DNA of 64,000 nt from Bremerella sp. TYQ1 (GTDB lineage: Bacteria; Planctomycetota; Planctomycetia; Pirellulales; Pirellulaceae), in contig NZ_CP083740.1 in assembly GCF_020150455.1 (NCBI RefSeq), positions 62,001-126,000 on the forward strand, given 5' to 3'. The notes below the pieces were generated by a model. It did no database searches and was not told where the DNA came from. It saw only the letters and a program-made list of their open reading frames with translations. Within the stretch, counting starts at the first letter, position 1. Every line of letters begins with the position of its first letter. Positions 1 to 64,000 of the stretch are shown in pieces. A program made the translations under genes and the position numbers.

Positions 1-1251
1 TTCGTGGGAACTACCATCGGCATGAAAGCGAACTGGCTGACCCGTCTTCACGTTTTCCAGATCCTCCAAAGGAATATCCAGCATCAGCCACATTTGGCTC
101 GTATCGGCCACGCGGAAAAGGGCACGGTGCGTGTCGACGACTTCTCCTTGGGTTACATTTCGCTCGACAACCACTCCAGAGATTGACGACCGAACCGGCA
201 ATAGGTTGGCAGTCGAACCTTGAGACTTCACACGCGACGTGAGTTCCTGCGGAATTCCGAGAAAGCGAAGCTGCTCGAACGCCTCGCGTTCGGATAGCTG
301 AGCCAAAGACTGAATATCGACCGACAGTCCCAGGTTTTCCAAGGACTGAGTAATGCTCAAGACTTCCGCTTCGGCCTTTGCCAAGTCTGCGTCCGCCTCC
401 AAGAGCCGAACGCCTGCTACGGCTTCTTTGGCGATATTCAGTCGCTTAACGTTCTGACGCTGAAGGGATTGTTCTGCCAGGGCACGGATAAGGCTCGACT
501 TGAGTGCACCGACTTGTTCGGCCTCGACCAGGGCCAGAACATCTCCCTTTTGCACCTGATCGCCAACATTTTTCTCGACGCCCCAAACGCTACCGGACGT
601 ACGCGAAGCGAAGCTGGCCGTACGAGTCGGGTCGTAGAGAATCTCTCCGCTTCCCGAGACCGATTGCTCGATGGGACGACGTTCGACCAATTCGACATCA
701 ACGCCTGCCTGAGCAACGGCATCTACCGAGGCGAACTGAATTCGCTTTGTATAAGTGGAACAGCCGCTGTTATTTACTTTGGAAACTGGCATTGTCATTG
801 CCAGTTCTGCCCGCACCTTATCCTCGGTTGAAATGGACGGTGGATCGCTCAGTTGGGCCAATTCGGGGTGATCGAGTACGCAGTTATGAATGCCATGTTT
901 CGAGCACCAACCGAAATCTGGCGTCTTAGGCATGAGAGTTTCATCGCACTCGACGCAGATCGATTCCGGGACACCGTGTTCGTCACACCAGTCTGCGACA
1001 ACGGGTTCGGATTGGCCGGTCAGCTCGGCAAACTTTGGCATCTTCCAGTCGTAATGGTGACCAAAGGCAAAGATGCCTGCGAAGGCCAACAGCACCAAGA
1101 ACGGACCAATGCTGCCTAGCGCGAATGTCCAGACTCTTTGCAGGAAAGATCTTGATTGCGCTTGCTTAGCAGTTGCGGTACTGGAAGCACCGAGATGCCC
1201 TTGTCCGCTCCCTGCACTAGATTGTTGAGTGTCGATTACGGATTGGCTCAT
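1..1251 (-). CDS. Metal RND efflux periplasmic adaptor (HlyD/CusB-like), 3' end outside window
   Basis: The reading frame is open from ATG at 1251 to the window edge, giving 417 codons with the C-terminus missing. A GGGAG ribosome site lies 7 bases before the ATG. Residues 42-63 form a membrane anchor. A Cys/His-rich stretch follows (C89, H92, C99, C102, C116, H119, H122, C124), with a duplicated W-C-x-x-H-G motif. From about residue 185 comes a typical membrane-fusion fold: a barrel-sandwich half (GDVLALVEAEQVG), a coiled-coil hairpin rich in Ala, Glu and Leu, and the second half (SGVVVERNVTQGE). Such adaptors link an inner-membrane RND pump to an outer-membrane channel. The pump gene is presumably beyond base 1. 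The Cys/His region suggests ion binding before export, which is inference. No start-to-stop frame is available because the stop lies outside. Confidence 0.9.
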   Translation of the reverse strand, partial: MSQSVIDTQQSSAGSGQGHLGASSTATAKQAQSRSFLQRVWTFALGSIGPFLVLLAFAGIFAFGHHYDWKMPKFAELTGQSEPVVADWCDEHGVPESICVECDETLMPKTPDFGWCSKHGIHNCVLDHPELAQLSDPPSISTEDKVRAELAMTMPVSKVNNSGCSTYTKRIQFASVDAVAQAGVDVELVERRPIEQSVSGSGEILYDPTRTASFASRTSGSVWGVEKNVGDQVQKGDVLALVEAEQVGALKSSLIRALAEQSLQRQNVKRLNIAKEAVAGVRLLEADADLAKAEAEVLSITQSLENLGLSVDIQSLAQLSEREAFEQLRFLGIPQELTSRVKSQGSTANLLPVRSSISGVVVERNVTQGEVVDTHRALFRVADTSQMWLMLDIPLEDLENVKTGQPVRFHADGSSHE

Positions 1252-1396
1252 GACAGAACTCCCGCAAAATGAATATCGATGGATTGAGAACTTGGCGGTC
1301 GGAATTGTGATGCCGAGAGATGCAGCTACGGATTTATGCTGACAAATTCAGCCCGCGGATTTCCGGCCTAGAAGCACGACTGTGAAGATCAGGTGC

Positions 1397-1810
1397 TTAA
1401 ATGAGAAGAGAAGCGAAAGCTAAGCGCAGGGAACGACCCGGGGTTATGCCCGTCGATCGCGTGCTCGCTAAATCGATGAGAGTTCGATTCTCAGCGACCT
1501 GCCATCGGTCCTGACTTGGAAAATAGGCCTCCCATACGGACGAAGACATATCATCCAAATCGACTTTCATCCCAACGATCGCGGACTGACTGCAAAAGCA
1601 GTCGCAGTCTGGACAGGAGTGCGTCGGGCTGTTCTCTGACGCTGGTGCAGTAGGTTCTAAGGCACAATGACTACAGCACGTGTCATGATGTGTCGCCAGG
1701 TTTTGATCTTCACTAAGAAGGGCGCGCATCGGCGTACATCCCTGCACTTCGCACAAGAGCGGGCAGAAGATAACGCGTAGCGCGATCAAAATAGTGAAGA
1801 AGTGGCTCAT
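1397..1810 (-). CDS. Small exported Cys/His-rich protein, efflux-associated
   Basis: This 137-residue protein has an N-terminal hydrophobic segment (FFTILIALRVIFCPLLC). A Cys/His cluster follows (HHDTCCSHC, then CPDCDCFC), and the protein ends in a hydrophobic ASLLI tail. I chose ATG at 1810 because it places the hydrophobic stretch at the N-terminus; a longer frame starts at 1930 but has no signal-like beginning. No strong ribosome site is visible. It lies 145 bases upstream of the adaptor gene on the same strand, so it is probably the first gene of that efflux operon. The family is not one I can name. The same architecture recurs at 2206, 8514, 32760 and 43250. A role in periplasmic metal binding is inferred from Cys/His content and context. 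Confidence 0.7.
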   Translation of the reverse strand: MSHFFTILIALRVIFCPLLCEVQGCTPMRALLSEDQNLATHHDTCCSHCALEPTAPASENSPTHSCPDCDCFCSQSAIVGMKVDLDDMSSSVWEAYFPSQDRWQVAENRTLIDLASTRSTGITPGRSLRLAFASLLI

Positions 1811-2205
1811 GCCAAGAGTATATCTAAAAAAAGAGTAAGGTTGCTCGATTGAATGATAGGTGACTGAGTGTCCTGTTTCAAGTCGAGTCAACAAAACCAA
1901 AAGAACTGAAGATGAATGCCGAGGCTTCAAGCCTAGCGTTATAAAGGAGTTAGGATACGTTAGAGCCTCACGCGTGTGGTCAAATACTATTGTCGAAGGA
2001 TCGGTGAAATCCCTCTCTGACTTTAAGACGACGTTTGCTACCCTAGCCCGGTAAGTAACATTGCTACCACGCGACGCTGTTTGTACTTAATTGAGCTGTT
2101 TTTTCAGAGCTTCACTTTTTGCGGCGGAAACTCTCCAGTCAATTCTGGTTCCGCGTCGATAAATCCGACAGGTCCGTTTGTAGCAGTTTTATTGGGATGA
2201 TTCTT
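1811..2205. other. Divergent intergenic region
   Basis: About 395 bases separate two divergently transcribed Cys-rich protein genes, so promoters for both must lie here. I see no convincing MerR-type dyad or strong -35/-10 pair. A 64-codon plus-strand frame (1860-2054) has low-complexity, non-family sequence and no ribosome site, and I regard it as non-coding. Confidence 0.5.
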
Positions 2206-2667
2206 ATGCCTCGCAGGGCGACAGCAATAATAGCACTTGTCGCAGTGATTGTTCACTGCGTCATTGGCTGCTGCGTTCGTTGCGTAAACGCTTGCGAGCT
2301 TGTCTACTTGGATGCATCTCATGCCAACTGCTGCACGTGTTGTGATGCGCACGCACGAAAGCGGGGTGTCGATCTATGTTGCCAACCAGCCACGAATTCT
2401 TCCTTGGCCGAAGAGACCACCGAGCACGGCGAACATGACTGCCTCGGATGTGGCAGCCATAAGTGCCCATTTATTTTGAGTGAGTCCCCTTCGATCGGCC
2501 TGAATGAGACTCTGCTTTCACCAGCGCGTCTCGATGGCTGGAATGCGTCCCTCACGTCGATAGCGATTCCATCTTCGCTCCATCGGCGAAGTCGTCGGTG
2601 CTTGGCGCTGCCGAACTCTCAGGGCGATCTGCGCCTCCATCTTTGCCTGGCTGTGCTCACACTTTAG
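2206..2667 (+). CDS. Small exported Cys-rich protein upstream of ABC transporter genes
   Basis: This 153-residue protein starts with a basic, hydrophobic signal-like segment (MPRRATAIIALVAVIVH) followed by GCC, then CCTCCDAH, LCC and a HDCLGCGSHKC stretch. It ends in a hydrophobic LHLCLAVLTL. The frame is open from 2119, but ATG at 2206, after a GGGA at about 8 bases, puts the signal at the N-terminus; ATG at 2197 is the alternative. The HxxxGCC start is shared with the protein at 8514. It is followed, 204 bases later, by a thioredoxin-fold protein and an ABC transporter pair on the same strand. The family is not recognised. Metal or thiol chemistry in the periplasm is an inference from Cys density. 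Confidence 0.68.
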   Translation: MPRRATAIIALVAVIVHCVIGCCVRCVNACELVYLDASHANCCTCCDAHARKRGVDLCCQPATNSSLAEETTEHGEHDCLGCGSHKCPFILSESPSIGLNETLLSPARLDGWNASLTSIAIPSSLHRRSRRCLALPNSQGDLRLHLCLAVLTL

Positions 2668-2871
2668 CAGGCTCTGCTGACTTAATCACCACAGCTTGCG
2701 ATTGAGGATCAGCACTCTCCGTTGAACGATGGCCAACCGCAACGTTTTAGTTGCTGTTTCCAATCGTTATTGCACAACGACCAAGAGCCATTGGAGCTAG
2801 ACGCCCATGCGCAGTCCTATTGGCAACCCACATCAAAACCATTGAAGCCAATTCATCAGAAAGAAATCGAG

Positions 2872-3660
2872 ATGAAGACCATCATCCATGTATGCCTGAC
2901 CATCGCTTGTTTGATTTCCATCCACAGCGGAACTAGCTTTGCCCAATCTTCTCAGGGAAATCTCAGCGCTACACTGCAACAAGCCCAGCAGGCCGGAAAG
3001 TTTACTTTCGTCGTTTTCTACCGAGATAATTCTCCGCAAACACAGAAAATGCTACAGGCCGTGCAGCAAACCGTGGCTAGTCGCGGCCAGCAGACCACGA
3101 TGGCCGCGGCGAGTGTGACGGCCCCTGAGGGGCAGGCAATGGCGGAGCAGTTCAACGTCAGCCGAGCCCCGATGCCGATTACCGTGGCCGTCGCTCCCAA
3201 CGGTGCCGTTACAGGATTGTTCCCCAGGCAGGTTGCCAATGCTAATCTCGACGCGGCCGTCGTGCCTCCCGTGATGATGGAGTGTATGAAGCAGTTGCAG
3301 GATCAAAAGCTCGTGTTCGTGTGCCTGACCCAATCAGAACAGGCTGCCGTTCCAGCCGGAGTACGCGCCCTTCAGTTAGACTCGCAATTCAAGGATCGCA
3401 TGGCACTGGTCGCCTTGAATGTCCAGAACACAGCCGAAGCGAGACTGATGCAGCAACTCAAGGTCGATGTAAACCAAGTTCAAGGTCCTTATGCCGCCCT
3501 GATTGCACCACCAGGCGTTCTTGTTGGCCACTTCAATGGTACGTCATCGGCCGATCAGATCGCCGCTGCAATCCACAAGGCTGGCCAGTGCTGTGAAGAT
3601 CCCAACTGCAAGCACTCCGCTTCAGCCCAGGCATCGCAGTCTACTCCCACACGCCGCTAA
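2872..3660 (+). CDS. Exported thioredoxin-fold-like protein without CxxC
   Basis: The product is 262 residues with a signal peptide (MKTIIHVCLTIACLISIHSG, probable cleavage after SFA). I chose ATG at 2872 for the signal peptide, although the frame is open from 2722. Two halves resemble thioredoxin-like units: each begins with a hydrophobic beta strand (KFTFVVFYRDNSPQTQKM near residue 43 and KLVFVCLTQSEQ near 144) and ends with a strand-turn such as PNGAVTGLF or PPGVLVGHF. The position where thioredoxins carry CxxC reads RDNSPQ, so it cannot be a classical oxidoreductase. The C-terminus carries CCEDPNCKH, a possible metal site. It precedes the ABC permease by 22 bases and is probably in the same operon, so it may bind or present the transported substrate. 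Confidence 0.75.
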   Translation: MKTIIHVCLTIACLISIHSGTSFAQSSQGNLSATLQQAQQAGKFTFVVFYRDNSPQTQKMLQAVQQTVASRGQQTTMAAASVTAPEGQAMAEQFNVSRAPMPITVAVAPNGAVTGLFPRQVANANLDAAVVPPVMMECMKQLQDQKLVFVCLTQSEQAAVPAGVRALQLDSQFKDRMALVALNVQNTAEARLMQQLKVDVNQVQGPYAALIAPPGVLVGHFNGTSSADQIAAAIHKAGQCCEDPNCKHSASAQASQSTPTRR

Positions 3661-3682
3661 GCTCATTAGATAGGGAAAAACG

Positions 3683-4909
3683 ATGAACCTTCGTTCTTTA
3701 ATCTGGCAAGAGTTGAAATCGCGGCCGACAACGGTCGCTTTCAACAGCCTGACAATACTCTTAGGGGTCGCTGCGTTAGTGGCGATCCGACACGTTACGG
3801 TTTATTCCGAAGAGGCGGTAGCGAACCAATTGACCAATTTGGGAGCCAATATCCTCGTGCTACCCAAGGAGGCGACCCTTCAAGATTACTATGCGGCCGA
3901 CCAAAATGGCGGCACACTTCCTGAGGAGTATGTGGCGGAAGTCTTTCTCTCCGGGTTATCCGGTATCGAGCAGGTTTCCCCGCGGTTAAACGTTACCACA
4001 GAACTTCATGGGCATTCGGTGGCAATTACGGGGATTCTTCCTCAGTCCGAGGTCGAGACGCTGGCAACTTGGCAGGCAACGACCTCGTTCATGAACCCGA
4101 CCGACTCTGGCTGTTGCCTCAAGGCGAACGTCGCGACAACCGACGATTTGAAGTCTCCCGAGGCCTTGGTCAAATATCGAGCGATCCAGAACCTCGATAC
4201 GCACGCGATCATCCTTGGAGCTGATATCGCCAAGAAGCTGAACTGCAACGTGGATGATCGCCTGAAGCTGATCGATGAAACGTTTACCGTGATCGGTGTC
4301 CTACCTGCCACGGGCACGGTGGATGATGGTCGGATCTTCGCCCACCTTCATTCGATCCAGCGAATCTGGAAGAAAGATTCCACTTGCAATGCGATCGAGA
4401 TTGTTGGCTGCTGTGAAGATGCAGCCGGTGGCCTGGTGCCGCAGCTTCGTGAGCTTCTGCCCGATGCTAAAGTCGTGACGATTTTACAGGTCGTCGAAAC
4501 CCAGGTTGGTGTCAACCAACTGATGGCCAAGACGTCGTGGATTGTTCTGGCCGTCTTAGTGATCGTCGGAGGCGTTGGTTTGGCTGGAGTTATCGCGGCA
4601 AACGTACGAGAACGTCGTCGCGAGATTGGTACGCTCATGGCCCTGGGTGCTACACCGAGTTACATCCAGAAACTATTTCTCGGCAAGGCACTAATTTTGG
4701 GTCTCGGAGCGGGAACGCTGGGATGCCTGATCGGAGTTGTGGCGGCCGTGATTGCTGGCCCCGTCTGGGCGGGCGTATCGATCAGCCCTTTGCTGGGCAC
4801 TTCGATGCTTTCCGTCCTGATTGCCACGTTCGTCGCAGTTATCGCAGCCTGGTGGCCTGCCCAAAAAGCTGCTCACCTCGATCCATGCATCTGTTTCCGG
4901 GAGGTTTAA
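3683..4909 (+). CDS. ABC transporter permease, MacB/LolC/FtsX-like
   Basis: A 408-residue inner-membrane protein with one N-terminal membrane segment near residues 20-40, a periplasmic domain of about 230 residues, and three C-terminal helices (about 285-310, 330-355 and 370-395). This is the FtsX/MacB-PCD arrangement. The cytoplasmic loop ANVRERRREIGTLMALGA is the conserved coupling motif of this family. An AGGG lies about 9 bases before the ATG. The periplasmic domain contains two unusual CC pairs (GCCLKAN and GCCEDA), echoing the CC of the preceding thioredoxin-like protein. MacB-like transporters act as mechanotransmitters that move substrates across the outer membrane or extract lipoproteins. 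The substrate here is unknown. The stop is 3 bases before the ATPase start. Confidence 0.9.
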   Translation: MNLRSLIWQELKSRPTTVAFNSLTILLGVAALVAIRHVTVYSEEAVANQLTNLGANILVLPKEATLQDYYAADQNGGTLPEEYVAEVFLSGLSGIEQVSPRLNVTTELHGHSVAITGILPQSEVETLATWQATTSFMNPTDSGCCLKANVATTDDLKSPEALVKYRAIQNLDTHAIILGADIAKKLNCNVDDRLKLIDETFTVIGVLPATGTVDDGRIFAHLHSIQRIWKKDSTCNAIEIVGCCEDAAGGLVPQLRELLPDAKVVTILQVVETQVGVNQLMAKTSWIVLAVLVIVGGVGLAGVIAANVRERRREIGTLMALGATPSYIQKLFLGKALILGLGAGTLGCLIGVVAAVIAGPVWAGVSISPLLGTSMLSVLIATFVAVIAAWWPAQKAAHLDPCICFREV

Positions 4910-4912
4910 CCC

Positions 4913-5620
4913 ATGATTCAACTTGAAACAATCAGTAAGGAGTACACGCGACGCGGTCAAGCGTTGACGGCGTTTCGTTGCGACAGCGTAAAAATCGAAA
5001 ATGGAGATTACGTAGCGATTGTTGGTCCGAGCGGGAGCGGAAAGACGACGCTGCTTTCGATGCTCGGAGGCATGCTTTCACCGACGACGGGTCGTGTGCT
5101 GGTCGACGATGTCTCGCTGTACGAGCAATCGGTAACGCAGCGCTCGGCGTTACGCGGTCAGAAGATGGGCTTTGTGTTCCAGAGCTTCAATCTGATCCCG
5201 TACCTGTCGGCACTACAAAATGTGCAGGTGTCACTGAGCTTTTCCGCGATGTCCGCGGAACTCCAGCAGGAACGGGCTACGCAACTGTTAACCCACCTAG
5301 GGCTAGAGGAACGACTCCACCACAAGCCTTCGGAATTGAGTGTCGGTCAGCAACAGCGTGTGGCTTTGGCACGAACCTTGGTAAACGATCCTCAAATTAT
5401 CTTGGCGGATGAACCGACCGGAAATCTCGATCCGATTAGCCGTGAGGTTGTCCTCAAGACGTTTGATGAATGTCATCAACAAGGCCGAACGTTGGTGGTA
5501 GTTACCCACGACCCCAGCGTTGCCCAGCGGGCAACGCGTCGTTTGACATTAGTCGATGGCGCTTTAGCGGAAAGTAGCGAAGCGTGGTCAATGCCGTCGC
5601 ATCGTGCTTCCGCCGCATAA
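4913..5620 (+). CDS. ABC transporter ATP-binding protein, MacB/LolD-like
   Basis: The protein has 235 residues. Walker A is GPSGSGKTT at 38-46, the Q-loop is near residue 90 (FVFQSFNLIPYL), the signature is LSVGQQQ at 142-148, Walker B is IILADEP at 162-168, and the switch His is H199. The order and the FQSFNLIP motif fit the LolD/MacB/FtsE branch. It starts 3 bases after the permease stop, so the two are translationally coupled and together form the transporter. The next gene is convergent. The energising role is certain; the substrate is not. Confidence 0.95.
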   Translation: MIQLETISKEYTRRGQALTAFRCDSVKIENGDYVAIVGPSGSGKTTLLSMLGGMLSPTTGRVLVDDVSLYEQSVTQRSALRGQKMGFVFQSFNLIPYLSALQNVQVSLSFSAMSAELQQERATQLLTHLGLEERLHHKPSELSVGQQQRVALARTLVNDPQIILADEPTGNLDPISREVVLKTFDECHQQGRTLVVVTHDPSVAQRATRRLTLVDGALAESSEAWSMPSHRASAA

Positions 5621-5675
5621 TACTGCGTTATCCCCCGCACCGTGGAGAAGTAGGGCTTCGGTGGCCTTGCTTCAT

Positions 5676-6128
5676 TCACGGCTGGAGAAATCGTTTGATT
5701 TCCGTAGTTAGTGCTCGCAGGTCGCCACCGTAACAGAACAAGCGATCTGCCTGACAAAACTCCTGATAGCCACGCGCTGCGGTTGCGGCATGGGCTGAGT
5801 AAAGCCAAAGGCCTCCTTGAAAACCATGCATCCTGAGCTTAAGAGAGACGAGAAACCCAGATTCATCTGGCATTTCGGCATTGATGAGAATCAGGCCAGG
5901 CTTGCGCTGACGCCAAGTAGGGACAACTGCCTCTGTCGAGTTCGCACGAGTAACCGAAATCTCTGGATTTTCAATCTCGCTGCGAATGGCTGCAAATACT
6001 TCATCGCGAAACTCGACCAGAAGAATCGCTATAGGAACAGATGCCAATGTATTCGGTTGACGAACACTTCGTTCTGTCGTGCCCATGCGGCGGTGGTGCA
6101 GAAACGAAAAATGAATATAGGGAAACAT
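5676..6128 (-). CDS. Receiver-like (pseudo-response regulator) protein
   Basis: The product has 150 residues. From about residue 30 it resembles a CheY-type receiver: ILLVEFRDEVFAAI, then KPGLILINAEMPDESG, then GLWLYSAHA and a C-terminal helix. The usual phospho-acceptor Asp (LLD-x-x-MP-x-x-x-G) reads Asn here (ILINAEMP), and the early acidic pair is E/D-shifted, so it probably cannot be phosphorylated. ATG at 6128 follows GAGAG by about 6 bases; ATG at 6086 is an alternative and gives a shorter N-terminus. No output domain is present. It is convergent with the ABC operon and lies downstream of the Cys-rich gene at 6223-6600, with a gap of about 94 bases. Its partner is unknown. Confidence 0.6.
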   Translation of the reverse strand: MFPYIHFSFLHHRRMGTTERSVRQPNTLASVPIAILLVEFRDEVFAAIRSEIENPEISVTRANSTEAVVPTWRQRKPGLILINAEMPDESGFLVSLKLRMHGFQGGLWLYSAHAATAARGYQEFCQADRLFCYGGDLRALTTEIKRFLQP

Positions 6129-6222
6129 AATGACTCTCGCGTAAATCCAATGCTGAGCGCATGGCAATTCTGGTGGATTACCAAGCGGTTAACAAAATCA
6201 ACGAAACTTGAATTCCGATTGA

Positions 6223-6600
6223 TTAAGTCAAAAATCGCGAGAGAGAGATGCAGCGATCTAGTGCATCAAGTGCGTTGTAATGGCAGGTATCAAGATCAAC
6301 CCCCCGGGGTCGGGCCAAGCATTCTTTTTTTGAATGCCAAACGTAGTGCCCCAGGAAGATATTCGGAGGACTCTCGTGCTGAATTCGATCAACTGGAGAC
6401 GAGATACCTGATTGACATGCACATTTGGATGGCTGGCTACCGGGAGCATTGTCACAACAGTTCCGCTCACAGGCGAGACACTGATTCCCTACTGACATGC
6501 CGGAAGGCATGCAGTGGCAAGTCGGTAAAAATGTCGCAAGCAGCAACATCCCAATTAGCCCGACGGCGGCTAATTTACGAATTTGCTTGCTCGATAGCAT
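6223..6600 (-). CDS. Small exported Cys-rich protein
   Basis: The product has 125 residues with a clear signal-like N-terminus (IRKLAAVGLIGMLLLATFLP). A Cys-rich stretch follows (CHCMPSGM, CLACERNCC, KCACQ). An AGGA lies about 9 bases before the ATG at 6600. It is divergent from the outer-membrane factor at 6837, so both may share control from the 236-base gap. The family is not recognised. The size, export signal and Cys clusters resemble the other small proteins of this window, but the C-terminal half is different. Periplasmic metal binding is an inference. Confidence 0.62.
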   Translation of the reverse strand: MLSSKQIRKLAAVGLIGMLLLATFLPTCHCMPSGMSVGNQCLACERNCCDNAPGSQPSKCACQSGISSPVDRIQHESPPNIFLGHYVWHSKKECLARPRGVDLDTCHYNALDALDRCISLSRFLT

Positions 6601-6836
6601 TTTATTTGTCCTGCCACGTTGGTGAAAGTTTTCAACTGACCCAATTTCATAGCAGAAAAGACCGAATTGGGATACCGGATTTCGAGTTCAATTTTCCGTA
6701 GATCAATTGTTATTGGTGAAACTACCTAAACGCGGTTACCGATCAATTCCAATGTCGATGTCGAGATTCACCTAAGTTAGTTAATGACCCGCAATATGCC
6801 CCAGTCTAAATGACCTAAATCAGCAAGGATCTTGGT

Positions 6837-8366
6837 ATGAAAATCACGCAGGAAAGTCTTCGATGTCTGATCATGGCATCCCTGGGAGTTGTGAGCATAG
6901 CGGGCTGCCAAACGGGTGCGTCTCAGAATGCGATCCAACAGGAACGTGGACCAATTGCAACCGATGTCGCATCTTCAAGTGAATTGAAGGCATCACTGAC
7001 TTCTGTGCTCAATAATTCACCTGAAAGCTACCATACGGCATCACTTGAGAGGAATGGTGTGGAATTGGTCGATTTTCAATCCACCAATCTCCTTGAAACG
7101 GCCCATGTGACAAATGCAAGCGAGGCGATTCCAATACCTCAGGTGACAGAGGAGGCAATGACGCTAAAAGAGATTCAGGACTTGGCACTTGTTAACAATC
7201 CGTCGATTCGTGCCCTGTCAGCGTCAGCTGAGGCGGAGCAGGACTACCAATACCAGGTCGGCCGATCGGCAAACCCTGAAGTCGGGTATGCTGCGAATCA
7301 ACTTGCCGATCAGGGGACGGATCAGCACTTGGTGTACGTCCAACGAGAATTTGTTACTGGCGATAAGCTTGCATTAAATCAGAATATTTTGGGCCACTCC
7401 GTAGAAGCTCAACGCTGGGACGTGGAGTCGCAGCGGTATCGCGTACTAACCGACGTACGCATGAAATTTATCCAAGCATTGGTTGCGCAGCGACAAATGG
7501 AAATGATCGATGAATTTCATGCAGTCGTTTTTAGGGGGGTAGGTTTAGCAAGGCGACGTTTCAACGCTAAAGAGGCTGCTCGGGCGGATGTGTTGCAAGC
7601 AGAGATTCAGTTGAACGAAGTTGAGGTCTTGCGTCAGAAATCAGAATATCGATGGAAAGCAGCCTGGAAAGAAATGGCTGCCGTTGCAGGTATCGCCGAT
7701 TTACAACCGTCCAAGCTTGATGGGGAGTTGAGCGTGGCTCAAGCAGGGCCAAACTGGGAGGACGTTTACGCTACGCTCGCGATGGAGAGTCCTGAGATCC
7801 AGTCTGCATACAGCCGAATTCGACAAGCTCGATCCAATATGTCACGTCAGGAAATTCAAGCAATTCCTAATGTCACCGCGAACCTTCAGGCCGGTGTGGA
7901 TAATTCCACAGGCTCGGGGCTAATTCAATTGCAGGTTGGTGCTCCCATTCCCGTTTTCAATGACAATCGAGGGAATGTCTCTGCGGCATTTAACGAGTAC
8001 AGCCGTGCGACTCACGAGTTGAAACGAGTCGAAATGTCGCTCAAGGCGAGGCTCGCGCAGGTTTCTCAAGAATATGATTCAGCTAACTTTGCCGTCCAAC
8101 GTTTCGAGCAGCAGATTCTTCCGAAAGCACAAGAGACCCTTGACCTTGCCGAAAAGGCCTACGAGGCAGGTGAGTTCTCCTTCATCCAAACTCTAATTGC
8201 GAGAAGGACTTATTTCCATACTAACCTTAATTATCTGGATTCGTTAGGGAGTCTGGCCCAGTCACAGGCAAAAGTGGACGGTTTGCTTCTCACAGGCGCC
8301 TTGGATCAAACTAACACTTCGTCGCTGGGAGATGGATTGCGAGGGCAGACTTTCAGTCAGCAATAG
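6837..8366 (+). CDS. TolC-family outer-membrane efflux factor (CzcC/CusC-like)
   Basis: A 509-residue lipoprotein with a lipobox SIAGC (C24). The body has the duplicated TolC-family organisation of long helices and beta strands, for example TLKEIQDLALVNNPSIRAL near 110, a coiled-coil region with ARADVLQAEIQLNEVEVL, and a second half starting DVYATLAMESPEIQSA. It forms the outer-membrane exit duct of a tripartite pump. It heads a plus-strand run with an adaptor, an RND pump, a lipoprotein and a CDF exporter, so it is the C component of a CzcCBA-type system. The first 110 residues between lipobox and TolC domain are longer than usual and of unknown role. Confidence 0.92.
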   Translation: MKITQESLRCLIMASLGVVSIAGCQTGASQNAIQQERGPIATDVASSSELKASLTSVLNNSPESYHTASLERNGVELVDFQSTNLLETAHVTNASEAIPIPQVTEEAMTLKEIQDLALVNNPSIRALSASAEAEQDYQYQVGRSANPEVGYAANQLADQGTDQHLVYVQREFVTGDKLALNQNILGHSVEAQRWDVESQRYRVLTDVRMKFIQALVAQRQMEMIDEFHAVVFRGVGLARRRFNAKEAARADVLQAEIQLNEVEVLRQKSEYRWKAAWKEMAAVAGIADLQPSKLDGELSVAQAGPNWEDVYATLAMESPEIQSAYSRIRQARSNMSRQEIQAIPNVTANLQAGVDNSTGSGLIQLQVGAPIPVFNDNRGNVSAAFNEYSRATHELKRVEMSLKARLAQVSQEYDSANFAVQRFEQQILPKAQETLDLAEKAYEAGEFSFIQTLIARRTYFHTNLNYLDSLGSLAQSQAKVDGLLLTGALDQTNTSSLGDGLRGQTFSQQ

Positions 8367-8513
8367 TTCAACCATTTGGCTATGTTTTTTCTGAATGCAA
8401 CCGGAGTCGACTCAAATTGGAACTATAAAATCGCCCTACGGCGGCAATCGAGGTTGTCTGATTAGACTTTCTGGTGATAATATTGCTTAATAATCGAAAC
8501 GTGGGAGAAGTAG

Positions 8514-8960
8514 ATGTCGCTTTCAACAACCTTAATCACACTCTTGGTCATGCTATGGCATGCCATTGTGGGTTGTTGCGCTCATCATCCACATTCTTCG
8601 GTCTTTAGCGTAGGCGACAAATCCGAAGCGGATGTGGTTTCCGTGGAACATGTTTCGGCAACTCATGCGTGCTCACATCACCACGCTAAGAGTGCCCCGA
8701 GCCACGATACCGAAGATGGTGATCATCACTCGCATCCTAGTCCATGTAGCGATGTCGATTGTGTATTCTCGGCGACCAACTTGGATGGACATCTTGCGCT
8801 AAGCAAATCAATTAGTTCACAGCTTCATTTTGATTCCCGCTGCATCGTGGGGCTGAATGGAAACCTCAGTTCGAACGATGATTTTGCTCTTCCAAATCTA
8901 AGCTTAAGCTGGCGCGTAGCGCCCCCGGTCTATATCCAGTTTCAGAGCCTTCTTATCTAA
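8514..8960 (+). CDS. Small exported Cys/His-rich protein in Czc-type operon
   Basis: This 148-residue protein starts with a hydrophobic segment (TTLITLLVMLWHAIVGCC) followed by HHPH. A central His-rich stretch follows (CSHHHAKSAPSHDTEDGDHH), then PCSDVDC, and the C-terminus is QFQSLLI. The HxxxGCC start matches the protein at 2206 and the SLLI end matches the one at 1397. A GGGAG lies about 6 bases before ATG 8514. It sits between the outer-membrane factor and the adaptor of the same operon. The His content, also high in this operon's adaptor and lipoprotein, fits Zn/Co/Cd-like ions. Family unnamed; a binding role is inferred. Confidence 0.75.
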   Translation: MSLSTTLITLLVMLWHAIVGCCAHHPHSSVFSVGDKSEADVVSVEHVSATHACSHHHAKSAPSHDTEDGDHHSHPSPCSDVDCVFSATNLDGHLALSKSISSQLHFDSRCIVGLNGNLSSNDDFALPNLSLSWRVAPPVYIQFQSLLI

Positions 8961-9106
8961 TTCGCTCGATTCTTGCGTCCGCTGACGCTGCGAATTTCGT
9001 TGTTTGAGTGGATTGTTGGTCCGCATGGTCACTCCACCGCAAACCCTCTTTCGAATTGATTTAACATCCACGTAGTCCCTTGCTTGCTGCAAGGGGGGTA
9101 AGACAC

Positions 9107-10498
9107 ATGAAATCTACCGCGCTAGGTATCAAGCCTTGGGTATGGAGCATCGCACTGCTTCTCGTTGTGCTGATAGTCGCAGCTGCCACTTCTTCGATGT
9201 GGTTGCCTCACGTCAAGCAGCTCTGGGCGAGCCAGACTGCCCAGCAGAGTGAGAAGGAATCAATCGATACACACGATGATCACGCTGGACATGATCATGC
9301 CGGTCACTCAGAGGCCACGACCGTGGAACTCAGTGAACGAGGCCTAAGGAATATCGATTTCAGGCCACTCACGATTGAACTGGGAACCTACTCTCGCCGC
9401 GTTACGGTGCCGGCAATGGTGGTCGAACGTCCTGGCCGAACGCTACTCAACATTTCGGCACCACTGACTGGCGTGATCAGCAAGATCTATCCCGTCGAAG
9501 GGGCTTCCGTAGAGCCAGGCAGCCCTTTATTTGAAATACGTTTAACCCACGAAGAACTTGTCACGGCGCAAAGCGATCTGATTCGAACCGCGGAATCACT
9601 GATCGTTGTCAATCGTGAGCTTGCGCGATTGAGCGGACTGGCGGAAGGGGTCGTGGCAGGAAAACGCATTTTAGAACAGGAATACGAAAAGCAGAAGTTA
9701 GAAGCTTCGCTTCGAGCTGAGCGTCAATCTCTCTTGCTTCATGGGCTTAATGAGAAGCAGGTTGGTAATATTTTGGAAACCAAGACGCTACTCGAGAATC
9801 TTGTGATCCGCGCACCAGAACATGGAGAAAAAAGCGAAAGCTGTATTGAATCCCATAGTTACCACGTGCAACAACTACCGACCCGCGTTGGTCAGCAAGT
9901 GCAAGCAGGTGAACTTCTTGGAGTAATTGCCGACCACTGTGAACTTTATATCGAGGGACGAGCATTTGAAGACGATGCTGTTCGTCTTCGTGATGCAGCA
10001 AACAATCAATGGGACATCGGAGCGTCACTACTCGTCGCCGGCAAGGAAGCGGATCGAATCAATGGCCTGAAGGTGTTGTATCTGTCGGACCATATTGATC
10101 CGCAGTCTCGAGCATTTCGCTTCTTCCTGGCTTTGCCCAATGAGATTGTCTCCGCGCGGACTGTAAATGGTCAGCATTTTGTGGAATGGCGATTCAAACC
10201 AGGACAACGCATGGAATTACATGTTCCGGTTCAGAAATGGGAGGGAGAGATTGTCGTTCCGGTAGAAGCAGTGGTTGAGGAAGGGGCGGAAAAATACGTC
10301 TATCAGCAAAATGGCGATCATTTCGACCAGGTGCCAGTCCATGTGAAATTCCGCGATCAAACATCGGTCGTAATTGCAAACGATGGTGCACTATTTCCGG
10401 GCGATGTCATCGCGGCAAAGGGTGCCTATGAAATGCATTTAACTCTGAAGAACCAGTCTGGCGGAGGTGTCGATCCCCACGCTGGTCACAACCACTAG
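9107..10498 (+). CDS. RND efflux periplasmic adaptor (CzcB-like), His-rich ends
   Basis: The product has 463 residues. I chose ATG at 9107, 8 bases after an AAGGGGGG site, rather than the in-frame start at 9080. A membrane anchor spans about residues 10-36. A His-rich linker (DTHDDHAGHDHAGH) follows and a second His cluster closes the protein (DPHAGHNH). The adaptor fold is visible in the barrel-sandwich strands around PLTGVISKIYPVEGASVEPG, the coiled-coil hairpin to about residue 225, and VGQQVQAGELLGVIADH. It connects the RND pump encoded 84 bases downstream with the outer-membrane factor at 6837. The two His clusters suggest capture of Zn/Co/Cd-type ions, an inference from composition. Confidence 0.93.
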   Translation: MKSTALGIKPWVWSIALLLVVLIVAAATSSMWLPHVKQLWASQTAQQSEKESIDTHDDHAGHDHAGHSEATTVELSERGLRNIDFRPLTIELGTYSRRVTVPAMVVERPGRTLLNISAPLTGVISKIYPVEGASVEPGSPLFEIRLTHEELVTAQSDLIRTAESLIVVNRELARLSGLAEGVVAGKRILEQEYEKQKLEASLRAERQSLLLHGLNEKQVGNILETKTLLENLVIRAPEHGEKSESCIESHSYHVQQLPTRVGQQVQAGELLGVIADHCELYIEGRAFEDDAVRLRDAANNQWDIGASLLVAGKEADRINGLKVLYLSDHIDPQSRAFRFFLALPNEIVSARTVNGQHFVEWRFKPGQRMELHVPVQKWEGEIVVPVEAVVEEGAEKYVYQQNGDHFDQVPVHVKFRDQTSVVIANDGALFPGDVIAAKGAYEMHLTLKNQSGGGVDPHAGHNH

Positions 10499-10581
10499 TG
10501 TCAACGTTCAGGTTACTCATGCCTGAACCAGTTAGTGCTTGAAATGGTTACCAACGCTCAGTTTGCTTCGGAGTTTAGATC

Positions 10582-13500
10582 GTGCTCAATGCAATTATTC
10601 GTTTCTCACTTCAGAATCGTGTGCTGGTTATTGCGATTGCAGTGTTTCTGCTTGTTTATGGTGGCTGGCAGACTTATAGCTTGCCGATCGATGTTTTCCC
10701 AAATTTGAATCGCCCTCGTGTCGTAATCATGACCGAGGCTCATGGAATGGCGCCGGAAGAAGTTGAAACGCTCATCACATTCCCGCTTGAAACCGTACTC
10801 AATGGGGCCACTGGCGTTCAGGACGTACGAACTCAGTCGGGTGTCGGGCTTTCCGTAATCTATGTCGAATTCGACTGGGGAACCGACATCTACAATGATC
10901 GGCAAATTGTTGCCGAGCGTCTGGCTCTCGCTACCGACCGATTGCCTCCTGGGACCAAACCTCAGCTTATGCCGATCTCCTCAATCATGGGGCAGATCAT
11001 GATTATGGGCATGGTAAGCAAGGATGGCCAAACACCTCCCATGGAACTTCGAACGATGGCGGACTGGGTTGTCCGCCAACGGCTGCTAACCATCCCAGGT
11101 GTATCTCAAGTCATTGTAATGGGAGGTGACAGAAAGCAGTTCCAAGTCCTTGTCGATCCTAATGGCTTGTTACGCTACGGCGTGACTTTGCATGAAGTCA
11201 AACAAGCGCTGAGCGAAAGCAATCAAAATACGGCTGGGGGATACCTTGACGAACAAGGCCCCAGTGAACTACTCGTTCGATCATTGGGCCGTGTCACGAC
11301 TCTCGAAGAAATTAAAGGCATTGTTGTCGCTCATCGTGACGGGCAGACGATTCGACTGGCTCAAGTTGCTCGCGTTGTTGAGGGCCCCCAAGTAAAACGC
11401 GGGGACAGTGCTGCCTATGCACGAGATCAGGAAGGTGAATTCTTCGGCGGCCCCTCTGTCGTCTTGACGATTCTCAAACAGCCGAATGCTGATACCCGAC
11501 TGGTTACCGAAAAGGTGATCGAAGCATTGGACGAACTAAAACCGTCGCTTCCAACAGATGTAACCATGTTGCCCGAACTCTATCAGCAAAAGGCATTTAT
11601 TGACCTTGCGATTGAGAACGTCGTCGAGGCATTGCGCGATGGTGGGATACTAGTGGTTATTATTCTGTTCCTATTCCTTATGAATCTTCGGACGACTTTT
11701 ATCACGCTTACTGCCATTCCGCTTTCGATCGTGATGACTGCACTGGTCTTCGCGACATTTGGATTGTCCATCAATACGATGACGCTTGGCGGCCTCGCCG
11801 TAGCGATTGGTGAATTGGTGGATGATGCCATTGTGGACGTCGAGAATATCTTCCGACGTCTCGGCGAGAACCGCCATGCGGATAATCCAAAGAATCCCTT
11901 GCTTGTGGTGTTTCAAGCGAGTTGTGAGATCCGAAATTCTATCGTCTACGGGACGATGATTGTGGTCATTGTTTTCGTGCCGCTCTTCGCTCTCTCCGGA
12001 ATGGAGGGGCGTTTGTTTGCTCCCCTTGGCGTAGCGTACATCGTATCACTGGTATCGTCTCTCGTAGTGTCGCTTACCGTAACTCCTGTCCTAAGCTATT
12101 GGCTGCTTGGATCGGCCAAGATTGGACATGGTGAGAATGATGGATTCGTACTTCGTGTTCTAAAAGCGATAGCGGATAAAGTAATGGCCCTAAGTCTAAA
12201 ACTAGCTTGGCCAATTCTTGCCCTCGCATTTACGGGAGTTTTGATTGCTGGCTGGGGCATGTTTCGCTTGGAGAGTGACTTTTTGCCTCCATTCAACGAA
12301 GGTGCCGTCCAAATCAATGTCGTCCTTCCGCCGGGTACATCGCTTGCCAAGTCGAATCAAGTCGCAGCTCGCGTTGAACGCCGCTTGCAGGAAATCAACG
12401 ATATCGATGCTTTTGTCCGAAAGACAGGCCGTGCAGAGTTAGATGAACACGCCGAAGGAGTAAATGTTACTGAATTCGTCGCAACCATCGATCCTCACAC
12501 GGAACGTTCGCGAGAGGAGGTCATTGACGAAATCAGCGAGGCGATGGCAGATATTCCGGGTATCGTCACAGCGGTTGAACAGCCGTTAGCACATCTTATA
12601 TCGCACATGCTTTCCGGAGTGAAGGCGCAAGTCGCGATCAAGCTATACGGTGACGATTTGGATGTGCTTCGAAGAGAAGCCAAGAAAATGGAAGCTACTA
12701 TCTCTGGCATCGAAGGAGTTCGCGACTTACAGGTAGAGCAACAAGTTAACATCCCGCAGCTTCGCATCGAAGCTAATCAATACCGTCTGGAACAGTATGG
12801 GCTACGTCGACAGGAAATAAACGAGTTTGTAGAAACAGCAATGCAAGGGGAAGTCGTTTCGGAAGTGCTCGACGGCCAAAGGACATTTGATCTCTTGGTA
12901 CGTCTCGACGAAGAGTATCGTGAGGATCTTGGTGCACTTCGACGACTCGTGCTCGAATTGCCAGGCGGGGGGACAACCAAACTCGAAGATGTCGCCAATA
13001 TCTATGAGTCAAGCGGTCCGAATACGATCAATCGCGAACAGGTTCGCCGGCGAATTATCGTGCAATGCAACGTAAGTGGGCGTGGCTTGGTCGATGTTGT
13101 CGAAGATATTCGTGATCGTCTAAAGCCCCTCGAGGCGAATCTCCCGACGGGTTATTTCACAGAGTACAGCGGTCAATTTGAGAGCCAGCAATCTGCTTCT
13201 CGGATGATTGCGATTCTCTTTATGATCTCCATGGCAGGGATGTTCTTCGTGCTTTACAAAATGTTTGGTTCGGCCAACCTCTCACTTCAAGTGATGATTG
13301 CGTTACCGATGGCATTTATCGGATCTGTGGCCGCTCTTTACATCACTGAGCAGACACTTACCGTTGCTAGCATGGTTGGGTTTATCTCCTTGTGTGGCAT
13401 CGCCTCAAGGAATGGGATTCTGCTGATCAACCACTATCTGCACCTCGTAAAGTATGAGGGAGAGTCCTGGTCGAAACAGATGATTATTCGGGCAGGTAAG

Positions 13501-13785
13501 GATCGTTTGGCTCCTGTGTTAATGACTGCACTTACGTCAGGCATCGGCCTGGTTCCATTGGCAATGGCGGCAGGCGAGCCAGGGAAAGAGATTCTTTACC
13601 CGGTAGCGACGGTCATTATCGGCGGACTTATTACAAGTACGCTGCTGGAATTCTTGGTCCGGCCAGCCCTGTTCTGGACGATGGGAACAGGCGCTGCAAA
13701 ACGAGTTGTTGAAGGTCAAGATTCTAGCGTCGAACTGGTCGAAGAGGCGGAAGAGCATCAAGCAACATTCGCACACGCCGACTAG
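10582..13785 (+). CDS. Heavy-metal RND efflux pump (CzcA/CusA family), inner-membrane subunit
   Basis: A 1067-residue proton-driven antiporter starting at GTG 10582, with GGAG about 8 bases upstream. The normal 12-helix RND plan is present: TM1 near 15-32, a large periplasmic domain, TM2-6 from about 350 to 500, TM7 near 540, a second periplasmic domain, and TM8-12 at the end. The TM4 motif AIGELVDDAIVDVEN at about 407-421 carries the Asp/Glu proton-relay residues of heavy-metal RNDs, and differs from the AIGTMVDMG form of the other pumps here. It forms the pump of the 6837-15374 operon. Association with His-rich proteins and a CDF points to divalent cations; the exact substrate cannot be read. 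Confidence 0.94.
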   Translation: MLNAIIRFSLQNRVLVIAIAVFLLVYGGWQTYSLPIDVFPNLNRPRVVIMTEAHGMAPEEVETLITFPLETVLNGATGVQDVRTQSGVGLSVIYVEFDWGTDIYNDRQIVAERLALATDRLPPGTKPQLMPISSIMGQIMIMGMVSKDGQTPPMELRTMADWVVRQRLLTIPGVSQVIVMGGDRKQFQVLVDPNGLLRYGVTLHEVKQALSESNQNTAGGYLDEQGPSELLVRSLGRVTTLEEIKGIVVAHRDGQTIRLAQVARVVEGPQVKRGDSAAYARDQEGEFFGGPSVVLTILKQPNADTRLVTEKVIEALDELKPSLPTDVTMLPELYQQKAFIDLAIENVVEALRDGGILVVIILFLFLMNLRTTFITLTAIPLSIVMTALVFATFGLSINTMTLGGLAVAIGELVDDAIVDVENIFRRLGENRHADNPKNPLLVVFQASCEIRNSIVYGTMIVVIVFVPLFALSGMEGRLFAPLGVAYIVSLVSSLVVSLTVTPVLSYWLLGSAKIGHGENDGFVLRVLKAIADKVMALSLKLAWPILALAFTGVLIAGWGMFRLESDFLPPFNEGAVQINVVLPPGTSLAKSNQVAARVERRLQEINDIDAFVRKTGRAELDEHAEGVNVTEFVATIDPHTERSREEVIDEISEAMADIPGIVTAVEQPLAHLISHMLSGVKAQVAIKLYGDDLDVLRREAKKMEATISGIEGVRDLQVEQQVNIPQLRIEANQYRLEQYGLRRQEINEFVETAMQGEVVSEVLDGQRTFDLLVRLDEEYREDLGALRRLVLELPGGGTTKLEDVANIYESSGPNTINREQVRRRIIVQCNVSGRGLVDVVEDIRDRLKPLEANLPTGYFTEYSGQFESQQSASRMIAILFMISMAGMFFVLYKMFGSANLSLQVMIALPMAFIGSVAALYITEQTLTVASMVGFISLCGIASRNGILLINHYLHLVKYEGESWSKQMIIRAGKDRLAPVLMTALTSGIGLVPLAMAAGEPGKEILYPVATVIIGGLITSTLLEFLVRPALFWTMGTGAAKRVVEGQDSSVELVEEAEEHQATFAHAD

Positions 13786-13885
13786 CTAGGAAGAACTAAT
13801 TCGCCTCGGATCGTTTCGAGTCAGCGATCGATTGGGGTTTCCGAATGGCTCATTCACATTTGTGTTTCTCAAAGGATTACTGAAA

Positions 13886-14410
13886 ATGCGACAATTGAAA
13901 ACATTGGCGAGTATCATGCTCGCGATAGTGCTTGGAGTCGGTTTGATTGGCTGCAACGGGTCTCCCAAAGCATCCGGAGGAGCGGACGAGCACGAACATT
14001 CCGAAGGAGATGGCCATGACCGTGGTGATGAACATGCTCATCCCACAGAAGGTCCCCACCATGGTACACTGATCGAACTCGGAAATGAAGAATATCATGC
14101 GGAGTTGGTTCACAATGACGAGGCGGGCACCGTCACGATCTACCTGTTAGACGGACATGCTGAAGCACCAGTTAATACTTCTTCACCTGAGATCACGATA
14201 AACGTGACCATGGATGGCCAAGGAAATCAATTTAAGCTGCCTGCGGTGGATGCTACCGCAGGAAAGTCTTCCGAGTTTGCATCAAGTGATCCTGCGTTGG
14301 CAAAAGCTTTAGATGCCGAAGGGGCAAAAGCTCAACTCGTAGTTACGATTGGCGAGAAGCAATATCGGGGAAGTGTTGCACATGATCACGAACATGACCA
14401 TGATCATTAA
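13886..14410 (+). CDS. His-rich lipoprotein
   Basis: The product has 174 residues with a lipobox LIGC (C23). I chose ATG at 13886, after AGGA, because the frame from 13832 has extra residues before the signal. After the lipidated Cys comes a His/Asp/Glu-rich segment (DEHEHSEGDGHDRGDEHAH), then a compact beta-rich domain (about 65-160), and a His tail (HDHEHDHDH). It lies 100 bases after the RND pump and 49 bases before the CDF, in the same direction. A periplasmic metal buffer or chaperone for this pump is a reasonable inference; the central domain is not recognised. Confidence 0.82.
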   Translation: MRQLKTLASIMLAIVLGVGLIGCNGSPKASGGADEHEHSEGDGHDRGDEHAHPTEGPHHGTLIELGNEEYHAELVHNDEAGTVTIYLLDGHAEAPVNTSSPEITINVTMDGQGNQFKLPAVDATAGKSSEFASSDPALAKALDAEGAKAQLVVTIGEKQYRGSVAHDHEHDHDH

Positions 14411-14459
14411 TCTTTACTGACGCTGATTCCATTTCGTTGAAGTCAACAAATAGGTAACT

Positions 14460-15374
14460 ATGACCGAACGCATTGGCAATTCAGAGCACCGTCACGGCCA
14501 AGCCCATGGGCTGACCCAGGGTGAAGAACTTCGTGGAGTGAGCGATGGACGTCTTCTTTGGGCAGTTGTGATTAATCAACTGCTCACTGTGGCACAAGTT
14601 GCTGCCGGGATCATTAGCGGCAGTGTCGCCTTGCTTGGCGACGCTGCCCATAATTTTAACGATGCCAATGCCTTACTAATTGCCTACATTGCTCGGCGAT
14701 TCTCACGAAGGAAAGCCGATGACAAATTCACATTTGGATATGGTCGCGCCGAGGTAGTTGGTGCGATGATCAACCTCACCCTACTGGCTGCCATCGGGCT
14801 TTATTTGGTCTCAGAAGCCATTAGTCGTTTTGTCACTCCCGAGCCAATCGAAGGTCGGCTAATGGCAATTACATCCATTCTGGCAATCGTCATTGATTTT
14901 GCGACGGCTTGGATGTTGTGGTCAATGAGCAAAGGATCCCTAAATGTTCGAGCGGCATTCGTTCACAATATTGTCGACGCGATTGGATCGATAGGCGTAC
15001 TTTTGGGATCGATTGCAATATTGCTCTGGGAATGGTACTGGATTGATCCCCTGATCACGTTGATGATCGCAGGGTATGTATTGTATCAAGTAATTCAGAT
15101 GCTCCCGCAAGCAGTCCGCATTCTGATGAATGGCACGCCCCCCTGGATTCAGATACCCGAGTTGATTGCTTCAATCGAGTCGGTGGAAGGCGTCGCTGAT
15201 GTTCGCCACGTTCACGTCTGGCAAATCGATGAAAACCACGCTGGGATTGAAGCTCATCTAGCGTTGGATGTTGCAAAGAGCCTCAACCACGAACAAGTGA
15301 AATCTAGGGTTCGCAATGTAACGGCAGAGCAGTATCGAATTTCACATTCCACCTTAGAAATCGATGACCGATAA
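14460..15374 (+). CDS. Cation diffusion facilitator (CzcD/ZitB-like) metal exporter
   Basis: The protein has 304 residues and six membrane helices. The two metal-site motifs are present: H64-x3-D68 in TM2 (DAAHNFND) and H169-x3-D173 in TM5 (FVHNIVDA). A short cytoplasmic C-terminal domain (about 215-304) matches the usual dimerisation domain, including VEGVADVRHVHVW. The N-terminus has a small His-containing leader (EHRHGQAHG). CDF proteins exchange Zn2+, Co2+ or Cd2+ for protons across the inner membrane and often hand ions to CzcCBA. It is the last gene of the Czc-type operon. The next gene is convergent. Confidence 0.93.
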   Translation: MTERIGNSEHRHGQAHGLTQGEELRGVSDGRLLWAVVINQLLTVAQVAAGIISGSVALLGDAAHNFNDANALLIAYIARRFSRRKADDKFTFGYGRAEVVGAMINLTLLAAIGLYLVSEAISRFVTPEPIEGRLMAITSILAIVIDFATAWMLWSMSKGSLNVRAAFVHNIVDAIGSIGVLLGSIAILLWEWYWIDPLITLMIAGYVLYQVIQMLPQAVRILMNGTPPWIQIPELIASIESVEGVADVRHVHVWQIDENHAGIEAHLALDVAKSLNHEQVKSRVRNVTAEQYRISHSTLEIDDR

Positions 15375-15465
15375 GGTATGGCATATTGGCTTGACTATTA
15401 TTAGCGCCATGGCAATGCAACAGCCGTTTCTATTCGGACATTGTCGGACGCTTGGAGAATCGAGA

Positions 15466-18400
15466 TTATGGAGTTGCAAAAGGAAACTTGGCGTCAGTCT
15501 TGGCTACTTCGTAAACGATCTTGATCTCATCCGTCTCCCGATCGATTTCTTTTCGAGACTTTCGTACTACGGAATGAAATCCTCGCACGGGGTCAACCCA
15601 ACGACAATCTGCCGTTATTGAGTTGCTTTCGTCCGAGTTTCTTTTTGACCAATTCTCCAATTGGGCTGCGATTTCCTTGGGCAGGGCCAGTTGTTTGCCT
15701 GGCTCGCACGCCTCCTTAATTCGGTCAACATTGTAGTAGTTCTCTGCCAAGGATATGCACTTGCTTGTTCCGTTGGGAATGTCGACCAACAAGAACACTT
15801 CGTCCTCGAATGAATACAGGCTAAGAACAGGTCGGATTTCCGCATCTTTTACGTCCAATTCGCCACGTGTTGCCTCAGCTTGAATCTGAATTAGTTCCTT
15901 GACGAAAGAGTCGCCCAACTTCATTTTGGCTCTCATCGCCGTGTCAAAATAGGGACGAAGATATCTAACCGAGTCAGATACCGTGGCATTGCCGAATTGA
16001 TCTTCTGTCGTGTTGGCCCCGTATGGCTGTAACGCCAAGCGACAGAAGCTAAGCAGAAGATCGGCGTCGGCGAGCAACTGATAGTGTGATCTTTCACCAG
16101 AGTTCTCGAGCAATACTTTCGAGGCAAACAGACACATTTCAAGTTGATCGCGGTGAGGTGTCGTGCCGATTTTGTCACGATAAGCCAAGATACTTTCTCG
16201 TAATCGCTCCTGTGCTTCGGAAGACTCCACGCTATTCGACGCCGCGGCCTGACACGCCTGAACAACGGGAGTTGCAAGCGATCCGAGCGAATCAAATAGA
16301 CCACCTGCGCCTACTTTCTCGATCTCATAAACCTTGTCTGCCCGCAAGCACATCTCGTTAGCCATTCCGAAATCGGTAATCTGAGACGGCAGGCTTAATG
16401 CAAGGGCCTGTTTATAGAGCAAGACCGCGGCGGATCGATCACGATCCGTTTCTGCGGTCAAGTGAACCCGCATCATGGCCCTTCGATAATCGTCAACCGC
16501 TTCGCGTAGATCTCGAGATGCTGGATTACCAAAAAGATTACAGTCTCCCAATCGTTCCTGAGTATTAATGCAACGCTGGATGAACTGCAGTTCAATGTCT
16601 GCATCCGCCGACTCGCTACGGAACTGAGTAAATGCCGTTTCGACGTCATCAACGAGTTGCCGGTAATCTTTACTTGCTGCGATTGAATCTCCTTCGAATC
16701 TTCGGGCCATGGCGATACCATGCAAATTATGTAAATAGGCGACCTTGGATGCATAGTCTCGAGATTGCTTGAAGAGCGTATCATCAAACGGTTCATCAGG
16801 ATCGCAGGCACTTGACTTATCAATGGCAAAAGAATTGAGTGTATTTTCATTTGCATCGAGTTCGTCAGAATCGATAGATGACCTTTGCTGTTCTAAACGG
16901 AATTGATGAGTCAGAATTTGATTAGAGATATTGAATGAACAGATAGCCTCTTTGATGTGCCACTGGATCATCTTTGACCATGCATCTCGTCGGTAGACAT
17001 GTGCTGCAAGGAAGTGACCGGCGACTGGCGACTTGTTTTTTTCATCTCCGTCAGCGATTAACTTCGCCTTATCCAGGAGTTCGTTTGCCTGCTTCCACCG
17101 ATTTATATTCAACCAAGCATCTGCTTCACGACAGAGGCAAAACACTTCGAAGAACATGGTGTAGTCTTGCTGGTCGCCCGTCGCTTCCAGCAAGGAAATC
17201 TCCTTTCGCGCCGATCGATACTGGTCGGCTGCAAGCTTGTTCTTGTTCAAAGGGCCCTGAAGCAACTCCCCATAGTCAACTAAGCATATTGCGTTTAGGA
17301 TCTTCTCGGAATAGTTGACAACGTCCTTCTTGTCGTCGGAGTCGTTGGAAGATGAACGGTGTGATTCAGACTTGTCTTTGCCCTCGTACTTTTCAAGCGC
17401 CTGTTTGTAGAACGTCTCGGCATCTGGCTTTCCCAAGGAATGCTTGACGACCGCTAGTAAATGAAAGTCAACGGCCTTTAGGTCTTGACTCGAAGGCATC
17501 ACAGGAAGCGATGGAGTGATCCCATCGTACGTAGGAGTGTTGGCTCTTTTAGGAGCTTCATCCGTTTGATTGATATTGTCCTTATTCGCTGAGATGACGC
17601 AGTCGAAGTCAAACTCGATTTGGTCTAACGCATCTTTAAGCTTCTTGGCACTGTCAGCCTCAAAAAGCATTCGAGCATGATCATGCCTCAACTTCTCAAT
17701 TGGCGATGTTCGATGCTTTCCACGATTGAAGACTGCGTCCGCGGCCTTACGCAAATTTCCGTGGTCCAACAGATCCGCGAGTTCGTTTCCACGACGAACA
17801 ACGCGATGTTGATCGTAGACTTCGATCATTTCCGCCCGTACGCTCGGGATAAACCAAGGCATCTCATTGAACCACCAACTACCCTGCCGACTCACGACCA
17901 TGCTTCGTAGGTATGCCTCCTCGCGCTCTGGCATTAAAAAGCGACTGAAGTCAGCATCTTTGTCCGGTAGAAAACAAAACTCTCCTTCCATGTCGATCAG
18001 ATTTCGACAATCGGGTCGTTGATCTTCGCCCAAAAATGTATCAACGTAATCAAGCAATTGGTGGACATTGACGTTCTGATTTTCATATTGGGCTGGAATT
18101 CGCCGAAGCCCCTGGAGCAATGCAGTTGTAAAACGAGAGTTTCCGCCACTTCCATCCGAAGCCAGTTCACTTGCGCGGCACGAAGCTAGTGCCTGAAACG
18201 TAGGCATTGACTGAAGCTTTTCGTCATTGCGATTTCCGGACGTGCTTGTCGGCTGAAACGAAATTCGCCCTCGCTGTTGATTGAAAATCTCGCCTGAATA
18301 GCAGCAATCGAGAACAATCAACTTCTTGTCGGCCTGAATGAAATCTAACTCGTCGACAAGTCCAAAGGGCAGATCGAACGTATTTCCGCGCGGCTTGCCC

Positions 18401-18903
18401 TGCTTCAATTCCACATCTAATGCCAGAATGGCGACATTATTGCCACCAGTAGATGCATTTTCATATTTGAGTCCATGACCAGCAAAGAAGAATAGAAATG
18501 TATCGTCCTTGGTGGCTTGCCGTCGCACGACCTGCAAGGCCTGGTCGATATTCAGCTTGGTCGGCAACTTGGACTCCGCTGTGCTTGGCCTGTCCGCCAG
18601 CACAATTACGTTCTGCTCTTCGTATTGATAGTACTTCGTCAGGACGTCGGCTAAGTTTAGGGCATCATTAGCCGCGTTCTTCAATTCCGGCAAAGCACGA
18701 GCGTTCTCGGGTTCCGACTCGAGTTCGCCCTGACGCGATGAGTAATTGACACCAACTAGTATTGCCCAGTTGCGGCCTTTGCTATCGCCACGTTTCAAAA
18801 CATCCAGGCCTTCGAGCCCTTGTGCCCCAGTGGTTGCTGCTAAACTGGTCAGCAATGTCAACGCAAAAAGTAGTCGGAGGTAAGGGTGTGTTGAATGGTG
18901 CAT
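15466..18903 (-). CDS. Exported caspase-like (peptidase C14) protein with long helical repeat region
   Basis: The product has 1145 residues. ATG at 18903 gives a good signal peptide ending near TTGA; the longer frame from 18939 adds 12 residues without one. The caspase-fold domain covers about 40-330, with catalytic His in FFFAGHGL (H143) and Cys in DCCYSG (C201). The following 700 residues are mostly helical and rich in A/L/E/R/Y, like tetratricopeptide-type repeats. The last 100 residues look beta-containing (RPVLSLYSFEDEVFLLVDIP). Caspase-like proteins of bacteria are cysteine peptidases cutting after basic residues, sometimes activated by partner proteins. It lies downstream of a second caspase-like gene (gap about 65 bases), so the two are probably co-transcribed. 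Target and trigger are unknown. Confidence 0.88.
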   Translation of the reverse strand: MHHSTHPYLRLLFALTLLTSLAATTGAQGLEGLDVLKRGDSKGRNWAILVGVNYSSRQGELESEPENARALPELKNAANDALNLADVLTKYYQYEEQNVIVLADRPSTAESKLPTKLNIDQALQVVRRQATKDDTFLFFFAGHGLKYENASTGGNNVAILALDVELKQGKPRGNTFDLPFGLVDELDFIQADKKLIVLDCCYSGEIFNQQRGRISFQPTSTSGNRNDEKLQSMPTFQALASCRASELASDGSGGNSRFTTALLQGLRRIPAQYENQNVNVHQLLDYVDTFLGEDQRPDCRNLIDMEGEFCFLPDKDADFSRFLMPEREEAYLRSMVVSRQGSWWFNEMPWFIPSVRAEMIEVYDQHRVVRRGNELADLLDHGNLRKAADAVFNRGKHRTSPIEKLRHDHARMLFEADSAKKLKDALDQIEFDFDCVISANKDNINQTDEAPKRANTPTYDGITPSLPVMPSSQDLKAVDFHLLAVVKHSLGKPDAETFYKQALEKYEGKDKSESHRSSSNDSDDKKDVVNYSEKILNAICLVDYGELLQGPLNKNKLAADQYRSARKEISLLEATGDQQDYTMFFEVFCLCREADAWLNINRWKQANELLDKAKLIADGDEKNKSPVAGHFLAAHVYRRDAWSKMIQWHIKEAICSFNISNQILTHQFRLEQQRSSIDSDELDANENTLNSFAIDKSSACDPDEPFDDTLFKQSRDYASKVAYLHNLHGIAMARRFEGDSIAASKDYRQLVDDVETAFTQFRSESADADIELQFIQRCINTQERLGDCNLFGNPASRDLREAVDDYRRAMMRVHLTAETDRDRSAAVLLYKQALALSLPSQITDFGMANEMCLRADKVYEIEKVGAGGLFDSLGSLATPVVQACQAAASNSVESSEAQERLRESILAYRDKIGTTPHRDQLEMCLFASKVLLENSGERSHYQLLADADLLLSFCRLALQPYGANTTEDQFGNATVSDSVRYLRPYFDTAMRAKMKLGDSFVKELIQIQAEATRGELDVKDAEIRPVLSLYSFEDEVFLLVDIPNGTSKCISLAENYYNVDRIKEACEPGKQLALPKEIAAQLENWSKRNSDESNSITADCRWVDPVRGFHSVVRKSRKEIDRETDEIKIVYEVAKTDAKFPFATP

Positions 18904-18968
18904 CGTTATCTCATTTCGATACTTATCTGGCCTGAACATCCTTACTCACATGCTAAAAGGCGGTGTTC

Positions 18969-21101
18969 CTAGCAACAACCGAAACTTTTGTGAATTGAGA
19001 GTTCGGCGAAAAATTCTTGCACTGCCTTGGTAATGTGAAGCGTTTGTGAGTGTCTATTCATCCACCTCGTCGGCGAGCCGAGCCCATCTTGGCTGATGAG
19101 TGCGTAATTCGGTCGATTGGGGTGTTCTTCGACTGAGACGGCGATTACGACGAAGCCATTGGTCCCCTTGCATTCTTCGTTGATGGCAAAACGCAGGACA
19201 TCTTCCCGTACAGCATCCTCGGACTTGACTTGATAGTTGCGACCACGGATTGTGTCGGTGGTAACATGCTGAATACCACATCGTTTATTCAGAAAAAAAA
19301 CTACATACCAATAGGGTTCATAGCTCTTATTCACGACACGCAACAACACGGTATCACCGGCTTTAAGAGAACTTTGATTGAGATCGGTACCTTCAGAGTG
19401 GTCGGAAGGGCTAGCCAACCTTCTTACTTCAATCTGCGTATCTCGCCTGGTTACAAGTGGCGAAGAAGCAGAGTACTCACCGGCCAGTCGCCATAGATTT
19501 CGCCAGGCAATAATTCGATTAATATCCTTCGAAAGTCGGTCTCCAACAAAATCAGGATTTGCCATAAGGTCCGCGGAATAAAACACATGAGGAATACCTT
19601 CGTCAGCCAGTAGCTTCTGATAGTCGTTGCCGGTATCCAACAAATGAGTTGATGAAGTTGGAAGTAAAACCGCGTCGGGATGGGTGGTGCCATTGTCGGA
19701 CATGTTTGGCACGTCCATGAAAACCCATTCTGCATTATTATCTTGGTCGGACAGATAAAAGACCGCGTCAGGAGACTCCGCTACATCGCGTATGGATTGG
19801 AGTATTTGTGTGTGTCGGGTCCTAACATGAAGTGCAACTCTGCCTTCACCTAGCGGCCGGCTTACAATTCGACAAACGGAATTCTCGGGCAATGAATTAA
19901 GCTTGTCGAATTGCGCTGTATCTCCAAAGGTAATAGACTCAACAGACGCCGTCGTTGAAGTTGTTGCCATAACTCGTAAGTGCGCAAGCGGTTTAGTGTA
20001 AGCGTGATCCGAAGGTCGGTAGACTCCGACGATCGTACCTTCGGATAATCCCGCAAGTTCACCGCCTCTCAGATGAAGTTGGCCTCCTGCCTTCTCGATG
20101 TAGATTCCAGTTGCCTCTGGCCAATTCGAGACGCCAAATACTTGACGTTCCAAGTCTCCTTCCCAAGCTGGTGTAGGCCATCGTCTTCCGTCGGACCGGT
20201 AACGGCTTACCAACGCACGACCAAGGGCTGCGTAGCTTAATTCGTGCCCTTGGTCTCGTAAGAGACGCTCAAGATGAAATGACAACAATCCATGCTTGTA
20301 TTTCGGATCCTTCTCGTCCGCACCAGCAGGTCGAGTAACTTCCGGGGCTGGTTCATAGTCCTGGGCTGCGTAGAATGCGACAACTGACCCAATAGAAGAC
20401 TCGTTTTGTGACACATCCAGTTCGCTCAGCTTCACCGAATTCCGGTACGACGACCGTGCTTTGACAGCTCTACGTTCTGCATTTCGCATTGCTTGCAGAT
20501 CAACGCCAGCAACCGAGGGATCAACCCGTCGGAAACCTGCTTCATCACCACCGCGGGTCATTGTTCCGGAAAAACAGCTATCGAAAACGATCCATACATG
20601 TACGCCTTGTTCCTTGAATCGATCCAGCCATTGGCCAATCTGATTGTCCAAAATTACTCTTCCACCAGGCTCGTAATCGGCCGGCAGAAAGGATTCATCA
20701 AAACCATCTGGTTCCGGATTGGCGGGGTCTAGGACATCTTGTTGTGATTCAGGCAATGGAAAACGGAAACCATGTCCAGCCATCAAGATCATGACCTGAT
20801 CGTTGGCATTTGTTTGCTCGATCAATTGCTCGAATTCGCGGCAAATGTTGTCGTAGGTAGGACGATCCTTCTCGTCTTCGGGCCACCCGACAAGGGTTCT
20901 CACTTCATCAAATTTGAAGTGAGACCGCAAAAGCTGTTGAAAGTTCGCAACGTCGTTTTCCGTCCCTGCCAACTCCTCGATTCGTGTATGGTTAGGATAC
21001 TTTGAACATCCGACTAGCAACGCATGTTTTTCGCCATTCGCGGTGGATACGAGTAGCAAAATTGATATCGAGCACGCCAGAATCCAACGCATGGCTTCCA
21101 T
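18969..21101 (-). CDS. Exported caspase-like (peptidase C14) protein
   Basis: A 710-residue protein with a signal peptide (residues 1-23, MRWILACSISILLLVSTANG). The caspase-fold domain (about 24-330) has His in MAGHGFRF (H110) and Cys in FDSCFSG (C176), both dyad residues intact. The C-terminal half holds beta-rich segments; around 590-660 the sequence LKAGDTVLLRVVNKS with YWYVVFFLNK resembles the DUF4384-type domain often found behind bacterial caspases. That match is by eye only. It precedes the larger caspase-like gene on the same strand. A strong terminator hairpin separates it from the upstream His-rich gene, so the pair has its own promoter between about 21102 and 21136 or overlapping the hairpin. 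Confidence 0.9.
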   Translation of the reverse strand: MEAMRWILACSISILLLVSTANGEKHALLVGCSKYPNHTRIEELAGTENDVANFQQLLRSHFKFDEVRTLVGWPEDEKDRPTYDNICREFEQLIEQTNANDQVMILMAGHGFRFPLPESQQDVLDPANPEPDGFDESFLPADYEPGGRVILDNQIGQWLDRFKEQGVHVWIVFDSCFSGTMTRGGDEAGFRRVDPSVAGVDLQAMRNAERRAVKARSSYRNSVKLSELDVSQNESSIGSVVAFYAAQDYEPAPEVTRPAGADEKDPKYKHGLLSFHLERLLRDQGHELSYAALGRALVSRYRSDGRRWPTPAWEGDLERQVFGVSNWPEATGIYIEKAGGQLHLRGGELAGLSEGTIVGVYRPSDHAYTKPLAHLRVMATTSTTASVESITFGDTAQFDKLNSLPENSVCRIVSRPLGEGRVALHVRTRHTQILQSIRDVAESPDAVFYLSDQDNNAEWVFMDVPNMSDNGTTHPDAVLLPTSSTHLLDTGNDYQKLLADEGIPHVFYSADLMANPDFVGDRLSKDINRIIAWRNLWRLAGEYSASSPLVTRRDTQIEVRRLASPSDHSEGTDLNQSSLKAGDTVLLRVVNKSYEPYWYVVFFLNKRCGIQHVTTDTIRGRNYQVKSEDAVREDVLRFAINEECKGTNGFVVIAVSVEEHPNRPNYALISQDGLGSPTRWMNRHSQTLHITKAVQEFFAELSIHKSFGCC

Positions 21102-21136
21102 TGTTCGTCTCTATTTGTGGTCGTATCAGGTATTAA

Positions 21137-21176
21137 AAAGAGATCCATTCGGGAAGAAATTCGAATGGATCTCTTT
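21137..21176 (-). terminator. Rho-independent terminator after the His-rich gene at 21222
   Basis: A perfect 15-base inverted repeat (arms 21137-21151 and 21162-21176, AAAGAGATCCATTCG) encloses a 10-base loop. Read on the minus strand it is followed by a T5 run (CTCTTTTTAA). It lies between the stop of the His-rich gene (21222) and the start of the caspase-like gene (21101), ending the first transcript. Confidence 0.88.
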
Positions 21177-21221
21177 GATTTCAAACAACATGAATGCATC
21201 CGTCAGACCGAGAGAAATGGT

Positions 21222-21914
21222 CTAGTGGTGATGGTGTGGCGGATGAATCACCATGTCGTAGTGGTGATAGTGCCCGTAGTGGAAATTCGCGTGCCACCGA
21301 TGTCCCATGTCGTCACGAACAACAACGTGGTAGCAGTGATGGACATGAAATTCACGCGTACCATGTGGGTAAATATGTCCTACCTCGTGGCCGTCGACAT
21401 AGACGTGCAAAACCGAATGGGTGTGGTTATCGATATGAAGGTCCCCATTCAAGTCTCGTGTCGTTTCGCCCTCTTCGCCTTGTTGTTGTTCGGCTGCTTT
21501 GGCGACTGCTTTAAGGTCGTTGGCCGAATCACCGCCGACCAAGCTTGCAATCGTGAGCAGCTCCGCCGGATTGCCTCGTTCTTTCGCCAAGTTCGTGGCT
21601 TCTTCGTACAACGACTCCGAGGTAATTTCCGCGGTCTTTCCCGAAGCCGTTTCGGCGGATTCAAGAAGCTTGGCGGCGACTGCCAAATCGACCGGATTCG
21701 ACGCAATACGTGCCGTGTCAATCTTTTCACCGAGTGTGTTCATGGATGAGAACTGGAGGCCAAGCGTGCCGGCGAAATCTACTAGCTTGCCTTGTTTGAC
21801 AGCTTCAGCCTTCGCCGTAACCGTCTCGCGGTCTTTCTTCGCGTCGTCGGCTAAAACAACATTTGCCATGCCAATGATCACCAACACACTGAGCGTAAAT
21901 CGAGTAACTTGTAT
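21222..21914 (-). CDS. Exported protein with C-terminal His-rich domain; possible AUA start
   Basis: The frame is open from 21929 with no ATG before residue 16 of the call. A GTG at 21887 has no ribosome site and truncates the signal peptide. AUA at 21914 lies 8 bases after a strong AGGGGG and yields a full signal peptide (QVTRFTLSVLVIIGMANVVLA, as residues 2-22), so I set the start there; ATG-to-ATA sequence error is an alternative. The mature N-terminal part is helical. From about residue 155 a His-rich beta-like region (HIDNHTHSVLHVYVDG, then HYGHYHHYDM, ending PPHHHH) suggests metal binding. The element shared with the gene at 24780-25055 lies upstream, suggesting co-regulation. Function unknown. 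Confidence 0.68.
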   Translation of the reverse strand: MQVTRFTLSVLVIIGMANVVLADDAKKDRETVTAKAEAVKQGKLVDFAGTLGLQFSSMNTLGEKIDTARIASNPVDLAVAAKLLESAETASGKTAEITSESLYEEATNLAKERGNPAELLTIASLVGGDSANDLKAVAKAAEQQQGEEGETTRDLNGDLHIDNHTHSVLHVYVDGHEVGHIYPHGTREFHVHHCYHVVVRDDMGHRWHANFHYGHYHHYDMVIHPPHHHH

Positions 21915-21928
21915 CTGGTATTCCCCCT

Positions 21929-21941
21929 GCGGCTAAGCCGC
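21929..21941 (-). promoter_or_regulatory. Small hairpin directly before the ribosome site of the His-rich gene
   Basis: On the minus strand GCGGC-TTA-GCCGC forms a five-pair stem whose 3' arm ends 0-1 bases before the AGGGGG ribosome site of the AUA-start gene. A T7 run lies just upstream. It could hold the ribosome site open or act as a transcript 5' stabiliser; no function is shown. Confidence 0.35.
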
Positions 21942-22102
21942 TGCAAAAAAATAAAGCCCAAGAAACGACCAAATATCTAGCTTGGCTTAATAACTTCGGC
22001 TTGATTGTAACCCGCCACAATGGGGGATACAATAAAAAACCAATCTTGTTTCTTGGATGATTACTCGCGAGGCGAAATCGTTTTACTTGCCTCTTCCGTG
22101 GC

Positions 22103-22130
22103 TAAACGCAGAAATGACGTTTAGCGGACA
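22103..22130 (-). promoter_or_regulatory. Promoter-like element shared with 25133-25160 (ECF-type, putative)
   Basis: On the minus strand TGTCCG (22130-22125) and CGTTTA (22108-22103) are separated by 16 bases; the wider conserved blocks are TGTCCGC and TGCGTTTAGC with exactly 13 bases between. The same blocks with the same spacing occur at 25160-25131. Block length and spacing fit a -35/-10 pair for an ECF sigma factor. It would give a leader of about 180 bases before the His-rich gene ending at 21222. Confidence 0.5.
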
Positions 22131-22186
22131 GATCGTTTACGAAAATCGGAAAACTATCAAAGGATTTTCATCGGAAAAGCTATCTG

Positions 22187-22765
22187 ATGACAGAATCTTC
22201 CCTTGAGTTCGAGCGTCTTGTTGCCCTATTGCGTGCGGGCGATTCCAACGCGGCTGTGCAGCTCGTTGAAGAATACGAATCAGAAGTCCGACGATTTATT
22301 CGAGTTCGACTGACGACCCCAGAAATTCGTCGTTGGATCGATTCTTTGGACGTTTCTCAGTCCGTTCTCTCAAAGTTTTTCGTTGATGTACGTAGCGGAG
22401 CGATCGAAATTCGCGATCCCAATCAGCTACGTGTCTTGTTGCTAACAATGGCTCGCAACAAGCTATATGACCATGCACGACGGCAAAAGGCGGATAAACG
22501 AGACGCACGTCGTCTTGAAGAAGAATCCAAATTGAATTATGTCGCGTCGTCAACTCAGACGCCAAGCCAGCAAATAGCAAACTCCGAAATCGCCGATGCG
22601 ATTCTGGAACGACTGTCGGCAGAGGATCGCTATATGGCTGAACAACGTTTGTCGGGTTTCACATGGCAAGAGTTAGCCGATGAACTGGGATCGTCCGCAG
22701 ATGCTTTACGAAAGAGGTTGTCTCGTGCGCTCGATCGAGCCGCGGGAGAAATAGGAGTTCTCTGA
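22187..22765 (+). CDS. ECF-type RNA polymerase sigma factor (planctomycete kinase-linked type)
   Basis: The product has 192 residues. Region 2 covers about 20-95 (RLTTPEIRRWIDSLDVSQSV, LLLTMARNKLYDHARR), and region 4 covers about 135-190 with the helix-turn-helix GFTWQELADELGSSADALRKR. It redirects RNA polymerase to a specific promoter class. There is no anti-sigma gene; a Ser/Thr kinase starts 3 bases after its stop, the arrangement known for planctomycete ECF groups where the kinase is thought to control the sigma factor. Both flanking His-rich genes carry the same promoter-like element, so they are candidate targets. Confidence 0.93.
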   Translation: MTESSLEFERLVALLRAGDSNAAVQLVEEYESEVRRFIRVRLTTPEIRRWIDSLDVSQSVLSKFFVDVRSGAIEIRDPNQLRVLLLTMARNKLYDHARRQKADKRDARRLEEESKLNYVASSTQTPSQQIANSEIADAILERLSAEDRYMAEQRLSGFTWQELADELGSSADALRKRLSRALDRAAGEIGVL

Positions 22766-22767
22766 AA

Positions 22768-24630
22768 GTGCGTTCCCACCAACGGCCCGAAATCTCAAGC
22801 TCATCGAAATCACGACGATCTGGACATTCTCAATCTTGGTTCCACCAATCACTGAATGAAATACAACAGCGGTTTGACCAGGGGGAACATCCTTCAGTCG
22901 AAGCCTACATCGCTGATGCTCCTGATGCAGAAGCTGCCGTCGATCTGATCTATGCCCATTTCGTACTCGAGACCGACACTGGGAATCGGAGTGATCCTTG
23001 GGAAGTTATTCAGCGATTTCCGCAATATGCCGAACTGCTGGAACGACAATTCACCTTTGATCGAGCGCTCCAGCATGTCGAGCTATCGGAAACAGAAACT
23101 GTTCCTATTTCATCTCCTCATGAACTCACCACTAATCCTCTACCACGCATCGGTAAGTATACGGTGATCTCCAAGATCGCTGGTGGTAGCCAAGGGGAAG
23201 TGTTTCGCGCCGTGCACCCTGACTTGGCAAACGAGGTCGCTATTAAGATCTCAACGACACCGGTCAACGCATCAGAACTTGATCCAAGTCAGATCTTAAA
23301 AGAAGGGCAGGTTTTGGCCCAACTCGAGCACCCGAACTTGGCAAGAGTGTTCGATGTCGGGATTCACGAGGGACGACCCTATCTAGTAAGTCGATATGTC
23401 CGCGGCAGAACGCTCGACAGCTACCTTCACCAGGAGTCTCCTAGCCAAATGGAGATCGCCGCGTTGATCGCTAAGATTTCTGGGGCAGTGGGGACGGCAC
23501 ATCGAATGGGAATAACACATCTTGATATCAAGCCTCGCAATATCGTAATTGACGAGACAGACGAGCCTGTCTTAATCGATTTTGGTCTAGCTGTATCGGA
23601 AAATGCAATGCAAGAGGCACCTGAATATGAATCAGGCAGCTTGCGAGGCACGATCGCGTATATGTCGCCCGAACATGCCCATGGAAAGGCTGATCTGATC
23701 GGGCCGCAGTGTGATGTATTTTCGCTCGGGGCAGTTCTATATTACTCGGTTGTTGGACATCCACCCTACGTAGAAGACGGCTTTTTGGAGAATCTTGAGT
23801 CGGCACGTGAAGGTCGATGGGATCGGAAAGCACTAAAGCAATCCACGATTTCGAAGCATATCCAAACCATTATCGATACGGCTTTGCAGTCAGAAATGGA
23901 GAGTCGGTATCGCAACTGTACGGAATTGGCCGATTCCCTTGATGCTTACGCAAAGAGGGCCGAACGGACGAAGCGTAGGGCCCTTTTTTCTCTTGGTGCA
24001 TTGGTTCCGCTACTTGCAATTCTGGGCGTCTGGATGTTTTTCGGCAGAGACGTGCCCAAGTCAGGTGAATTGTCCCCAGTACCGTATGCTCAAGCAGCCC
24101 CTCTTAGCGTAGAGGTGTTCCACTCGGGAAGATTCGTCAATTTATTGGAGAGGACGCCCCTCAAAAATGGTGATCAACTTCGAGTCACAGCTCCTATTCC
24201 CCCTGAACAGTTTGGGACCCTTTTTGCACTTTCTAGCGAAGGGCGATTGACGGAACTATGCCATTTCGATCGACAACCAAAACAATTTACACTTCAATTC
24301 CCTACCCAATCAGGTAAGGCAGTGCCAATTGTTGGCGAGCGAGGCACGGAATTGGTATTCCTTTGCCTATCGAGCGATCACCCTGTGTCACTGAAGGACT
24401 TATTACAGCAGGACTTCTTTGAAACCACGATGCCTCCACTTTCCCCATACGCCATCGCTCGCGTCGATGACAAGGGAGTACGGCTGGAGGGTGAAACGAG
24501 AGGGTTTGGGGCTCCTGTAGATCTACCAAGTCCAGATGAGCAAGTCCTTCAGCGACTTGAAAAAATGCAGGAAGCCATCTCTTCCAATAACGGAACATTC
24601 TCTGCAATTGCCTTCTTTCACGCCGAGTAG
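22768..24630 (+). CDS. Transmembrane Ser/Thr protein kinase (PknB-like)
   Basis: The product has 620 residues and starts at GTG 22768, 3 bases after the sigma-factor stop, with GGAG about 11 bases upstream. The kinase domain is 129-400: glycine loop GGSQGEVF, K160 in VAIKI, E179, HLDIKPRN with D253 (HLD instead of HRD), DFG at 271-273, and SPE at 300-302. A membrane helix lies at 405-426, followed by about 190 residues outside the cytoplasm that are beta-rich. The N-terminal 120 residues are a helical domain seen before kinases in planctomycetes. Catalytic residues look complete. It most likely phosphorylates or senses for the adjacent ECF factor. Confidence 0.92.
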   Translation: MRSHQRPEISSSSKSRRSGHSQSWFHQSLNEIQQRFDQGEHPSVEAYIADAPDAEAAVDLIYAHFVLETDTGNRSDPWEVIQRFPQYAELLERQFTFDRALQHVELSETETVPISSPHELTTNPLPRIGKYTVISKIAGGSQGEVFRAVHPDLANEVAIKISTTPVNASELDPSQILKEGQVLAQLEHPNLARVFDVGIHEGRPYLVSRYVRGRTLDSYLHQESPSQMEIAALIAKISGAVGTAHRMGITHLDIKPRNIVIDETDEPVLIDFGLAVSENAMQEAPEYESGSLRGTIAYMSPEHAHGKADLIGPQCDVFSLGAVLYYSVVGHPPYVEDGFLENLESAREGRWDRKALKQSTISKHIQTIIDTALQSEMESRYRNCTELADSLDAYAKRAERTKRRALFSLGALVPLLAILGVWMFFGRDVPKSGELSPVPYAQAAPLSVEVFHSGRFVNLLERTPLKNGDQLRVTAPIPPEQFGTLFALSSEGRLTELCHFDRQPKQFTLQFPTQSGKAVPIVGERGTELVFLCLSSDHPVSLKDLLQQDFFETTMPPLSPYAIARVDDKGVRLEGETRGFGAPVDLPSPDEQVLQRLEKMQEAISSNNGTFSAIAFFHAE

Positions 24631-24725
24631 TTGAGGTAGGCAACTTTGTTGTTCCGCGATTAACGTCTTTGATCATCATTCGCTAACGCTCGTTTCATTC
24701 CGGGGGCGGCAATATTCGAAATGGA

Positions 24726-24754
24726 AAAAGGCCACCAAATCAAGGCGGCCTTTT
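24726..24754 (-). terminator. Terminator after the His-rich gene at 24780 (possibly bidirectional)
   Basis: Arms 24726-24736 and 24744-24754 pair in 10 of 11 positions around a 7-base loop (AAAAGGCCACC against GGCGGCCTTTT). Minus-strand reading ends in TTTTTCC. It lies between the convergent kinase stop (24630) and the His-rich gene stop (24780), so it may stop transcripts from both sides. Confidence 0.8.
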
Positions 24755-24779
24755 GAACTTAAACAAACGTGGTTAACTC

Positions 24780-25055
24780 TTACCAGTGGAAGTGACCCGT
24801 GCGATGCAGATCGTAGTGCCCTGGCGTGTAGTGGTAATGATTGCCATGACGCTGATATCCACCAGGATGGTAGTGGTAGTGGCTCGTATTGTGCCAGGTC
24901 GGCGTATACCAACTCGAGTTCCAACCGTGCGAGTAACCTGGGCCATGATTTCCAGAATGTCCGTGGTAGTGACCAGCGGAAACGGTGGAACTGGAAACCA
25001 ACAACAACACGCAGGCGACAAATGCGGACAATTTCATCAGGATCGAGCGAGACAT
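24780..25055 (-). CDS. Small exported His/Tyr/Gly-rich protein
   Basis: A 91-residue protein with a signal peptide (LSAFVACVLLLVSSSTVSAG, cleaved near residue 27). The mature part is almost entirely low-complexity His, Gly and Tyr, e.g. HYHGHSGNHGPGYSHG, HYHYHPGGYQRHGNHYHY and a final GHFHW. AGGAG lies 7 bases before ATG 25055. The mature chain has about one His in four residues, which suggests binding of Ni, Zn, Cu or Co. It is separate from the kinase operon and has a shared element at 25131-25160 upstream. It is unlikely to fold as an enzyme. Confidence 0.78.
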   Translation of the reverse strand: MSRSILMKLSAFVACVLLLVSSSTVSAGHYHGHSGNHGPGYSHGWNSSWYTPTWHNTSHYHYHPGGYQRHGNHYHYTPGHYDLHRTGHFHW

Positions 25056-25130
25056 GAACGAACTCCTTCTTTAGCGAAATCCAAAACCTGGATCACGTCC
25101 CCCATAGATCGGATCCATTCGGTTCACTGA

Positions 25131-25160
25131 GCTAAACGCATTCTTTTCGGCCGGCGGACA
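25131..25160 (-). promoter_or_regulatory. Promoter-like element shared with 22101-22130 (ECF-type, putative)
   Basis: Minus-strand blocks TGTCCGC (25160-25154) and TGCGTTTAGC (25140-25131) are 13 bases apart, identical in sequence and spacing to the element at 22101-22130. Interpreted as -35 TGTCCG and -10 CGTTTA with a 16-base spacer, transcription would start near 25126 and give a leader of about 70 bases before ATG 25055. Confidence 0.5.
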
Positions 25161-25450
25161 AAATTCAGTTCGCTTTTTCTCATGCAGTCCGAAACGCTAC
25201 CGGTAAAATCGATTGGTTCGCGAGAGAAAGCATAAAATTGCTGAAGAACGGGATTTCGCTAACACGAGTGTTATTCCCCAAGTACGGATTGTTCCGAACT
25301 GGTGACATACTGCCTTCTCCCCTCAACGCATGAGCCTCGACATGGGCTTTGCTATCGACTCTATGTCAACCGACTGCAAATTTACGCCAGTATCTTTCCC
25401 GGGGATCGCAAATTCGTTGTTAGCGTCCTACGCCAGAATACAATACACCA
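25161..25450. other. Intergenic region with a 14-base dyad
   Basis: About 290 bases separate the putative promoter element from the stop of the permease gene. No gene is visible. A dyad TAACAC-GA-GTGTTA lies at 25260-25273 and could be a protein-binding site, but no promoter is obvious near it. Confidence 0.4.
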
Positions 25451-26686
25451 CTAAGTACCTGTGATCGAAACGATCCACCCTAGAACCCATCCAAAACCCA
25501 GCCAGACAAAGGAGGCATAGGCCAGTCCCGTAAGAAGGCGTTCTGACCAGCTTGTCCGTCCTGACTCGTCACGGTGCTGGTGATCAGACTGCTCTTTGGG
25601 AGTGTTCTTCAGCCAGAGAAGCAGTCCACTTATGGCCAGGAAAATGAGATTCAGAAAAAATGTATAGTCGATCTTAAAGCGTTCCGAAGGCGATTTCTGC
25701 TCGGCCGATTGGGCTGTTTCCGGCAAGAGATCGAACGCTGCAAATCCATAGTGCAGGAGAAGGGAAGACGCGACCAAGGCGATTAGCAGCACGACGAGAA
25801 TGTACAGGGCCATCTTCCAGCCGAAGTATTGCGAGTTGATGCGGAGGACGGGAAACACGACCAGATCGCTGAAGATGAATGCCATAATGCCGCCAAAGCT
25901 AACTCCGTTGGCCAACAGGAGTGTCGCCAGCGGTATGTTGCCCATCGAGCCGATGAAAGTAAAGAAAGCGGCAACCGGTCCGACCAAGGTTTGCAGCAAC
26001 ACTTGCAGAAACGAAGGATCGGAGTCGCCGCCGGCTCCGGCGAATAGCGTCGTGAAAAAGGCGTTGGGTACAAATGCGGAGATGATGCCGGCGATGGTGA
26101 AGCCGAACGTGACATCTCGCCAGACCATTCCCCACTCCATGAAATACTGCTTGGCAACCCGTTTCCACCCTTCGCGGCTGGTAAATAGTTCTCGCCAGTT
26201 GGGAACTTCCCGACTTTCTTCTTCCTCTTCGACATGGTCCCTTGCTTCGTCTTCGAGCGATTTAGGAAGCGTCAGCTTGACGACGAGCCACATCACGAGA
26301 ATGAGCAATAGTCCGCCGACGTACTCACCGACGACAAATTGCCAGCTCAGAAAGACGGCAATGATAATCCCGAGCTCAATCACGAGATTCGTCGATGCCA
26401 ACATAAACGCCAGCGAAGGAACCAGGCCTGCCCCTTTTTTGAACAAAGACTTCGTAGTGGAGAGTGCCGCGAAACTGCAGGAGCTGGAGATGAAACCGAA
26501 AAAGGTCGCCAAGGCTACCGACTTCGGACCTGCTTGCCCCATGGTTTGCTTCATCCGCTCTTTGGTAACGAAAACTTGGATACAGCTACTAATGACGTAA
26601 CCCAGACCGAAAGCCCAGAACGCCATCCAGAAGAAACCCAGGGACGTTAAAGCGGCTTCGTTCCATTGGTTGAGAAATTGATCCAT
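25451..26686 (-). CDS. YraQ/ArsP-type permease (DUF318 family)
   Basis: The product has 411 residues and about eight membrane helices. The family hallmark is FISSSCSFAALSTTKSLF near residues 66-83 with STNLVIELG shortly after. A charged cytoplasmic loop rich in Glu (about 150-170) separates the two halves. Members are putative permeases; the ArsP subgroup exports trivalent organoarsenicals, and others are uncharacterised. It is the last gene of the Cus-like operon, 24 bases after the RND stop, an unusual addition that suggests a further ion or metalloid route in the same response. Substrate unknown. Confidence 0.8.
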   Translation of the reverse strand: MDQFLNQWNEAALTSLGFFWMAFWAFGLGYVISSCIQVFVTKERMKQTMGQAGPKSVALATFFGFISSSCSFAALSTTKSLFKKGAGLVPSLAFMLASTNLVIELGIIIAVFLSWQFVVGEYVGGLLLILVMWLVVKLTLPKSLEDEARDHVEEEEESREVPNWRELFTSREGWKRVAKQYFMEWGMVWRDVTFGFTIAGIISAFVPNAFFTTLFAGAGGDSDPSFLQVLLQTLVGPVAAFFTFIGSMGNIPLATLLLANGVSFGGIMAFIFSDLVVFPVLRINSQYFGWKMALYILVVLLIALVASSLLLHYGFAAFDLLPETAQSAEQKSPSERFKIDYTFFLNLIFLAISGLLLWLKNTPKEQSDHQHRDESGRTSWSERLLTGLAYASFVWLGFGWVLGWIVSITGT

Positions 26687-26710
26687 GGGATCGATGGCTC
26701 CTTTCGCTGC

Positions 26711-29700
26711 TTAATTGTCTTCGGTCCCGGCCCAGTGACGATCATGCATGCCGAGATTCATTTTGAACTCCTTGAAGCCTGCAAAGACGACCGGCACCAC
26801 GAACAGCGTCAGCAGCTCCACGGTCATGCCCCCCACGACTGGCCAGGCCATCGCTTTGGCGACATCGCTGCCACGCCCTGTCGACAGGAAGACCGGCACC
26901 AGAGCAATGATTGTCGTGAAGGTGGTCATCAAGCAGGGACGGATCCGTTTCATGCCGGCCTCGACCGTCGCGTTGCGGATGTCGGCAATCGTCTCTAAAC
27001 GCTTTCGCGTAAAGACCTGATCGAGGTAGGTGGCCATGACCACGCCGTCGTCGACCGCAATTCCAAACAGGGCGATGAAACCCACCCAGACCGCCGTGTT
27101 GATCTCCACGGAGTTGATTGCCAAGCAAATCATGCCCCCAGCGAATGCAACTGGGATGCCAGCGAACACGGCCAACGTGATCGGGAGATGGCGAAATTGC
27201 AGGTAAATGATGAACAGGTTGACCAGAATGACGAGGGGAATCACCCACATCAAGCGTTGGTTGGCTTCGATCTGGTTCTGAAACGATCCTACCGGCTTCA
27301 ATGCATACCCGGCCGGAAGGGAAAGTGTTCCGTTCTGTTGCGCTTCACGTAAGCTCTGCTCGACGGAGTCGACCGTTTCCAGATCGCCCAATGATCCTGC
27401 CGGAGAGAACGAAACGTGCGCTACCAAGCGTGCATCTTCGCTATTGATCACGCCTGGCCCCCAGGTGGTGTTCATCTTGGCCAGATTGGCCAGTGGAATG
27501 ACTTCGCCGGATTGGGTGACGACAGGAAGTTCGTCCAACGCATACAGTTGCTCTCGGAGTTGCCGTTCGTACCGCACGCGAATTGGATAGCGTTCTCTCC
27601 CTTCGACCGTCTTGGTGACATTGGCACCCCCCAGGGCCGTTTCAATCACTTGATTCACCATCGCCGTGGACATGCCATAACGGGCCGCTGTATCCCGATC
27701 GACATCGAACTCGACGTAGGGTTTGCCGAGCACGATATCGGGATTGACGGTCGCCGCGTTGATCTGTGGCAGCGTTTTCAGGAAGTCAGCGACCTGAATG
27801 GATGCGTTGGCGAGTCCATCAAGGCTGTCGCCGTAGATCCGAATAGCCATCGAGGCTTTGATGCCGCTTTGCAGCATCACAACACGTCCCTCAATCGGTT
27901 GAAGCGGCGACGCTGGCGTGACGCCGGGTAGGGTTGCAACCGCGTTGATTTGTTCCCAAATGTCCTGGGTGGAAATTCCCTCTCGCCACTGATCGACTGG
28001 CTTGAGCATTACGTACGTTTCGATCATGGCCGCGGGCGCAGGGTCCAGGGCGGACTCCACTCGGCCAATTTTCCCAAGAACGTTTTGCACCTCGGGAATT
28101 TCTTTGATCAACGCATCTTGGGTCTGAAGCACTTCCATTGCCTGCGAGAAGCTGGCCGCTGGGTAAAGCGTGGGCATGTAGAACCAGCTTCCTTCATCCA
28201 GGGCGATCCAGTCGTCTGATTCAAGGCCAGGCAGCGTATGCTTCAGATCGACATATCCCGGTACCCCGTTCAGATTAGTACCCAGGTAGCTGCTTGCGGT
28301 TTCCGCGGGACGCAGGATTGTGGGAAGTCCGAGCCAAGCACCAAGTCCCAAAAGAATCATCATCGCCGGCAGTGCCAGGAACGCACCCTTTCGCGCCAGG
28401 AACAACCGCAGTAACGGTTCATACACCCATAGGATAATCCGGCTGACAGGGTTTTCATCGACAGGCCGCAGTCTCTCGCCGAGCGTCCAATACCCAACGA
28501 TACCCAGGAGCAGGCCTGCCGATATCACGGATATCCAAGTTGGGATGTTGAGCAGGTCCTGAAGCGTGTCGCCGAACATGAACCCAAGCAGCATCCCGGT
28601 CAGGCCAAGGCCAATGGCGCCGATCCACCTTGTCCGGGTGCTCGAATGACTGGAACGTAGCAGGACTCGGCTTAAGAACGGCACAAGTGTCACGGCGACA
28701 ATCAATGCGGCCACCAATGCGAATGTCTTCGTCCAGGCCAGGGGCGCGAAGAGCTTGTAGTCGCGTCCCGTGAGCATGAATACCGGTAGGAAGCTCACGA
28801 CTGTCGTCATCACCGCTGTGACGACTGCTGGGGCCACCTCGCCGGCAGCTTTGTTAATGACACGAAGCCTTTCGGAACTGCCGCCGGGCCGACCGTCGCG
28901 TTCCCAGTCGGCCAGTTGGTCGTAGATGCTCTCGGAGACGATGATTCCCATGTCGACCATGGTGCCGATCGCAATGGCAATTCCCGCAAGTGACATGATA
29001 TTCGCATCGACACCAAAAACATGCATGCCGATAAACGCTAACAGTACCGCAACCGGTAGCGATACGGCCACCACGATACTTGCCCGAAAGTGGAGCAAGA
29101 AAAGAAGAATCACCGCACCTGTGATAAGAATCTCTTGAAACAGGGCGGATGTGAGTGTGGCGATGGTCTCATCAATCAGGCCGGTTCGGTCATAAACAAT
29201 GTTCACCTTCACGCCGTTGAGGCTAGGCTCGATCTGCTTGATCTTTGCTTTGACCCGGTCGATGACCGCGCGCGGGTTCTCGCCGAATCGCATCACGACG
29301 ACACCCCCGACCGCTTCGGTACCGTTAAGGTCGATCGCGCCGCGGCGAAATTCTGGACCTAACTGTACGCGTCCAAGGTCACGCACGCGGAGGGGAATAC
29401 CATCTTGCGAGCGGACGACGGTCTTCTCGATGTCCTCGACGGCTTGACTGGTATCTTGATTGGCGCCAATGAAGCCCTTTCCACGAATAATGAACTCCAT
29501 GCCGCCTGACTCGATGGTTTTCGCACCGACATCGATGTTCGATTTACGAACCGCTTCAACCAACTGATCGAGCGGAACGTTGTGAAAGCGGAGCCGGTCC
29601 GGGTCGATTTCAATTTGGTACTGACGAACATATCCACCCACGCTGGCAACTTCACTGACTCCAGGCACCGACTGTAGCTCGTATTTCACGACGAAGTCCT

Positions 29701-30175
29701 GCAGGCTGCGCAACTCGGCAAGGTTCGTTCCTTCTGGAGAATCGAGCGTGTAATACAGAACCTGTCCCAGCCCGGTGGCATCTGGGCCAAGCGTCGGGAC
29801 GACACCTTCCGGCAGCATCGCCCCAGCCGTGCCGAGTTGCTCCAGGACACGTGAACGAGCCCAGTAGAAATCGGTACTGTCTTTGAAGGTGACCTGGACG
29901 AAGCTGTAACCAAAAAGGCTTTTTCCGCGAACCGATTCAGCATCGGGAACCGCCAGTAAGGCAACCGAGAGGGGGTAGGTGATCTGGTCTTCGATGTCTT
30001 TAGGGGAACGACCGGGCCAGGCCGTAAAGACGATGACCTGGTTTTCGCCGATGTTAGGAATGGCGTCGATCGGCACCTGCTGGGCAGAGTACCATCCGAA
30101 GCCGATGGTCACGAACAACAGAATCACCATGATCAAGCGTTCGCGAACGCAAAAGGAGATGATGTGGCTCAACAT
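26711..30175 (-). CDS. cusA: CusA-like heavy-metal RND efflux pump with extra membrane helices
   Basis: The product has 1154 residues from ATG 30175, with AGGAG 8 bases upstream and 1 base after the adaptor stop. It opens MLSHIISFCVRERLIMV and has TM4 motif AIGTMVDMGIIVSES at about 397-412, the AIGxMVD type of CusA. Between TM6 and TM7 it carries about 100 additional residues with two extra hydrophobic helices (WIGAIGLGLTGMLLGFMFG and WISVISAGLLLGIVGYW), which explains the excess over the usual 1050. CusA-type pumps export Cu+ and Ag+ by proton antiport. It is a close paralogue of the pump at 37624. Metal choice is inferred. Confidence 0.93.
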   Translation of the reverse strand: MLSHIISFCVRERLIMVILLFVTIGFGWYSAQQVPIDAIPNIGENQVIVFTAWPGRSPKDIEDQITYPLSVALLAVPDAESVRGKSLFGYSFVQVTFKDSTDFYWARSRVLEQLGTAGAMLPEGVVPTLGPDATGLGQVLYYTLDSPEGTNLAELRSLQDFVVKYELQSVPGVSEVASVGGYVRQYQIEIDPDRLRFHNVPLDQLVEAVRKSNIDVGAKTIESGGMEFIIRGKGFIGANQDTSQAVEDIEKTVVRSQDGIPLRVRDLGRVQLGPEFRRGAIDLNGTEAVGGVVVMRFGENPRAVIDRVKAKIKQIEPSLNGVKVNIVYDRTGLIDETIATLTSALFQEILITGAVILLFLLHFRASIVVAVSLPVAVLLAFIGMHVFGVDANIMSLAGIAIAIGTMVDMGIIVSESIYDQLADWERDGRPGGSSERLRVINKAAGEVAPAVVTAVMTTVVSFLPVFMLTGRDYKLFAPLAWTKTFALVAALIVAVTLVPFLSRVLLRSSHSSTRTRWIGAIGLGLTGMLLGFMFGDTLQDLLNIPTWISVISAGLLLGIVGYWTLGERLRPVDENPVSRIILWVYEPLLRLFLARKGAFLALPAMMILLGLGAWLGLPTILRPAETASSYLGTNLNGVPGYVDLKHTLPGLESDDWIALDEGSWFYMPTLYPAASFSQAMEVLQTQDALIKEIPEVQNVLGKIGRVESALDPAPAAMIETYVMLKPVDQWREGISTQDIWEQINAVATLPGVTPASPLQPIEGRVVMLQSGIKASMAIRIYGDSLDGLANASIQVADFLKTLPQINAATVNPDIVLGKPYVEFDVDRDTAARYGMSTAMVNQVIETALGGANVTKTVEGRERYPIRVRYERQLREQLYALDELPVVTQSGEVIPLANLAKMNTTWGPGVINSEDARLVAHVSFSPAGSLGDLETVDSVEQSLREAQQNGTLSLPAGYALKPVGSFQNQIEANQRLMWVIPLVILVNLFIIYLQFRHLPITLAVFAGIPVAFAGGMICLAINSVEINTAVWVGFIALFGIAVDDGVVMATYLDQVFTRKRLETIADIRNATVEAGMKRIRPCLMTTFTTIIALVPVFLSTGRGSDVAKAMAWPVVGGMTVELLTLFVVPVVFAGFKEFKMNLGMHDRHWAGTEDN

Positions 30176-30176
30176 C

Positions 30177-32216
30177 TTATTGCTCCTCTCCGCTGGTGGG
30201 CTCGTGCTGATGTGCTTCATGCGGTGTCATGTTCGATATCATCACCGGCGGAATCGTGCGGACGTGCTCGCCGCAGCGAAGCATTTCGCTTCCATAGTAA
30301 GGATTTAGCAATCGGTCGTTGGCTTGTAGCCAGTCTCCCTCACCTTCTTTGACCATGGGGCAGAAGAACTGGTGGAACTCTTGTTTCGCCTGGGAACCTC
30401 GGATGGATGTCGCGAGTTGTAAGACGGCATGGCTGATCGGTTTGAACTGCTTACGGGCATCGTCGATCGATTGATGATGTAGATGCTGAGAACGATCCGC
30501 AATCGTTTGCAGTCGCTCGCGTGTCTTGTCATCAAGCTGCGCGGAAGTGGCTAATTGCATGGCGGCGTTGTAAAGGGTTAACGCGGCACCTGGCGACGGC
30601 TTTTTGTCCGAAGCGAGTTGGCTCTGGATGGTGAAGTAGGCTTGGTAGGCGGCCTCTAGAGTGACCCCTTCCTGCCCTTCGATGGGCGAAATGTCGATGG
30701 AGTCGAATTCCATCGGAGTATTGCGGTTTCCCTCTTTCTCATAGCGAGTCGGGTCGATCAGACTCGGCTTGCCTGCCAATTGCATTTGGGAATCGATCAG
30801 GAAGTTACCGGAAGTGGCGACCTGTTCGCCTGGCTTCACTCCTTCCAGGATGACGGCCTTGTCTCTTAGGATCGGACCGATCTTCACCGTACGAATCTCG
30901 AACCGTCCTGGCTCGGTCTCCACGTAGACCACGCTATTGTCTCCTGCCATCAAGAGGGCAGAGCGTGGAACAACGACCGATGCCGTCCGCTCGACCGGCT
31001 GCTCGGTGTATCCGTAGCGAGATGTGGGAACGAGGTCCATGCCGCAGATAGGACAGGTGCCCGGTTGGTCTTGAATGATTTGTGGATGCATAGGACTGAT
31101 CCACTTGCCGGCGAGTTGTTCGTCGTAAATCTCTCCTTGCGGACCGATGGGGATCTCGATCTTGGCGACGGCATAGTCGCCTGGTCGTAGTTGACCTTGA
31201 TCATTCTTGAATTCAACCCGAACACCGACCGTGCGGTTCTTCTTGTCGACGCGAGGATCAACAAACGCAACGCGGCCGATAAGAGTCTCGCCGGGACGAG
31301 AAGTCAGCTCGGCTTTGACCACTTGTCCAAAGCGAACACGTGACGCATCCTCAGGATAGAGTTCCAGCATGAGCCAAACGGTCGACAGATTGGCGATCCG
31401 GTAGATCGGTTCGCCGGAAGAAATATACTTCCCTTCTTCCGCGAGTTTTTCGATGACAGTACCACCCATGGGGGCGTAAATCGTTAGCCGCGACTCCGCT
31501 TTACTGGAGGTCTCAAGTTGATCGAGCTGTGCGGTCGTCATGCCCAGTTCCACAAGTTTCTGCCGCGAGCTTTCAAGTAGCTTTTGCTGGGCTTCACGGA
31601 TCGATGCCAGGGAGGTGTTTTCCGTGCGTTGGACACTACTTCGAGCTTCGAGAAACTCGGCCTGGGCTGCATAAAGCTGTGGACTATAGACCACGGCCAA
31701 GTGGTCCCCTTTCGCGACGACGACCCCCGTATAATCCGCGAAGAGTCGTTCGACGCGTCCATCGATATACGCGGCGATGGTTGCTTGTCGACTCTCGTCG
31801 ATCTCAATCGATCCAATCGTTTCCAGCGTGACTGAGACGGGCTCAGACGTCACTGCGGCCGTCTTGATTTGGGCGAGGCGTCGCTGAGCAGGTTCGATCG
31901 TGATGGCGAACTGATCGAGATCGGCGCTGCCTGACGATGCCGGCACTAAGGCCATCCCACAAATAGGACAGCGCCCCGGACCGGGCTGACGAATCTGAGG
32001 ATGCATCGGGCACGTGTAGATCTGCTGACTATCACCGCTCGCTCCAGCGGATGGGGAGGCGTCGCCAGCACCAATCCAACCGATGCGTTGGGCGAGCCCC
32101 AAGAGGACAATAAGTAAGACCCCAGCGATGAGGAACGTTCCGATCGGAGCTAAACGCGACATCCACCAGCGGATCGAGTGGGACCGAGGTTGTGGGGGAT
32201 CAGGTGAGTTCGCCAT
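30177..32216 (-). CDS. CusB-like RND adaptor with two heavy-metal-binding domains and a CusF/DUF3347-like tail
   Basis: The product has 679 residues, using ATG 32216 rather than the longer frame from 32324, whose N-terminus is Arg/Pro-rich and not signal-like. A membrane anchor lies at about 22-44. The heavy-metal-binding domains are near 67-92 ([17 protein letters not shown]) and 367-397 (SPMHPQI, CPICGMDLVP). The barrel-sandwich and coiled-coil adaptor core lies between and after. A C-terminal segment from about 540 resembles DUF3347, ending in FFCPMVKEGEGDWLQ and YYGSEMLRCG. It precedes the pump by 1 base and links it to an outer-membrane factor (perhaps 44076). Confidence 0.92.
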   Translation of the reverse strand: MANSPDPPQPRSHSIRWWMSRLAPIGTFLIAGVLLIVLLGLAQRIGWIGAGDASPSAGASGDSQQIYTCPMHPQIRQPGPGRCPICGMALVPASSGSADLDQFAITIEPAQRRLAQIKTAAVTSEPVSVTLETIGSIEIDESRQATIAAYIDGRVERLFADYTGVVVAKGDHLAVVYSPQLYAAQAEFLEARSSVQRTENTSLASIREAQQKLLESSRQKLVELGMTTAQLDQLETSSKAESRLTIYAPMGGTVIEKLAEEGKYISSGEPIYRIANLSTVWLMLELYPEDASRVRFGQVVKAELTSRPGETLIGRVAFVDPRVDKKNRTVGVRVEFKNDQGQLRPGDYAVAKIEIPIGPQGEIYDEQLAGKWISPMHPQIIQDQPGTCPICGMDLVPTSRYGYTEQPVERTASVVVPRSALLMAGDNSVVYVETEPGRFEIRTVKIGPILRDKAVILEGVKPGEQVATSGNFLIDSQMQLAGKPSLIDPTRYEKEGNRNTPMEFDSIDISPIEGQEGVTLEAAYQAYFTIQSQLASDKKPSPGAALTLYNAAMQLATSAQLDDKTRERLQTIADRSQHLHHQSIDDARKQFKPISHAVLQLATSIRGSQAKQEFHQFFCPMVKEGEGDWLQANDRLLNPYYGSEMLRCGEHVRTIPPVMISNMTPHEAHQHEPTSGEEQ

Positions 32217-32349
32217 GATCAAATCCAATCGGCAAGGGGGAAGCAAGGGAGAGCGGCTGGACCGGAACAAGTCGCCAGCATTGGACCGCGCCAGGAACTG
32301 CCCCAGCCAGCCGCTCGTATTCACGTAGTTAAGCCTTGGTTAAACAACG

Positions 32350-32655
32350 TTACGAATGCTGGTGATCATGGTCACCATGGTCGTGGGCACCAGGATTGGG
32401 GTGCTCATCTGCTTCCGCAAGCTTGGTTGCCTTGTCTTCTTCCGAAAGAGCTTCCCACTTGGGCTTGCAGCCGGGGCAGCAAAACCCAACGGCCTTGCCG
32501 TTCCACTCGGCACGCCCGCCGTCGGCCGCGACTTTGCCACCCATGATGGGGCAGTACTGGTTCACGGTTTGGGCCGTGTCAGGGGTGTCTCCGGAGGATT
32601 GATTGCAGCCCAAGAGCAAAACGGTCGCGCAAAGCGACAACAATAGATAACGCAT
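32350..32655 (-). CDS. Small lipoprotein with CPI/CCxxC metal module and His tail
   Basis: The product has 101 residues with a lipobox LLLGC (C17). The core is YCPIMGGKVA (C35) and GFCCPGC (C59, C60, C63), a YHS-like module also found at 37127 and at the end of the adaptor at 41130. The C-terminal 17 residues are His/Asp-rich (HDHGDHDHQHS). AGGA lies 8 bases before the ATG. It is located between the Cys-rich protein and the adaptor gene in one operon. It is probably a periplasmic metal chaperone or sponge; this is inferred. Confidence 0.82.
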   Translation of the reverse strand: MRYLLLSLCATVLLLGCNQSSGDTPDTAQTVNQYCPIMGGKVAADGGRAEWNGKAVGFCCPGCKPKWEALSEEDKATKLAEADEHPNPGAHDHGDHDHQHS

Positions 32656-32759
32656 GGTTATTTCCTACGTTGGTGAATCGTGTTTGAGATCGCCCAGTTA
32701 GGGCGAAGTAGCAGACGTATCGGAGGATCGCTCCGAGCAAAGAATCGACGCCGTGGTCG

Positions 32760-33227
32760 TTACGTCAGCCAAACACAGAGAACCGTCTGCTTCTCAGCCG
32801 CTAAGGCCAATGCAGGACGGTCGGTCTTAGGAAAAAGGGTCGTTCGACAGCAGACGGCTTCGTACTCGCAAGTCACGGTCGCCAAGTGCAGGTCAGCCAG
32901 GTCATGAAACTCCAACGTCGACGAGACCGGCAGAGGCTGTTCTTGGACGGGACTTGAAAGATGGCAACTGCACCCTGTTGAGGTGTGAACCCCGTCATCA
33001 CGCGACGGATCAGGATCTGGAGTCGAGGAAGAGCCGGATCGGCAGTGGGAGCAACTCGACGGTACCCCGTCTTTCGTCCGTGGATTATGGCAACAACACT
33101 GCGTCAGACAGGCCGATGCCGATGTCATCGAACAGCGACACTGGCCAGCGTGAGCGAAACAGACCGACTGCGTCAGCATCATCAATGCTGCGAAAAAGAC
33201 GGCCAAATTGCTCACAAATGAGATCAC
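32760..33227 (-). CDS. Small exported Cys-rich protein, first gene of Cus-like operon
   Basis: The product has 155 residues from GTG 33227, which has a GAGG 8 bases upstream and starts a clean signal peptide (ISFVSNLAVFFAALMML). An ATG at 33260 exists but lies before or at the predicted transcription start of the promoter at 33261-33289, so I reject it. Cys motifs are GQCRCSM, ACLTQCCCHNP, SCSHC and GCSCHLS. The family is not recognised, but it has the same role position as the proteins at 1397, 8514 and 43250. It is divergent from the MerR gene. Periplasmic metal binding is inferred. Confidence 0.72.
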   Translation of the reverse strand: MISFVSNLAVFFAALMMLTQSVCFAHAGQCRCSMTSASACLTQCCCHNPRTKDGVPSSCSHCRSGSSSTPDPDPSRDDGVHTSTGCSCHLSSPVQEQPLPVSSTLEFHDLADLHLATVTCEYEAVCCRTTLFPKTDRPALALAAEKQTVLCVWLT

Positions 33228-33260
33228 TTCGGTTTCCTCTAGCCCAGTGGGGATATTCAA

Positions 33261-33289
33261 AGTCTAGGCTGCACTTCAACTTGCGTCAA
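33261..33289 (-). promoter_or_regulatory. Sigma70-like promoter for the Cus-like operon
   Basis: On the minus strand TTGACG (33289-33284), a 17-base spacer and TAGACT (33266-33261) form a good -35/-10 pair. The expected transcription start is near 33254, upstream of GTG 33227 and its GAGG ribosome site. It faces away from the MerR promoter at 33340. Confidence 0.6.
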
Positions 33290-33339
33290 CGTCTAAGTCC
33301 CGCTGGGAATCGTGATTGACTCGGCCTGCAAGGTTTAGC

Positions 33340-33371
33340 TTGACTCCGTACCATAGTACAGGGTCGATAAT
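33340..33371 (+). promoter_or_regulatory. MerR-family operator/promoter of the merR-like operon
   Basis: -35 TTGACT (33340-33345) and -10 GATAAT (33366-33371) are separated by 20 bases, the over-long spacing typical of MerR-activated promoters. A dyad ACTCCGTAC-CATA-GTACAGGGT (33343-33364; 7 of 9 arm positions pair) lies between them. It should be under- or over-twisted by the regulator encoded just downstream, giving metal-dependent autoregulation with the HMA-MauE-like gene. Confidence 0.82.
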
Positions 33372-33391
33372 GCGTGTAAGGAGTTTTTGCT

Positions 33392-33817
33392 ATGCCTCGA
33401 TTTACGATCGGAAGACTTGCCAAGGCGTCGGGCGTCGGTGTCGAAACCATTCGCTTTTATGAAAAGCGAGGCTTGATCGCGCGGCCCAAGGCATTAGGTA
33501 CCTATCGTGAATATTCACCAGAGACGGTCGAGCGGATCCATTTCATCAAACGTGCCCAGGAATTGGGATTCACGTTGGCTGAGATTCTGGAGTTGTTGAG
33601 CTTTGCCGACACTCCCCAAGCGGACCGGAAGGCGGCTAAGCAGTTCGCTACTCAGAAGGTAGAAGAGATTCGCGAGAAGATTACGGACTTACAAAGAATG
33701 CAAGAGTCACTTGGGCACCTGGTCGAGCAGTGCTCTGGGCATGGTCCGATGGAAGGGTGTCCCATCATCGAGGCATTGGCAAATCGCAAACATCACCCAC
33801 AGTCTTTGGAGTCGTAA
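33392..33817 (+). CDS. MerR-family metal-responsive transcription regulator
   Basis: The product has 141 residues. The N-terminal winged helix-turn-helix is FTIGRLAKASGVGVETIRFY (3-22) and YEKRGLIARP; a dimerisation helix runs about 75-112; the C-terminal metal loop is C114-x8-C123 (EQCSGHGPMEGCPII). In MerR three Cys bind Hg; here the position of the first (C82) is not Cys (QADRK), so the metal site is not the classic one. AGGAG lies upstream of ATG 33392. A MerR-type operator precedes the gene. It probably controls its own operon and perhaps the divergent Cus-like operon. Confidence 0.93.
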   Translation: MPRFTIGRLAKASGVGVETIRFYEKRGLIARPKALGTYREYSPETVERIHFIKRAQELGFTLAEILELLSFADTPQADRKAAKQFATQKVEEIREKITDLQRMQESLGHLVEQCSGHGPMEGCPIIEALANRKHHPQSLES

Positions 33818-33820
33818 CCG

Positions 33821-34555
33821 ATGGAAGTTGTTTATCAAAGCAATTTACGATGCGGAAGTTGCCTTAGCAAGCTGAAACCATACCTCGATGCAGAACCGAC
33901 CATTCAACAATGGTCGTCCGATCTCGCCGATCCACGAAAACTCGTCCGAGTTCAACTGAATAGCATCGCGGAAAAGACTCGCGTGCTGGAGTTATTTCAG
34001 CAGGCAGGCTTCTCCGCACAGGAGATTGTCACCGAGAAACCAGATACAAAAGAAGCGTCGAAGTTCAAGCTGTCCACCTATCGTCCACTATTGTTAGTGG
34101 TGGCATACATCCTGGGAGTAACGCTATTTACTGAATTCGCCATTGGCCAGTTCGCGTGGATTCGCGCCATGAACCACTTTATGGGGTTCTTCTTTGTCGG
34201 GTTTGCCTTTTTCAAACTTTTGAACGTGACTGCTTTCGCGGAAGCGTTTCAAGCCTACGATGTCGTGGCCAAGCGATGGCACGGCTATGCAGTGGCCTAC
34301 CCATTTGTGGAGCTGGGGCTAGGGATCTTGTATCTGTCCCAGGCGTTTCCGCTATTGGCCAACGGATTGACGATCGCGGTGATGGGTATCGGCCTGGTCG
34401 GAGTGATCGCAGCTGTTCGTAATCGAAAGCCCATTCAGTGTGCATGCCTGGGCACCGTGTTTAACTTGCCGATGTCCGTAGTGACAATTGTCGAGAATTC
34501 AGCAATGTTGCTCATGGCTGCCATAATGTTAAATCTGGCAACAAACCGCATATAG
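33821..34555 (+). CDS. HMA-like domain fused to MauE/DoxX-type membrane protein
   Basis: The product has 244 residues. The N-terminal 75 residues resemble a heavy-metal-associated domain with CxxC at C11-C14 (RCGSCLSKLKPYL). From about residue 82 four to five membrane helices follow (PLLLVVAYILGVTLF, HFMGFFFVGFAFFKLL, AYPFVELGLGILYL, and ITIVENSAMLLMAAIM), like MauE/DoxX-type proteins, with CACLG in the last loop. The start is 3 bases after the merR stop, so the two are co-expressed. A metal importer/exporter or a redox partner that receives ions from the HMA-like domain is an inference; MerT-like proteins have a comparable genomic position. Confidence 0.75.
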   Translation: MEVVYQSNLRCGSCLSKLKPYLDAEPTIQQWSSDLADPRKLVRVQLNSIAEKTRVLELFQQAGFSAQEIVTEKPDTKEASKFKLSTYRPLLLVVAYILGVTLFTEFAIGQFAWIRAMNHFMGFFFVGFAFFKLLNVTAFAEAFQAYDVVAKRWHGYAVAYPFVELGLGILYLSQAFPLLANGLTIAVMGIGLVGVIAAVRNRKPIQCACLGTVFNLPMSVVTIVENSAMLLMAAIMLNLATNRI

Positions 34556-34570
34556 AAGTGGCTTGAATTG

Positions 34571-36994
34571 TCATTTCAATTGAGTTGTCCTTAGTCGCAG
34601 GGCATTTCCAATAACCGAAACCGAGCTAAAACTCATGGCCGCGGCGGCGATCATTGGGTTGAGCAGAAGATGTTCGGAGATTGGATACAAGATCCCAGCG
34701 GCTACGGGCACTCCGAGAGCGTTGTAAACAAGTGCGAAAAACAGATTCTGTCGAATATTGGTCATGGTGTGTCGACTAAGTTGAATGGCTCGGACAATCC
34801 CTCGTAGATCACCCTTTACGAGGGTCACTCCAGCCGATTCAATTGCCACATCCGTTCCTGTTCCCATGGCAATGCCGACATTCGCTTCTGCCAACGCGGG
34901 AGCGTCGTTGATCCCGTCACCTGCCATGGCCACAATACGACCTTGGGACTTAAGCGATTGAATTCGAGCATGTTTGTCCTCGGGGCGAACGCCAGCTTCA
35001 AAGGAGTCAATTCCTAGCTTCTCGGCAACATGTTTTGCTGTTTTCGCGTTGTCACCAGTCAGCATCATGACTTCAAGCCCTAACGCATGGAGCGTTCTCA
35101 CGGCTTCTGGAGTAGATGCTTTGATGGGATCCGAGACAGCAATCAGGCCAGCGAACACCCCGTCGATGGCAACGAACATCACCGTGCTTCCCTGATGCTG
35201 CAATTCATTTGCTTCTCTATCCAATTGATCTAGGCCAGAAATGTTTTGCTCTTCTAAAAGAGAGCGTTTTCCTATGAGCACTTTTCGGCCACTAGCGGTA
35301 CCATAAACGCCGCCACCAGTAATGGAGTTGAAGTCGGTTACTGGTACTAACTGCAAGTGCTTTTCCCGGGCGCCATTAGTCACAGAATGAGCAAGGGGAT
35401 GTTCACTGTTTGTTTCAACGGAAGCTGCCAGCCGCAGCATTTCATCTTGGTCGATACTTTCGGCGGCTAAATAGCGAGTAAGCTTGGGCATTCCTTCGGT
35501 AAGTGTACCTGTCTTGTCGACCACAAGTGTGTCGACTTTTTCTAGGGTTTCTAAAACTTCAGCATCTTTTATAAGCACTCCTTCTTTCGCGCCACGGCCG
35601 ACACCGACCATGATCGACATAGGAGTCGCCAATCCTAAGGCACAAGGGCAGGCGATAATCAATACGGCTACCGCATTGACCAGTGCCCACGAAAGAGCTG
35701 GTTGTTTAGGTTGAAAGGTGGCCCAAACAACGAACGTGAGAATCGCGATCAGCACCACCGCTGGCACAAAATAGCCTGCCACGCTATCCGCAATTTTCTG
35801 AATCGGGGCCCGACTTCGCTGAGCACTGGCAACCATCTCGACGATTTGGGCAAGCATGGTATCTCCGCCAACGTTTTCCGCTTCCATCAGGAATGAGCCT
35901 GTTTGATTGACCGTTCCTCCGATGACAGAGTCCCCTTGTGTTTTCTTCACCGCGATAGGTTCTCCGGTGATCATCGACTCATCAACTGAACTGCTTCCCT
36001 CTCGCAAGCGGCCGTCGACAGGGACCTTTTCCCCAGGCCTAACGCGAATTAAATCGCCGGAGTGGACGTCGTCCAAGGAGACCTCAGTCTCCTGCCCATC
36101 ACGAACGACTCGGGCCGTTGGAGGTGCAAGCGATAACAACTCTTTGATGGCACCACTTGTTCGTCGACGTGCCCGAAGTTCGAGAACTTGTCCCAAAAGT
36201 ACGAGGGTAATAATGACTGCAGCAGCTTCAAAATAAAGTTCTACCTGTCCCTGGTGTTTGAAGTCATCTGGAATGAGATGGGGAAATAAGACTGCGAAAA
36301 GGCTGTAAAAATAGGCCGCACCAGTACCTATGGCAATTAGCGTGAACATATTGAGGTACCAGGTGACGATTGAACGCCATCCTCGGACAAAGAACGGCCA
36401 CCCTGCCCAAAGGACGACTGGCGTACTCAATGCCAACTGAAACCAAGAGAAGGCGGACGCGCCCAACCATTTCTGAACAGGCACTCCAACCATAGGTAAC
36501 ATAGCCAGGAGAAGCACTGGAACTGCCAATACGGCTGCTACCCAGAAACGACGAGTCATATCGTTCAATTCTGAGTCATCCTCCTCTGACTCAAGAGTCG
36601 CAGATTTGGGTTCAAGCTCCATGCCACAAATTGGGCATTGGCCAGGATGATCCTGTTCGATCTGTGGATGCATCGGACAGGTGTAGATCATACTTTGGGT
36701 GACCTTGAGTGGCTGGACAGGCTCTAATGCCATCCCGCATTTTGGGCAATTGCCCGGCTCTTCGCTTTCGACGCCTTTGCACATAGGGCAGATGTACTTT
36801 GGCTTTTGTGATCGACTAAGCCGATGATGCTCATCGGACGGTTTGTGTAAATCATCCGATTGCGTGTCCGCTTCTTGCGAAGAAAACTTCTGTAGGCAAT
36901 TCTCACTGCAAAAGTAGAACCTCTGGCCATCCTTTTCAGACGATAGAGCTGTCGCTTCATCGACCTTCATACCACATACTGGATCGATCGCCAT
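34571..36994 (-). CDS. copA: P1B-type Cu+/Ag+-transporting ATPase with YHS and two heavy-metal-binding domains
   Basis: The product has 807 residues; ATG 36994 follows AAGGG by 8 bases. The N-terminus has a YHS domain ([16 protein letters not shown]) and two heavy-metal-binding domains (CPMCKG...CPKCGMAL near 69-90, and CPMHPQI...CPICGMEL near 106-127) instead of HMA repeats. The catalytic core is complete: CPC in [12 protein letters not shown], phosphorylation [28 protein letters not shown]. The YN near the end and MSFSS in the last helix fit Cu+-type P1B-1 ATPases. It exports Cu+/Ag+ from the cytoplasm into the periplasm, where the Cus-like pumps can take over. It is convergent with 33821. 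Confidence 0.93.
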
Positions 36995-37126
36995 TGTTCT
37001 ACCCTTCGAGATGTTGCGTGTTTTACTACTAGATACGCGATGAACTATCCATTTCATTCGCTAGATGCCGTACTTCACCTCGCTAATCACAAGGATGTTG
37101 CGAGGTGAATTGTACGACTTAGGAAT

Positions 37127-37573
37127 TTACTTCTGGCGAGCACGAAGTGATGCCAGGTAGAGTTCGTCGAGCTTCTTCAGATAAGCTTTTGGATCTTTGG
37201 CGATCTTCTCCGTGCACGGAGGACAACAGACATAGAAGATTTGACCTTCTACGATTGTCCATTTTGCCTTGGGCGACAGCTTGTTTTCCATCACGGGGCA
37301 AATACCTTGGGCCTCGGCGAAGTTGTTGTGAATGGTTGCCCAGTGTTCCGGTTTGACTTGTTGCTGCAAGCAACCTTTGCAGCACACGTAGATAAGCTCT
37401 TCACCGACTTTCACCTTAATCGGTGTTCCCATCGAACCAAGCTTTTGGCCGGAGATCGGGCAGATATCCTGCACCGCGATGTGGATCTTATCATGTTCCG
37501 ACAGCTCTTGTGCCTGTGCGGAAACGGCTGACGAGGTAACCAGTAATACGGCGATCATGATTAACGTTTTCAT
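37127..37573 (-). CDS. Exported protein with two CPx/CCxxC (YHS-like) modules
   Basis: The product has 148 residues from ATG 37573, after AGGA at about 9 bases; the preceding TTG in frame is not needed. The signal peptide ends near SAQA. Two tandem modules of about 50 residues each contain ICPISGQKL...YVCCKGC and ICPVMENKL...YVCCPPC. Each is a CP-x(25-30)-CCxxC pattern, resembling half a YHS domain. It lies 50 bases after the RND stop in the same operon and probably binds metals in the periplasm, as a chaperone for the pump. No known family name. Confidence 0.78.
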   Translation of the reverse strand: MKTLIMIAVLLVTSSAVSAQAQELSEHDKIHIAVQDICPISGQKLGSMGTPIKVKVGEELIYVCCKGCLQQQVKPEHWATIHNNFAEAQGICPVMENKLSPKAKWTIVEGQIFYVCCPPCTEKIAKDPKAYLKKLDELYLASLRARQK

Positions 37574-37623
37574 CAAAGCTTTTCCTTTCTAACTAGCGAC
37601 AATTTGCATACGACCGCAATCCG

Positions 37624-40600
37624 TTAGGCAGCCGTTGCATGAGGAGCCAATTCTTCGGACTCCTCTTCTTCCAAAGACATTTCAAGCAGCGAGTCACTGA
37701 GGCCCGCCCTCAACTTGAGTTCCAAATACCAGCAATAAATCGTGGGCACCACGAAGGTTGTAAAGGGTTCGATCATCATGCCACCGAAGACCGGTAAAGC
37801 CATTGCTTTGGCGACGTCTGCTCCTCGGCCTGTCGAAAGCAAGACAGGGATCAACGCAACGATCGTCGTGACCGTAGTCATTACGCAGGGACGAATGCGT
37901 TTGAGGCCAGCCTGGTAAATCTCTTCGCGCAGATCCTCGACGCTAGTAATCGTGCGTCGTTTCAAACGGTCGTGAATGTAGCTGGCCATCACGATACCGT
38001 CGTCCGCGGCGAGGCCTGCCAGGGCAATGAAGCCTACCCACACGGCGGTGTTCAGTTCGACATTCATGACCGCGAGCGCAATCATCCCTCCAGCGCAGGC
38101 AATGGGAATCCCGGAAAACACCACCAGCGAGATCGGCAGATTGCGAAAGTGCAGGTAATGCAGCAGCAAGTTAATCAGAAACACCGCCGGAATGATCCAC
38201 ATCAGGCGATAATTGGCCTCGATCTGATTCTGAAAGGAGCCCACTGCCTGGAGTTCAAAGTTGCCATCGGGAAACACTAGCTTCCCCGATTCACGGGCAT
38301 CGCGTAGTGAATGCATGACCGAATCGACCGTTTCCAGGTCGCCTGCGACGCCGGAAGGGGTAAACATGACGTGGGCAACCAGACGCGAGTCTTCGCTATT
38401 GATCATGCCAGGTCCCCACGTGGTGGAAACTTTCGCTAATCTTTCCAGCGGAACTACGTCTTTTGTTTGCGTTACGATCGATGTCCTGGGAAGTTCGCCC
38501 ATGTTCTCGCGGACTTCTCGATTGAAGCGGACTTGAATCGGATATCGTTCTCGCCCTTCGACGGTGGTCGTCACGTCGAGCCCACCCAGTCCAGCCGCGA
38601 CGATCTGATTGACCATCATCGTGGTCATCCCGTAACGGGCAGCTTCTTCACGATCGACCTCAAACTCGTAATAAGGTTTCCCCATGACGATGTCGGGATT
38701 GACCGTGCCTGCGTTCACGAGGTGATGTTTCTTCAACTCTTCGGCAACGGCCACCGATGCTTCAGACAGCCCTTCTAGGGAATCCCCGTAGATACGAACG
38801 GCCATCGATGCTTTGATGCCGGATTGCAGCATCACGATACGGCCTTCAATGGGCTGCAGTGGTGAAGCTGGCGTAACGCCAGGAAGCGTTGCGGCCTCGT
38901 TGATTTGATCCCAGATCTCGCGTTCTGTGATTCCTTCGCGCCATTGGCTACGTGGTTTCAGCATGACGTAGGTTTCAATCATCGCGGCAGGAGCTGGATC
39001 GAGAGCAGATTCGACGCGACCAATTTTTCCCATCACGTGGGCAACTTCCGGAATCTCTTTGATCAGGACATCTTGCGATTGCAGAATCTCCATGACCTGA
39101 TTGAATCCGGCCGCAGGATACAAGCTGGGCATGTAGAACCAGCTTCCTTCGTCCAAGGCGATCCAGTCGTCGGACTTGAGGCCTTGGAAGGTGTGCTTCG
39201 CATCGACGTATCCGGGAACCTCATTGAGGTCCGCACCGACGAGTGATACCAACTTTTCAAACGGACGAAGTACGGTCGGCAGTCCAATCCAGGCACCAAG
39301 GCCCAGAATGAAAATCACCAGCGGAAAAAGCAGCATAACTCCCTTGTGATGAAGGGCCATTCGCAAACGTCCGGCGTACAGAAATATCACGAATCGGCTG
39401 GCAGGGTTGTCTTCCATGGGCCGCAGTTGTTCACGGCTCATCCACCAGCCAATCGCCGCACCAGTTAGCCCTAGTGCGATCGTGACGAGCATACTCGGTA
39501 CACCAAGGAGTTCAGCCAGATGCTCACTCCATAGAAGTTGACCGAGAAGCATGCTGATACCGGCCAACCCTATCGCAGCTGTCATAGACCGCCAGGTGAG
39601 CTTGGGAGCATTGTGCAAAAAGATTCGGGCAAGTACCGGGACGACCGTCACGGCGACAATCAAGCTGGCTGCCAAAGCGAACGTTTTCGTCCAGGCCAAC
39701 GGAGCAAACAGCTTGTAGTCTCTGCCGGTGAGAAAGAAGACGGGCAGAAAGCTCACGATCGTCGTACTGACGGCCGTAAGAACTGCCGGTATGACCTCGC
39801 TGGCCGATTCCTGTATGACGCGTAATCGTTGACGTGGTCCGCCTGGGGCTCCCTTCGCTTCCCATTCGGCAAGGGCATCGTAGATGTTTTCCAAGACGAT
39901 AATCCCCATGTCGACCATTGTGCCGATCGCGATCGCAATTCCCGCGAGCGACATGATATTTGCATCGACGTGAAACCACTTCATCGCCGCGAAGGACATG
40001 AGCACAGCCATTGGCAAGGTAATCGCAATGATCAGGCTCGACCGGACGTTGAGTAGAAAAAGAACCACCACGGCAATCGTGATGAGAATTTCATGACTCA
40101 ATGCGTCGGTGAGCGTAGCAACTGTTTCATCAATCAGTTGCGTACGATCGTAGATGCCGAGGATTTTGATTCCGCCCAGTTCGCTTTCCAAGGAAGCGAT
40201 CTTCGATTTGATGCGCTGAATAACTTCGCGAGGATTCTCGCCGTAACGCATGACGACGACGCCACCCACGGTCTCACGGCCGTTCAGGTCGATAGCACCT
40301 CGCCGAAAGGAAGGGCCTACCTGAACTTGAGCAAGATCGCGAACGCGGACCGGTATCCCGTCGCGAGTCTGAATAACGGTATTCTCGATTTGCTCAATCG
40401 TTTCCGGCTCAGTCTTGCCGGCACCGATGAATCCACGTCCGCGGACAATGAACTCCATCCCAGACGTCTCGACCGTCTTTGCACCGACATCGATATTCGA
40501 GGCCTTCACCGCGTCGATAACGAGGCTCAAAGGAATGTCATGGAAACGCAATTGGTCGGGATCAACTTCAACCTGGTACTGCTTGAGGTAGCCACCGATC

Positions 40601-41133
40601 GAGGCAACTTCCGCGACACCATCGACCGACTGCAACGCGTATTTCAGGAAGAAGTCTTGCTTGGAACGTAGCTCGGCCAAGTCCATTTCGGGTGGACCTT
40701 CCAGCACGTAGTAGTAGATTTGCCCCAATGCGGTCGCGTCCGGTCCGAGGCTCGGAGTCACGCCTTCAGGCAGTTGATTGCCGAGGGCCGTAAGCTGTTC
40801 GGCGACACGCGATCGAGCCCAGTAGAAATCGACGCCATCGTCGAACGTCACCTGGACAAAGCTGAAGCCAAACATGCTTTTTCCGCGGACACTTTTCGAT
40901 CCTGGCACGGCTTGCAGCCCGATCGATAGCGGGTAGGTAATTTGGTCTTCGATGTCCTTGGGGGACCGTCCTGGCCATTCGGTCAGGACAATGACCTGGT
41001 TCTCGCCAACGTTGGGAATCGCATCGAGGGGAACCTTGTAGGTGCAGTACCAGCCAAAGGCGGCCAGGGACACCGCGGTCAGTAAAACGAGTAAACGTTC
41101 TTTCAGGCAGAATTGAAGGAGACTTTGAATCAT
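37624..41133 (-). CDS. cusA: CusA-like heavy-metal RND efflux pump with extra membrane helices (second copy)
   Basis: The product has 1169 residues from ATG 41133, overlapping the adaptor stop by 4 bases (ATGA) with GGAGG 8 bases upstream. It is a clear paralogue of the pump at 26711: the same AIGTMVDMGIIVLEN motif in TM4 near residue 400 and the same inserted helices between TM6 and TM7 (MTAAIGLAGISMLLGQLLW and MLVTIALGLTGAAIGWW). Identity looks about 60 percent by eye over the N-terminal half. CusA-type pumps export Cu+/Ag+. It probably duplicated together with its adaptor gene and then diverged. Confidence 0.93.
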   Translation of the reverse strand: MIQSLLQFCLKERLLVLLTAVSLAAFGWYCTYKVPLDAIPNVGENQVIVLTEWPGRSPKDIEDQITYPLSIGLQAVPGSKSVRGKSMFGFSFVQVTFDDGVDFYWARSRVAEQLTALGNQLPEGVTPSLGPDATALGQIYYYVLEGPPEMDLAELRSKQDFFLKYALQSVDGVAEVASIGGYLKQYQVEVDPDQLRFHDIPLSLVIDAVKASNIDVGAKTVETSGMEFIVRGRGFIGAGKTEPETIEQIENTVIQTRDGIPVRVRDLAQVQVGPSFRRGAIDLNGRETVGGVVVMRYGENPREVIQRIKSKIASLESELGGIKILGIYDRTQLIDETVATLTDALSHEILITIAVVVLFLLNVRSSLIIAITLPMAVLMSFAAMKWFHVDANIMSLAGIAIAIGTMVDMGIIVLENIYDALAEWEAKGAPGGPRQRLRVIQESASEVIPAVLTAVSTTIVSFLPVFFLTGRDYKLFAPLAWTKTFALAASLIVAVTVVPVLARIFLHNAPKLTWRSMTAAIGLAGISMLLGQLLWSEHLAELLGVPSMLVTIALGLTGAAIGWWMSREQLRPMEDNPASRFVIFLYAGRLRMALHHKGVMLLFPLVIFILGLGAWIGLPTVLRPFEKLVSLVGADLNEVPGYVDAKHTFQGLKSDDWIALDEGSWFYMPSLYPAAGFNQVMEILQSQDVLIKEIPEVAHVMGKIGRVESALDPAPAAMIETYVMLKPRSQWREGITEREIWDQINEAATLPGVTPASPLQPIEGRIVMLQSGIKASMAVRIYGDSLEGLSEASVAVAEELKKHHLVNAGTVNPDIVMGKPYYEFEVDREEAARYGMTTMMVNQIVAAGLGGLDVTTTVEGRERYPIQVRFNREVRENMGELPRTSIVTQTKDVVPLERLAKVSTTWGPGMINSEDSRLVAHVMFTPSGVAGDLETVDSVMHSLRDARESGKLVFPDGNFELQAVGSFQNQIEANYRLMWIIPAVFLINLLLHYLHFRNLPISLVVFSGIPIACAGGMIALAVMNVELNTAVWVGFIALAGLAADDGIVMASYIHDRLKRRTITSVEDLREEIYQAGLKRIRPCVMTTVTTIVALIPVLLSTGRGADVAKAMALPVFGGMMIEPFTTFVVPTIYCWYLELKLRAGLSDSLLEMSLEEEESEELAPHATAA

Positions 41134-43061
41134 CGGACGACCTCCACGGGCTGAATTACAGGGGTCGCGATCGATGGAGTTGTCGGCCCATCGCTTTCAA
41201 CAGGAACGGCTACCGTGTTAGGTGGTAGTTCAGGAACAAGGGGAATCTCTTGAATGGGGCCGATCGGCGGCAAGTCAGGTGCGCTCTCTGATTGGGTTCC
41301 GCTATCTTTGTTGTCGAGGACCGCGAGATACTTCTCAGGCTCTTTCATCAGTGAACCGCGACATCCCTCGCAGCATAGGAACACCGTACGGCCGTTTACT
41401 TCGGCCTTAGGTGGTGTGCCCATCGAACCCAAGGCCATCTCGGTAACTGGGCAAATCTGCTGGGCGCTGGCCAACGTCATTTCTTCCGGCGGCAACTTTT
41501 CGAGAGCAGCCAGCATCTCAGGTGACAATTCTTCAGCTTCCGGAGCGACATACTTCTCTGGGTTGATCAGGGAAGGGTTCCCTGCGAGCTGCATCTGAGA
41601 ATCGATTAGGAAGTTTCCCTTGATGGCTACCTTCTCGCCAGGGTTGATCCCATCGTGGATCGCAATCTGGTCTCCACTTTGATGACCTAAAACGACTCGC
41701 CGAATCTCAAATCGTCCTGGCTCTGTTTCCACGTAGACAACGCTATGTTTACCAGCCATCAAAACCGCACTTCGAGGCACGGATACGGATTGGGTTTCAT
41801 CTTGCGGTTGGTCAGCAAACCCAAAATGGGATGCATGGACGAGTTCGAGATTGCTGATGGGGCACTTGCCAGGCTGGTCGAAGATTTGATTCGGAAACCG
41901 TGGGCTGATCCACTTGTTGGCCAACTGCTGATCGTATCTGCGCAACTGTGGACCGGCTGCCGCGGGAATGCGAAGAAAGGCTGTCGCGAAGTCGCCAACT
42001 TTGAGAAGGCCTTCTTCATTCGGTAGGGCGACACGAACGCCGATCGTCCGCGTACGTTCGTTGACATTTGGATCAATAAACGCCACCCTTCCCGTGAACT
42101 TCTTTCCTGGGTGGGATTGAACCTCGGCTTCGACCTTCTCACCGTATCCGATGCAGGCAGCGTCTTCAGGGAAGAGTTCGAGCATAAGCCATACTGTGGA
42201 AAGGTCCGCCAGTTGGTAAATCGGATCGCTGGCCTTCACGTATTGGCCTTCGACCGCCATCTTCTGGATGACCGTACCACTCATTGGGGAATTTAGATGC
42301 AACCGGCTATCTGCCTTGCCATTACCTTCCAAGTCAGTAATTTGAGCTTCCGTCATTCCCAATTCGATCAGCTGTTGTCGCGCGTTCTCGAAAAGGTTTC
42401 GATTGGCACTTGCAACGCTCGGCAATACTCCGGGAGATGCTTGTACAACGGATTTTTTGGCCAGTAAGTATTCGACCTGTGCCGAATACAGGTCCGGCGA
42501 ATAGAGCAACGCCAGCGGCTCGCCTTGCTCGACGACAACGCCGGTGAAGTCTGCGTAAAGGCGATCCAATCGTCCGCCCACATACGCAGAGATGGTCTTG
42601 AGCGAGGCTTCGTCATATTTCAGCTTGCCAATTGCACGGACGTTCCGCGTCATGGGCTGCATGGTGGCTTCGGTCGTCTGAATGTTAGCGATACGTCGAG
42701 CGGCCGACCCGATCTGAATCGAATGCGAGTCCCCGCCAGAACCACCTGACGACGCCACGACAAGTTCCATCGCACAAACGGGACAACGGCCTGGCTGCGA
42801 CGACGGAGGCGTACACATCATTGGGCAGATGTATTCTGCCCCGGCCTGTGCCGAGGCAGAAGCTGCGTCTCCACCTATGGCGCCACTCGAGATCAGTCCA
42901 AATCGCTGCATAAGTCCCAGGCCCGCGAACAGTAACGTCCCGCAGACAAGGAAGATAACTGGCTTGATGAATAGTCCTACCAGCCACCGACGATCGAAGG
43001 CTTGTCTTGTTTCCTTCGGATTCTCGGGTGCCTGCTCAACGGGCTCTGGAGACTCACTCAT
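41130..43061 (-). CDS. CusB-like RND adaptor with one intact and one decayed metal-binding domain and a YHS-like tail
   Basis: The product has 643 residues from ATG 43061, with AGGACATTTCTC upstream. A membrane anchor lies near 30-52. The first heavy-metal-binding domain is near 77-103 (YICPMMCTPP and CPVCAMEL, with HP replaced). The second, near 377-405, has lost its ligands (SPRFPNQ and GKCPISNLELV instead of SPMHPQ and CPICGM). The adaptor core is intact. The tail (about 535-570) has a CPx/CCxxC module (ICPVTEMALGSM...FLCCEGC) found also at 37127 and 32350. The C-terminus is Pro-rich. It is coupled to the pump by a 4-base overlap. Confidence 0.92.
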   Translation of the reverse strand: MSESPEPVEQAPENPKETRQAFDRRWLVGLFIKPVIFLVCGTLLFAGLGLMQRFGLISSGAIGGDAASASAQAGAEYICPMMCTPPSSQPGRCPVCAMELVVASSGGSGGDSHSIQIGSAARRIANIQTTEATMQPMTRNVRAIGKLKYDEASLKTISAYVGGRLDRLYADFTGVVVEQGEPLALLYSPDLYSAQVEYLLAKKSVVQASPGVLPSVASANRNLFENARQQLIELGMTEAQITDLEGNGKADSRLHLNSPMSGTVIQKMAVEGQYVKASDPIYQLADLSTVWLMLELFPEDAACIGYGEKVEAEVQSHPGKKFTGRVAFIDPNVNERTRTIGVRVALPNEEGLLKVGDFATAFLRIPAAAGPQLRRYDQQLANKWISPRFPNQIFDQPGKCPISNLELVHASHFGFADQPQDETQSVSVPRSAVLMAGKHSVVYVETEPGRFEIRRVVLGHQSGDQIAIHDGINPGEKVAIKGNFLIDSQMQLAGNPSLINPEKYVAPEAEELSPEMLAALEKLPPEEMTLASAQQICPVTEMALGSMGTPPKAEVNGRTVFLCCEGCRGSLMKEPEKYLAVLDNKDSGTQSESAPDLPPIGPIQEIPLVPELPPNTVAVPVESDGPTTPSIATPVIQPVEVVR

Positions 43062-43249
43062 GAGAAATGTCCTGTGTGGAATGATGAATGCGCGCAGTCG
43101 TGATGCGACATAGCTCACTGGTATGGACTCGATCATCAGCCGCAAAACGTCTTCCTGACGCAGGAGTACGCGGCCTTATACACGCGAAGTCGTTCGCATG
43201 ATCGACAGGAATTAACACATGCGCATCAAGGTGCGCATGGATTGGCTAC

Positions 43250-43726
43250 CTAGAGTGTGTAGCGACAGAGAGTGGAACAACGATCGATTGACAGAGACTG
43301 GATCGCTTCCGATTGAAGTTGCACGCGTTGTTGCGGGCACTTAATTTCAGGAGCCGTATCGAGCGAATTAGGGGTCAAGGCGAGTGAAGCGATATCAGAT
43401 CGTGCATCCGAATCACGGGATGGAGCTGCAGGGATATCGGAAGGCTTGCCTTCGCCGCAGGGACATCCAATGCCACACTCACACTTTGACTGCGACACGC
43501 CGGATTTCTGACAACATGTGCCGGTCGTCTCTGACTTATGGCAGCAACAGCTGTGCTGCTGGCGATGTTCCAAGCTACAGCAGCAACAACAATCTAGTCG
43601 CCCGCCGTTGCAGGCAGTGCCATCACTTGCACATACCGATCCATTGAGCACAAGTCCTTGCAGGGGCAAGGCCAGGATTAAAGTCCAGATCCAGACTTTA
43701 GTCGCATTGTGCGTAATGAATGACAC
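43250..43726 (-). CDS. Small exported Cys-rich protein, first gene of second Cus-like operon
   Basis: The product has 158 residues from GTG 43726, preceded by GAGTG at about 10 bases. An N-terminal signal-like segment (VWIWTLILALPLQGLVL) is followed by an extreme Cys stretch (LDCCCCCSLEHRQQHSCCCH, then TCCQKSG, KCECGIGCPCGEG). The C-terminal 70 residues are ordinary. It lies 188 bases upstream of the adaptor and is divergent from the outer-membrane factor at 44076. Same position in the operon as the protein at 32760. Cys density is close to metallothionein-like proteins, but it is exported. Function inferred only. Confidence 0.72.
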   Translation of the reverse strand: MSFITHNATKVWIWTLILALPLQGLVLNGSVCASDGTACNGGRLDCCCCCSLEHRQQHSCCCHKSETTGTCCQKSGVSQSKCECGIGCPCGEGKPSDIPAAPSRDSDARSDIASLALTPNSLDTAPEIKCPQQRVQLQSEAIQSLSIDRCSTLCRYTL

Positions 43727-44075
43727 GTTCGGAATTCACTCAAATAGAAAATCAAAGGCCGCGAGTCAGCCGCTTTTCTTTACTTCGGTCGTTTTGCCCA
43801 AACTTCTTAAATGACGGCAAAGTTTTCGTGACCGGAATATTTTCGCATCATGCCGACGCGAGGCAACCAAGTCAAGGGCGAATAGGCCGAGGGTAATCAG
43901 GTGCTGAAACCCTAGTATCTAAGGCTCAAAACCTCATAACGTATTGAAATGACACATTTTGGTTTGAGGGCAATTCCCTAATGACCGATAAATCCGAGTG
44001 GACCGTGCCATTTAGAAATCCGTGCATAATTTGAAATAAGTGACCGACTATCTACCTTCGGATTTGAGAACACAC
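43727..44075. other. Divergent intergenic region between Cus-like operon and outer-membrane factor
   Basis: About 350 AT-rich bases with no gene. Promoters in both directions are expected. A short dyad AGGG-CAATT-CCCT lies about 110 bases before the outer-membrane factor gene. I see no MerR-type dyad. Confidence 0.4.
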
Positions 44076-45494
44076 ATGTTGGCACAACGCTTAGCATTTC
44101 CAGGACTGGCAGCCACGGCGGTCTTGTTTGTCGGGTGCATCTCCACCGATACACCATCGGCGGCACCTCCTTTCGAGGAGCAAGTAGCCCCGACATCGCA
44201 GAGTTCGGTGGACCAGCATCTCCCTTCCGATATCCAGCCGGTAAGTTATCTGGACGATGAGCTGGAATTGCCCGAAGTGCCGACGGCGTCTGAAACAAGC
44301 TCGTCTCTTGTCGCCCTCGAGCAGATCGCCCTGCAACAGAACCCTCGTCTCCGGAAGTTATCGCAAGACTACCAGGCAGCGATGTCCAAGTCCCAGTATG
44401 CCGACAAGCTGCCGGCCCCTCGCATCGGGGCCAATGTTTTCGGTAACGCGATCGAAACAGCAGCTGGGTCACAACGAGCCAATCTCACGTTCAGTCAATC
44501 GATTCCCTGGCTTGGTCGCCTATCTGCGGAAGAGCAAAGGGCCATCTTTGAGGCGTACGCTATCCATTCTGAATTGGAAGCGGAGCGTCTGCGCGTCATT
44601 GCTCAAGTACGATCCGGCTGGTACCGCCTATATGTGATCGATCGCGAGATTGAGGTCACCAACGCCAACCAAAAGCTCTTGGAGTCCTTGATTCAATTGG
44701 CCAACGCTCGCGTGGCTACGGGCGCGGCGTCACAAGGAGACGTTCTTCTGGGAACGGTTGAGTTGTCACAACTCGAGGAACGAATGCTGATGTATCAAAG
44801 ACAGCGGCAGGGAGTTGAAGCGGAAATTAATCGACTTCTGTCTCGGCCGACTGATCAAGCGATTGAAAGTGTTGCGAGCTTGAATGCAGAATTGCCCGGC
44901 ATGACGATGGAACAGGTCATGCAGGCCGCCGTTGGAAATCAGCCTGAACTGGAGGCCGCACGGTTGCGAGCCCAGGCAACGCGTTGGGGAATAGAAGTCG
45001 CAAGGCTCATGCGGCGGCCTGAGTTCATGATCTCGGCCAGTTACTTCCCTACCGACGACAACCGTCCTCCGAGTACGATCGTGGATGTTGGTCAAGATCC
45101 CTGGGCCCTGGGAGCCCAGATGAGCATTCCTATCTGGAAGCACAAATATGATGCGATCGAGAACGAGGCTCGCTGGAAACACCAAGCCGCAAATGCTTCC
45201 GTAGAGGAGATGACCGATCGCTACGAGTCGCTGATCGTCGATCTCTATGCGGAAGCCAAGCGAGCTCACGAAACAGCAGCGTTATATCAAAGGACCATCT
45301 TACCCCAGGCTCGTCAGACATTAGCTGCCGACCAGGAAGCCTATACCAATGGAGGCGTTGAGTTCGATCGGGTGATCCGAGACTATCGCAATCTGTTGAC
45401 TCTGGAACTGGGCTATCACCGCGCACTTGGGGACCTCGCAACCGCCAATGCGAGACTACAGCAAGCCGCGGGAACGGATTTCGACTCACCGTAG
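44076..45494 (+). CDS. TolC-family outer-membrane efflux factor (CusC-like)
   Basis: A 472-residue lipoprotein with lipobox LFVGC (C21). I chose ATG 44076, which starts the signal (MLAQRLAFPG); the longer GTG at 44040 adds 12 polar residues. The TolC duplication is visible: SSSLVALEQIALQQNPRLRK near 80, ASQGDVLLGTVELSQLEERM near 230, and a second half ending in ALYQRTILPQARQTLAADQ. It is divergent from the second Cus-like operon, which has no outer-membrane gene, so it probably provides the exit duct for that pump and perhaps for 26711 as well. Confidence 0.92.
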   Translation: MLAQRLAFPGLAATAVLFVGCISTDTPSAAPPFEEQVAPTSQSSVDQHLPSDIQPVSYLDDELELPEVPTASETSSSLVALEQIALQQNPRLRKLSQDYQAAMSKSQYADKLPAPRIGANVFGNAIETAAGSQRANLTFSQSIPWLGRLSAEEQRAIFEAYAIHSELEAERLRVIAQVRSGWYRLYVIDREIEVTNANQKLLESLIQLANARVATGAASQGDVLLGTVELSQLEERMLMYQRQRQGVEAEINRLLSRPTDQAIESVASLNAELPGMTMEQVMQAAVGNQPELEAARLRAQATRWGIEVARLMRRPEFMISASYFPTDDNRPPSTIVDVGQDPWALGAQMSIPIWKHKYDAIENEARWKHQAANASVEEMTDRYESLIVDLYAEAKRAHETAALYQRTILPQARQTLAADQEAYTNGGVEFDRVIRDYRNLLTLELGYHRALGDLATANARLQQAAGTDFDSP

Positions 45495-45503
45495 CAGATG
45501 TGA

Positions 45504-46325
45504 TTACAAACTCTTGCCACTGCTGTTGATTTCTTCATCGAATTGTTCTGCACATTTGAGTGAGCAGAATACGTACTTCTTGTCTCCATTGGTACGACGC
45601 GCGGCGGCCGAATTTGGTGAAATCCACATCCCGCAAACAGGATCTTGGGAGTTGCCCTCGATATCTGTAGGGCTATTCGTACAAGATGATCCACGGCAGA
45701 ATACCGAGGGATGCCGAAAGTGTTCACTCCGATACGCTTCGACGAGATGCTCTATCAACTCGCGTGGACTCCCGTTGTAGATCACGCGTGACCCGGTCTT
45801 CTTATTGCACTTTGCGAGAATGTCGGCGACCATGTCGCTAAGCCCGCCAATTCCCGTCAAAACGCCTATCAATTTGCCTTCGTCATAAGCGATTGCCAGC
45901 TCCCCGAGTGTTCCACTGCTGCCACCAATGATCACCACGATATCGCTGCTACGAATGTTCACGACTTCGCGTCCCATCAGGCCGCTTCCGGTGAAAATCA
46001 GCACGTCGTGAGCCAATGTTGGCGATTCGTATTTGAAGGCGTGTTCGTCAAGGCTGAGGGCTGGCGATATGCCGATGACGGTTCCACCACGACGTTTTGC
46101 ACCACGTGCAGCGGCCAAGGGAAGGCCTGGGCAAGCACCCGTGATGGTGACGCATCCATTGAGCGCGATCGCCTCACCGGCCTGCATGGCGAGTTCAAGA
46201 TATTTCGCGGGAATGTCCCGTCCGGCTCCTCCCATGACACCAATCTTGAGTGGCATCGCTGCGTGGGGAGCGTCGGTCGTATCCTTGCTGGCGGCGGACA
46301 CAGGATGGAGTTCGTTGTTTGACAT
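45504..46325 (-). CDS. SLOG (LOG/TIGR00725-like) nucleotide-binding domain fused to YHS domain
   Basis: The product has 273 residues. Residues 26-200 are a Rossmann-type LOG-like domain: KIGVMGGAG at 27-35, TGACPGLPLAAARGA at 62-76, GREVVNIRSSD at 118-128, and the signature GGSSGTLGE at 134-142. LOG proteins cleave nucleoside monophosphates; members of SLOG families bind nucleotides in signalling or defence. Residues 228-263 are a YHS domain (DPVCGMWI, YVFCSLKC) joined by a Cys-rich linker (FCRGSSC). It is the last gene of an operon with two metal-related proteins; it starts 15 bases after the previous stop. The fusion suggests metal-dependent nucleotide signalling, an inference. Confidence 0.87.
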   Translation of the reverse strand: MSNNELHPVSAASKDTTDAPHAAMPLKIGVMGGAGRDIPAKYLELAMQAGEAIALNGCVTITGACPGLPLAAARGAKRRGGTVIGISPALSLDEHAFKYESPTLAHDVLIFTGSGLMGREVVNIRSSDIVVIIGGSSGTLGELAIAYDEGKLIGVLTGIGGLSDMVADILAKCNKKTGSRVIYNGSPRELIEHLVEAYRSEHFRHPSVFCRGSSCTNSPTDIEGNSQDPVCGMWISPNSAAARRTNGDKKYVFCSLKCAEQFDEEINSSGKSL

Positions 46326-46340
46326 AATCGCTGGACATTC

Positions 46341-47006
46341 CTACATGGATTTCACTTCGACGTATTCCGTCGGGTCTTGGTTGAACTTCTCTTGGCATCC
46401 AGGCGAGCAAAAGAAATAGCAATAGCCCAAGTAACTTTCACTCGCCACGGCACTGGAACGGTTGATACGCATTCCGCAGACAGGGTCGGTTACCGGTTCC
46501 TCTTCAAAATCATCACGTCCCCGATCGATTCTTAGATACGCATCCAGGAAATCCATCAATCGCTCATCGACCCACTTCTCGATATCGTCTTCTCGAATCG
46601 ATTCCAGAGCCATCGTGATCTTGTCGCGTTCATTCAGCTTGATGAATACCGGCATCACCCAGGCTTCATAGGTGACGGCAAGTTTCTCGAATCGGATGTC
46701 ATGCTGCACTTCGAAGGCAATCTTGGCGGTGACCGGAAATCGATCGCAATAGCCAAACCAGCACGAGCGATGACTGGCTAGTTCTTCCTTGGCCATGCTG
46801 GCGTTGTCAAAAAAGGCCGCGATCGTGTCCAAACGCGGCTTAATGATTGTGTCTTGGATCGTGCTTGCTTTTTGTTGGAACTGCTCACGCCTGGCCGTCG
46901 ACGCGGTCATATATTGGTCCGCCTCTTCGTTCGACCAGTACGGCGGCCGATTGGCGATAGCCATCTTTTGCTTCACTTGATTGGCAAATTCGACAAGATC
47001 ACCCAT
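46341..47006 (-). CDS. Protein with unknown helical domain and C-terminal YHS domain
   Basis: The product has 221 residues from ATG 47006, 9 bases after AGGAG; the longer frame from 47108 has no ribosome site, and ATG 47015 is too close to it. Residues 1-165 are mostly helical and soluble with Trp, Asp, Glu and Lys, e.g. QVKQKMAIANR, VKQ and DDIEKWVDERLMDFLDAYL, and a CWFGYCDRF segment. Residues 174-210 are a YHS domain (DPVCGMRINRSSA, YCYFFCSPGC). No signal peptide, so it should be cytoplasmic. The N-terminal domain is not recognised. It sits between the SLOG-YHS gene and an exported helical protein. Confidence 0.78.
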   Translation of the reverse strand: MGDLVEFANQVKQKMAIANRPPYWSNEEADQYMTASTARREQFQQKASTIQDTIIKPRLDTIAAFFDNASMAKEELASHRSCWFGYCDRFPVTAKIAFEVQHDIRFEKLAVTYEAWVMPVFIKLNERDKITMALESIREDDIEKWVDERLMDFLDAYLRIDRGRDDFEEEPVTDPVCGMRINRSSAVASESYLGYCYFFCSPGCQEKFNQDPTEYVEVKSM

Positions 47007-47128
47007 CGTAACCATCTCCTTTGGAAAACGGTTTCTAAGATCGACACCGTCGGGGTGTCCACTCGCGCAAATTGCTTGAGTGGGCACCCATACTGGTGAA
47101 CCCTGCAAAATGGCTATTTACCGTCCGC

Positions 47129-47680
47129 TTATTCCGCTTTCGTCGACGCTGCCTTTTTGTCGATGCCAAGCTGCCGCATTAGCGCCGCATGTTCTGCAAT
47201 TGCTTTCTCGAGTTCTTTCGTAATGGTGTTGCAGCATTCCATTGTTTTGGAACTATCAACTTGATCACTTTGGCATTCGGCATGTAGTTTTTCATGCTGA
47301 GTTGCCGCGGCGGACAAATGCTCCTCGATGGCCTTCAAGCTTGCTTGAACGTTCTTGTCATCGCCGTATTCCTTGCGAATCGCGGAGACTTCGTTCTTAG
47401 CGGCCTCGATGTTTCGTCCGAGCTCGGCAGATTCCTTTTCTGCGATTTTCCCTTGGACTTCTTTGGCGTCTCGAGAGTATTCGTAGATGCCTTTCGAGTA
47501 ATCTAGCGCGTGCTGCATTCGGCGTGCGGCTCGCTGGTTGGTCCAAAAGCCCGTGCCAATTTCGCCTCTTGCCTTAGCTCCAGCATCTCGCTGGGCGAGG
47601 GCAACCGATGAAGCTGAAAGACTCATCGCGGCAACTAAGGCTACCGAAAGGATGGACAATGTCAGGTAATTTCTTCGCAT
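47129..47680 (-). CDS. Exported helical protein with AQRDAGAKARGE motif
   Basis: The product has 183 residues with a signal peptide (residues 1-29, ending SSVALA). The mature N-terminus reads AQRDAGAKARGEIGTGFW, nearly identical to the start of the mature protein at 51052. The rest is strongly helical and charged, coiled-coil-like (KEVQGKIAEKESAELGRNIEAA would be too long to quote as one repeat), with HAECQSDQVD and MECCNT near 135-152. It precedes the YHS gene by 122 bases. Divergent from the ECF gene at 48076. Function unknown; the Cys pair could bind metal. Confidence 0.78.
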   Translation of the reverse strand: MRRNYLTLSILSVALVAAMSLSASSVALAQRDAGAKARGEIGTGFWTNQRAARRMQHALDYSKGIYEYSRDAKEVQGKIAEKESAELGRNIEAAKNEVSAIRKEYGDDKNVQASLKAIEEHLSAAATQHEKLHAECQSDQVDSSKTMECCNTITKELEKAIAEHAALMRQLGIDKKAASTKAE

Positions 47681-48075
47681 CTTTTAGGCTCCAATATCAG
47701 GGATCGCCATTGCAAATCTCTTGATGACAGGGATTGGATCTGTTCACCCGGTCTGGCGATCAGGCGAAAATGGTTGAGGAAAGCACATCTCTCCCCCAGA
47801 ACTAACCTTGAGATGCTACGAGATCGCCTTTTCTTCAGAATTATTCAAGTGCGCGCGTATCCGCACGATAGGTGAGCGAACTAGCACGCCAGTCAAAATA
47901 GGTCAGGCTGGGAGCATATGAAACTGTTAGACAAAGAAAGTGCCGGAACCTAGGGCGAATACCTATAGGTAGCTGTATCTTGCCGAATGGAGGTAAACGA
48001 TTCCGAAAAAATGGAACGTGGTTTGCTTCCCTCGTGGCCATCAGCTTGTAAAATCGATAGTTGGATAAGCACTAA
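47681..48075. other. Divergent intergenic region, ECF-controlled candidates
   Basis: About 395 bases between the exported helical protein gene (minus) and the ECF sigma gene (plus). Promoters in both directions are expected. TGCCGGAAC occurs at 47941-47949 and again at 50938-50946, but no matching -10 is convincing. A minus-strand 66-codon frame (47841-48041) looks random. Confidence 0.4.
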
Positions 48076-48672
48076 ATGAGCACGGCAACTCTGCGATCAA
48101 ACCGCCATTCGCTCGCACCTCAAGATTCAGGAAACCGGGGGATCGTGAAGTCTATCGAGGAGATCGTGGCATCTGCCCAGGCAGGTGATCCAGAGTCGTT
48201 CAGGGAACTCTACGATGCGTTCCATCAGAACACCTACCGATTAATGGTAAGGATGGTCGGACTGCAGGAGGCGGAGGATCTGACGCAGCAAGTCTTCCTG
48301 CAGGTATTTCGCAAGCTTGCGAAGTTCTCATGGCAGGCGAAATTCAGCACATGGCTGTACCGTTTGGCCATGAATGAGTCTCTCCAATATCTCCGCAATA
48401 AAGGACGCAGCCATATCATCAGGCTTGAGTGGGAGCCAGAGCAGCATAGCCACTCTCAGGAGTCTTTCGAGTGCAAGGAGTGCTTAGAGCGAGCTCTCGC
48501 GTCGGTGGACCCTGAATTGCGGGCGGTGTTTCTACTAAGAGAAGTCGAAGAGATGTCCTATACGGAAATTGCTGAGGTGCTGCACATTCCCAGCGGAACC
48601 GTTGGTTCTCGGCTCAATAAAGTTCGTCGCGAGTTGCAATCTATTTTGACGGAACTTGGGGCAGAAGTTTAG
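48076..48672 (+). CDS. ECF-type RNA polymerase sigma factor (RpoE/SigW-like)
   Basis: The product has 198 residues. Region 2 (about 45-110) contains FRELYDAFHQNTYRLMVRMV, EDLTQQVFLQVFRKL and FSTWLYRLAMNESLQYL. Region 4 (about 145-190) contains AVFLLREVEEMSYTEIAEVL and HIPSGTVGSRLNKVRREL. The first 24 residues are an unstructured extension; GTG at residue 24 (VKSIEEIV) is an alternative but has a ribosome site too close. It is followed 218 bases later by a matching zinc-finger anti-sigma gene. It differs from the kinase-linked ECF factor at 22187. Confidence 0.94.
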   Translation: MSTATLRSNRHSLAPQDSGNRGIVKSIEEIVASAQAGDPESFRELYDAFHQNTYRLMVRMVGLQEAEDLTQQVFLQVFRKLAKFSWQAKFSTWLYRLAMNESLQYLRNKGRSHIIRLEWEPEQHSHSQESFECKECLERALASVDPELRAVFLLREVEEMSYTEIAEVLHIPSGTVGSRLNKVRRELQSILTELGAEV

Positions 48673-48890
48673 TGCTTGCGACGAAAGACACGTGAACCTG
48701 GGCATGACTTCTATGCCGAGCCAAAAGTAAATATGTAATCCAAAATACGTTGCCTGGGATGCGTTTTCCCGTAGAGTTGTCCGATTGCAGCCATGTAGAG
48801 GGGGTAACGCATTTTTCGAACAAATCACGCGATTGGAGCATCAAATGAAGTTAGTGGGGATGAATCTTGAGAGATTTGGGGTGTAAAGAG

Positions 48891-49835
48891 ATGAACTGCT
48901 CCGAAGTTCAACGATTACTCTCTTCGTACTTCGATAACGAATTGCCAACCGAGGTGCGCGGAGATGTTGAAAAACACGTGCAAGAGTGTTCCTCGTGCGC
49001 CGAAGATTTGGCACGCTACGAACGTCTGTCGAACGTGGCCGGAAATATCGAAACGCCCCTTGCACCCTCTACCCGTATCTGGGAGCAACTATCGGAAAAT
49101 CTTGGTTTAGAAGACCAGGAGGAAATTGCCGCCGACTCACGTTCCGAGAGACCAACTCTTTCTCATCGGTTAGATGCGGGAAGAAAGTCACGATATGTCC
49201 CAGTTGGCTGGCTGGCCGCAATAGCGGCCATGCTCTTGATCGGTGTATCCGTGTTCAGTTTTGGAACATGGTTTGATAAGGACGGTCACGATCACGACAT
49301 GTCCGCCGTGTTTGGGCAATACCTTGAAAAGTTTCGTCACGACCCATTGGCTGCGCAGACCTATTTGCTCACCAGCTACGAGAATCACAATGTGGACGTA
49401 AGCAAGGCTGGCGAACTATTGGGCTATCAACCCGCAATCACTCCTGGGTTGCCTGGGGGCTATGCCGTTGAGTCGATTCATGTCTTGAAGATGCCATGTT
49501 GCACTTGTGTCCAGTGTCTTTGCAAGCGAGAGAACGGTACGAGCTTCGCTATTTTTGAGCACAACGAGGATTCGGCCAAAGAGTGGTTTGGCGGTTCAAA
49601 AGCCAAGCCCATGGTCTGTGAAGGTATCCCATGTACGCTCATCGACGTAGGGGAGGATCAATTGGCCGGGAATTGGATCAACGGCAAGCGCCGAATGACA
49701 ATTGTAGGCCTGCAAGATTCAGACGAGCTAAATCAACTGGTGTCCTGGTTCGAAGGTATGCGTCGAGCACAAGAAGAGAAGAGGCCCGAAGAACCGACCA
49801 TCGAATCAGGAGCGGCGACCGGTAGCAACAGCTGA
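48891..49835 (+). CDS. Zinc-finger (zf-HC2) transmembrane anti-sigma factor with periplasmic Cys cluster
   Basis: The product has 314 residues from ATG 48891. The N-terminal zinc-binding anti-sigma domain has C3 and H29-x3-C33-x2-C36 (HVQECSSC). A membrane helix lies at 105-128, followed by DGHDHD. The periplasmic part has a Cys cluster CCTCVQCLC at 203-211 (C203, C204, C206, C209, C211) and two more Cys (C243, C248). Zinc anti-sigmas hold their sigma factor until a signal releases it; here the Cys cluster makes periplasmic metal or thiol stress a likely signal (inference). The 3' end overlaps the convergent peptidase gene by 30 bases. Confidence 0.9.
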   Translation: MNCSEVQRLLSSYFDNELPTEVRGDVEKHVQECSSCAEDLARYERLSNVAGNIETPLAPSTRIWEQLSENLGLEDQEEIAADSRSERPTLSHRLDAGRKSRYVPVGWLAAIAAMLLIGVSVFSFGTWFDKDGHDHDMSAVFGQYLEKFRHDPLAAQTYLLTSYENHNVDVSKAGELLGYQPAITPGLPGGYAVESIHVLKMPCCTCVQCLCKRENGTSFAIFEHNEDSAKEWFGGSKAKPMVCEGIPCTLIDVGEDQLAGNWINGKRRMTIVGLQDSDELNQLVSWFEGMRRAQEEKRPEEPTIESGAATGSNS

Positions 49836-50645
49836 CAAGTCCGTGTGGCCATGTTTGCCATTGAAGACGTAGGCACGCCATTTTCGCTCCAACTCCGGAA
49901 TACCTTCCATGCCGTAGCAAACCTTTAACGCACGGTCATAGCCGATGTCCTTCGCCTTTTCGGCAAACGTAATGATTTTTGCAGGTTCATCATGGACGGA
50001 TAGAAAGCTTATGAGCGAGAGGCTCTGTCCATAGAATGCTGGCACTTGCTGGGCAGACGTAAACTGCTCCAATTTGAATACTTCAAAAAGTCGAAGGGCC
50101 GTGCCGCTTTGAATGGAATGCAAGCAGTCACGCAGGTGCAAGCTGCGTTTTTCCGGACTGTCTGCTCGGGTAGCAATCCCTTCGTCAATCCATCTGGGCG
50201 TACGACCCTCGAATCGATCGGCAAGGACAACATGGGTTAGTTCGTGAGCGAGTGCCGTCAGTTCCCCATCTTGGTTGACGATCAAGTCAATTCGACGTGC
50301 AGTTATGCGGCCGTGTTTTGAGCGAACCAAGCTGCTTCCGGATGTGGACCCACCTCCGACACCTACCGCTTTTAGGTACTGCGTGCGATCTGGGTGCAGC
50401 ACGATTTCGCACTGAGGCTCCCACTTGTCTGCCGTTTCAAGGCGAAGCCAGGATCGTTGGAGTTCTGCCCGAAGGTCTTCACATTGATCTAGGACAACGC
50501 TTGCCTTGGGGCCACCTGGGAAGGTTCGAACAATGAAATTGGCCGGATCTGATTTTGTTGAGACGAACGTCGTGGCGTCCTGGGCAAATAAGACAGATTC
50601 AATCAGGAGACCAACCACGAGGGCTCGGAAAACGAGAGGGAGCAT
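49806..50645 (-). CDS. Exported gluzincin-type metallopeptidase (peptidase MA-like)
   Basis: The product has 279 residues with a signal peptide (residues 1-21, ending LFA). The zinc motif is HELTH at 134-138 (ALAHELTHVVLADRF), with the second Glu in WIDEGIA (E155), so the gluzincin HExxH...E pattern is complete. The fold matches the Peptidase_MA-like family: FIVRTFPGG start and a helical C-terminal part (YGQSLSLISFLS). It would cut proteins outside the cytoplasm; release of the neighbouring anti-sigma is a testable guess. It is convergent with and overlaps the anti-sigma gene by 30 bases. Confidence 0.87.
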   Translation of the reverse strand: MLPLVFRALVVGLLIESVLFAQDATTFVSTKSDPANFIVRTFPGGPKASVVLDQCEDLRAELQRSWLRLETADKWEPQCEIVLHPDRTQYLKAVGVGGGSTSGSSLVRSKHGRITARRIDLIVNQDGELTALAHELTHVVLADRFEGRTPRWIDEGIATRADSPEKRSLHLRDCLHSIQSGTALRLFEVFKLEQFTSAQQVPAFYGQSLSLISFLSVHDEPAKIITFAEKAKDIGYDRALKVCYGMEGIPELERKWRAYVFNGKHGHTDLSAVATGRRS

Positions 50646-51051
50646 AGACTCGAATTGTGCTGAAAAGGAGTAGCCACAGTTGAAGATAACGGACCTTGAA
50701 GATGGCTATTCCGCAGGAATTTGCAGCACGTTATTTCAAATTCCGTGCCCGACACCCCGGGCGAAATTCCGGAACACACTCCATGGAAGCGGTAAGCCAT
50801 TGCTGATTCGCCAGTTGCGCATGTTGTTCCGGTCTTATCCTTCACCGAAATGGCGGCAATTCATGCCACGTAATTACGCCGCATCTGCCTCCTTTTCTGG
50901 CAGACAAAAAATGACGTAACTCGCGAAGAAATGTGCATGCCGGAACATCCAATAGGAAAGAGCGATGACGGGTCAACGTTACAGGGAAGCGTAGCTTCCT
51001 GGCGGAAGAATTGATCCGCTCGACTCACCCATTAGAAGGCGGAGGTGTGAA
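50646..51051. other. Intergenic region before the SH3-like gene
   Basis: About 405 bases with no supported gene; a 79-codon plus frame (50680-50919) has no recognisable start and no family features. The promoter of 51052 should be near the end, where TGCCGGAAC (50938-50946) is the only striking word. GGAGG lies 7 bases before ATG 51052. Confidence 0.4.
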
Positions 51052-51606
51052 ATGTTCCGATTCATGCTTGTTGGATTGTTAGCAATCACGATGTCAGGAT
51101 TTTGGGTGGCCGAAGGAATGGCACAACGTGATGCAGGTGCGAAGGCACGCGGCGAGTACGGCAGAGGATTCTGGAGCCAAGAGCGAGTTTCGCAACGTGC
51201 TAACTCGTACTACGTTCAGCCGACACAGACAACAGAGGAAGCCGTTCGAAGCTTTTCCTATGAACCAGCCCGATTCATGGAAGGTGACGAGGTCGTCGTG
51301 GCAGGCCGAGATGTTCGCATGATGGTTGGGCGGGATGTCATCGGCAACATGCCAAATGGTATGCACTTTCGCGTCATAAAGGTTGTCGATGGATGGCTAG
51401 GAGCCATCGTTGAAGTCGACGGTCAGGAAATGAAGGGATGGGTAAGGAATACCAATGTTCGTTCCGCGAATGAAGAAGCTTCTGTCGAACAACCTCAAGA
51501 GATGCGACGGTTCTCCTACGAACCTTCCCCGAGTGTACGTTCGCGAAGCACTCAGCAACGTCATTCCCCGCCGGAAGTCCGACAGCACCCAGGAATTGGA
51601 CGCTAA
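51052..51606 (+). CDS. Exported SH3-like protein with AQRDAGAKARGE motif
   Basis: The product has 184 residues with a signal peptide (residues 1-23, ending EGMA) and mature start AQRDAGAKARGEYGRGFW, the motif shared with 47129-47680. Residues about 78-137 look like a bacterial SH3-type beta barrel (GDEVVVAGRDVRMMVG, ending GQEMKGWVRNTNV). Two copies of (S/R)FSYEP occur near 67 and 155. The C-terminus is Arg/Pro/Ser-rich. GGAGG lies 7 bases before ATG. It precedes the third Cus-type adaptor by 209 bases containing a large hairpin. The role may be envelope binding (SH3), but this is not shown. Confidence 0.82.
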   Translation: MFRFMLVGLLAITMSGFWVAEGMAQRDAGAKARGEYGRGFWSQERVSQRANSYYVQPTQTTEEAVRSFSYEPARFMEGDEVVVAGRDVRMMVGRDVIGNMPNGMHFRVIKVVDGWLGAIVEVDGQEMKGWVRNTNVRSANEEASVEQPQEMRRFSYEPSPSVRSRSTQQRHSPPEVRQHPGIGR

Positions 51607-51704
51607 ATGTTGTCTCTCCATGGTGGCTTGTTCCCCATTACAAATTCCTGAGGGGACAAACCACTTAGGAGTGGCTCGGTGATTGTGCCAACGTAAAAAG
51701 TAAA

Positions 51705-51757
51705 GGAAACGCATGCACGGTCGTTGGAATAGGCGGCGACCGTGCATTGACGTTTCC
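51705..51757 (+). repeat. Large imperfect inverted repeat before the third Cus-type adaptor
   Basis: Outer arms GGAAACG (51705-51711) and CGTTTCC (51751-51757) and inner arms TGCACGGTCG (51714-51723) and CGACCGTGCA (51737-51746) form a 17-pair stem with a small internal loop and a 13-base apical loop. No T run follows, so it is not an ordinary terminator. It lies 99 bases after the SH3-like stop and 58 bases before ATG 51816, so it could control read-through into, or stability of, the adaptor-pump-ATPase transcript. Confidence 0.65.
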
Positions 51758-51815
51758 AGCCTGAAACTACGAGTACGATTCCTTTTAACTTTCGTCCCAA
51801 TAGTCAGAGAGAATC

Positions 51816-54488
51816 ATGACGAACTCCATTCTTGCCAATCAATGGTGGGCCGAAGTTTATCGAAAGCACTTTGGGAAACTCTGGTTGTTTCAGGCTGGGA
51901 TCTTGCTGCTCGTAGGATTCTTGCTGGCGTTCAGCTTCGGCACGAACGCCCCAAAAGTAGCCGATAACGAGCCTGTGGGGACTCGCGTTCCCAATGGTTC
52001 GAGCATGTGGACCTGCTCCATGCATCCGCAGATCCGTTCGGGAGATTCTGGGGACTGTCCGATCTGTGGTATGGATCTCATTCCGGTTGCACAATCTGCC
52101 GGTGGGATGCGAACACTTACTCTCAGCCCTGAATCTCGGGCACTGATGAGCATTTCTTCCATTCCCGTCGAGCGGAAATATGTATCCCAGGAAATCCAAA
52201 TGGTCGGCAAGGTCGACTTCGACGAGACCAAGTTCGGATACATCTCAGCCTGGGTTCCAGGAAGACTAGATCGTCTATACGTGGACTACGCAGGAGTGAC
52301 CGTCAAAGAGGGCGATCACATGGTCTATATCTACAGTCCCGAACTTTATGCTGCTCAAGAGGAATTGATCCAGGCGCTTAAGTATCAAAACATTCCGCAG
52401 GGATCGATACGTCTTCCGTCGGTTAACCTCGTTGCAACAGCACGCGAGAAGCTGCGGCTGTTCGGTTTAACGAAGGAACAAATTGAGGAGATTGAGGGAC
52501 AGGAGAAGCCTTCGGACCACCTCACAATCCACTCGCCGGCCAGTGGTGTCGTAATCGAAAAACTCAAAAATGAAGGGGATTACGTCAAAACGGGCGAACG
52601 TATCTATACGATCGCGGACCTGAACCAGGTATGGCTTCACCTGGATGCCTACGAGTCAGATCTACCTTGGATTCGGTATGGCCAAGATGTCACGATCACG
52701 ACCGAGGCTTACCCCGGGGAAGAATTTCACGGGAGGATTGCCTTCATTCAGCCAGTACTGGATGACAAGACGAGAACGGTCAAAGTTCGGGTCAATATTC
52801 CCAATCCCACCGGTAAGCTTAAGCCTCAGATGTTCGTGCATGCCAAGGTGCAGCCCACCATCGCAGCCGGAGGACGGGTGATTGATCCAAGTCTGGTTGG
52901 TAAATGGATCAGCCCGATGCATCCCGAGATTGTCAAGGATGAGCCCGGTCTATGTGATATCTGCCATATGCCACTGGTTCGTGCGGAAACACTGGGGTAT
53001 ATCGCGCCCAGTACCGAACAGGAAACAGCCCCTCTGGTGATCCCATCCTCCGCAGCATTAGTTACCGGTCGTCGAGCAATCGTTTACGTGGAATTGCCTG
53101 TCATGCCGGCCGGCATCGAAGCGGCGACGCAAGGACTTGGCACGGCAATTCAACGCGGCGATTTAGAGCAGATCCGACGTGCATTCGCTGTTCTGGAGCA
53201 AGTACTCGATCAACCGTACGAACAGGGAGCGAGTATCTATGCCCAGGAATTATGGAATCGCTATGCCGACCGTTTAACACCGTACGCACTTGCCGGCAAT
53301 CGAGCGAATACTCCCCAAGAGGCATCAAACGCCTTTGCCGAAATCGAAGCGATCACGGAGCAAATGCACGAGGAATTCGGTCCCGTCGGTCAACCGACCT
53401 TCGAAGGCCGAGAGATCGTGCTAGGCCCTCGAGCCGGCAACTACTACCTGGTAGAGCATGGGCTCAGTGAGGGTGAACTGGTCGTCACCCAAGGCAACTT
53501 CAAGATCGACGCCGAGATTCAGATTCAGGCCAAGCCCAGCATGATGACGCCTGAAGGGGGCGGCGGTGGTGGTCATCATCATGGCGGTGGTGATCAGAAA
53601 AAGGCAACCACCAACGAACATGCCGGGCACAACATGAAACTGCCGGCAGCATTTACCAATCAGATCTTGGAATTGATCGCCTCCTTCGATCGCGTTCAGC
53701 AGTCTTATGCACCAGGAGATATTAACGAAGTCCGATTAGCATTTGCTGATTTTGATCGCACGCTTCAGCGTGTTGACGGCAACATGCTGACAGGGCATGC
53801 CAGGATGCAGTGGAAAGAGTTCTCGATGTTGCTGGGAAACGATGCATTCGAGGGGCAGCAATTAATACAGATGTCCGATGCCGAACAGCTCCTTGTAACG
53901 CTCAAGTCCCATGTGCGTCGGATGCGTTCGCAGCTTGGAGTGATGACAAACATGAAACCCATGATCGAGCGGGTTAGCGTTCCCATGCAATTTCAAGATG
54001 GACTGGGAGAGATTTGGGACCGCTATCTCGAAATCCAATATGACTTGGCAAAGGATGATTTCGCCGGTGCCAAAGAGAAATTGCCCGAACTCCAATCAGC
54101 CGTGGAAGCAATCGATTCGAATGTGCTGACAGATGATGCCAAGGGTATATGGGATAAAGAGCGAGCCAATCTAGCCAAACTAATTGCCGATTTACAGCGA
54201 TCGGAAGACATCAACGGATTTAGGGCTGGATTCAAATCCCTTTCTGAAGAAGTCGGGGTCTTGGCAAAGACTTTTGGCTTCGGCACAGCAAGAACGGTTT
54301 ACGAACTTCACTGTCCCATGGCTTTCCAAAATCGAGGAGCGGTGTGGTACCAGGGCAACGATCAAGTAAGAAACCCATATTTCGGGACCCAAATGCTCAA
54401 GTGTGCCGATAGCGTGAAGCCTTTGATGACCGACCAGCCCGAAAACTCGGGAGCCAATCAGTCCCATCCGGATCACTCCCAGCACTGA
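51816..54488 (+). CDS. CusB-like RND adaptor with heavy-metal-binding domains, His-rich linker and duplicated C-terminal helical domain
   Basis: An unusually long adaptor (890 residues). A membrane anchor lies near 22-41. Heavy-metal-binding domains are near 65-91 (WTCSMHPQI, CPICGMDLIP) and 362-390 (SPMHPEI, CDICHMPLV). The adaptor core and hairpin lie in between, and EGDHMVYIYSPELYAAQEEL marks the first lip. A Gly/His linker (GGGGGHHHHGGG near 581-597) separates a C-terminal part of about 290 residues, which looks like two DUF3347-type helical units and ends FHCPMAF-like (ELHCPMAFQNRGAVWYQ) and MLKCADS. It is followed 26 bases later by the pump. Ends in His-rich SHPDHSQH. Confidence 0.9.
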   Translation: MTNSILANQWWAEVYRKHFGKLWLFQAGILLLVGFLLAFSFGTNAPKVADNEPVGTRVPNGSSMWTCSMHPQIRSGDSGDCPICGMDLIPVAQSAGGMRTLTLSPESRALMSISSIPVERKYVSQEIQMVGKVDFDETKFGYISAWVPGRLDRLYVDYAGVTVKEGDHMVYIYSPELYAAQEELIQALKYQNIPQGSIRLPSVNLVATAREKLRLFGLTKEQIEEIEGQEKPSDHLTIHSPASGVVIEKLKNEGDYVKTGERIYTIADLNQVWLHLDAYESDLPWIRYGQDVTITTEAYPGEEFHGRIAFIQPVLDDKTRTVKVRVNIPNPTGKLKPQMFVHAKVQPTIAAGGRVIDPSLVGKWISPMHPEIVKDEPGLCDICHMPLVRAETLGYIAPSTEQETAPLVIPSSAALVTGRRAIVYVELPVMPAGIEAATQGLGTAIQRGDLEQIRRAFAVLEQVLDQPYEQGASIYAQELWNRYADRLTPYALAGNRANTPQEASNAFAEIEAITEQMHEEFGPVGQPTFEGREIVLGPRAGNYYLVEHGLSEGELVVTQGNFKIDAEIQIQAKPSMMTPEGGGGGGHHHGGGDQKKATTNEHAGHNMKLPAAFTNQILELIASFDRVQQSYAPGDINEVRLAFADFDRTLQRVDGNMLTGHARMQWKEFSMLLGNDAFEGQQLIQMSDAEQLLVTLKSHVRRMRSQLGVMTNMKPMIERVSVPMQFQDGLGEIWDRYLEIQYDLAKDDFAGAKEKLPELQSAVEAIDSNVLTDDAKGIWDKERANLAKLIADLQRSEDINGFRAGFKSLSEEVGVLAKTFGFGTARTVYELHCPMAFQNRGAVWYQGNDQVRNPYFGTQMLKCADSVKPLMTDQPENSGANQSHPDHSQH

Positions 54489-54514
54489 CAACTCACCATC
54501 GATTGGATGAACTG

Positions 54515-60541
<6,027 letters not shown>

Positions 60542-60553
60542 GTATAGGGAACA

Positions 60554-60883
60554 ATGACTAAACCTCAATATCAGGATGAAATGCAAAAGGAGGTGGCCAA
60601 GAAGGAGCGACGAAAGATTCGCGCACGCGAGTCCCGCGGACGTAGCATTTGGTTCGGATTAGGAATGTTTGGATTAATTGGTTGGTCGATTGCGATCCCG
60701 ACCTTGATCGGCGCCATTGTTGGCCTATGGATGGATCGAACCTGGGAACATAGTTACTCATGCACCCTCATGGGCTTATTCGCTGGCATCACCAGCGGTT
60801 GTTGGATCGCATGGTATTGGATCCAGCAAGAGTTATTCACGAATGAACAAGATACGGAAGACGATCAGAAAGTGCAGAAATAG
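60554..60883 (+). CDS. atpQ: N-ATPase AtpI/AtpQ-like membrane protein
   Basis: The product has 109 residues with a basic N-terminal segment and two membrane helices (FGLIGWSIAIPTLIGAIVG and CTLMGLFAGITSGCWIAWYW). N-ATPase operons carry a small AtpI-like gene (atpQ) here, thought to help assembly of the membrane rotor. AGGG lies 5-6 bases before ATG 60554. Charge-rich ends, no enzyme motif. Identification rests on position and the two-helix pattern. Confidence 0.85.
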   Translation: MTKPQYQDEMQKEVAKKERRKIRARESRGRSIWFGLGMFGLIGWSIAIPTLIGAIVGLWMDRTWEHSYSCTLMGLFAGITSGCWIAWYWIQQELFTNEQDTEDDQKVQK

Positions 60884-60895
60884 AGGAGTTGTCTT

Positions 60896-61177
60896 ATGAA
60901 TCCGATATGGGCTCTTGGCGTGTTTGTAATTGGACTGACTCTCGGCGTGGTGTATTTCGGGGGGCTTTGGTTGACCGTGCGACGTTTGCCGTCGATGCAA
61001 ATACCGGCACTGTGGTTCTTGGCGAGCCTGCTGTTTCGCCTAGGCGTTGTGCTGACCAGCTTTTTTGCCGTACTTCAGGGAGGCTGGGAATTACTCGCAA
61101 TTTGCGTGTTTGGATTTCTAGTCGTCCGATTCGTGTTGGTGGGTTGTTTAGGGAATTCGCACGAGTTTGCGAATTAG
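60896..61177 (+). CDS. atpR: N-ATPase AtpR subunit
   Basis: The product has 93 residues with three membrane helices (IWALGVFVIGLTLGVVYFGG, PALWFLASLLFRLGVVLTSF and LAICVFGFLVVRFVLVG). AtpR is unique to N-ATPases and is thought to aid rotor assembly through its conserved Arg residues, here LLFRLG and FLVVRF. GAGGAG lies 7 bases before ATG 60896. It confirms the N-type assignment. Confidence 0.9.
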   Translation: MNPIWALGVFVIGLTLGVVYFGGLWLTVRRLPSMQIPALWFLASLLFRLGVVLTSFFAVLQGGWELLAICVFGFLVVRFVLVGCLGNSHEFAN

Positions 61178-61229
61178 CAGGATTGATGACGATACTTGGT
61201 AACGTAATTGGATCCACTGTTGATCTGAA

Positions 61230-61958
61230 ATGAACATCGAAGACCTAAGCCCTGACGACGCTGTTTTACTGCAATGGAAATTCATTTCATTGAATTACAC
61301 CATTGTGTACACCTGGCTCGTGATGGTGCTTCTTGTCGGTATCGCATGGTGGTCTACCCGCAAGTTGTCATCCGGGCGAAGCATCTCGCGCTGGCAGAAC
61401 TTCTTGGAAATCGTTGTTGGCACGATCAATAAACAGATCCAGGAGGTCAGCCAGGAAGACTCCGCGGGTTATTTGCCATTTATCGGGACACTGTTCTTGT
61501 TCATCGCAACGTCGAACCTGCTAGCCGTTGTCCCTGGCTTTCATTCCCCAACATCCTCACTTTCGACGACGACAGCACTGGCCCTATGTGTCCTGGTGGC
61601 TGTTCCCTTTTATGCCATCTCGAAGCAGGGAGTCGTGGGCTACCTCAAGCAATACTTGCAACCTACACCCCTCATGCTTCCCTTCAACTTGATTGGTGAG
61701 CTTTCGCGAACCCTTGCCCTGGCAGTGCGACTATTCGGAAACATGATGAGTGGCGCTAAGATCGCCGCTATTCTTCTGGCAATTGCGCCCTTGTTCTTTC
61801 CGATTTTGATGAACGCCCTGGGATTGCTAACCGGCCTGATTCAGGCATATATCTTTGCAGTACTGGCATTGGTGTATATCGCATCGGCCAGCCAGGCACA
61901 TCATCGTCCCGAAGCGAACGCCCAAAGTGAAACTACTGAAAGTAAGAACGTCTCATGA
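61230..61958 (+). CDS. atpB: N-ATPase a subunit
   Basis: The product has 242 residues. Five or six membrane helices are visible, with the conserved Arg that faces the rotor in LSRTLALAVRLFGNMM (about residue 169-173) and the GELSRT motif. It forms the two half-channels through which ions reach the c ring. The His-containing C-terminus SASQAHHRP is like other a subunits. It follows atpR by 52 bases. No strong ribosome site is seen. Confidence 0.94.
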   Translation: MNIEDLSPDDAVLLQWKFISLNYTIVYTWLVMVLLVGIAWWSTRKLSSGRSISRWQNFLEIVVGTINKQIQEVSQEDSAGYLPFIGTLFLFIATSNLLAVVPGFHSPTSSLSTTTALALCVLVAVPFYAISKQGVVGYLKQYLQPTPLMLPFNLIGELSRTLALAVRLFGNMMSGAKIAAILLAIAPLFFPILMNALGLLTGLIQAYIFAVLALVYIASASQAHHRPEANAQSETTESKNVS

Positions 61959-61989
61959 TCCGTAGGAACTAAAAGAAAGGAATGATTCG

Positions 61990-62271
61990 ATGGACAACGT
62001 TGGACTTATCGGCATGGCGTCGATCTTTACCGCAGGCATTACGATTGCGATTGGCTCAATCGGGCCAGCACTGGGAGAAGGCCGCGCCGTTGCCCAGGCA
62101 CTCAGCGCGATCGCTCAGCAGCCTGATGAAGCAAACCGAATTACGCGAACTCTCTTCGTTGGGTTAGCCATGGTCGAATCCACGGCCATTTATTGCTTTG
62201 TTGTATCCATGATTTTGCTGTTTGCGAATCCTGTTTGGAACTACGTGATTCCAGCAACAACAGCAAACTGA
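61990..62271 (+). CDS. atpE: N-ATPase c subunit (rotor ring)
   Basis: The product has 93 residues and two membrane helices. In helix 1 GPALGEG gives E30; in helix 2 MVESTAIY gives E63, S64, T65 and Y68. Two carboxylates per hairpin are the N-ATPase hallmark, and the ES-T-x-x-Y set is like Na+-binding c subunits. Whether it moves Na+ or H+ is not settled for this family, so I leave it open. AGGA lies about 9 bases before ATG. Confidence 0.95.
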   Translation: MDNVGLIGMASIFTAGITIAIGSIGPALGEGRAVAQALSAIAQQPDEANRITRTLFVGLAMVESTAIYCFVVSMILLFANPVWNYVIPATTAN

Positions 62272-62293
62272 CGGGGTTACTAGGAGTTGGCAA

Positions 62294-63073
62294 GTGATTG
62301 ATTGGTTCACCATTGTAGCCCAGATTGTCAATTTCCTGATTCTCGTAGGGCTCCTGAAGTACTTCCTCTATGGTCGTGTTATCGAGGCCATGGAGAAAAG
62401 GGAACAGGTGATTGCCAGTAGCTGGGATGAGGTCAACTTGGCAAAAGAGGAAGCTCAACAGCAACGAGACTTGGCTGAGCAACACAACCGTGAGTTAGAA
62501 GACCAGCGGCAAGAGGAACTGGTTCGAGTTCATGAAGAAGTAGAAGTACACCGACGGGAACTCACCGCGAAGGTGCGAGAAGAAGTCGATCAGGTCAAGG
62601 CCCGTTGGTCTGCGGCAATTCGGGAAGAATCAACATCGTTCTTGCGTGACTTGCGGCGACGTGCGTCCGAGGAAGTATTTGCTGTCGCGCGTCGCGTATT
62701 GGACGACTTGGCTGATACCGAATTGGAGCGACGCATCGCCGAGAAATTCATTGTGTTGTTGAATCAGTTGGGAGATCCCCAACGAAATGAGGTCATGGCA
62801 TCGCTTCGGCAAGGCGAGAACACAGTTGTCGTTCAATCGGCATTCGCGTTGCCTGAAGACCTCCAGCAGCGTATTGCGGAAACCCTGCGGACTCGGTTTG
62901 TGGATTCCATCGAAGTAACTTTCGAGCAAGCACCCGCGTTGATATGCGGCATCGCGATCCAGACCAATTCCCACAAGCTTGCATGGGAACTAGACGACTA
63001 CCTGACGGGTCTCGAGGAAAGTCTGCATGCTGCCCTGGAAGAAGAAACGCTGGCCTCGGCCTCAAACGCATGA
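62294..63073 (+). CDS. atpF: N-ATPase b subunit with delta-like C-terminal domain
   Basis: The product has 259 residues from GTG 62294, 7 bases after TAGGAG. One N-terminal membrane helix (IVAQIVNFLILVGLLKYFLY) is followed by a long charged coiled coil (about 35-140). The last 100 residues (VVVQSAFALPEDLQQRIAE, with GIAIQTN) look like a delta-subunit fold. N-ATPase operons have no separate delta gene, and this longer b subunit explains it. It is the stator holding the F1 head. Confidence 0.93.
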   Translation: MIDWFTIVAQIVNFLILVGLLKYFLYGRVIEAMEKREQVIASSWDEVNLAKEEAQQQRDLAEQHNRELEDQRQEELVRVHEEVEVHRRELTAKVREEVDQVKARWSAAIREESTSFLRDLRRRASEEVFAVARRVLDDLADTELERRIAEKFIVLLNQLGDPQRNEVMASLRQGENTVVVQSAFALPEDLQQRIAETLRTRFVDSIEVTFEQAPALICGIAIQTNSHKLAWELDDYLTGLEESLHAALEEETLASASNA

Positions 63074-63113
63074 TTCGGTGAAATAGGCATTTGTAGAACC
63101 GGTTGGCAAGATC

Positions 63114-64000
63114 ATGGATCCATCAATCGAAACACTTCATGACGTTCTTGATCAAACGTTTGCCCTATTGAAACGTGTCCGAAATGTGAGTCCACGTCAA
63201 CTTGCTCCTGAGGAAGTGGGACGGGTTAGCTTCGTCGGCAACGGTATTGTAGGAGTCGACGGGCTGCCAGGCGTCCAGTCCCAAGAGCTCGTTCGGTTTC
63301 CAGGAGATCGACTGGGTATGGCATTCAATCTCGATCCAGACGAGGTAGGGGTGATCTTGCTCGATAGAGCAAAGGGATTGCATGCTGGGGGCGAAGTTCG
63401 ACGGACACAGCGTGTACTTGACGTACCAGTTGGCGAAACGCTTCTAGGGCGTGTAGTCGATGGCATCGGTCGACCCATTGATGGACTAGGGCCAATTCGA
63501 GCCGTTCGTCGCCTTCCAGTAGAACGTCCTGCGGCTGCCATCATGGATCGAGCTCCCGTTACGGTTCCGTTTCAGACCGGAATCAAAGTCATTGATACGT
63601 TGATTCCCATCGGGCGTGGCCAAAGACAGTTGGTACTCGGCGACCGGCAAACGGGCAAAACTGCGATTGCCGTCGACGCGATGATCAACCAACGCGACAA
63701 GCAGGTACTGTGTGTCTACTGTGCGATCGGGCAGCGTAGTTCTTCCGTGGCACGGGTCATTGAGGACCTGAAAGCCTACGGGGCAATTGAGCATACCGTC
63801 GTCGTTGCCACGACCGAAGATCATCCCCCGGGAGAACAGTACGTTGCGCCGTATGCCGCGATGAGCATTGCGGAACATTTCATGCAGCATGGGCGTGATG
63901 TGCTGGTTGTGCTCGATGATCTTACGAAACACGCGCGGGCATATCGAGAATTGTCTTTATTGCTTCGCCGTCCACCGGGACGAGAGGCTTTTCCCGGAGA
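63114..64000 (+). CDS. atpA: N-ATPase alpha subunit, 3' end outside window
   Basis: The frame is open from ATG 63114 for 295 codons to the window end. The N-terminal beta barrel is [20 protein letters not shown]; Walker A is GDRQTGKT at about 176-183 (CDS residues), with [12 protein letters not shown] before it. [13 protein letters not shown] and [11 protein letters not shown] match F1 alpha. It forms the non-catalytic nucleotide sites of the head. A gamma gene (atpG) should follow outside the window. Confidence 0.96.

Follow-up and report, generated by a model that had tools for sequence, protein, structure and literature searches.

Results

Six small Cys/His-rich leader ORFs in the Bremerella window

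The window, a stretch of 64,000 nucleotides from Bremerella sp. TYQ1 (positions 62001-126000 of a genome that consists of one contig of 6.66 Mb), contains six small ORFs whose products had originally been predicted to carry a signal-like N-terminus and Cys/His motifs. All six ORFs are open at 1397, 2206, 6223, 8514, 32760 and 43250, and the proteins show these features. They comprise 137, 153, 125, 148, 155-166 and 158 residues, respectively (the range for 32760 is due to its uncertain start codon), with 6-19 Cys and 4-15 His each. Two short motifs noted before were also found again: H-x3-GCC, which reads HCVIGCC in 2206 and HAIVGCC in 8514, and SLLI as the terminal residues of 1397 and 8514. 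For every protein, one or more further genomes of the genus (G005) encode a full-length relative, in the case of 6223 G005 alone, and the six represent genuine conserved genes. Where relatives of the window proteins are named, they include Bremerella, Blastopirellula and Thalassoglobus, that is, planctomycetes. We refer to the proteins as leaders and assign them to groups A to D as described below.

Both group A leaders are encoded on the plus strand. Leader 2206 (2206..2667, 153 aa from the ATG at 2206, with another in-frame ATG at 2197) heads a gene of no known family (2722-3660), an FtsX/MacB permease gene (3683-4909) and an ABC ATPase gene (4913-5620); its C-terminal motif LRLHLCLAVLTL is encoded at 2629..2664 and its last sensor Cys codon, at 2464-2466, lies 67 residues from the end. 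Leader 8514 (8514..8960, 148 aa) is located between the genes for CusC (6837-8366) and CusB (9080-10498), followed by CusA (10582-13785), an ORF at 13832-14410 and a CDF gene (14460-15374). Its C-terminal motif is PPVYIQFQSLLI (8922..8957), with the last sensor Cys codon at 8760-8762, 66 residues from the end.

The remaining four leaders are encoded on the minus strand. The group B leader 1397 (1397..1810, 137 aa) ends in the stop-anchored 12 residues RSLRLAFASLLI (1400..1435), with the last sensor Cys codon at 1592-1594, 65 residues from the end. It heads CusB-CusA genes that run past the left edge of the window, the partial gene for the CusB-type adaptor (1..1251) following after a gap of 145 nt. 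The end of this adaptor and CusA lie outside the window; the counterpart of the adaptor in locus L293 has 553 aa and an HlyD_D23 domain. A reading of 1397 as a pump-less orphan was rejected, since CusB is lost at the window edge. Leader 6223 (6223..6600, 125 aa) has a D-like ending, LDRCISLSRFLT (6226..6261), and its last sensor Cys codon at 6415-6417, 64 residues from the end; it heads a response-regulator receiver gene (5676-6167). The group C leader 32760 (32760..33260; 166 aa from a TTG or 155 aa from a later in-frame start) heads genes for a weakly TRASH-like protein (32350-32655), CusB (30177-32324) and CusA (26711-30220), with the C-terminal motif AEKQTVLCVWLT at 32763..32798 and the last sensor Cys codon at 32964-32966, 68 residues from the end. 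Finally, the group D leader 43250 (43250..43726, 158 aa) heads CusB (41130-43145), CusA (37624-41133), a TRASH protein (37127-37576) and a P-type ATPase (34571-37057). It ends in IDRCSTLCRYTL (43253..43288), and its last sensor Cys codon at 43457-43459 lies 69 residues from the end.

These places are more uniform than the head, internal or divergent positions originally proposed: all six leaders lie directly upstream of a gene set on the same strand. The proposed link of each leader to a transport operon holds for five but not for 6223, which precedes the response-regulator receiver gene. The statement "nearly every efflux unit" also needs correction: four of the five RND units touching the window have a leader protein, and the unit at 51816-58723 (HlyD_D23 and ACR_tran) has none.

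Four sequence families without a named domain

None of the six proteins reaches a family cut-off in Pfam or NCBIfam. Four alignments were built from their relatives: A1 (8514 and 2206 types, 24 rows), A2 (1397 type, 11 rows), A3 (32760 type, 8 rows) and A4 (43250 type with 6223, 8 rows). An HMM made from the 8514-type rows alone recovers 2206 (E 7e-8), while the 2206-type HMM recovers other group A members (L173, E 2e-8) and does not list 8514 at E up to 1. Judged by sequence, 2206 and 8514 are one family with H-x3-GCC as its N-terminal mark, and to this extent the sequences are less divergent than had been supposed. Groups C and D are distantly alike (hhalign 94%, using the larger alignment A5), and an HMM of 43250 relatives alone finds group C members with E of about 1e-6. 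The same HMM does not list 6223 at E up to 1, and 6223 was placed with group D mainly by its ending. In the other group pairs compared, likeness is confined to the signal and the Cys-rich part or is absent. By whole sequence, 1397, 32760 and 43250 thus represent distinct families, and a single family for all six by whole-length homology was rejected, since only 2206/8514 hold together. Leader 32760 is 87% identical to its G005 orthologue and 26-31% identical to six others.

Searches of protein databases returned 49, 30 and 12 relatives, none of which contains a Pfam domain; where a source name was given, the proteins are labelled hypothetical, uncharacterized or secreted. In the open-licence papers searched, no description of these planctomycete proteins was found. 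After removal of redundancy, 238 sequences were reduced to 169 members (A 100, B 17, C 30, D 22), which are related to each other, so that counts of members are not independent. Of the 169, 167 have a strongly hydrophobic stretch at the N-terminus, and 79 of the 100 group A members have a lipobox-like site. Group A was found in at least 31 of 392 genomes, B in at least 10 of 221, and C and D each in at least 7 of 392; these are lower bounds because 9 or 18 candidates were scored per genome.

A stop-anchored ending is shared between the families

Conservation in the leaders is strongest over the last ∼12 residues, immediately before the stop codon, and the endings are alike across the families (169 members). 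The consensus endings are RLHLxxxVLxL, GRxxRxxxxSLLI, FRQIVLCVWLT and DRCxSLCRFTL, each followed by the stop. Aligned without gaps from the stop, positions -1 to -12 have a relative entropy of 0.8-5.7 bits (at least 1.4 in 42 of the 48 group-positions), and around -14 to -20 it declines to that of the remaining tail. In A3, LCVWLT is invariant in all eight sequences against a mean column identity of 48%. Database relatives end in LCVWL[TA] in 30/30 cases for group C and in [DN]RCxxLxR plus 2-3 residues in 12/12 cases for group D, having been retrieved with profiles that include the ending.

The endings also recognize each other. With 1138 other C-termini as background, a profile of the group A ending placed 17/17 B, 24/24 C and 16/18 D sequences beyond the 99th percentile. 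Against these C-termini, 19 of 23 train/test pairs between groups reached an AUC of at least 0.93; the four weak pairs (0.80-0.90) were all trained on C or D, with D to B at 0.80. We then scanned 6860 small non-family ORFs for the ending, with additional Cys and hydropathy filters, and obtained six clear proteins (in L241, L242, L243, L244, L246 and L220) with scores of 13.2-20.6, the next score being 7.9. Five of the six are encoded directly before CusB or CusC; in L241, L243 and L244 a group D leader and, behind it, the new protein form a tandem upstream of CusB. The sixth (L246, 12769-13155), which overlaps with a second called ORF, is followed by a gene resembling that at 47129-47680 of the window. 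None of the six clear proteins, but eight lower-scoring candidates, came from control loci, a weak comparison because these loci are only about a quarter of the scanned DNA. Taken together, ending and spacing (see below) unite the six window proteins, whereas whole-protein profiles do not.

Synonymous codons vary within the ending, which argues that selection acts on the peptide. Some codons are over-used (CGC, TCT and CTT/GTT), and for CGC and TCT this makes a nucleotide-level role possible. TGA stops are rare, with 10/95 members compared to 198/616 longer genes and 86/311 annotated neighbours. The pattern LCVWLT-stop occurred in six stretches of the genome contigs, two true members and four short unrelated frames; we saw no sign of this exact ending outside planctomycetes in the contigs searched, which may omit near relatives of the window. 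No match was found between the endings and experimentally tested arrest motifs in the literature examined.

The distance between the last Cys pair and the stop is fixed

The second shared feature is a spacing, here called the ruler. In 165 of 169 members, the distance from the end of a Cys pair to the stop is 60-72 residues, while the sequence of the tail is divergent. The means (SD) are 65.5 (1.95), 65.6 (1.24), 68.9 (1.83) and 68.2 (1.53) residues for groups A, B, C and D. By a strict measure, 152/168 members but only 12/84 other Cys-rich called genes have this spacing (one member, in which no Cys pair lies more than 25 residues from the stop, was not counted). Three of these 12 control genes resemble leaders of a further type before CusC.

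The N-terminal side is looser. The distance from the N-terminal Cys motif to the Cys pair has SDs of 7.2, 12.3, 3.5 and 20.9 for A-D (n 78, 16, 30 and 22; B includes a pattern outlier, range 10-68), compared to 2.1, 1.1, 1.8 and 1.5 for the ruler in the same comparison; measured by the first Cys, the N-terminal values are 16.7, 4.2, 13.2 and 21.6. Groups A, B and D contain few Cys from about -13 to -58 (no 5-residue bin above 0.05 per residue), and group C has a recurrent lone Cys near -30. The six proteins from the ending scan have their Cys pair 68, 61, 68, 68, 68 and 64 residues from the stop. The same applies to all nine additional group B loci, with the pair at 63-67 (12 rows in all, of which L295, L299 and L305 duplicate known members); L303 has an extra Cys pair at 43, and the last 26 residues in L306 are identical to those of a member in L180.

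Leaders precede efflux genes

Genomic context was evaluated for 95 members in 80 loci plus the window and for 261 control genes from 20 random loci. Genes were called by a crude longest-ORF rule, and neighbours were annotated by similarity to the pump genes of the window, themselves checked against Pfam (OEP, HlyD_D23, ACR_tran, FtsX/MacB, ABC_tran, E1-E2 ATPase and Cation_efflux). An efflux gene is found within three same-strand genes downstream of 83/95 members but only 5/261 control genes, which bears out the expected neighbourhood. As first downstream gene, the numbers are 72/95 and 2/261; the former falls to 56/95 if genes without a name, such as 2722-3660 and 32350-32655, are left out of the efflux class, with the controls and the 83/95 unchanged. 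The next possible start lies a median of 119 nt downstream (n=89). In some operons CusC comes before the leader, which hence is not always the first gene. No family members were found in the control loci.

Twelve of the 95 members have no efflux gene within three downstream genes. One is cut by the window edge and one (L180, at 1509) by the edge of its locus, and three precede a response-regulator gene (6223 of the window, L171 and L173). Seven group B members (L186, L224 and L226-L230) precede a longer operon. In L226 this operon encodes MacB_PCD/FtsX and HlyD_D23 proteins (Pfam), and the fourth gene in L224, L226, L227, L228 and L229 encodes an ABC ATPase (phmmer); L186 and L230 were judged by gene pattern alone. 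Overall, the proteins are, as suspected, fast-evolving, exported, Cys/His-rich, without a named family and recurrent at efflux operons in many planctomycete genomes.

Structure prediction and intergenic RNA

AlphaFold models of 32760 and 8514 have a mean pLDDT of 59.2 and 57.6, respectively, from shallow alignments. Both show a signal helix and a short C-terminal helix and otherwise no confident structure, apart from two short strands in 32760. RNA folding after the leader stop exceeds the control only weakly (group means of z from -0.76 to -1.59, control -0.73; p 0.007). No shared stem-loop was found in the intergenic RNA, and a conserved RNA structure there was dropped as support, as the signal amounts to a weak general excess. 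The 90 nt after the stop are richer in pyrimidines than unmatched controls (0.572 and 0.506), and G is not depleted (0.254 and 0.237), which is at most suggestive of a Rho-type region after the leader stop.

Comparison with DUF2946 proteins

CruR and CutF, the known metal-sensing nascent chains, belong to one Pfam family (DUF2946, PF11162) with Pro-based endings. The leaders resemble them in being small, in having an N-terminal signal, a Cys pair, a conserved ending and a fixed spacing, and in heading metal operons. In contrast to the RAPP-like endings, those of the leaders are rich in hydrophobic residues, Cys, Trp and Arg and flush with the stop, and there is no Pfam match. For DUF2946, a scan of the six proteins up to E 10 gave no match (HMMER filters drop most weak matches), and none was found in this genome (G000) at E 0.01. 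DUF2946 genes over the cut-off are present in 19/198 genomes of the class, and a few in Planctomycetes have been noted before (PMC9426467). Of 20 planctomycete DUF2946 proteins retrieved, 18 were read; each of these carries a terminal R[AG]PP followed by a tail whose length varies, and the distance from CxxC to R[AG]PP is 43-44 residues in the seven tails measured. Among the leaders, only 1/169 has RAPP/RGPP in the last 20 residues and four have PP in the last 12; in 8514, PP is at -12/-11. By hhalign against DUF2946 members of the class, groups B, C and D gave 0.2-2.2%, and A gave 82% over the signal and the His/Cys part only. Like DUF2946 proteins, the leaders thus have a conserved Cys-pair distance and a place before metal homeostasis operons, but the ruler differs in length: about 66 residues separate the Cys pair from the stop, compared to about 47 between CxxC and the final Pro of RAPP/RGPP.

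Discussion

In CruR, the CXXC motif, RAPP and their spacing of 45 residues, conserved to one or two residues, all matter (PMC9426467), and arrest has been observed in vitro (PMC12992588). CutF senses periplasmic Cu during export and requires its signal, Cys motif and ending; the grafted ending alone did not stall (PMC9973294). Features published for secretion-coupled arrest peptides, namely a small uORF, an N-terminal signal or TM segment, a conserved C-terminus and a spacer of >30 residues (PMC10987492), are all found in the leaders. The arrest peptides preceding secA/secDF share with them the N-terminal signal, the C-terminus conserved to the stop and the place upstream of a regulated gene, but differ in downstream genes and residues, and the accessible sections of their description mention no Cys sensor. 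Among these uORFs, NSP-stop and NAP-stop arrest with the stop codon in the A site (PMC10987492). By description alone, CzcI of Cupriavidus metallidurans, a small periplasmic protein before czcCBA, can also be likened to the leaders; it has been listed as CutF-like without the Pro motif (PMC9973294) and described as a quencher of Czc activity (PMC9045368). The kind of element is already known; what is new here is another ending, another ruler and other sequence families.

The leaders were originally proposed as possible accessories of the pumps. In E. coli, CusF occupies the place between CusC and CusB, and leaders are flanked by these genes in many loci, frequently in the order CusC - protein - CusB - CusA as at 6837-13785 of the window. 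Together with the signal-like N-terminus, the Cys/His-rich sequence and the lipobox-like site of group A, with which a stable lipoprotein is possible, this would suit a stable periplasmic metal binder or pump chaperone that stands in for CusF and docks to the adaptor by its C-terminus. However, no CusF or other Pfam domain was found above cut-off and no confident fold was predicted; apart from a signal helix and a short helix at the C-terminus, the models (mean pLDDT 58-59, shallow alignments) are mostly disordered. Moreover, the same kind of ending occurs before RND, ABC and response-regulator genes, and a docking tail is not expected to keep a fixed spacer length without conserving its sequence. 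Since RND pumps, MacB-like ABC exporters and, for the 6223 type, a response-regulator gene all occur behind the same leader families, there is no common partner protein; the role as pump accessory is not supported, and we consider a metal binder of this type unlikely.

PDZ ligands are shorter than 12-14 residues, the length over which the leader endings are conserved. This speaks against a free C-terminus that serves as recognition tag for a PDZ-type protease or for sorting, with the leader as a short-lived, exported, trans-acting metal reporter, and such a tag would leave the Cys-to-stop distance unexplained. It would agree with endings that are flush with the stop, often hydrophobic-x-hydrophobic-COOH, and with the rapid degradation of CutF after export (PMC9973294); still, we regard it as improbable. 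Least credible, to a degree that we hardly entertain it, is that the leaders are unrelated exported Cys-rich proteins, alike in composition and neighbours in a metal island. Whole-length profile comparison indeed fails to unite all groups, but the controls contradict this view, and endings, spacing and the place immediately upstream recur across many genomes.

The stop-anchored motif and the fixed Cys-to-stop distance are better explained by a cis-acting nascent-chain sensor than by a periplasmic pump subunit, and they suggest that metal is sensed during synthesis rather than by ordinary metal binding. The leaders are thus probably regulatory ORFs whose Sec-targeted nascent product detects metal beyond the membrane before its C-terminus has left the ribosome. 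Our best reading of the set is a planctomycete class of metal-sensing leader ORFs, for which we infer translational arrest. The ending would contact the exit tunnel and slow or arrest the ribosome while the A site holds the stop codon, which would account for endings that reach right up to the stop. From the PTC to the periplasmic exit of SecYEG, an extended chain needs about 50 residues (PMC7513700), so that during the pause the 66-residue spacer would set the last Cys pair just outside the translocon. Without excess metal, export, folding or disulfide formation would pull on the chain and end the pause; disulfide-stabilised folding in the periplasm does pull on an arrest peptide (PMC7513700). 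Metal held by the thiols and His might block or delay this pull, and the persisting pause might allow expression of the downstream pump genes via exclusion of Rho or opening of the next ribosome-binding site. This last step, by which metal on the thiols keeps the pump genes on, is speculation, and its sign was guessed from the analogy with CutF and TnaC.

A wider picture is possible, although as a whole we hold it only tentatively and would not call it probable. Planctomycetes would then possess unrecognised sensors that act only as nascent chains, with an ending for arrest at the stop codon, a ruler of ∼66 residues that matches ribosome tunnel and translocon combined, and a Cys pair kept at the exit into the periplasm, at which metal competes with the disulfide formation that would free the chain. 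The class would have originated in, or extended to, at least four sequence families and control RND and ABC exporters, some operons having two sensors in tandem.

If the nascent-chain reading is true, the leaders represent a second, apparently unrelated set next to CruR and CutF, with a different stop-anchored ending and ruler, and this mode of control would have evolved more than once. The contrast between rulers of about 47 and about 66 residues offers a testable measure of where sensing takes place, in the periplasm or close to the ribosome or translocon. The nascent-chain reading would also account for many unannotated Cys-rich genes before planctomycete efflux operons.

Leader stop codons and C-termini

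The region around the stop codons was compared for 95 leaders, the small exported Cys-rich ORFs directly upstream of, in most cases, efflux operons, from the window and loci L167-L246. TGA is underused as a stop codon, terminating only 10 of these leaders as opposed to 198 of 616 genes encoding more than 300 aa, and pyrimidines are enriched on both sides of the stop codon relative to unmatched controls. Two group B leaders from different genomes, L306 and L180 (8370-8780; genomes G121 and G351), are identical in their last 26 C-terminal residues, perhaps due to recent transfer.

Of 198 genomes from the class, 19 carry genuine members of DUF2946, the family of the CruR/CutF copper sensors, that score above the cut-off (loci L267-L286), and all 18 readable genes encode RAPP or RGPP followed by a tail at the C-terminus. 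This search found no DUF2946 gene in the Bremerella sp. TYQ1 genome.

Leaders and RND units

The fifth RND unit of the window (51816-58723) encodes a CusB-like protein of 890 aa, containing HMBD and DUF3347, and a CusA-like protein of 1406 aa. No Cys-rich leader is present at this unit, and the product of the preceding gene (51052-51606) lacks any Cys. Elsewhere in the window, two adjacent large proteins each contain a caspase (Peptidase_C14) domain (15466-21101); an ECF σ factor gene (22187) adjoins this pair.

Another type of small Cys-rich protein is encoded immediately upstream of the outer-membrane gene CusC at L177 (9110-9550), L180 (9149-9574), and L186 (9496-9924), with CPxC 62-64 residues from the stop codon and the C-terminal ending G[VM]R[LI]QV or GHLQV. 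Tandem leader pairs were observed upstream of the adaptor gene CusB at L241 (6994-8075), L243 (7009-8182), and L244 (6434-7589). The first leader is of the group D type, and the second ends in LCRWLT, LCRWLI, or LCSWLI. These pairs look as if two sensors were arranged in series.
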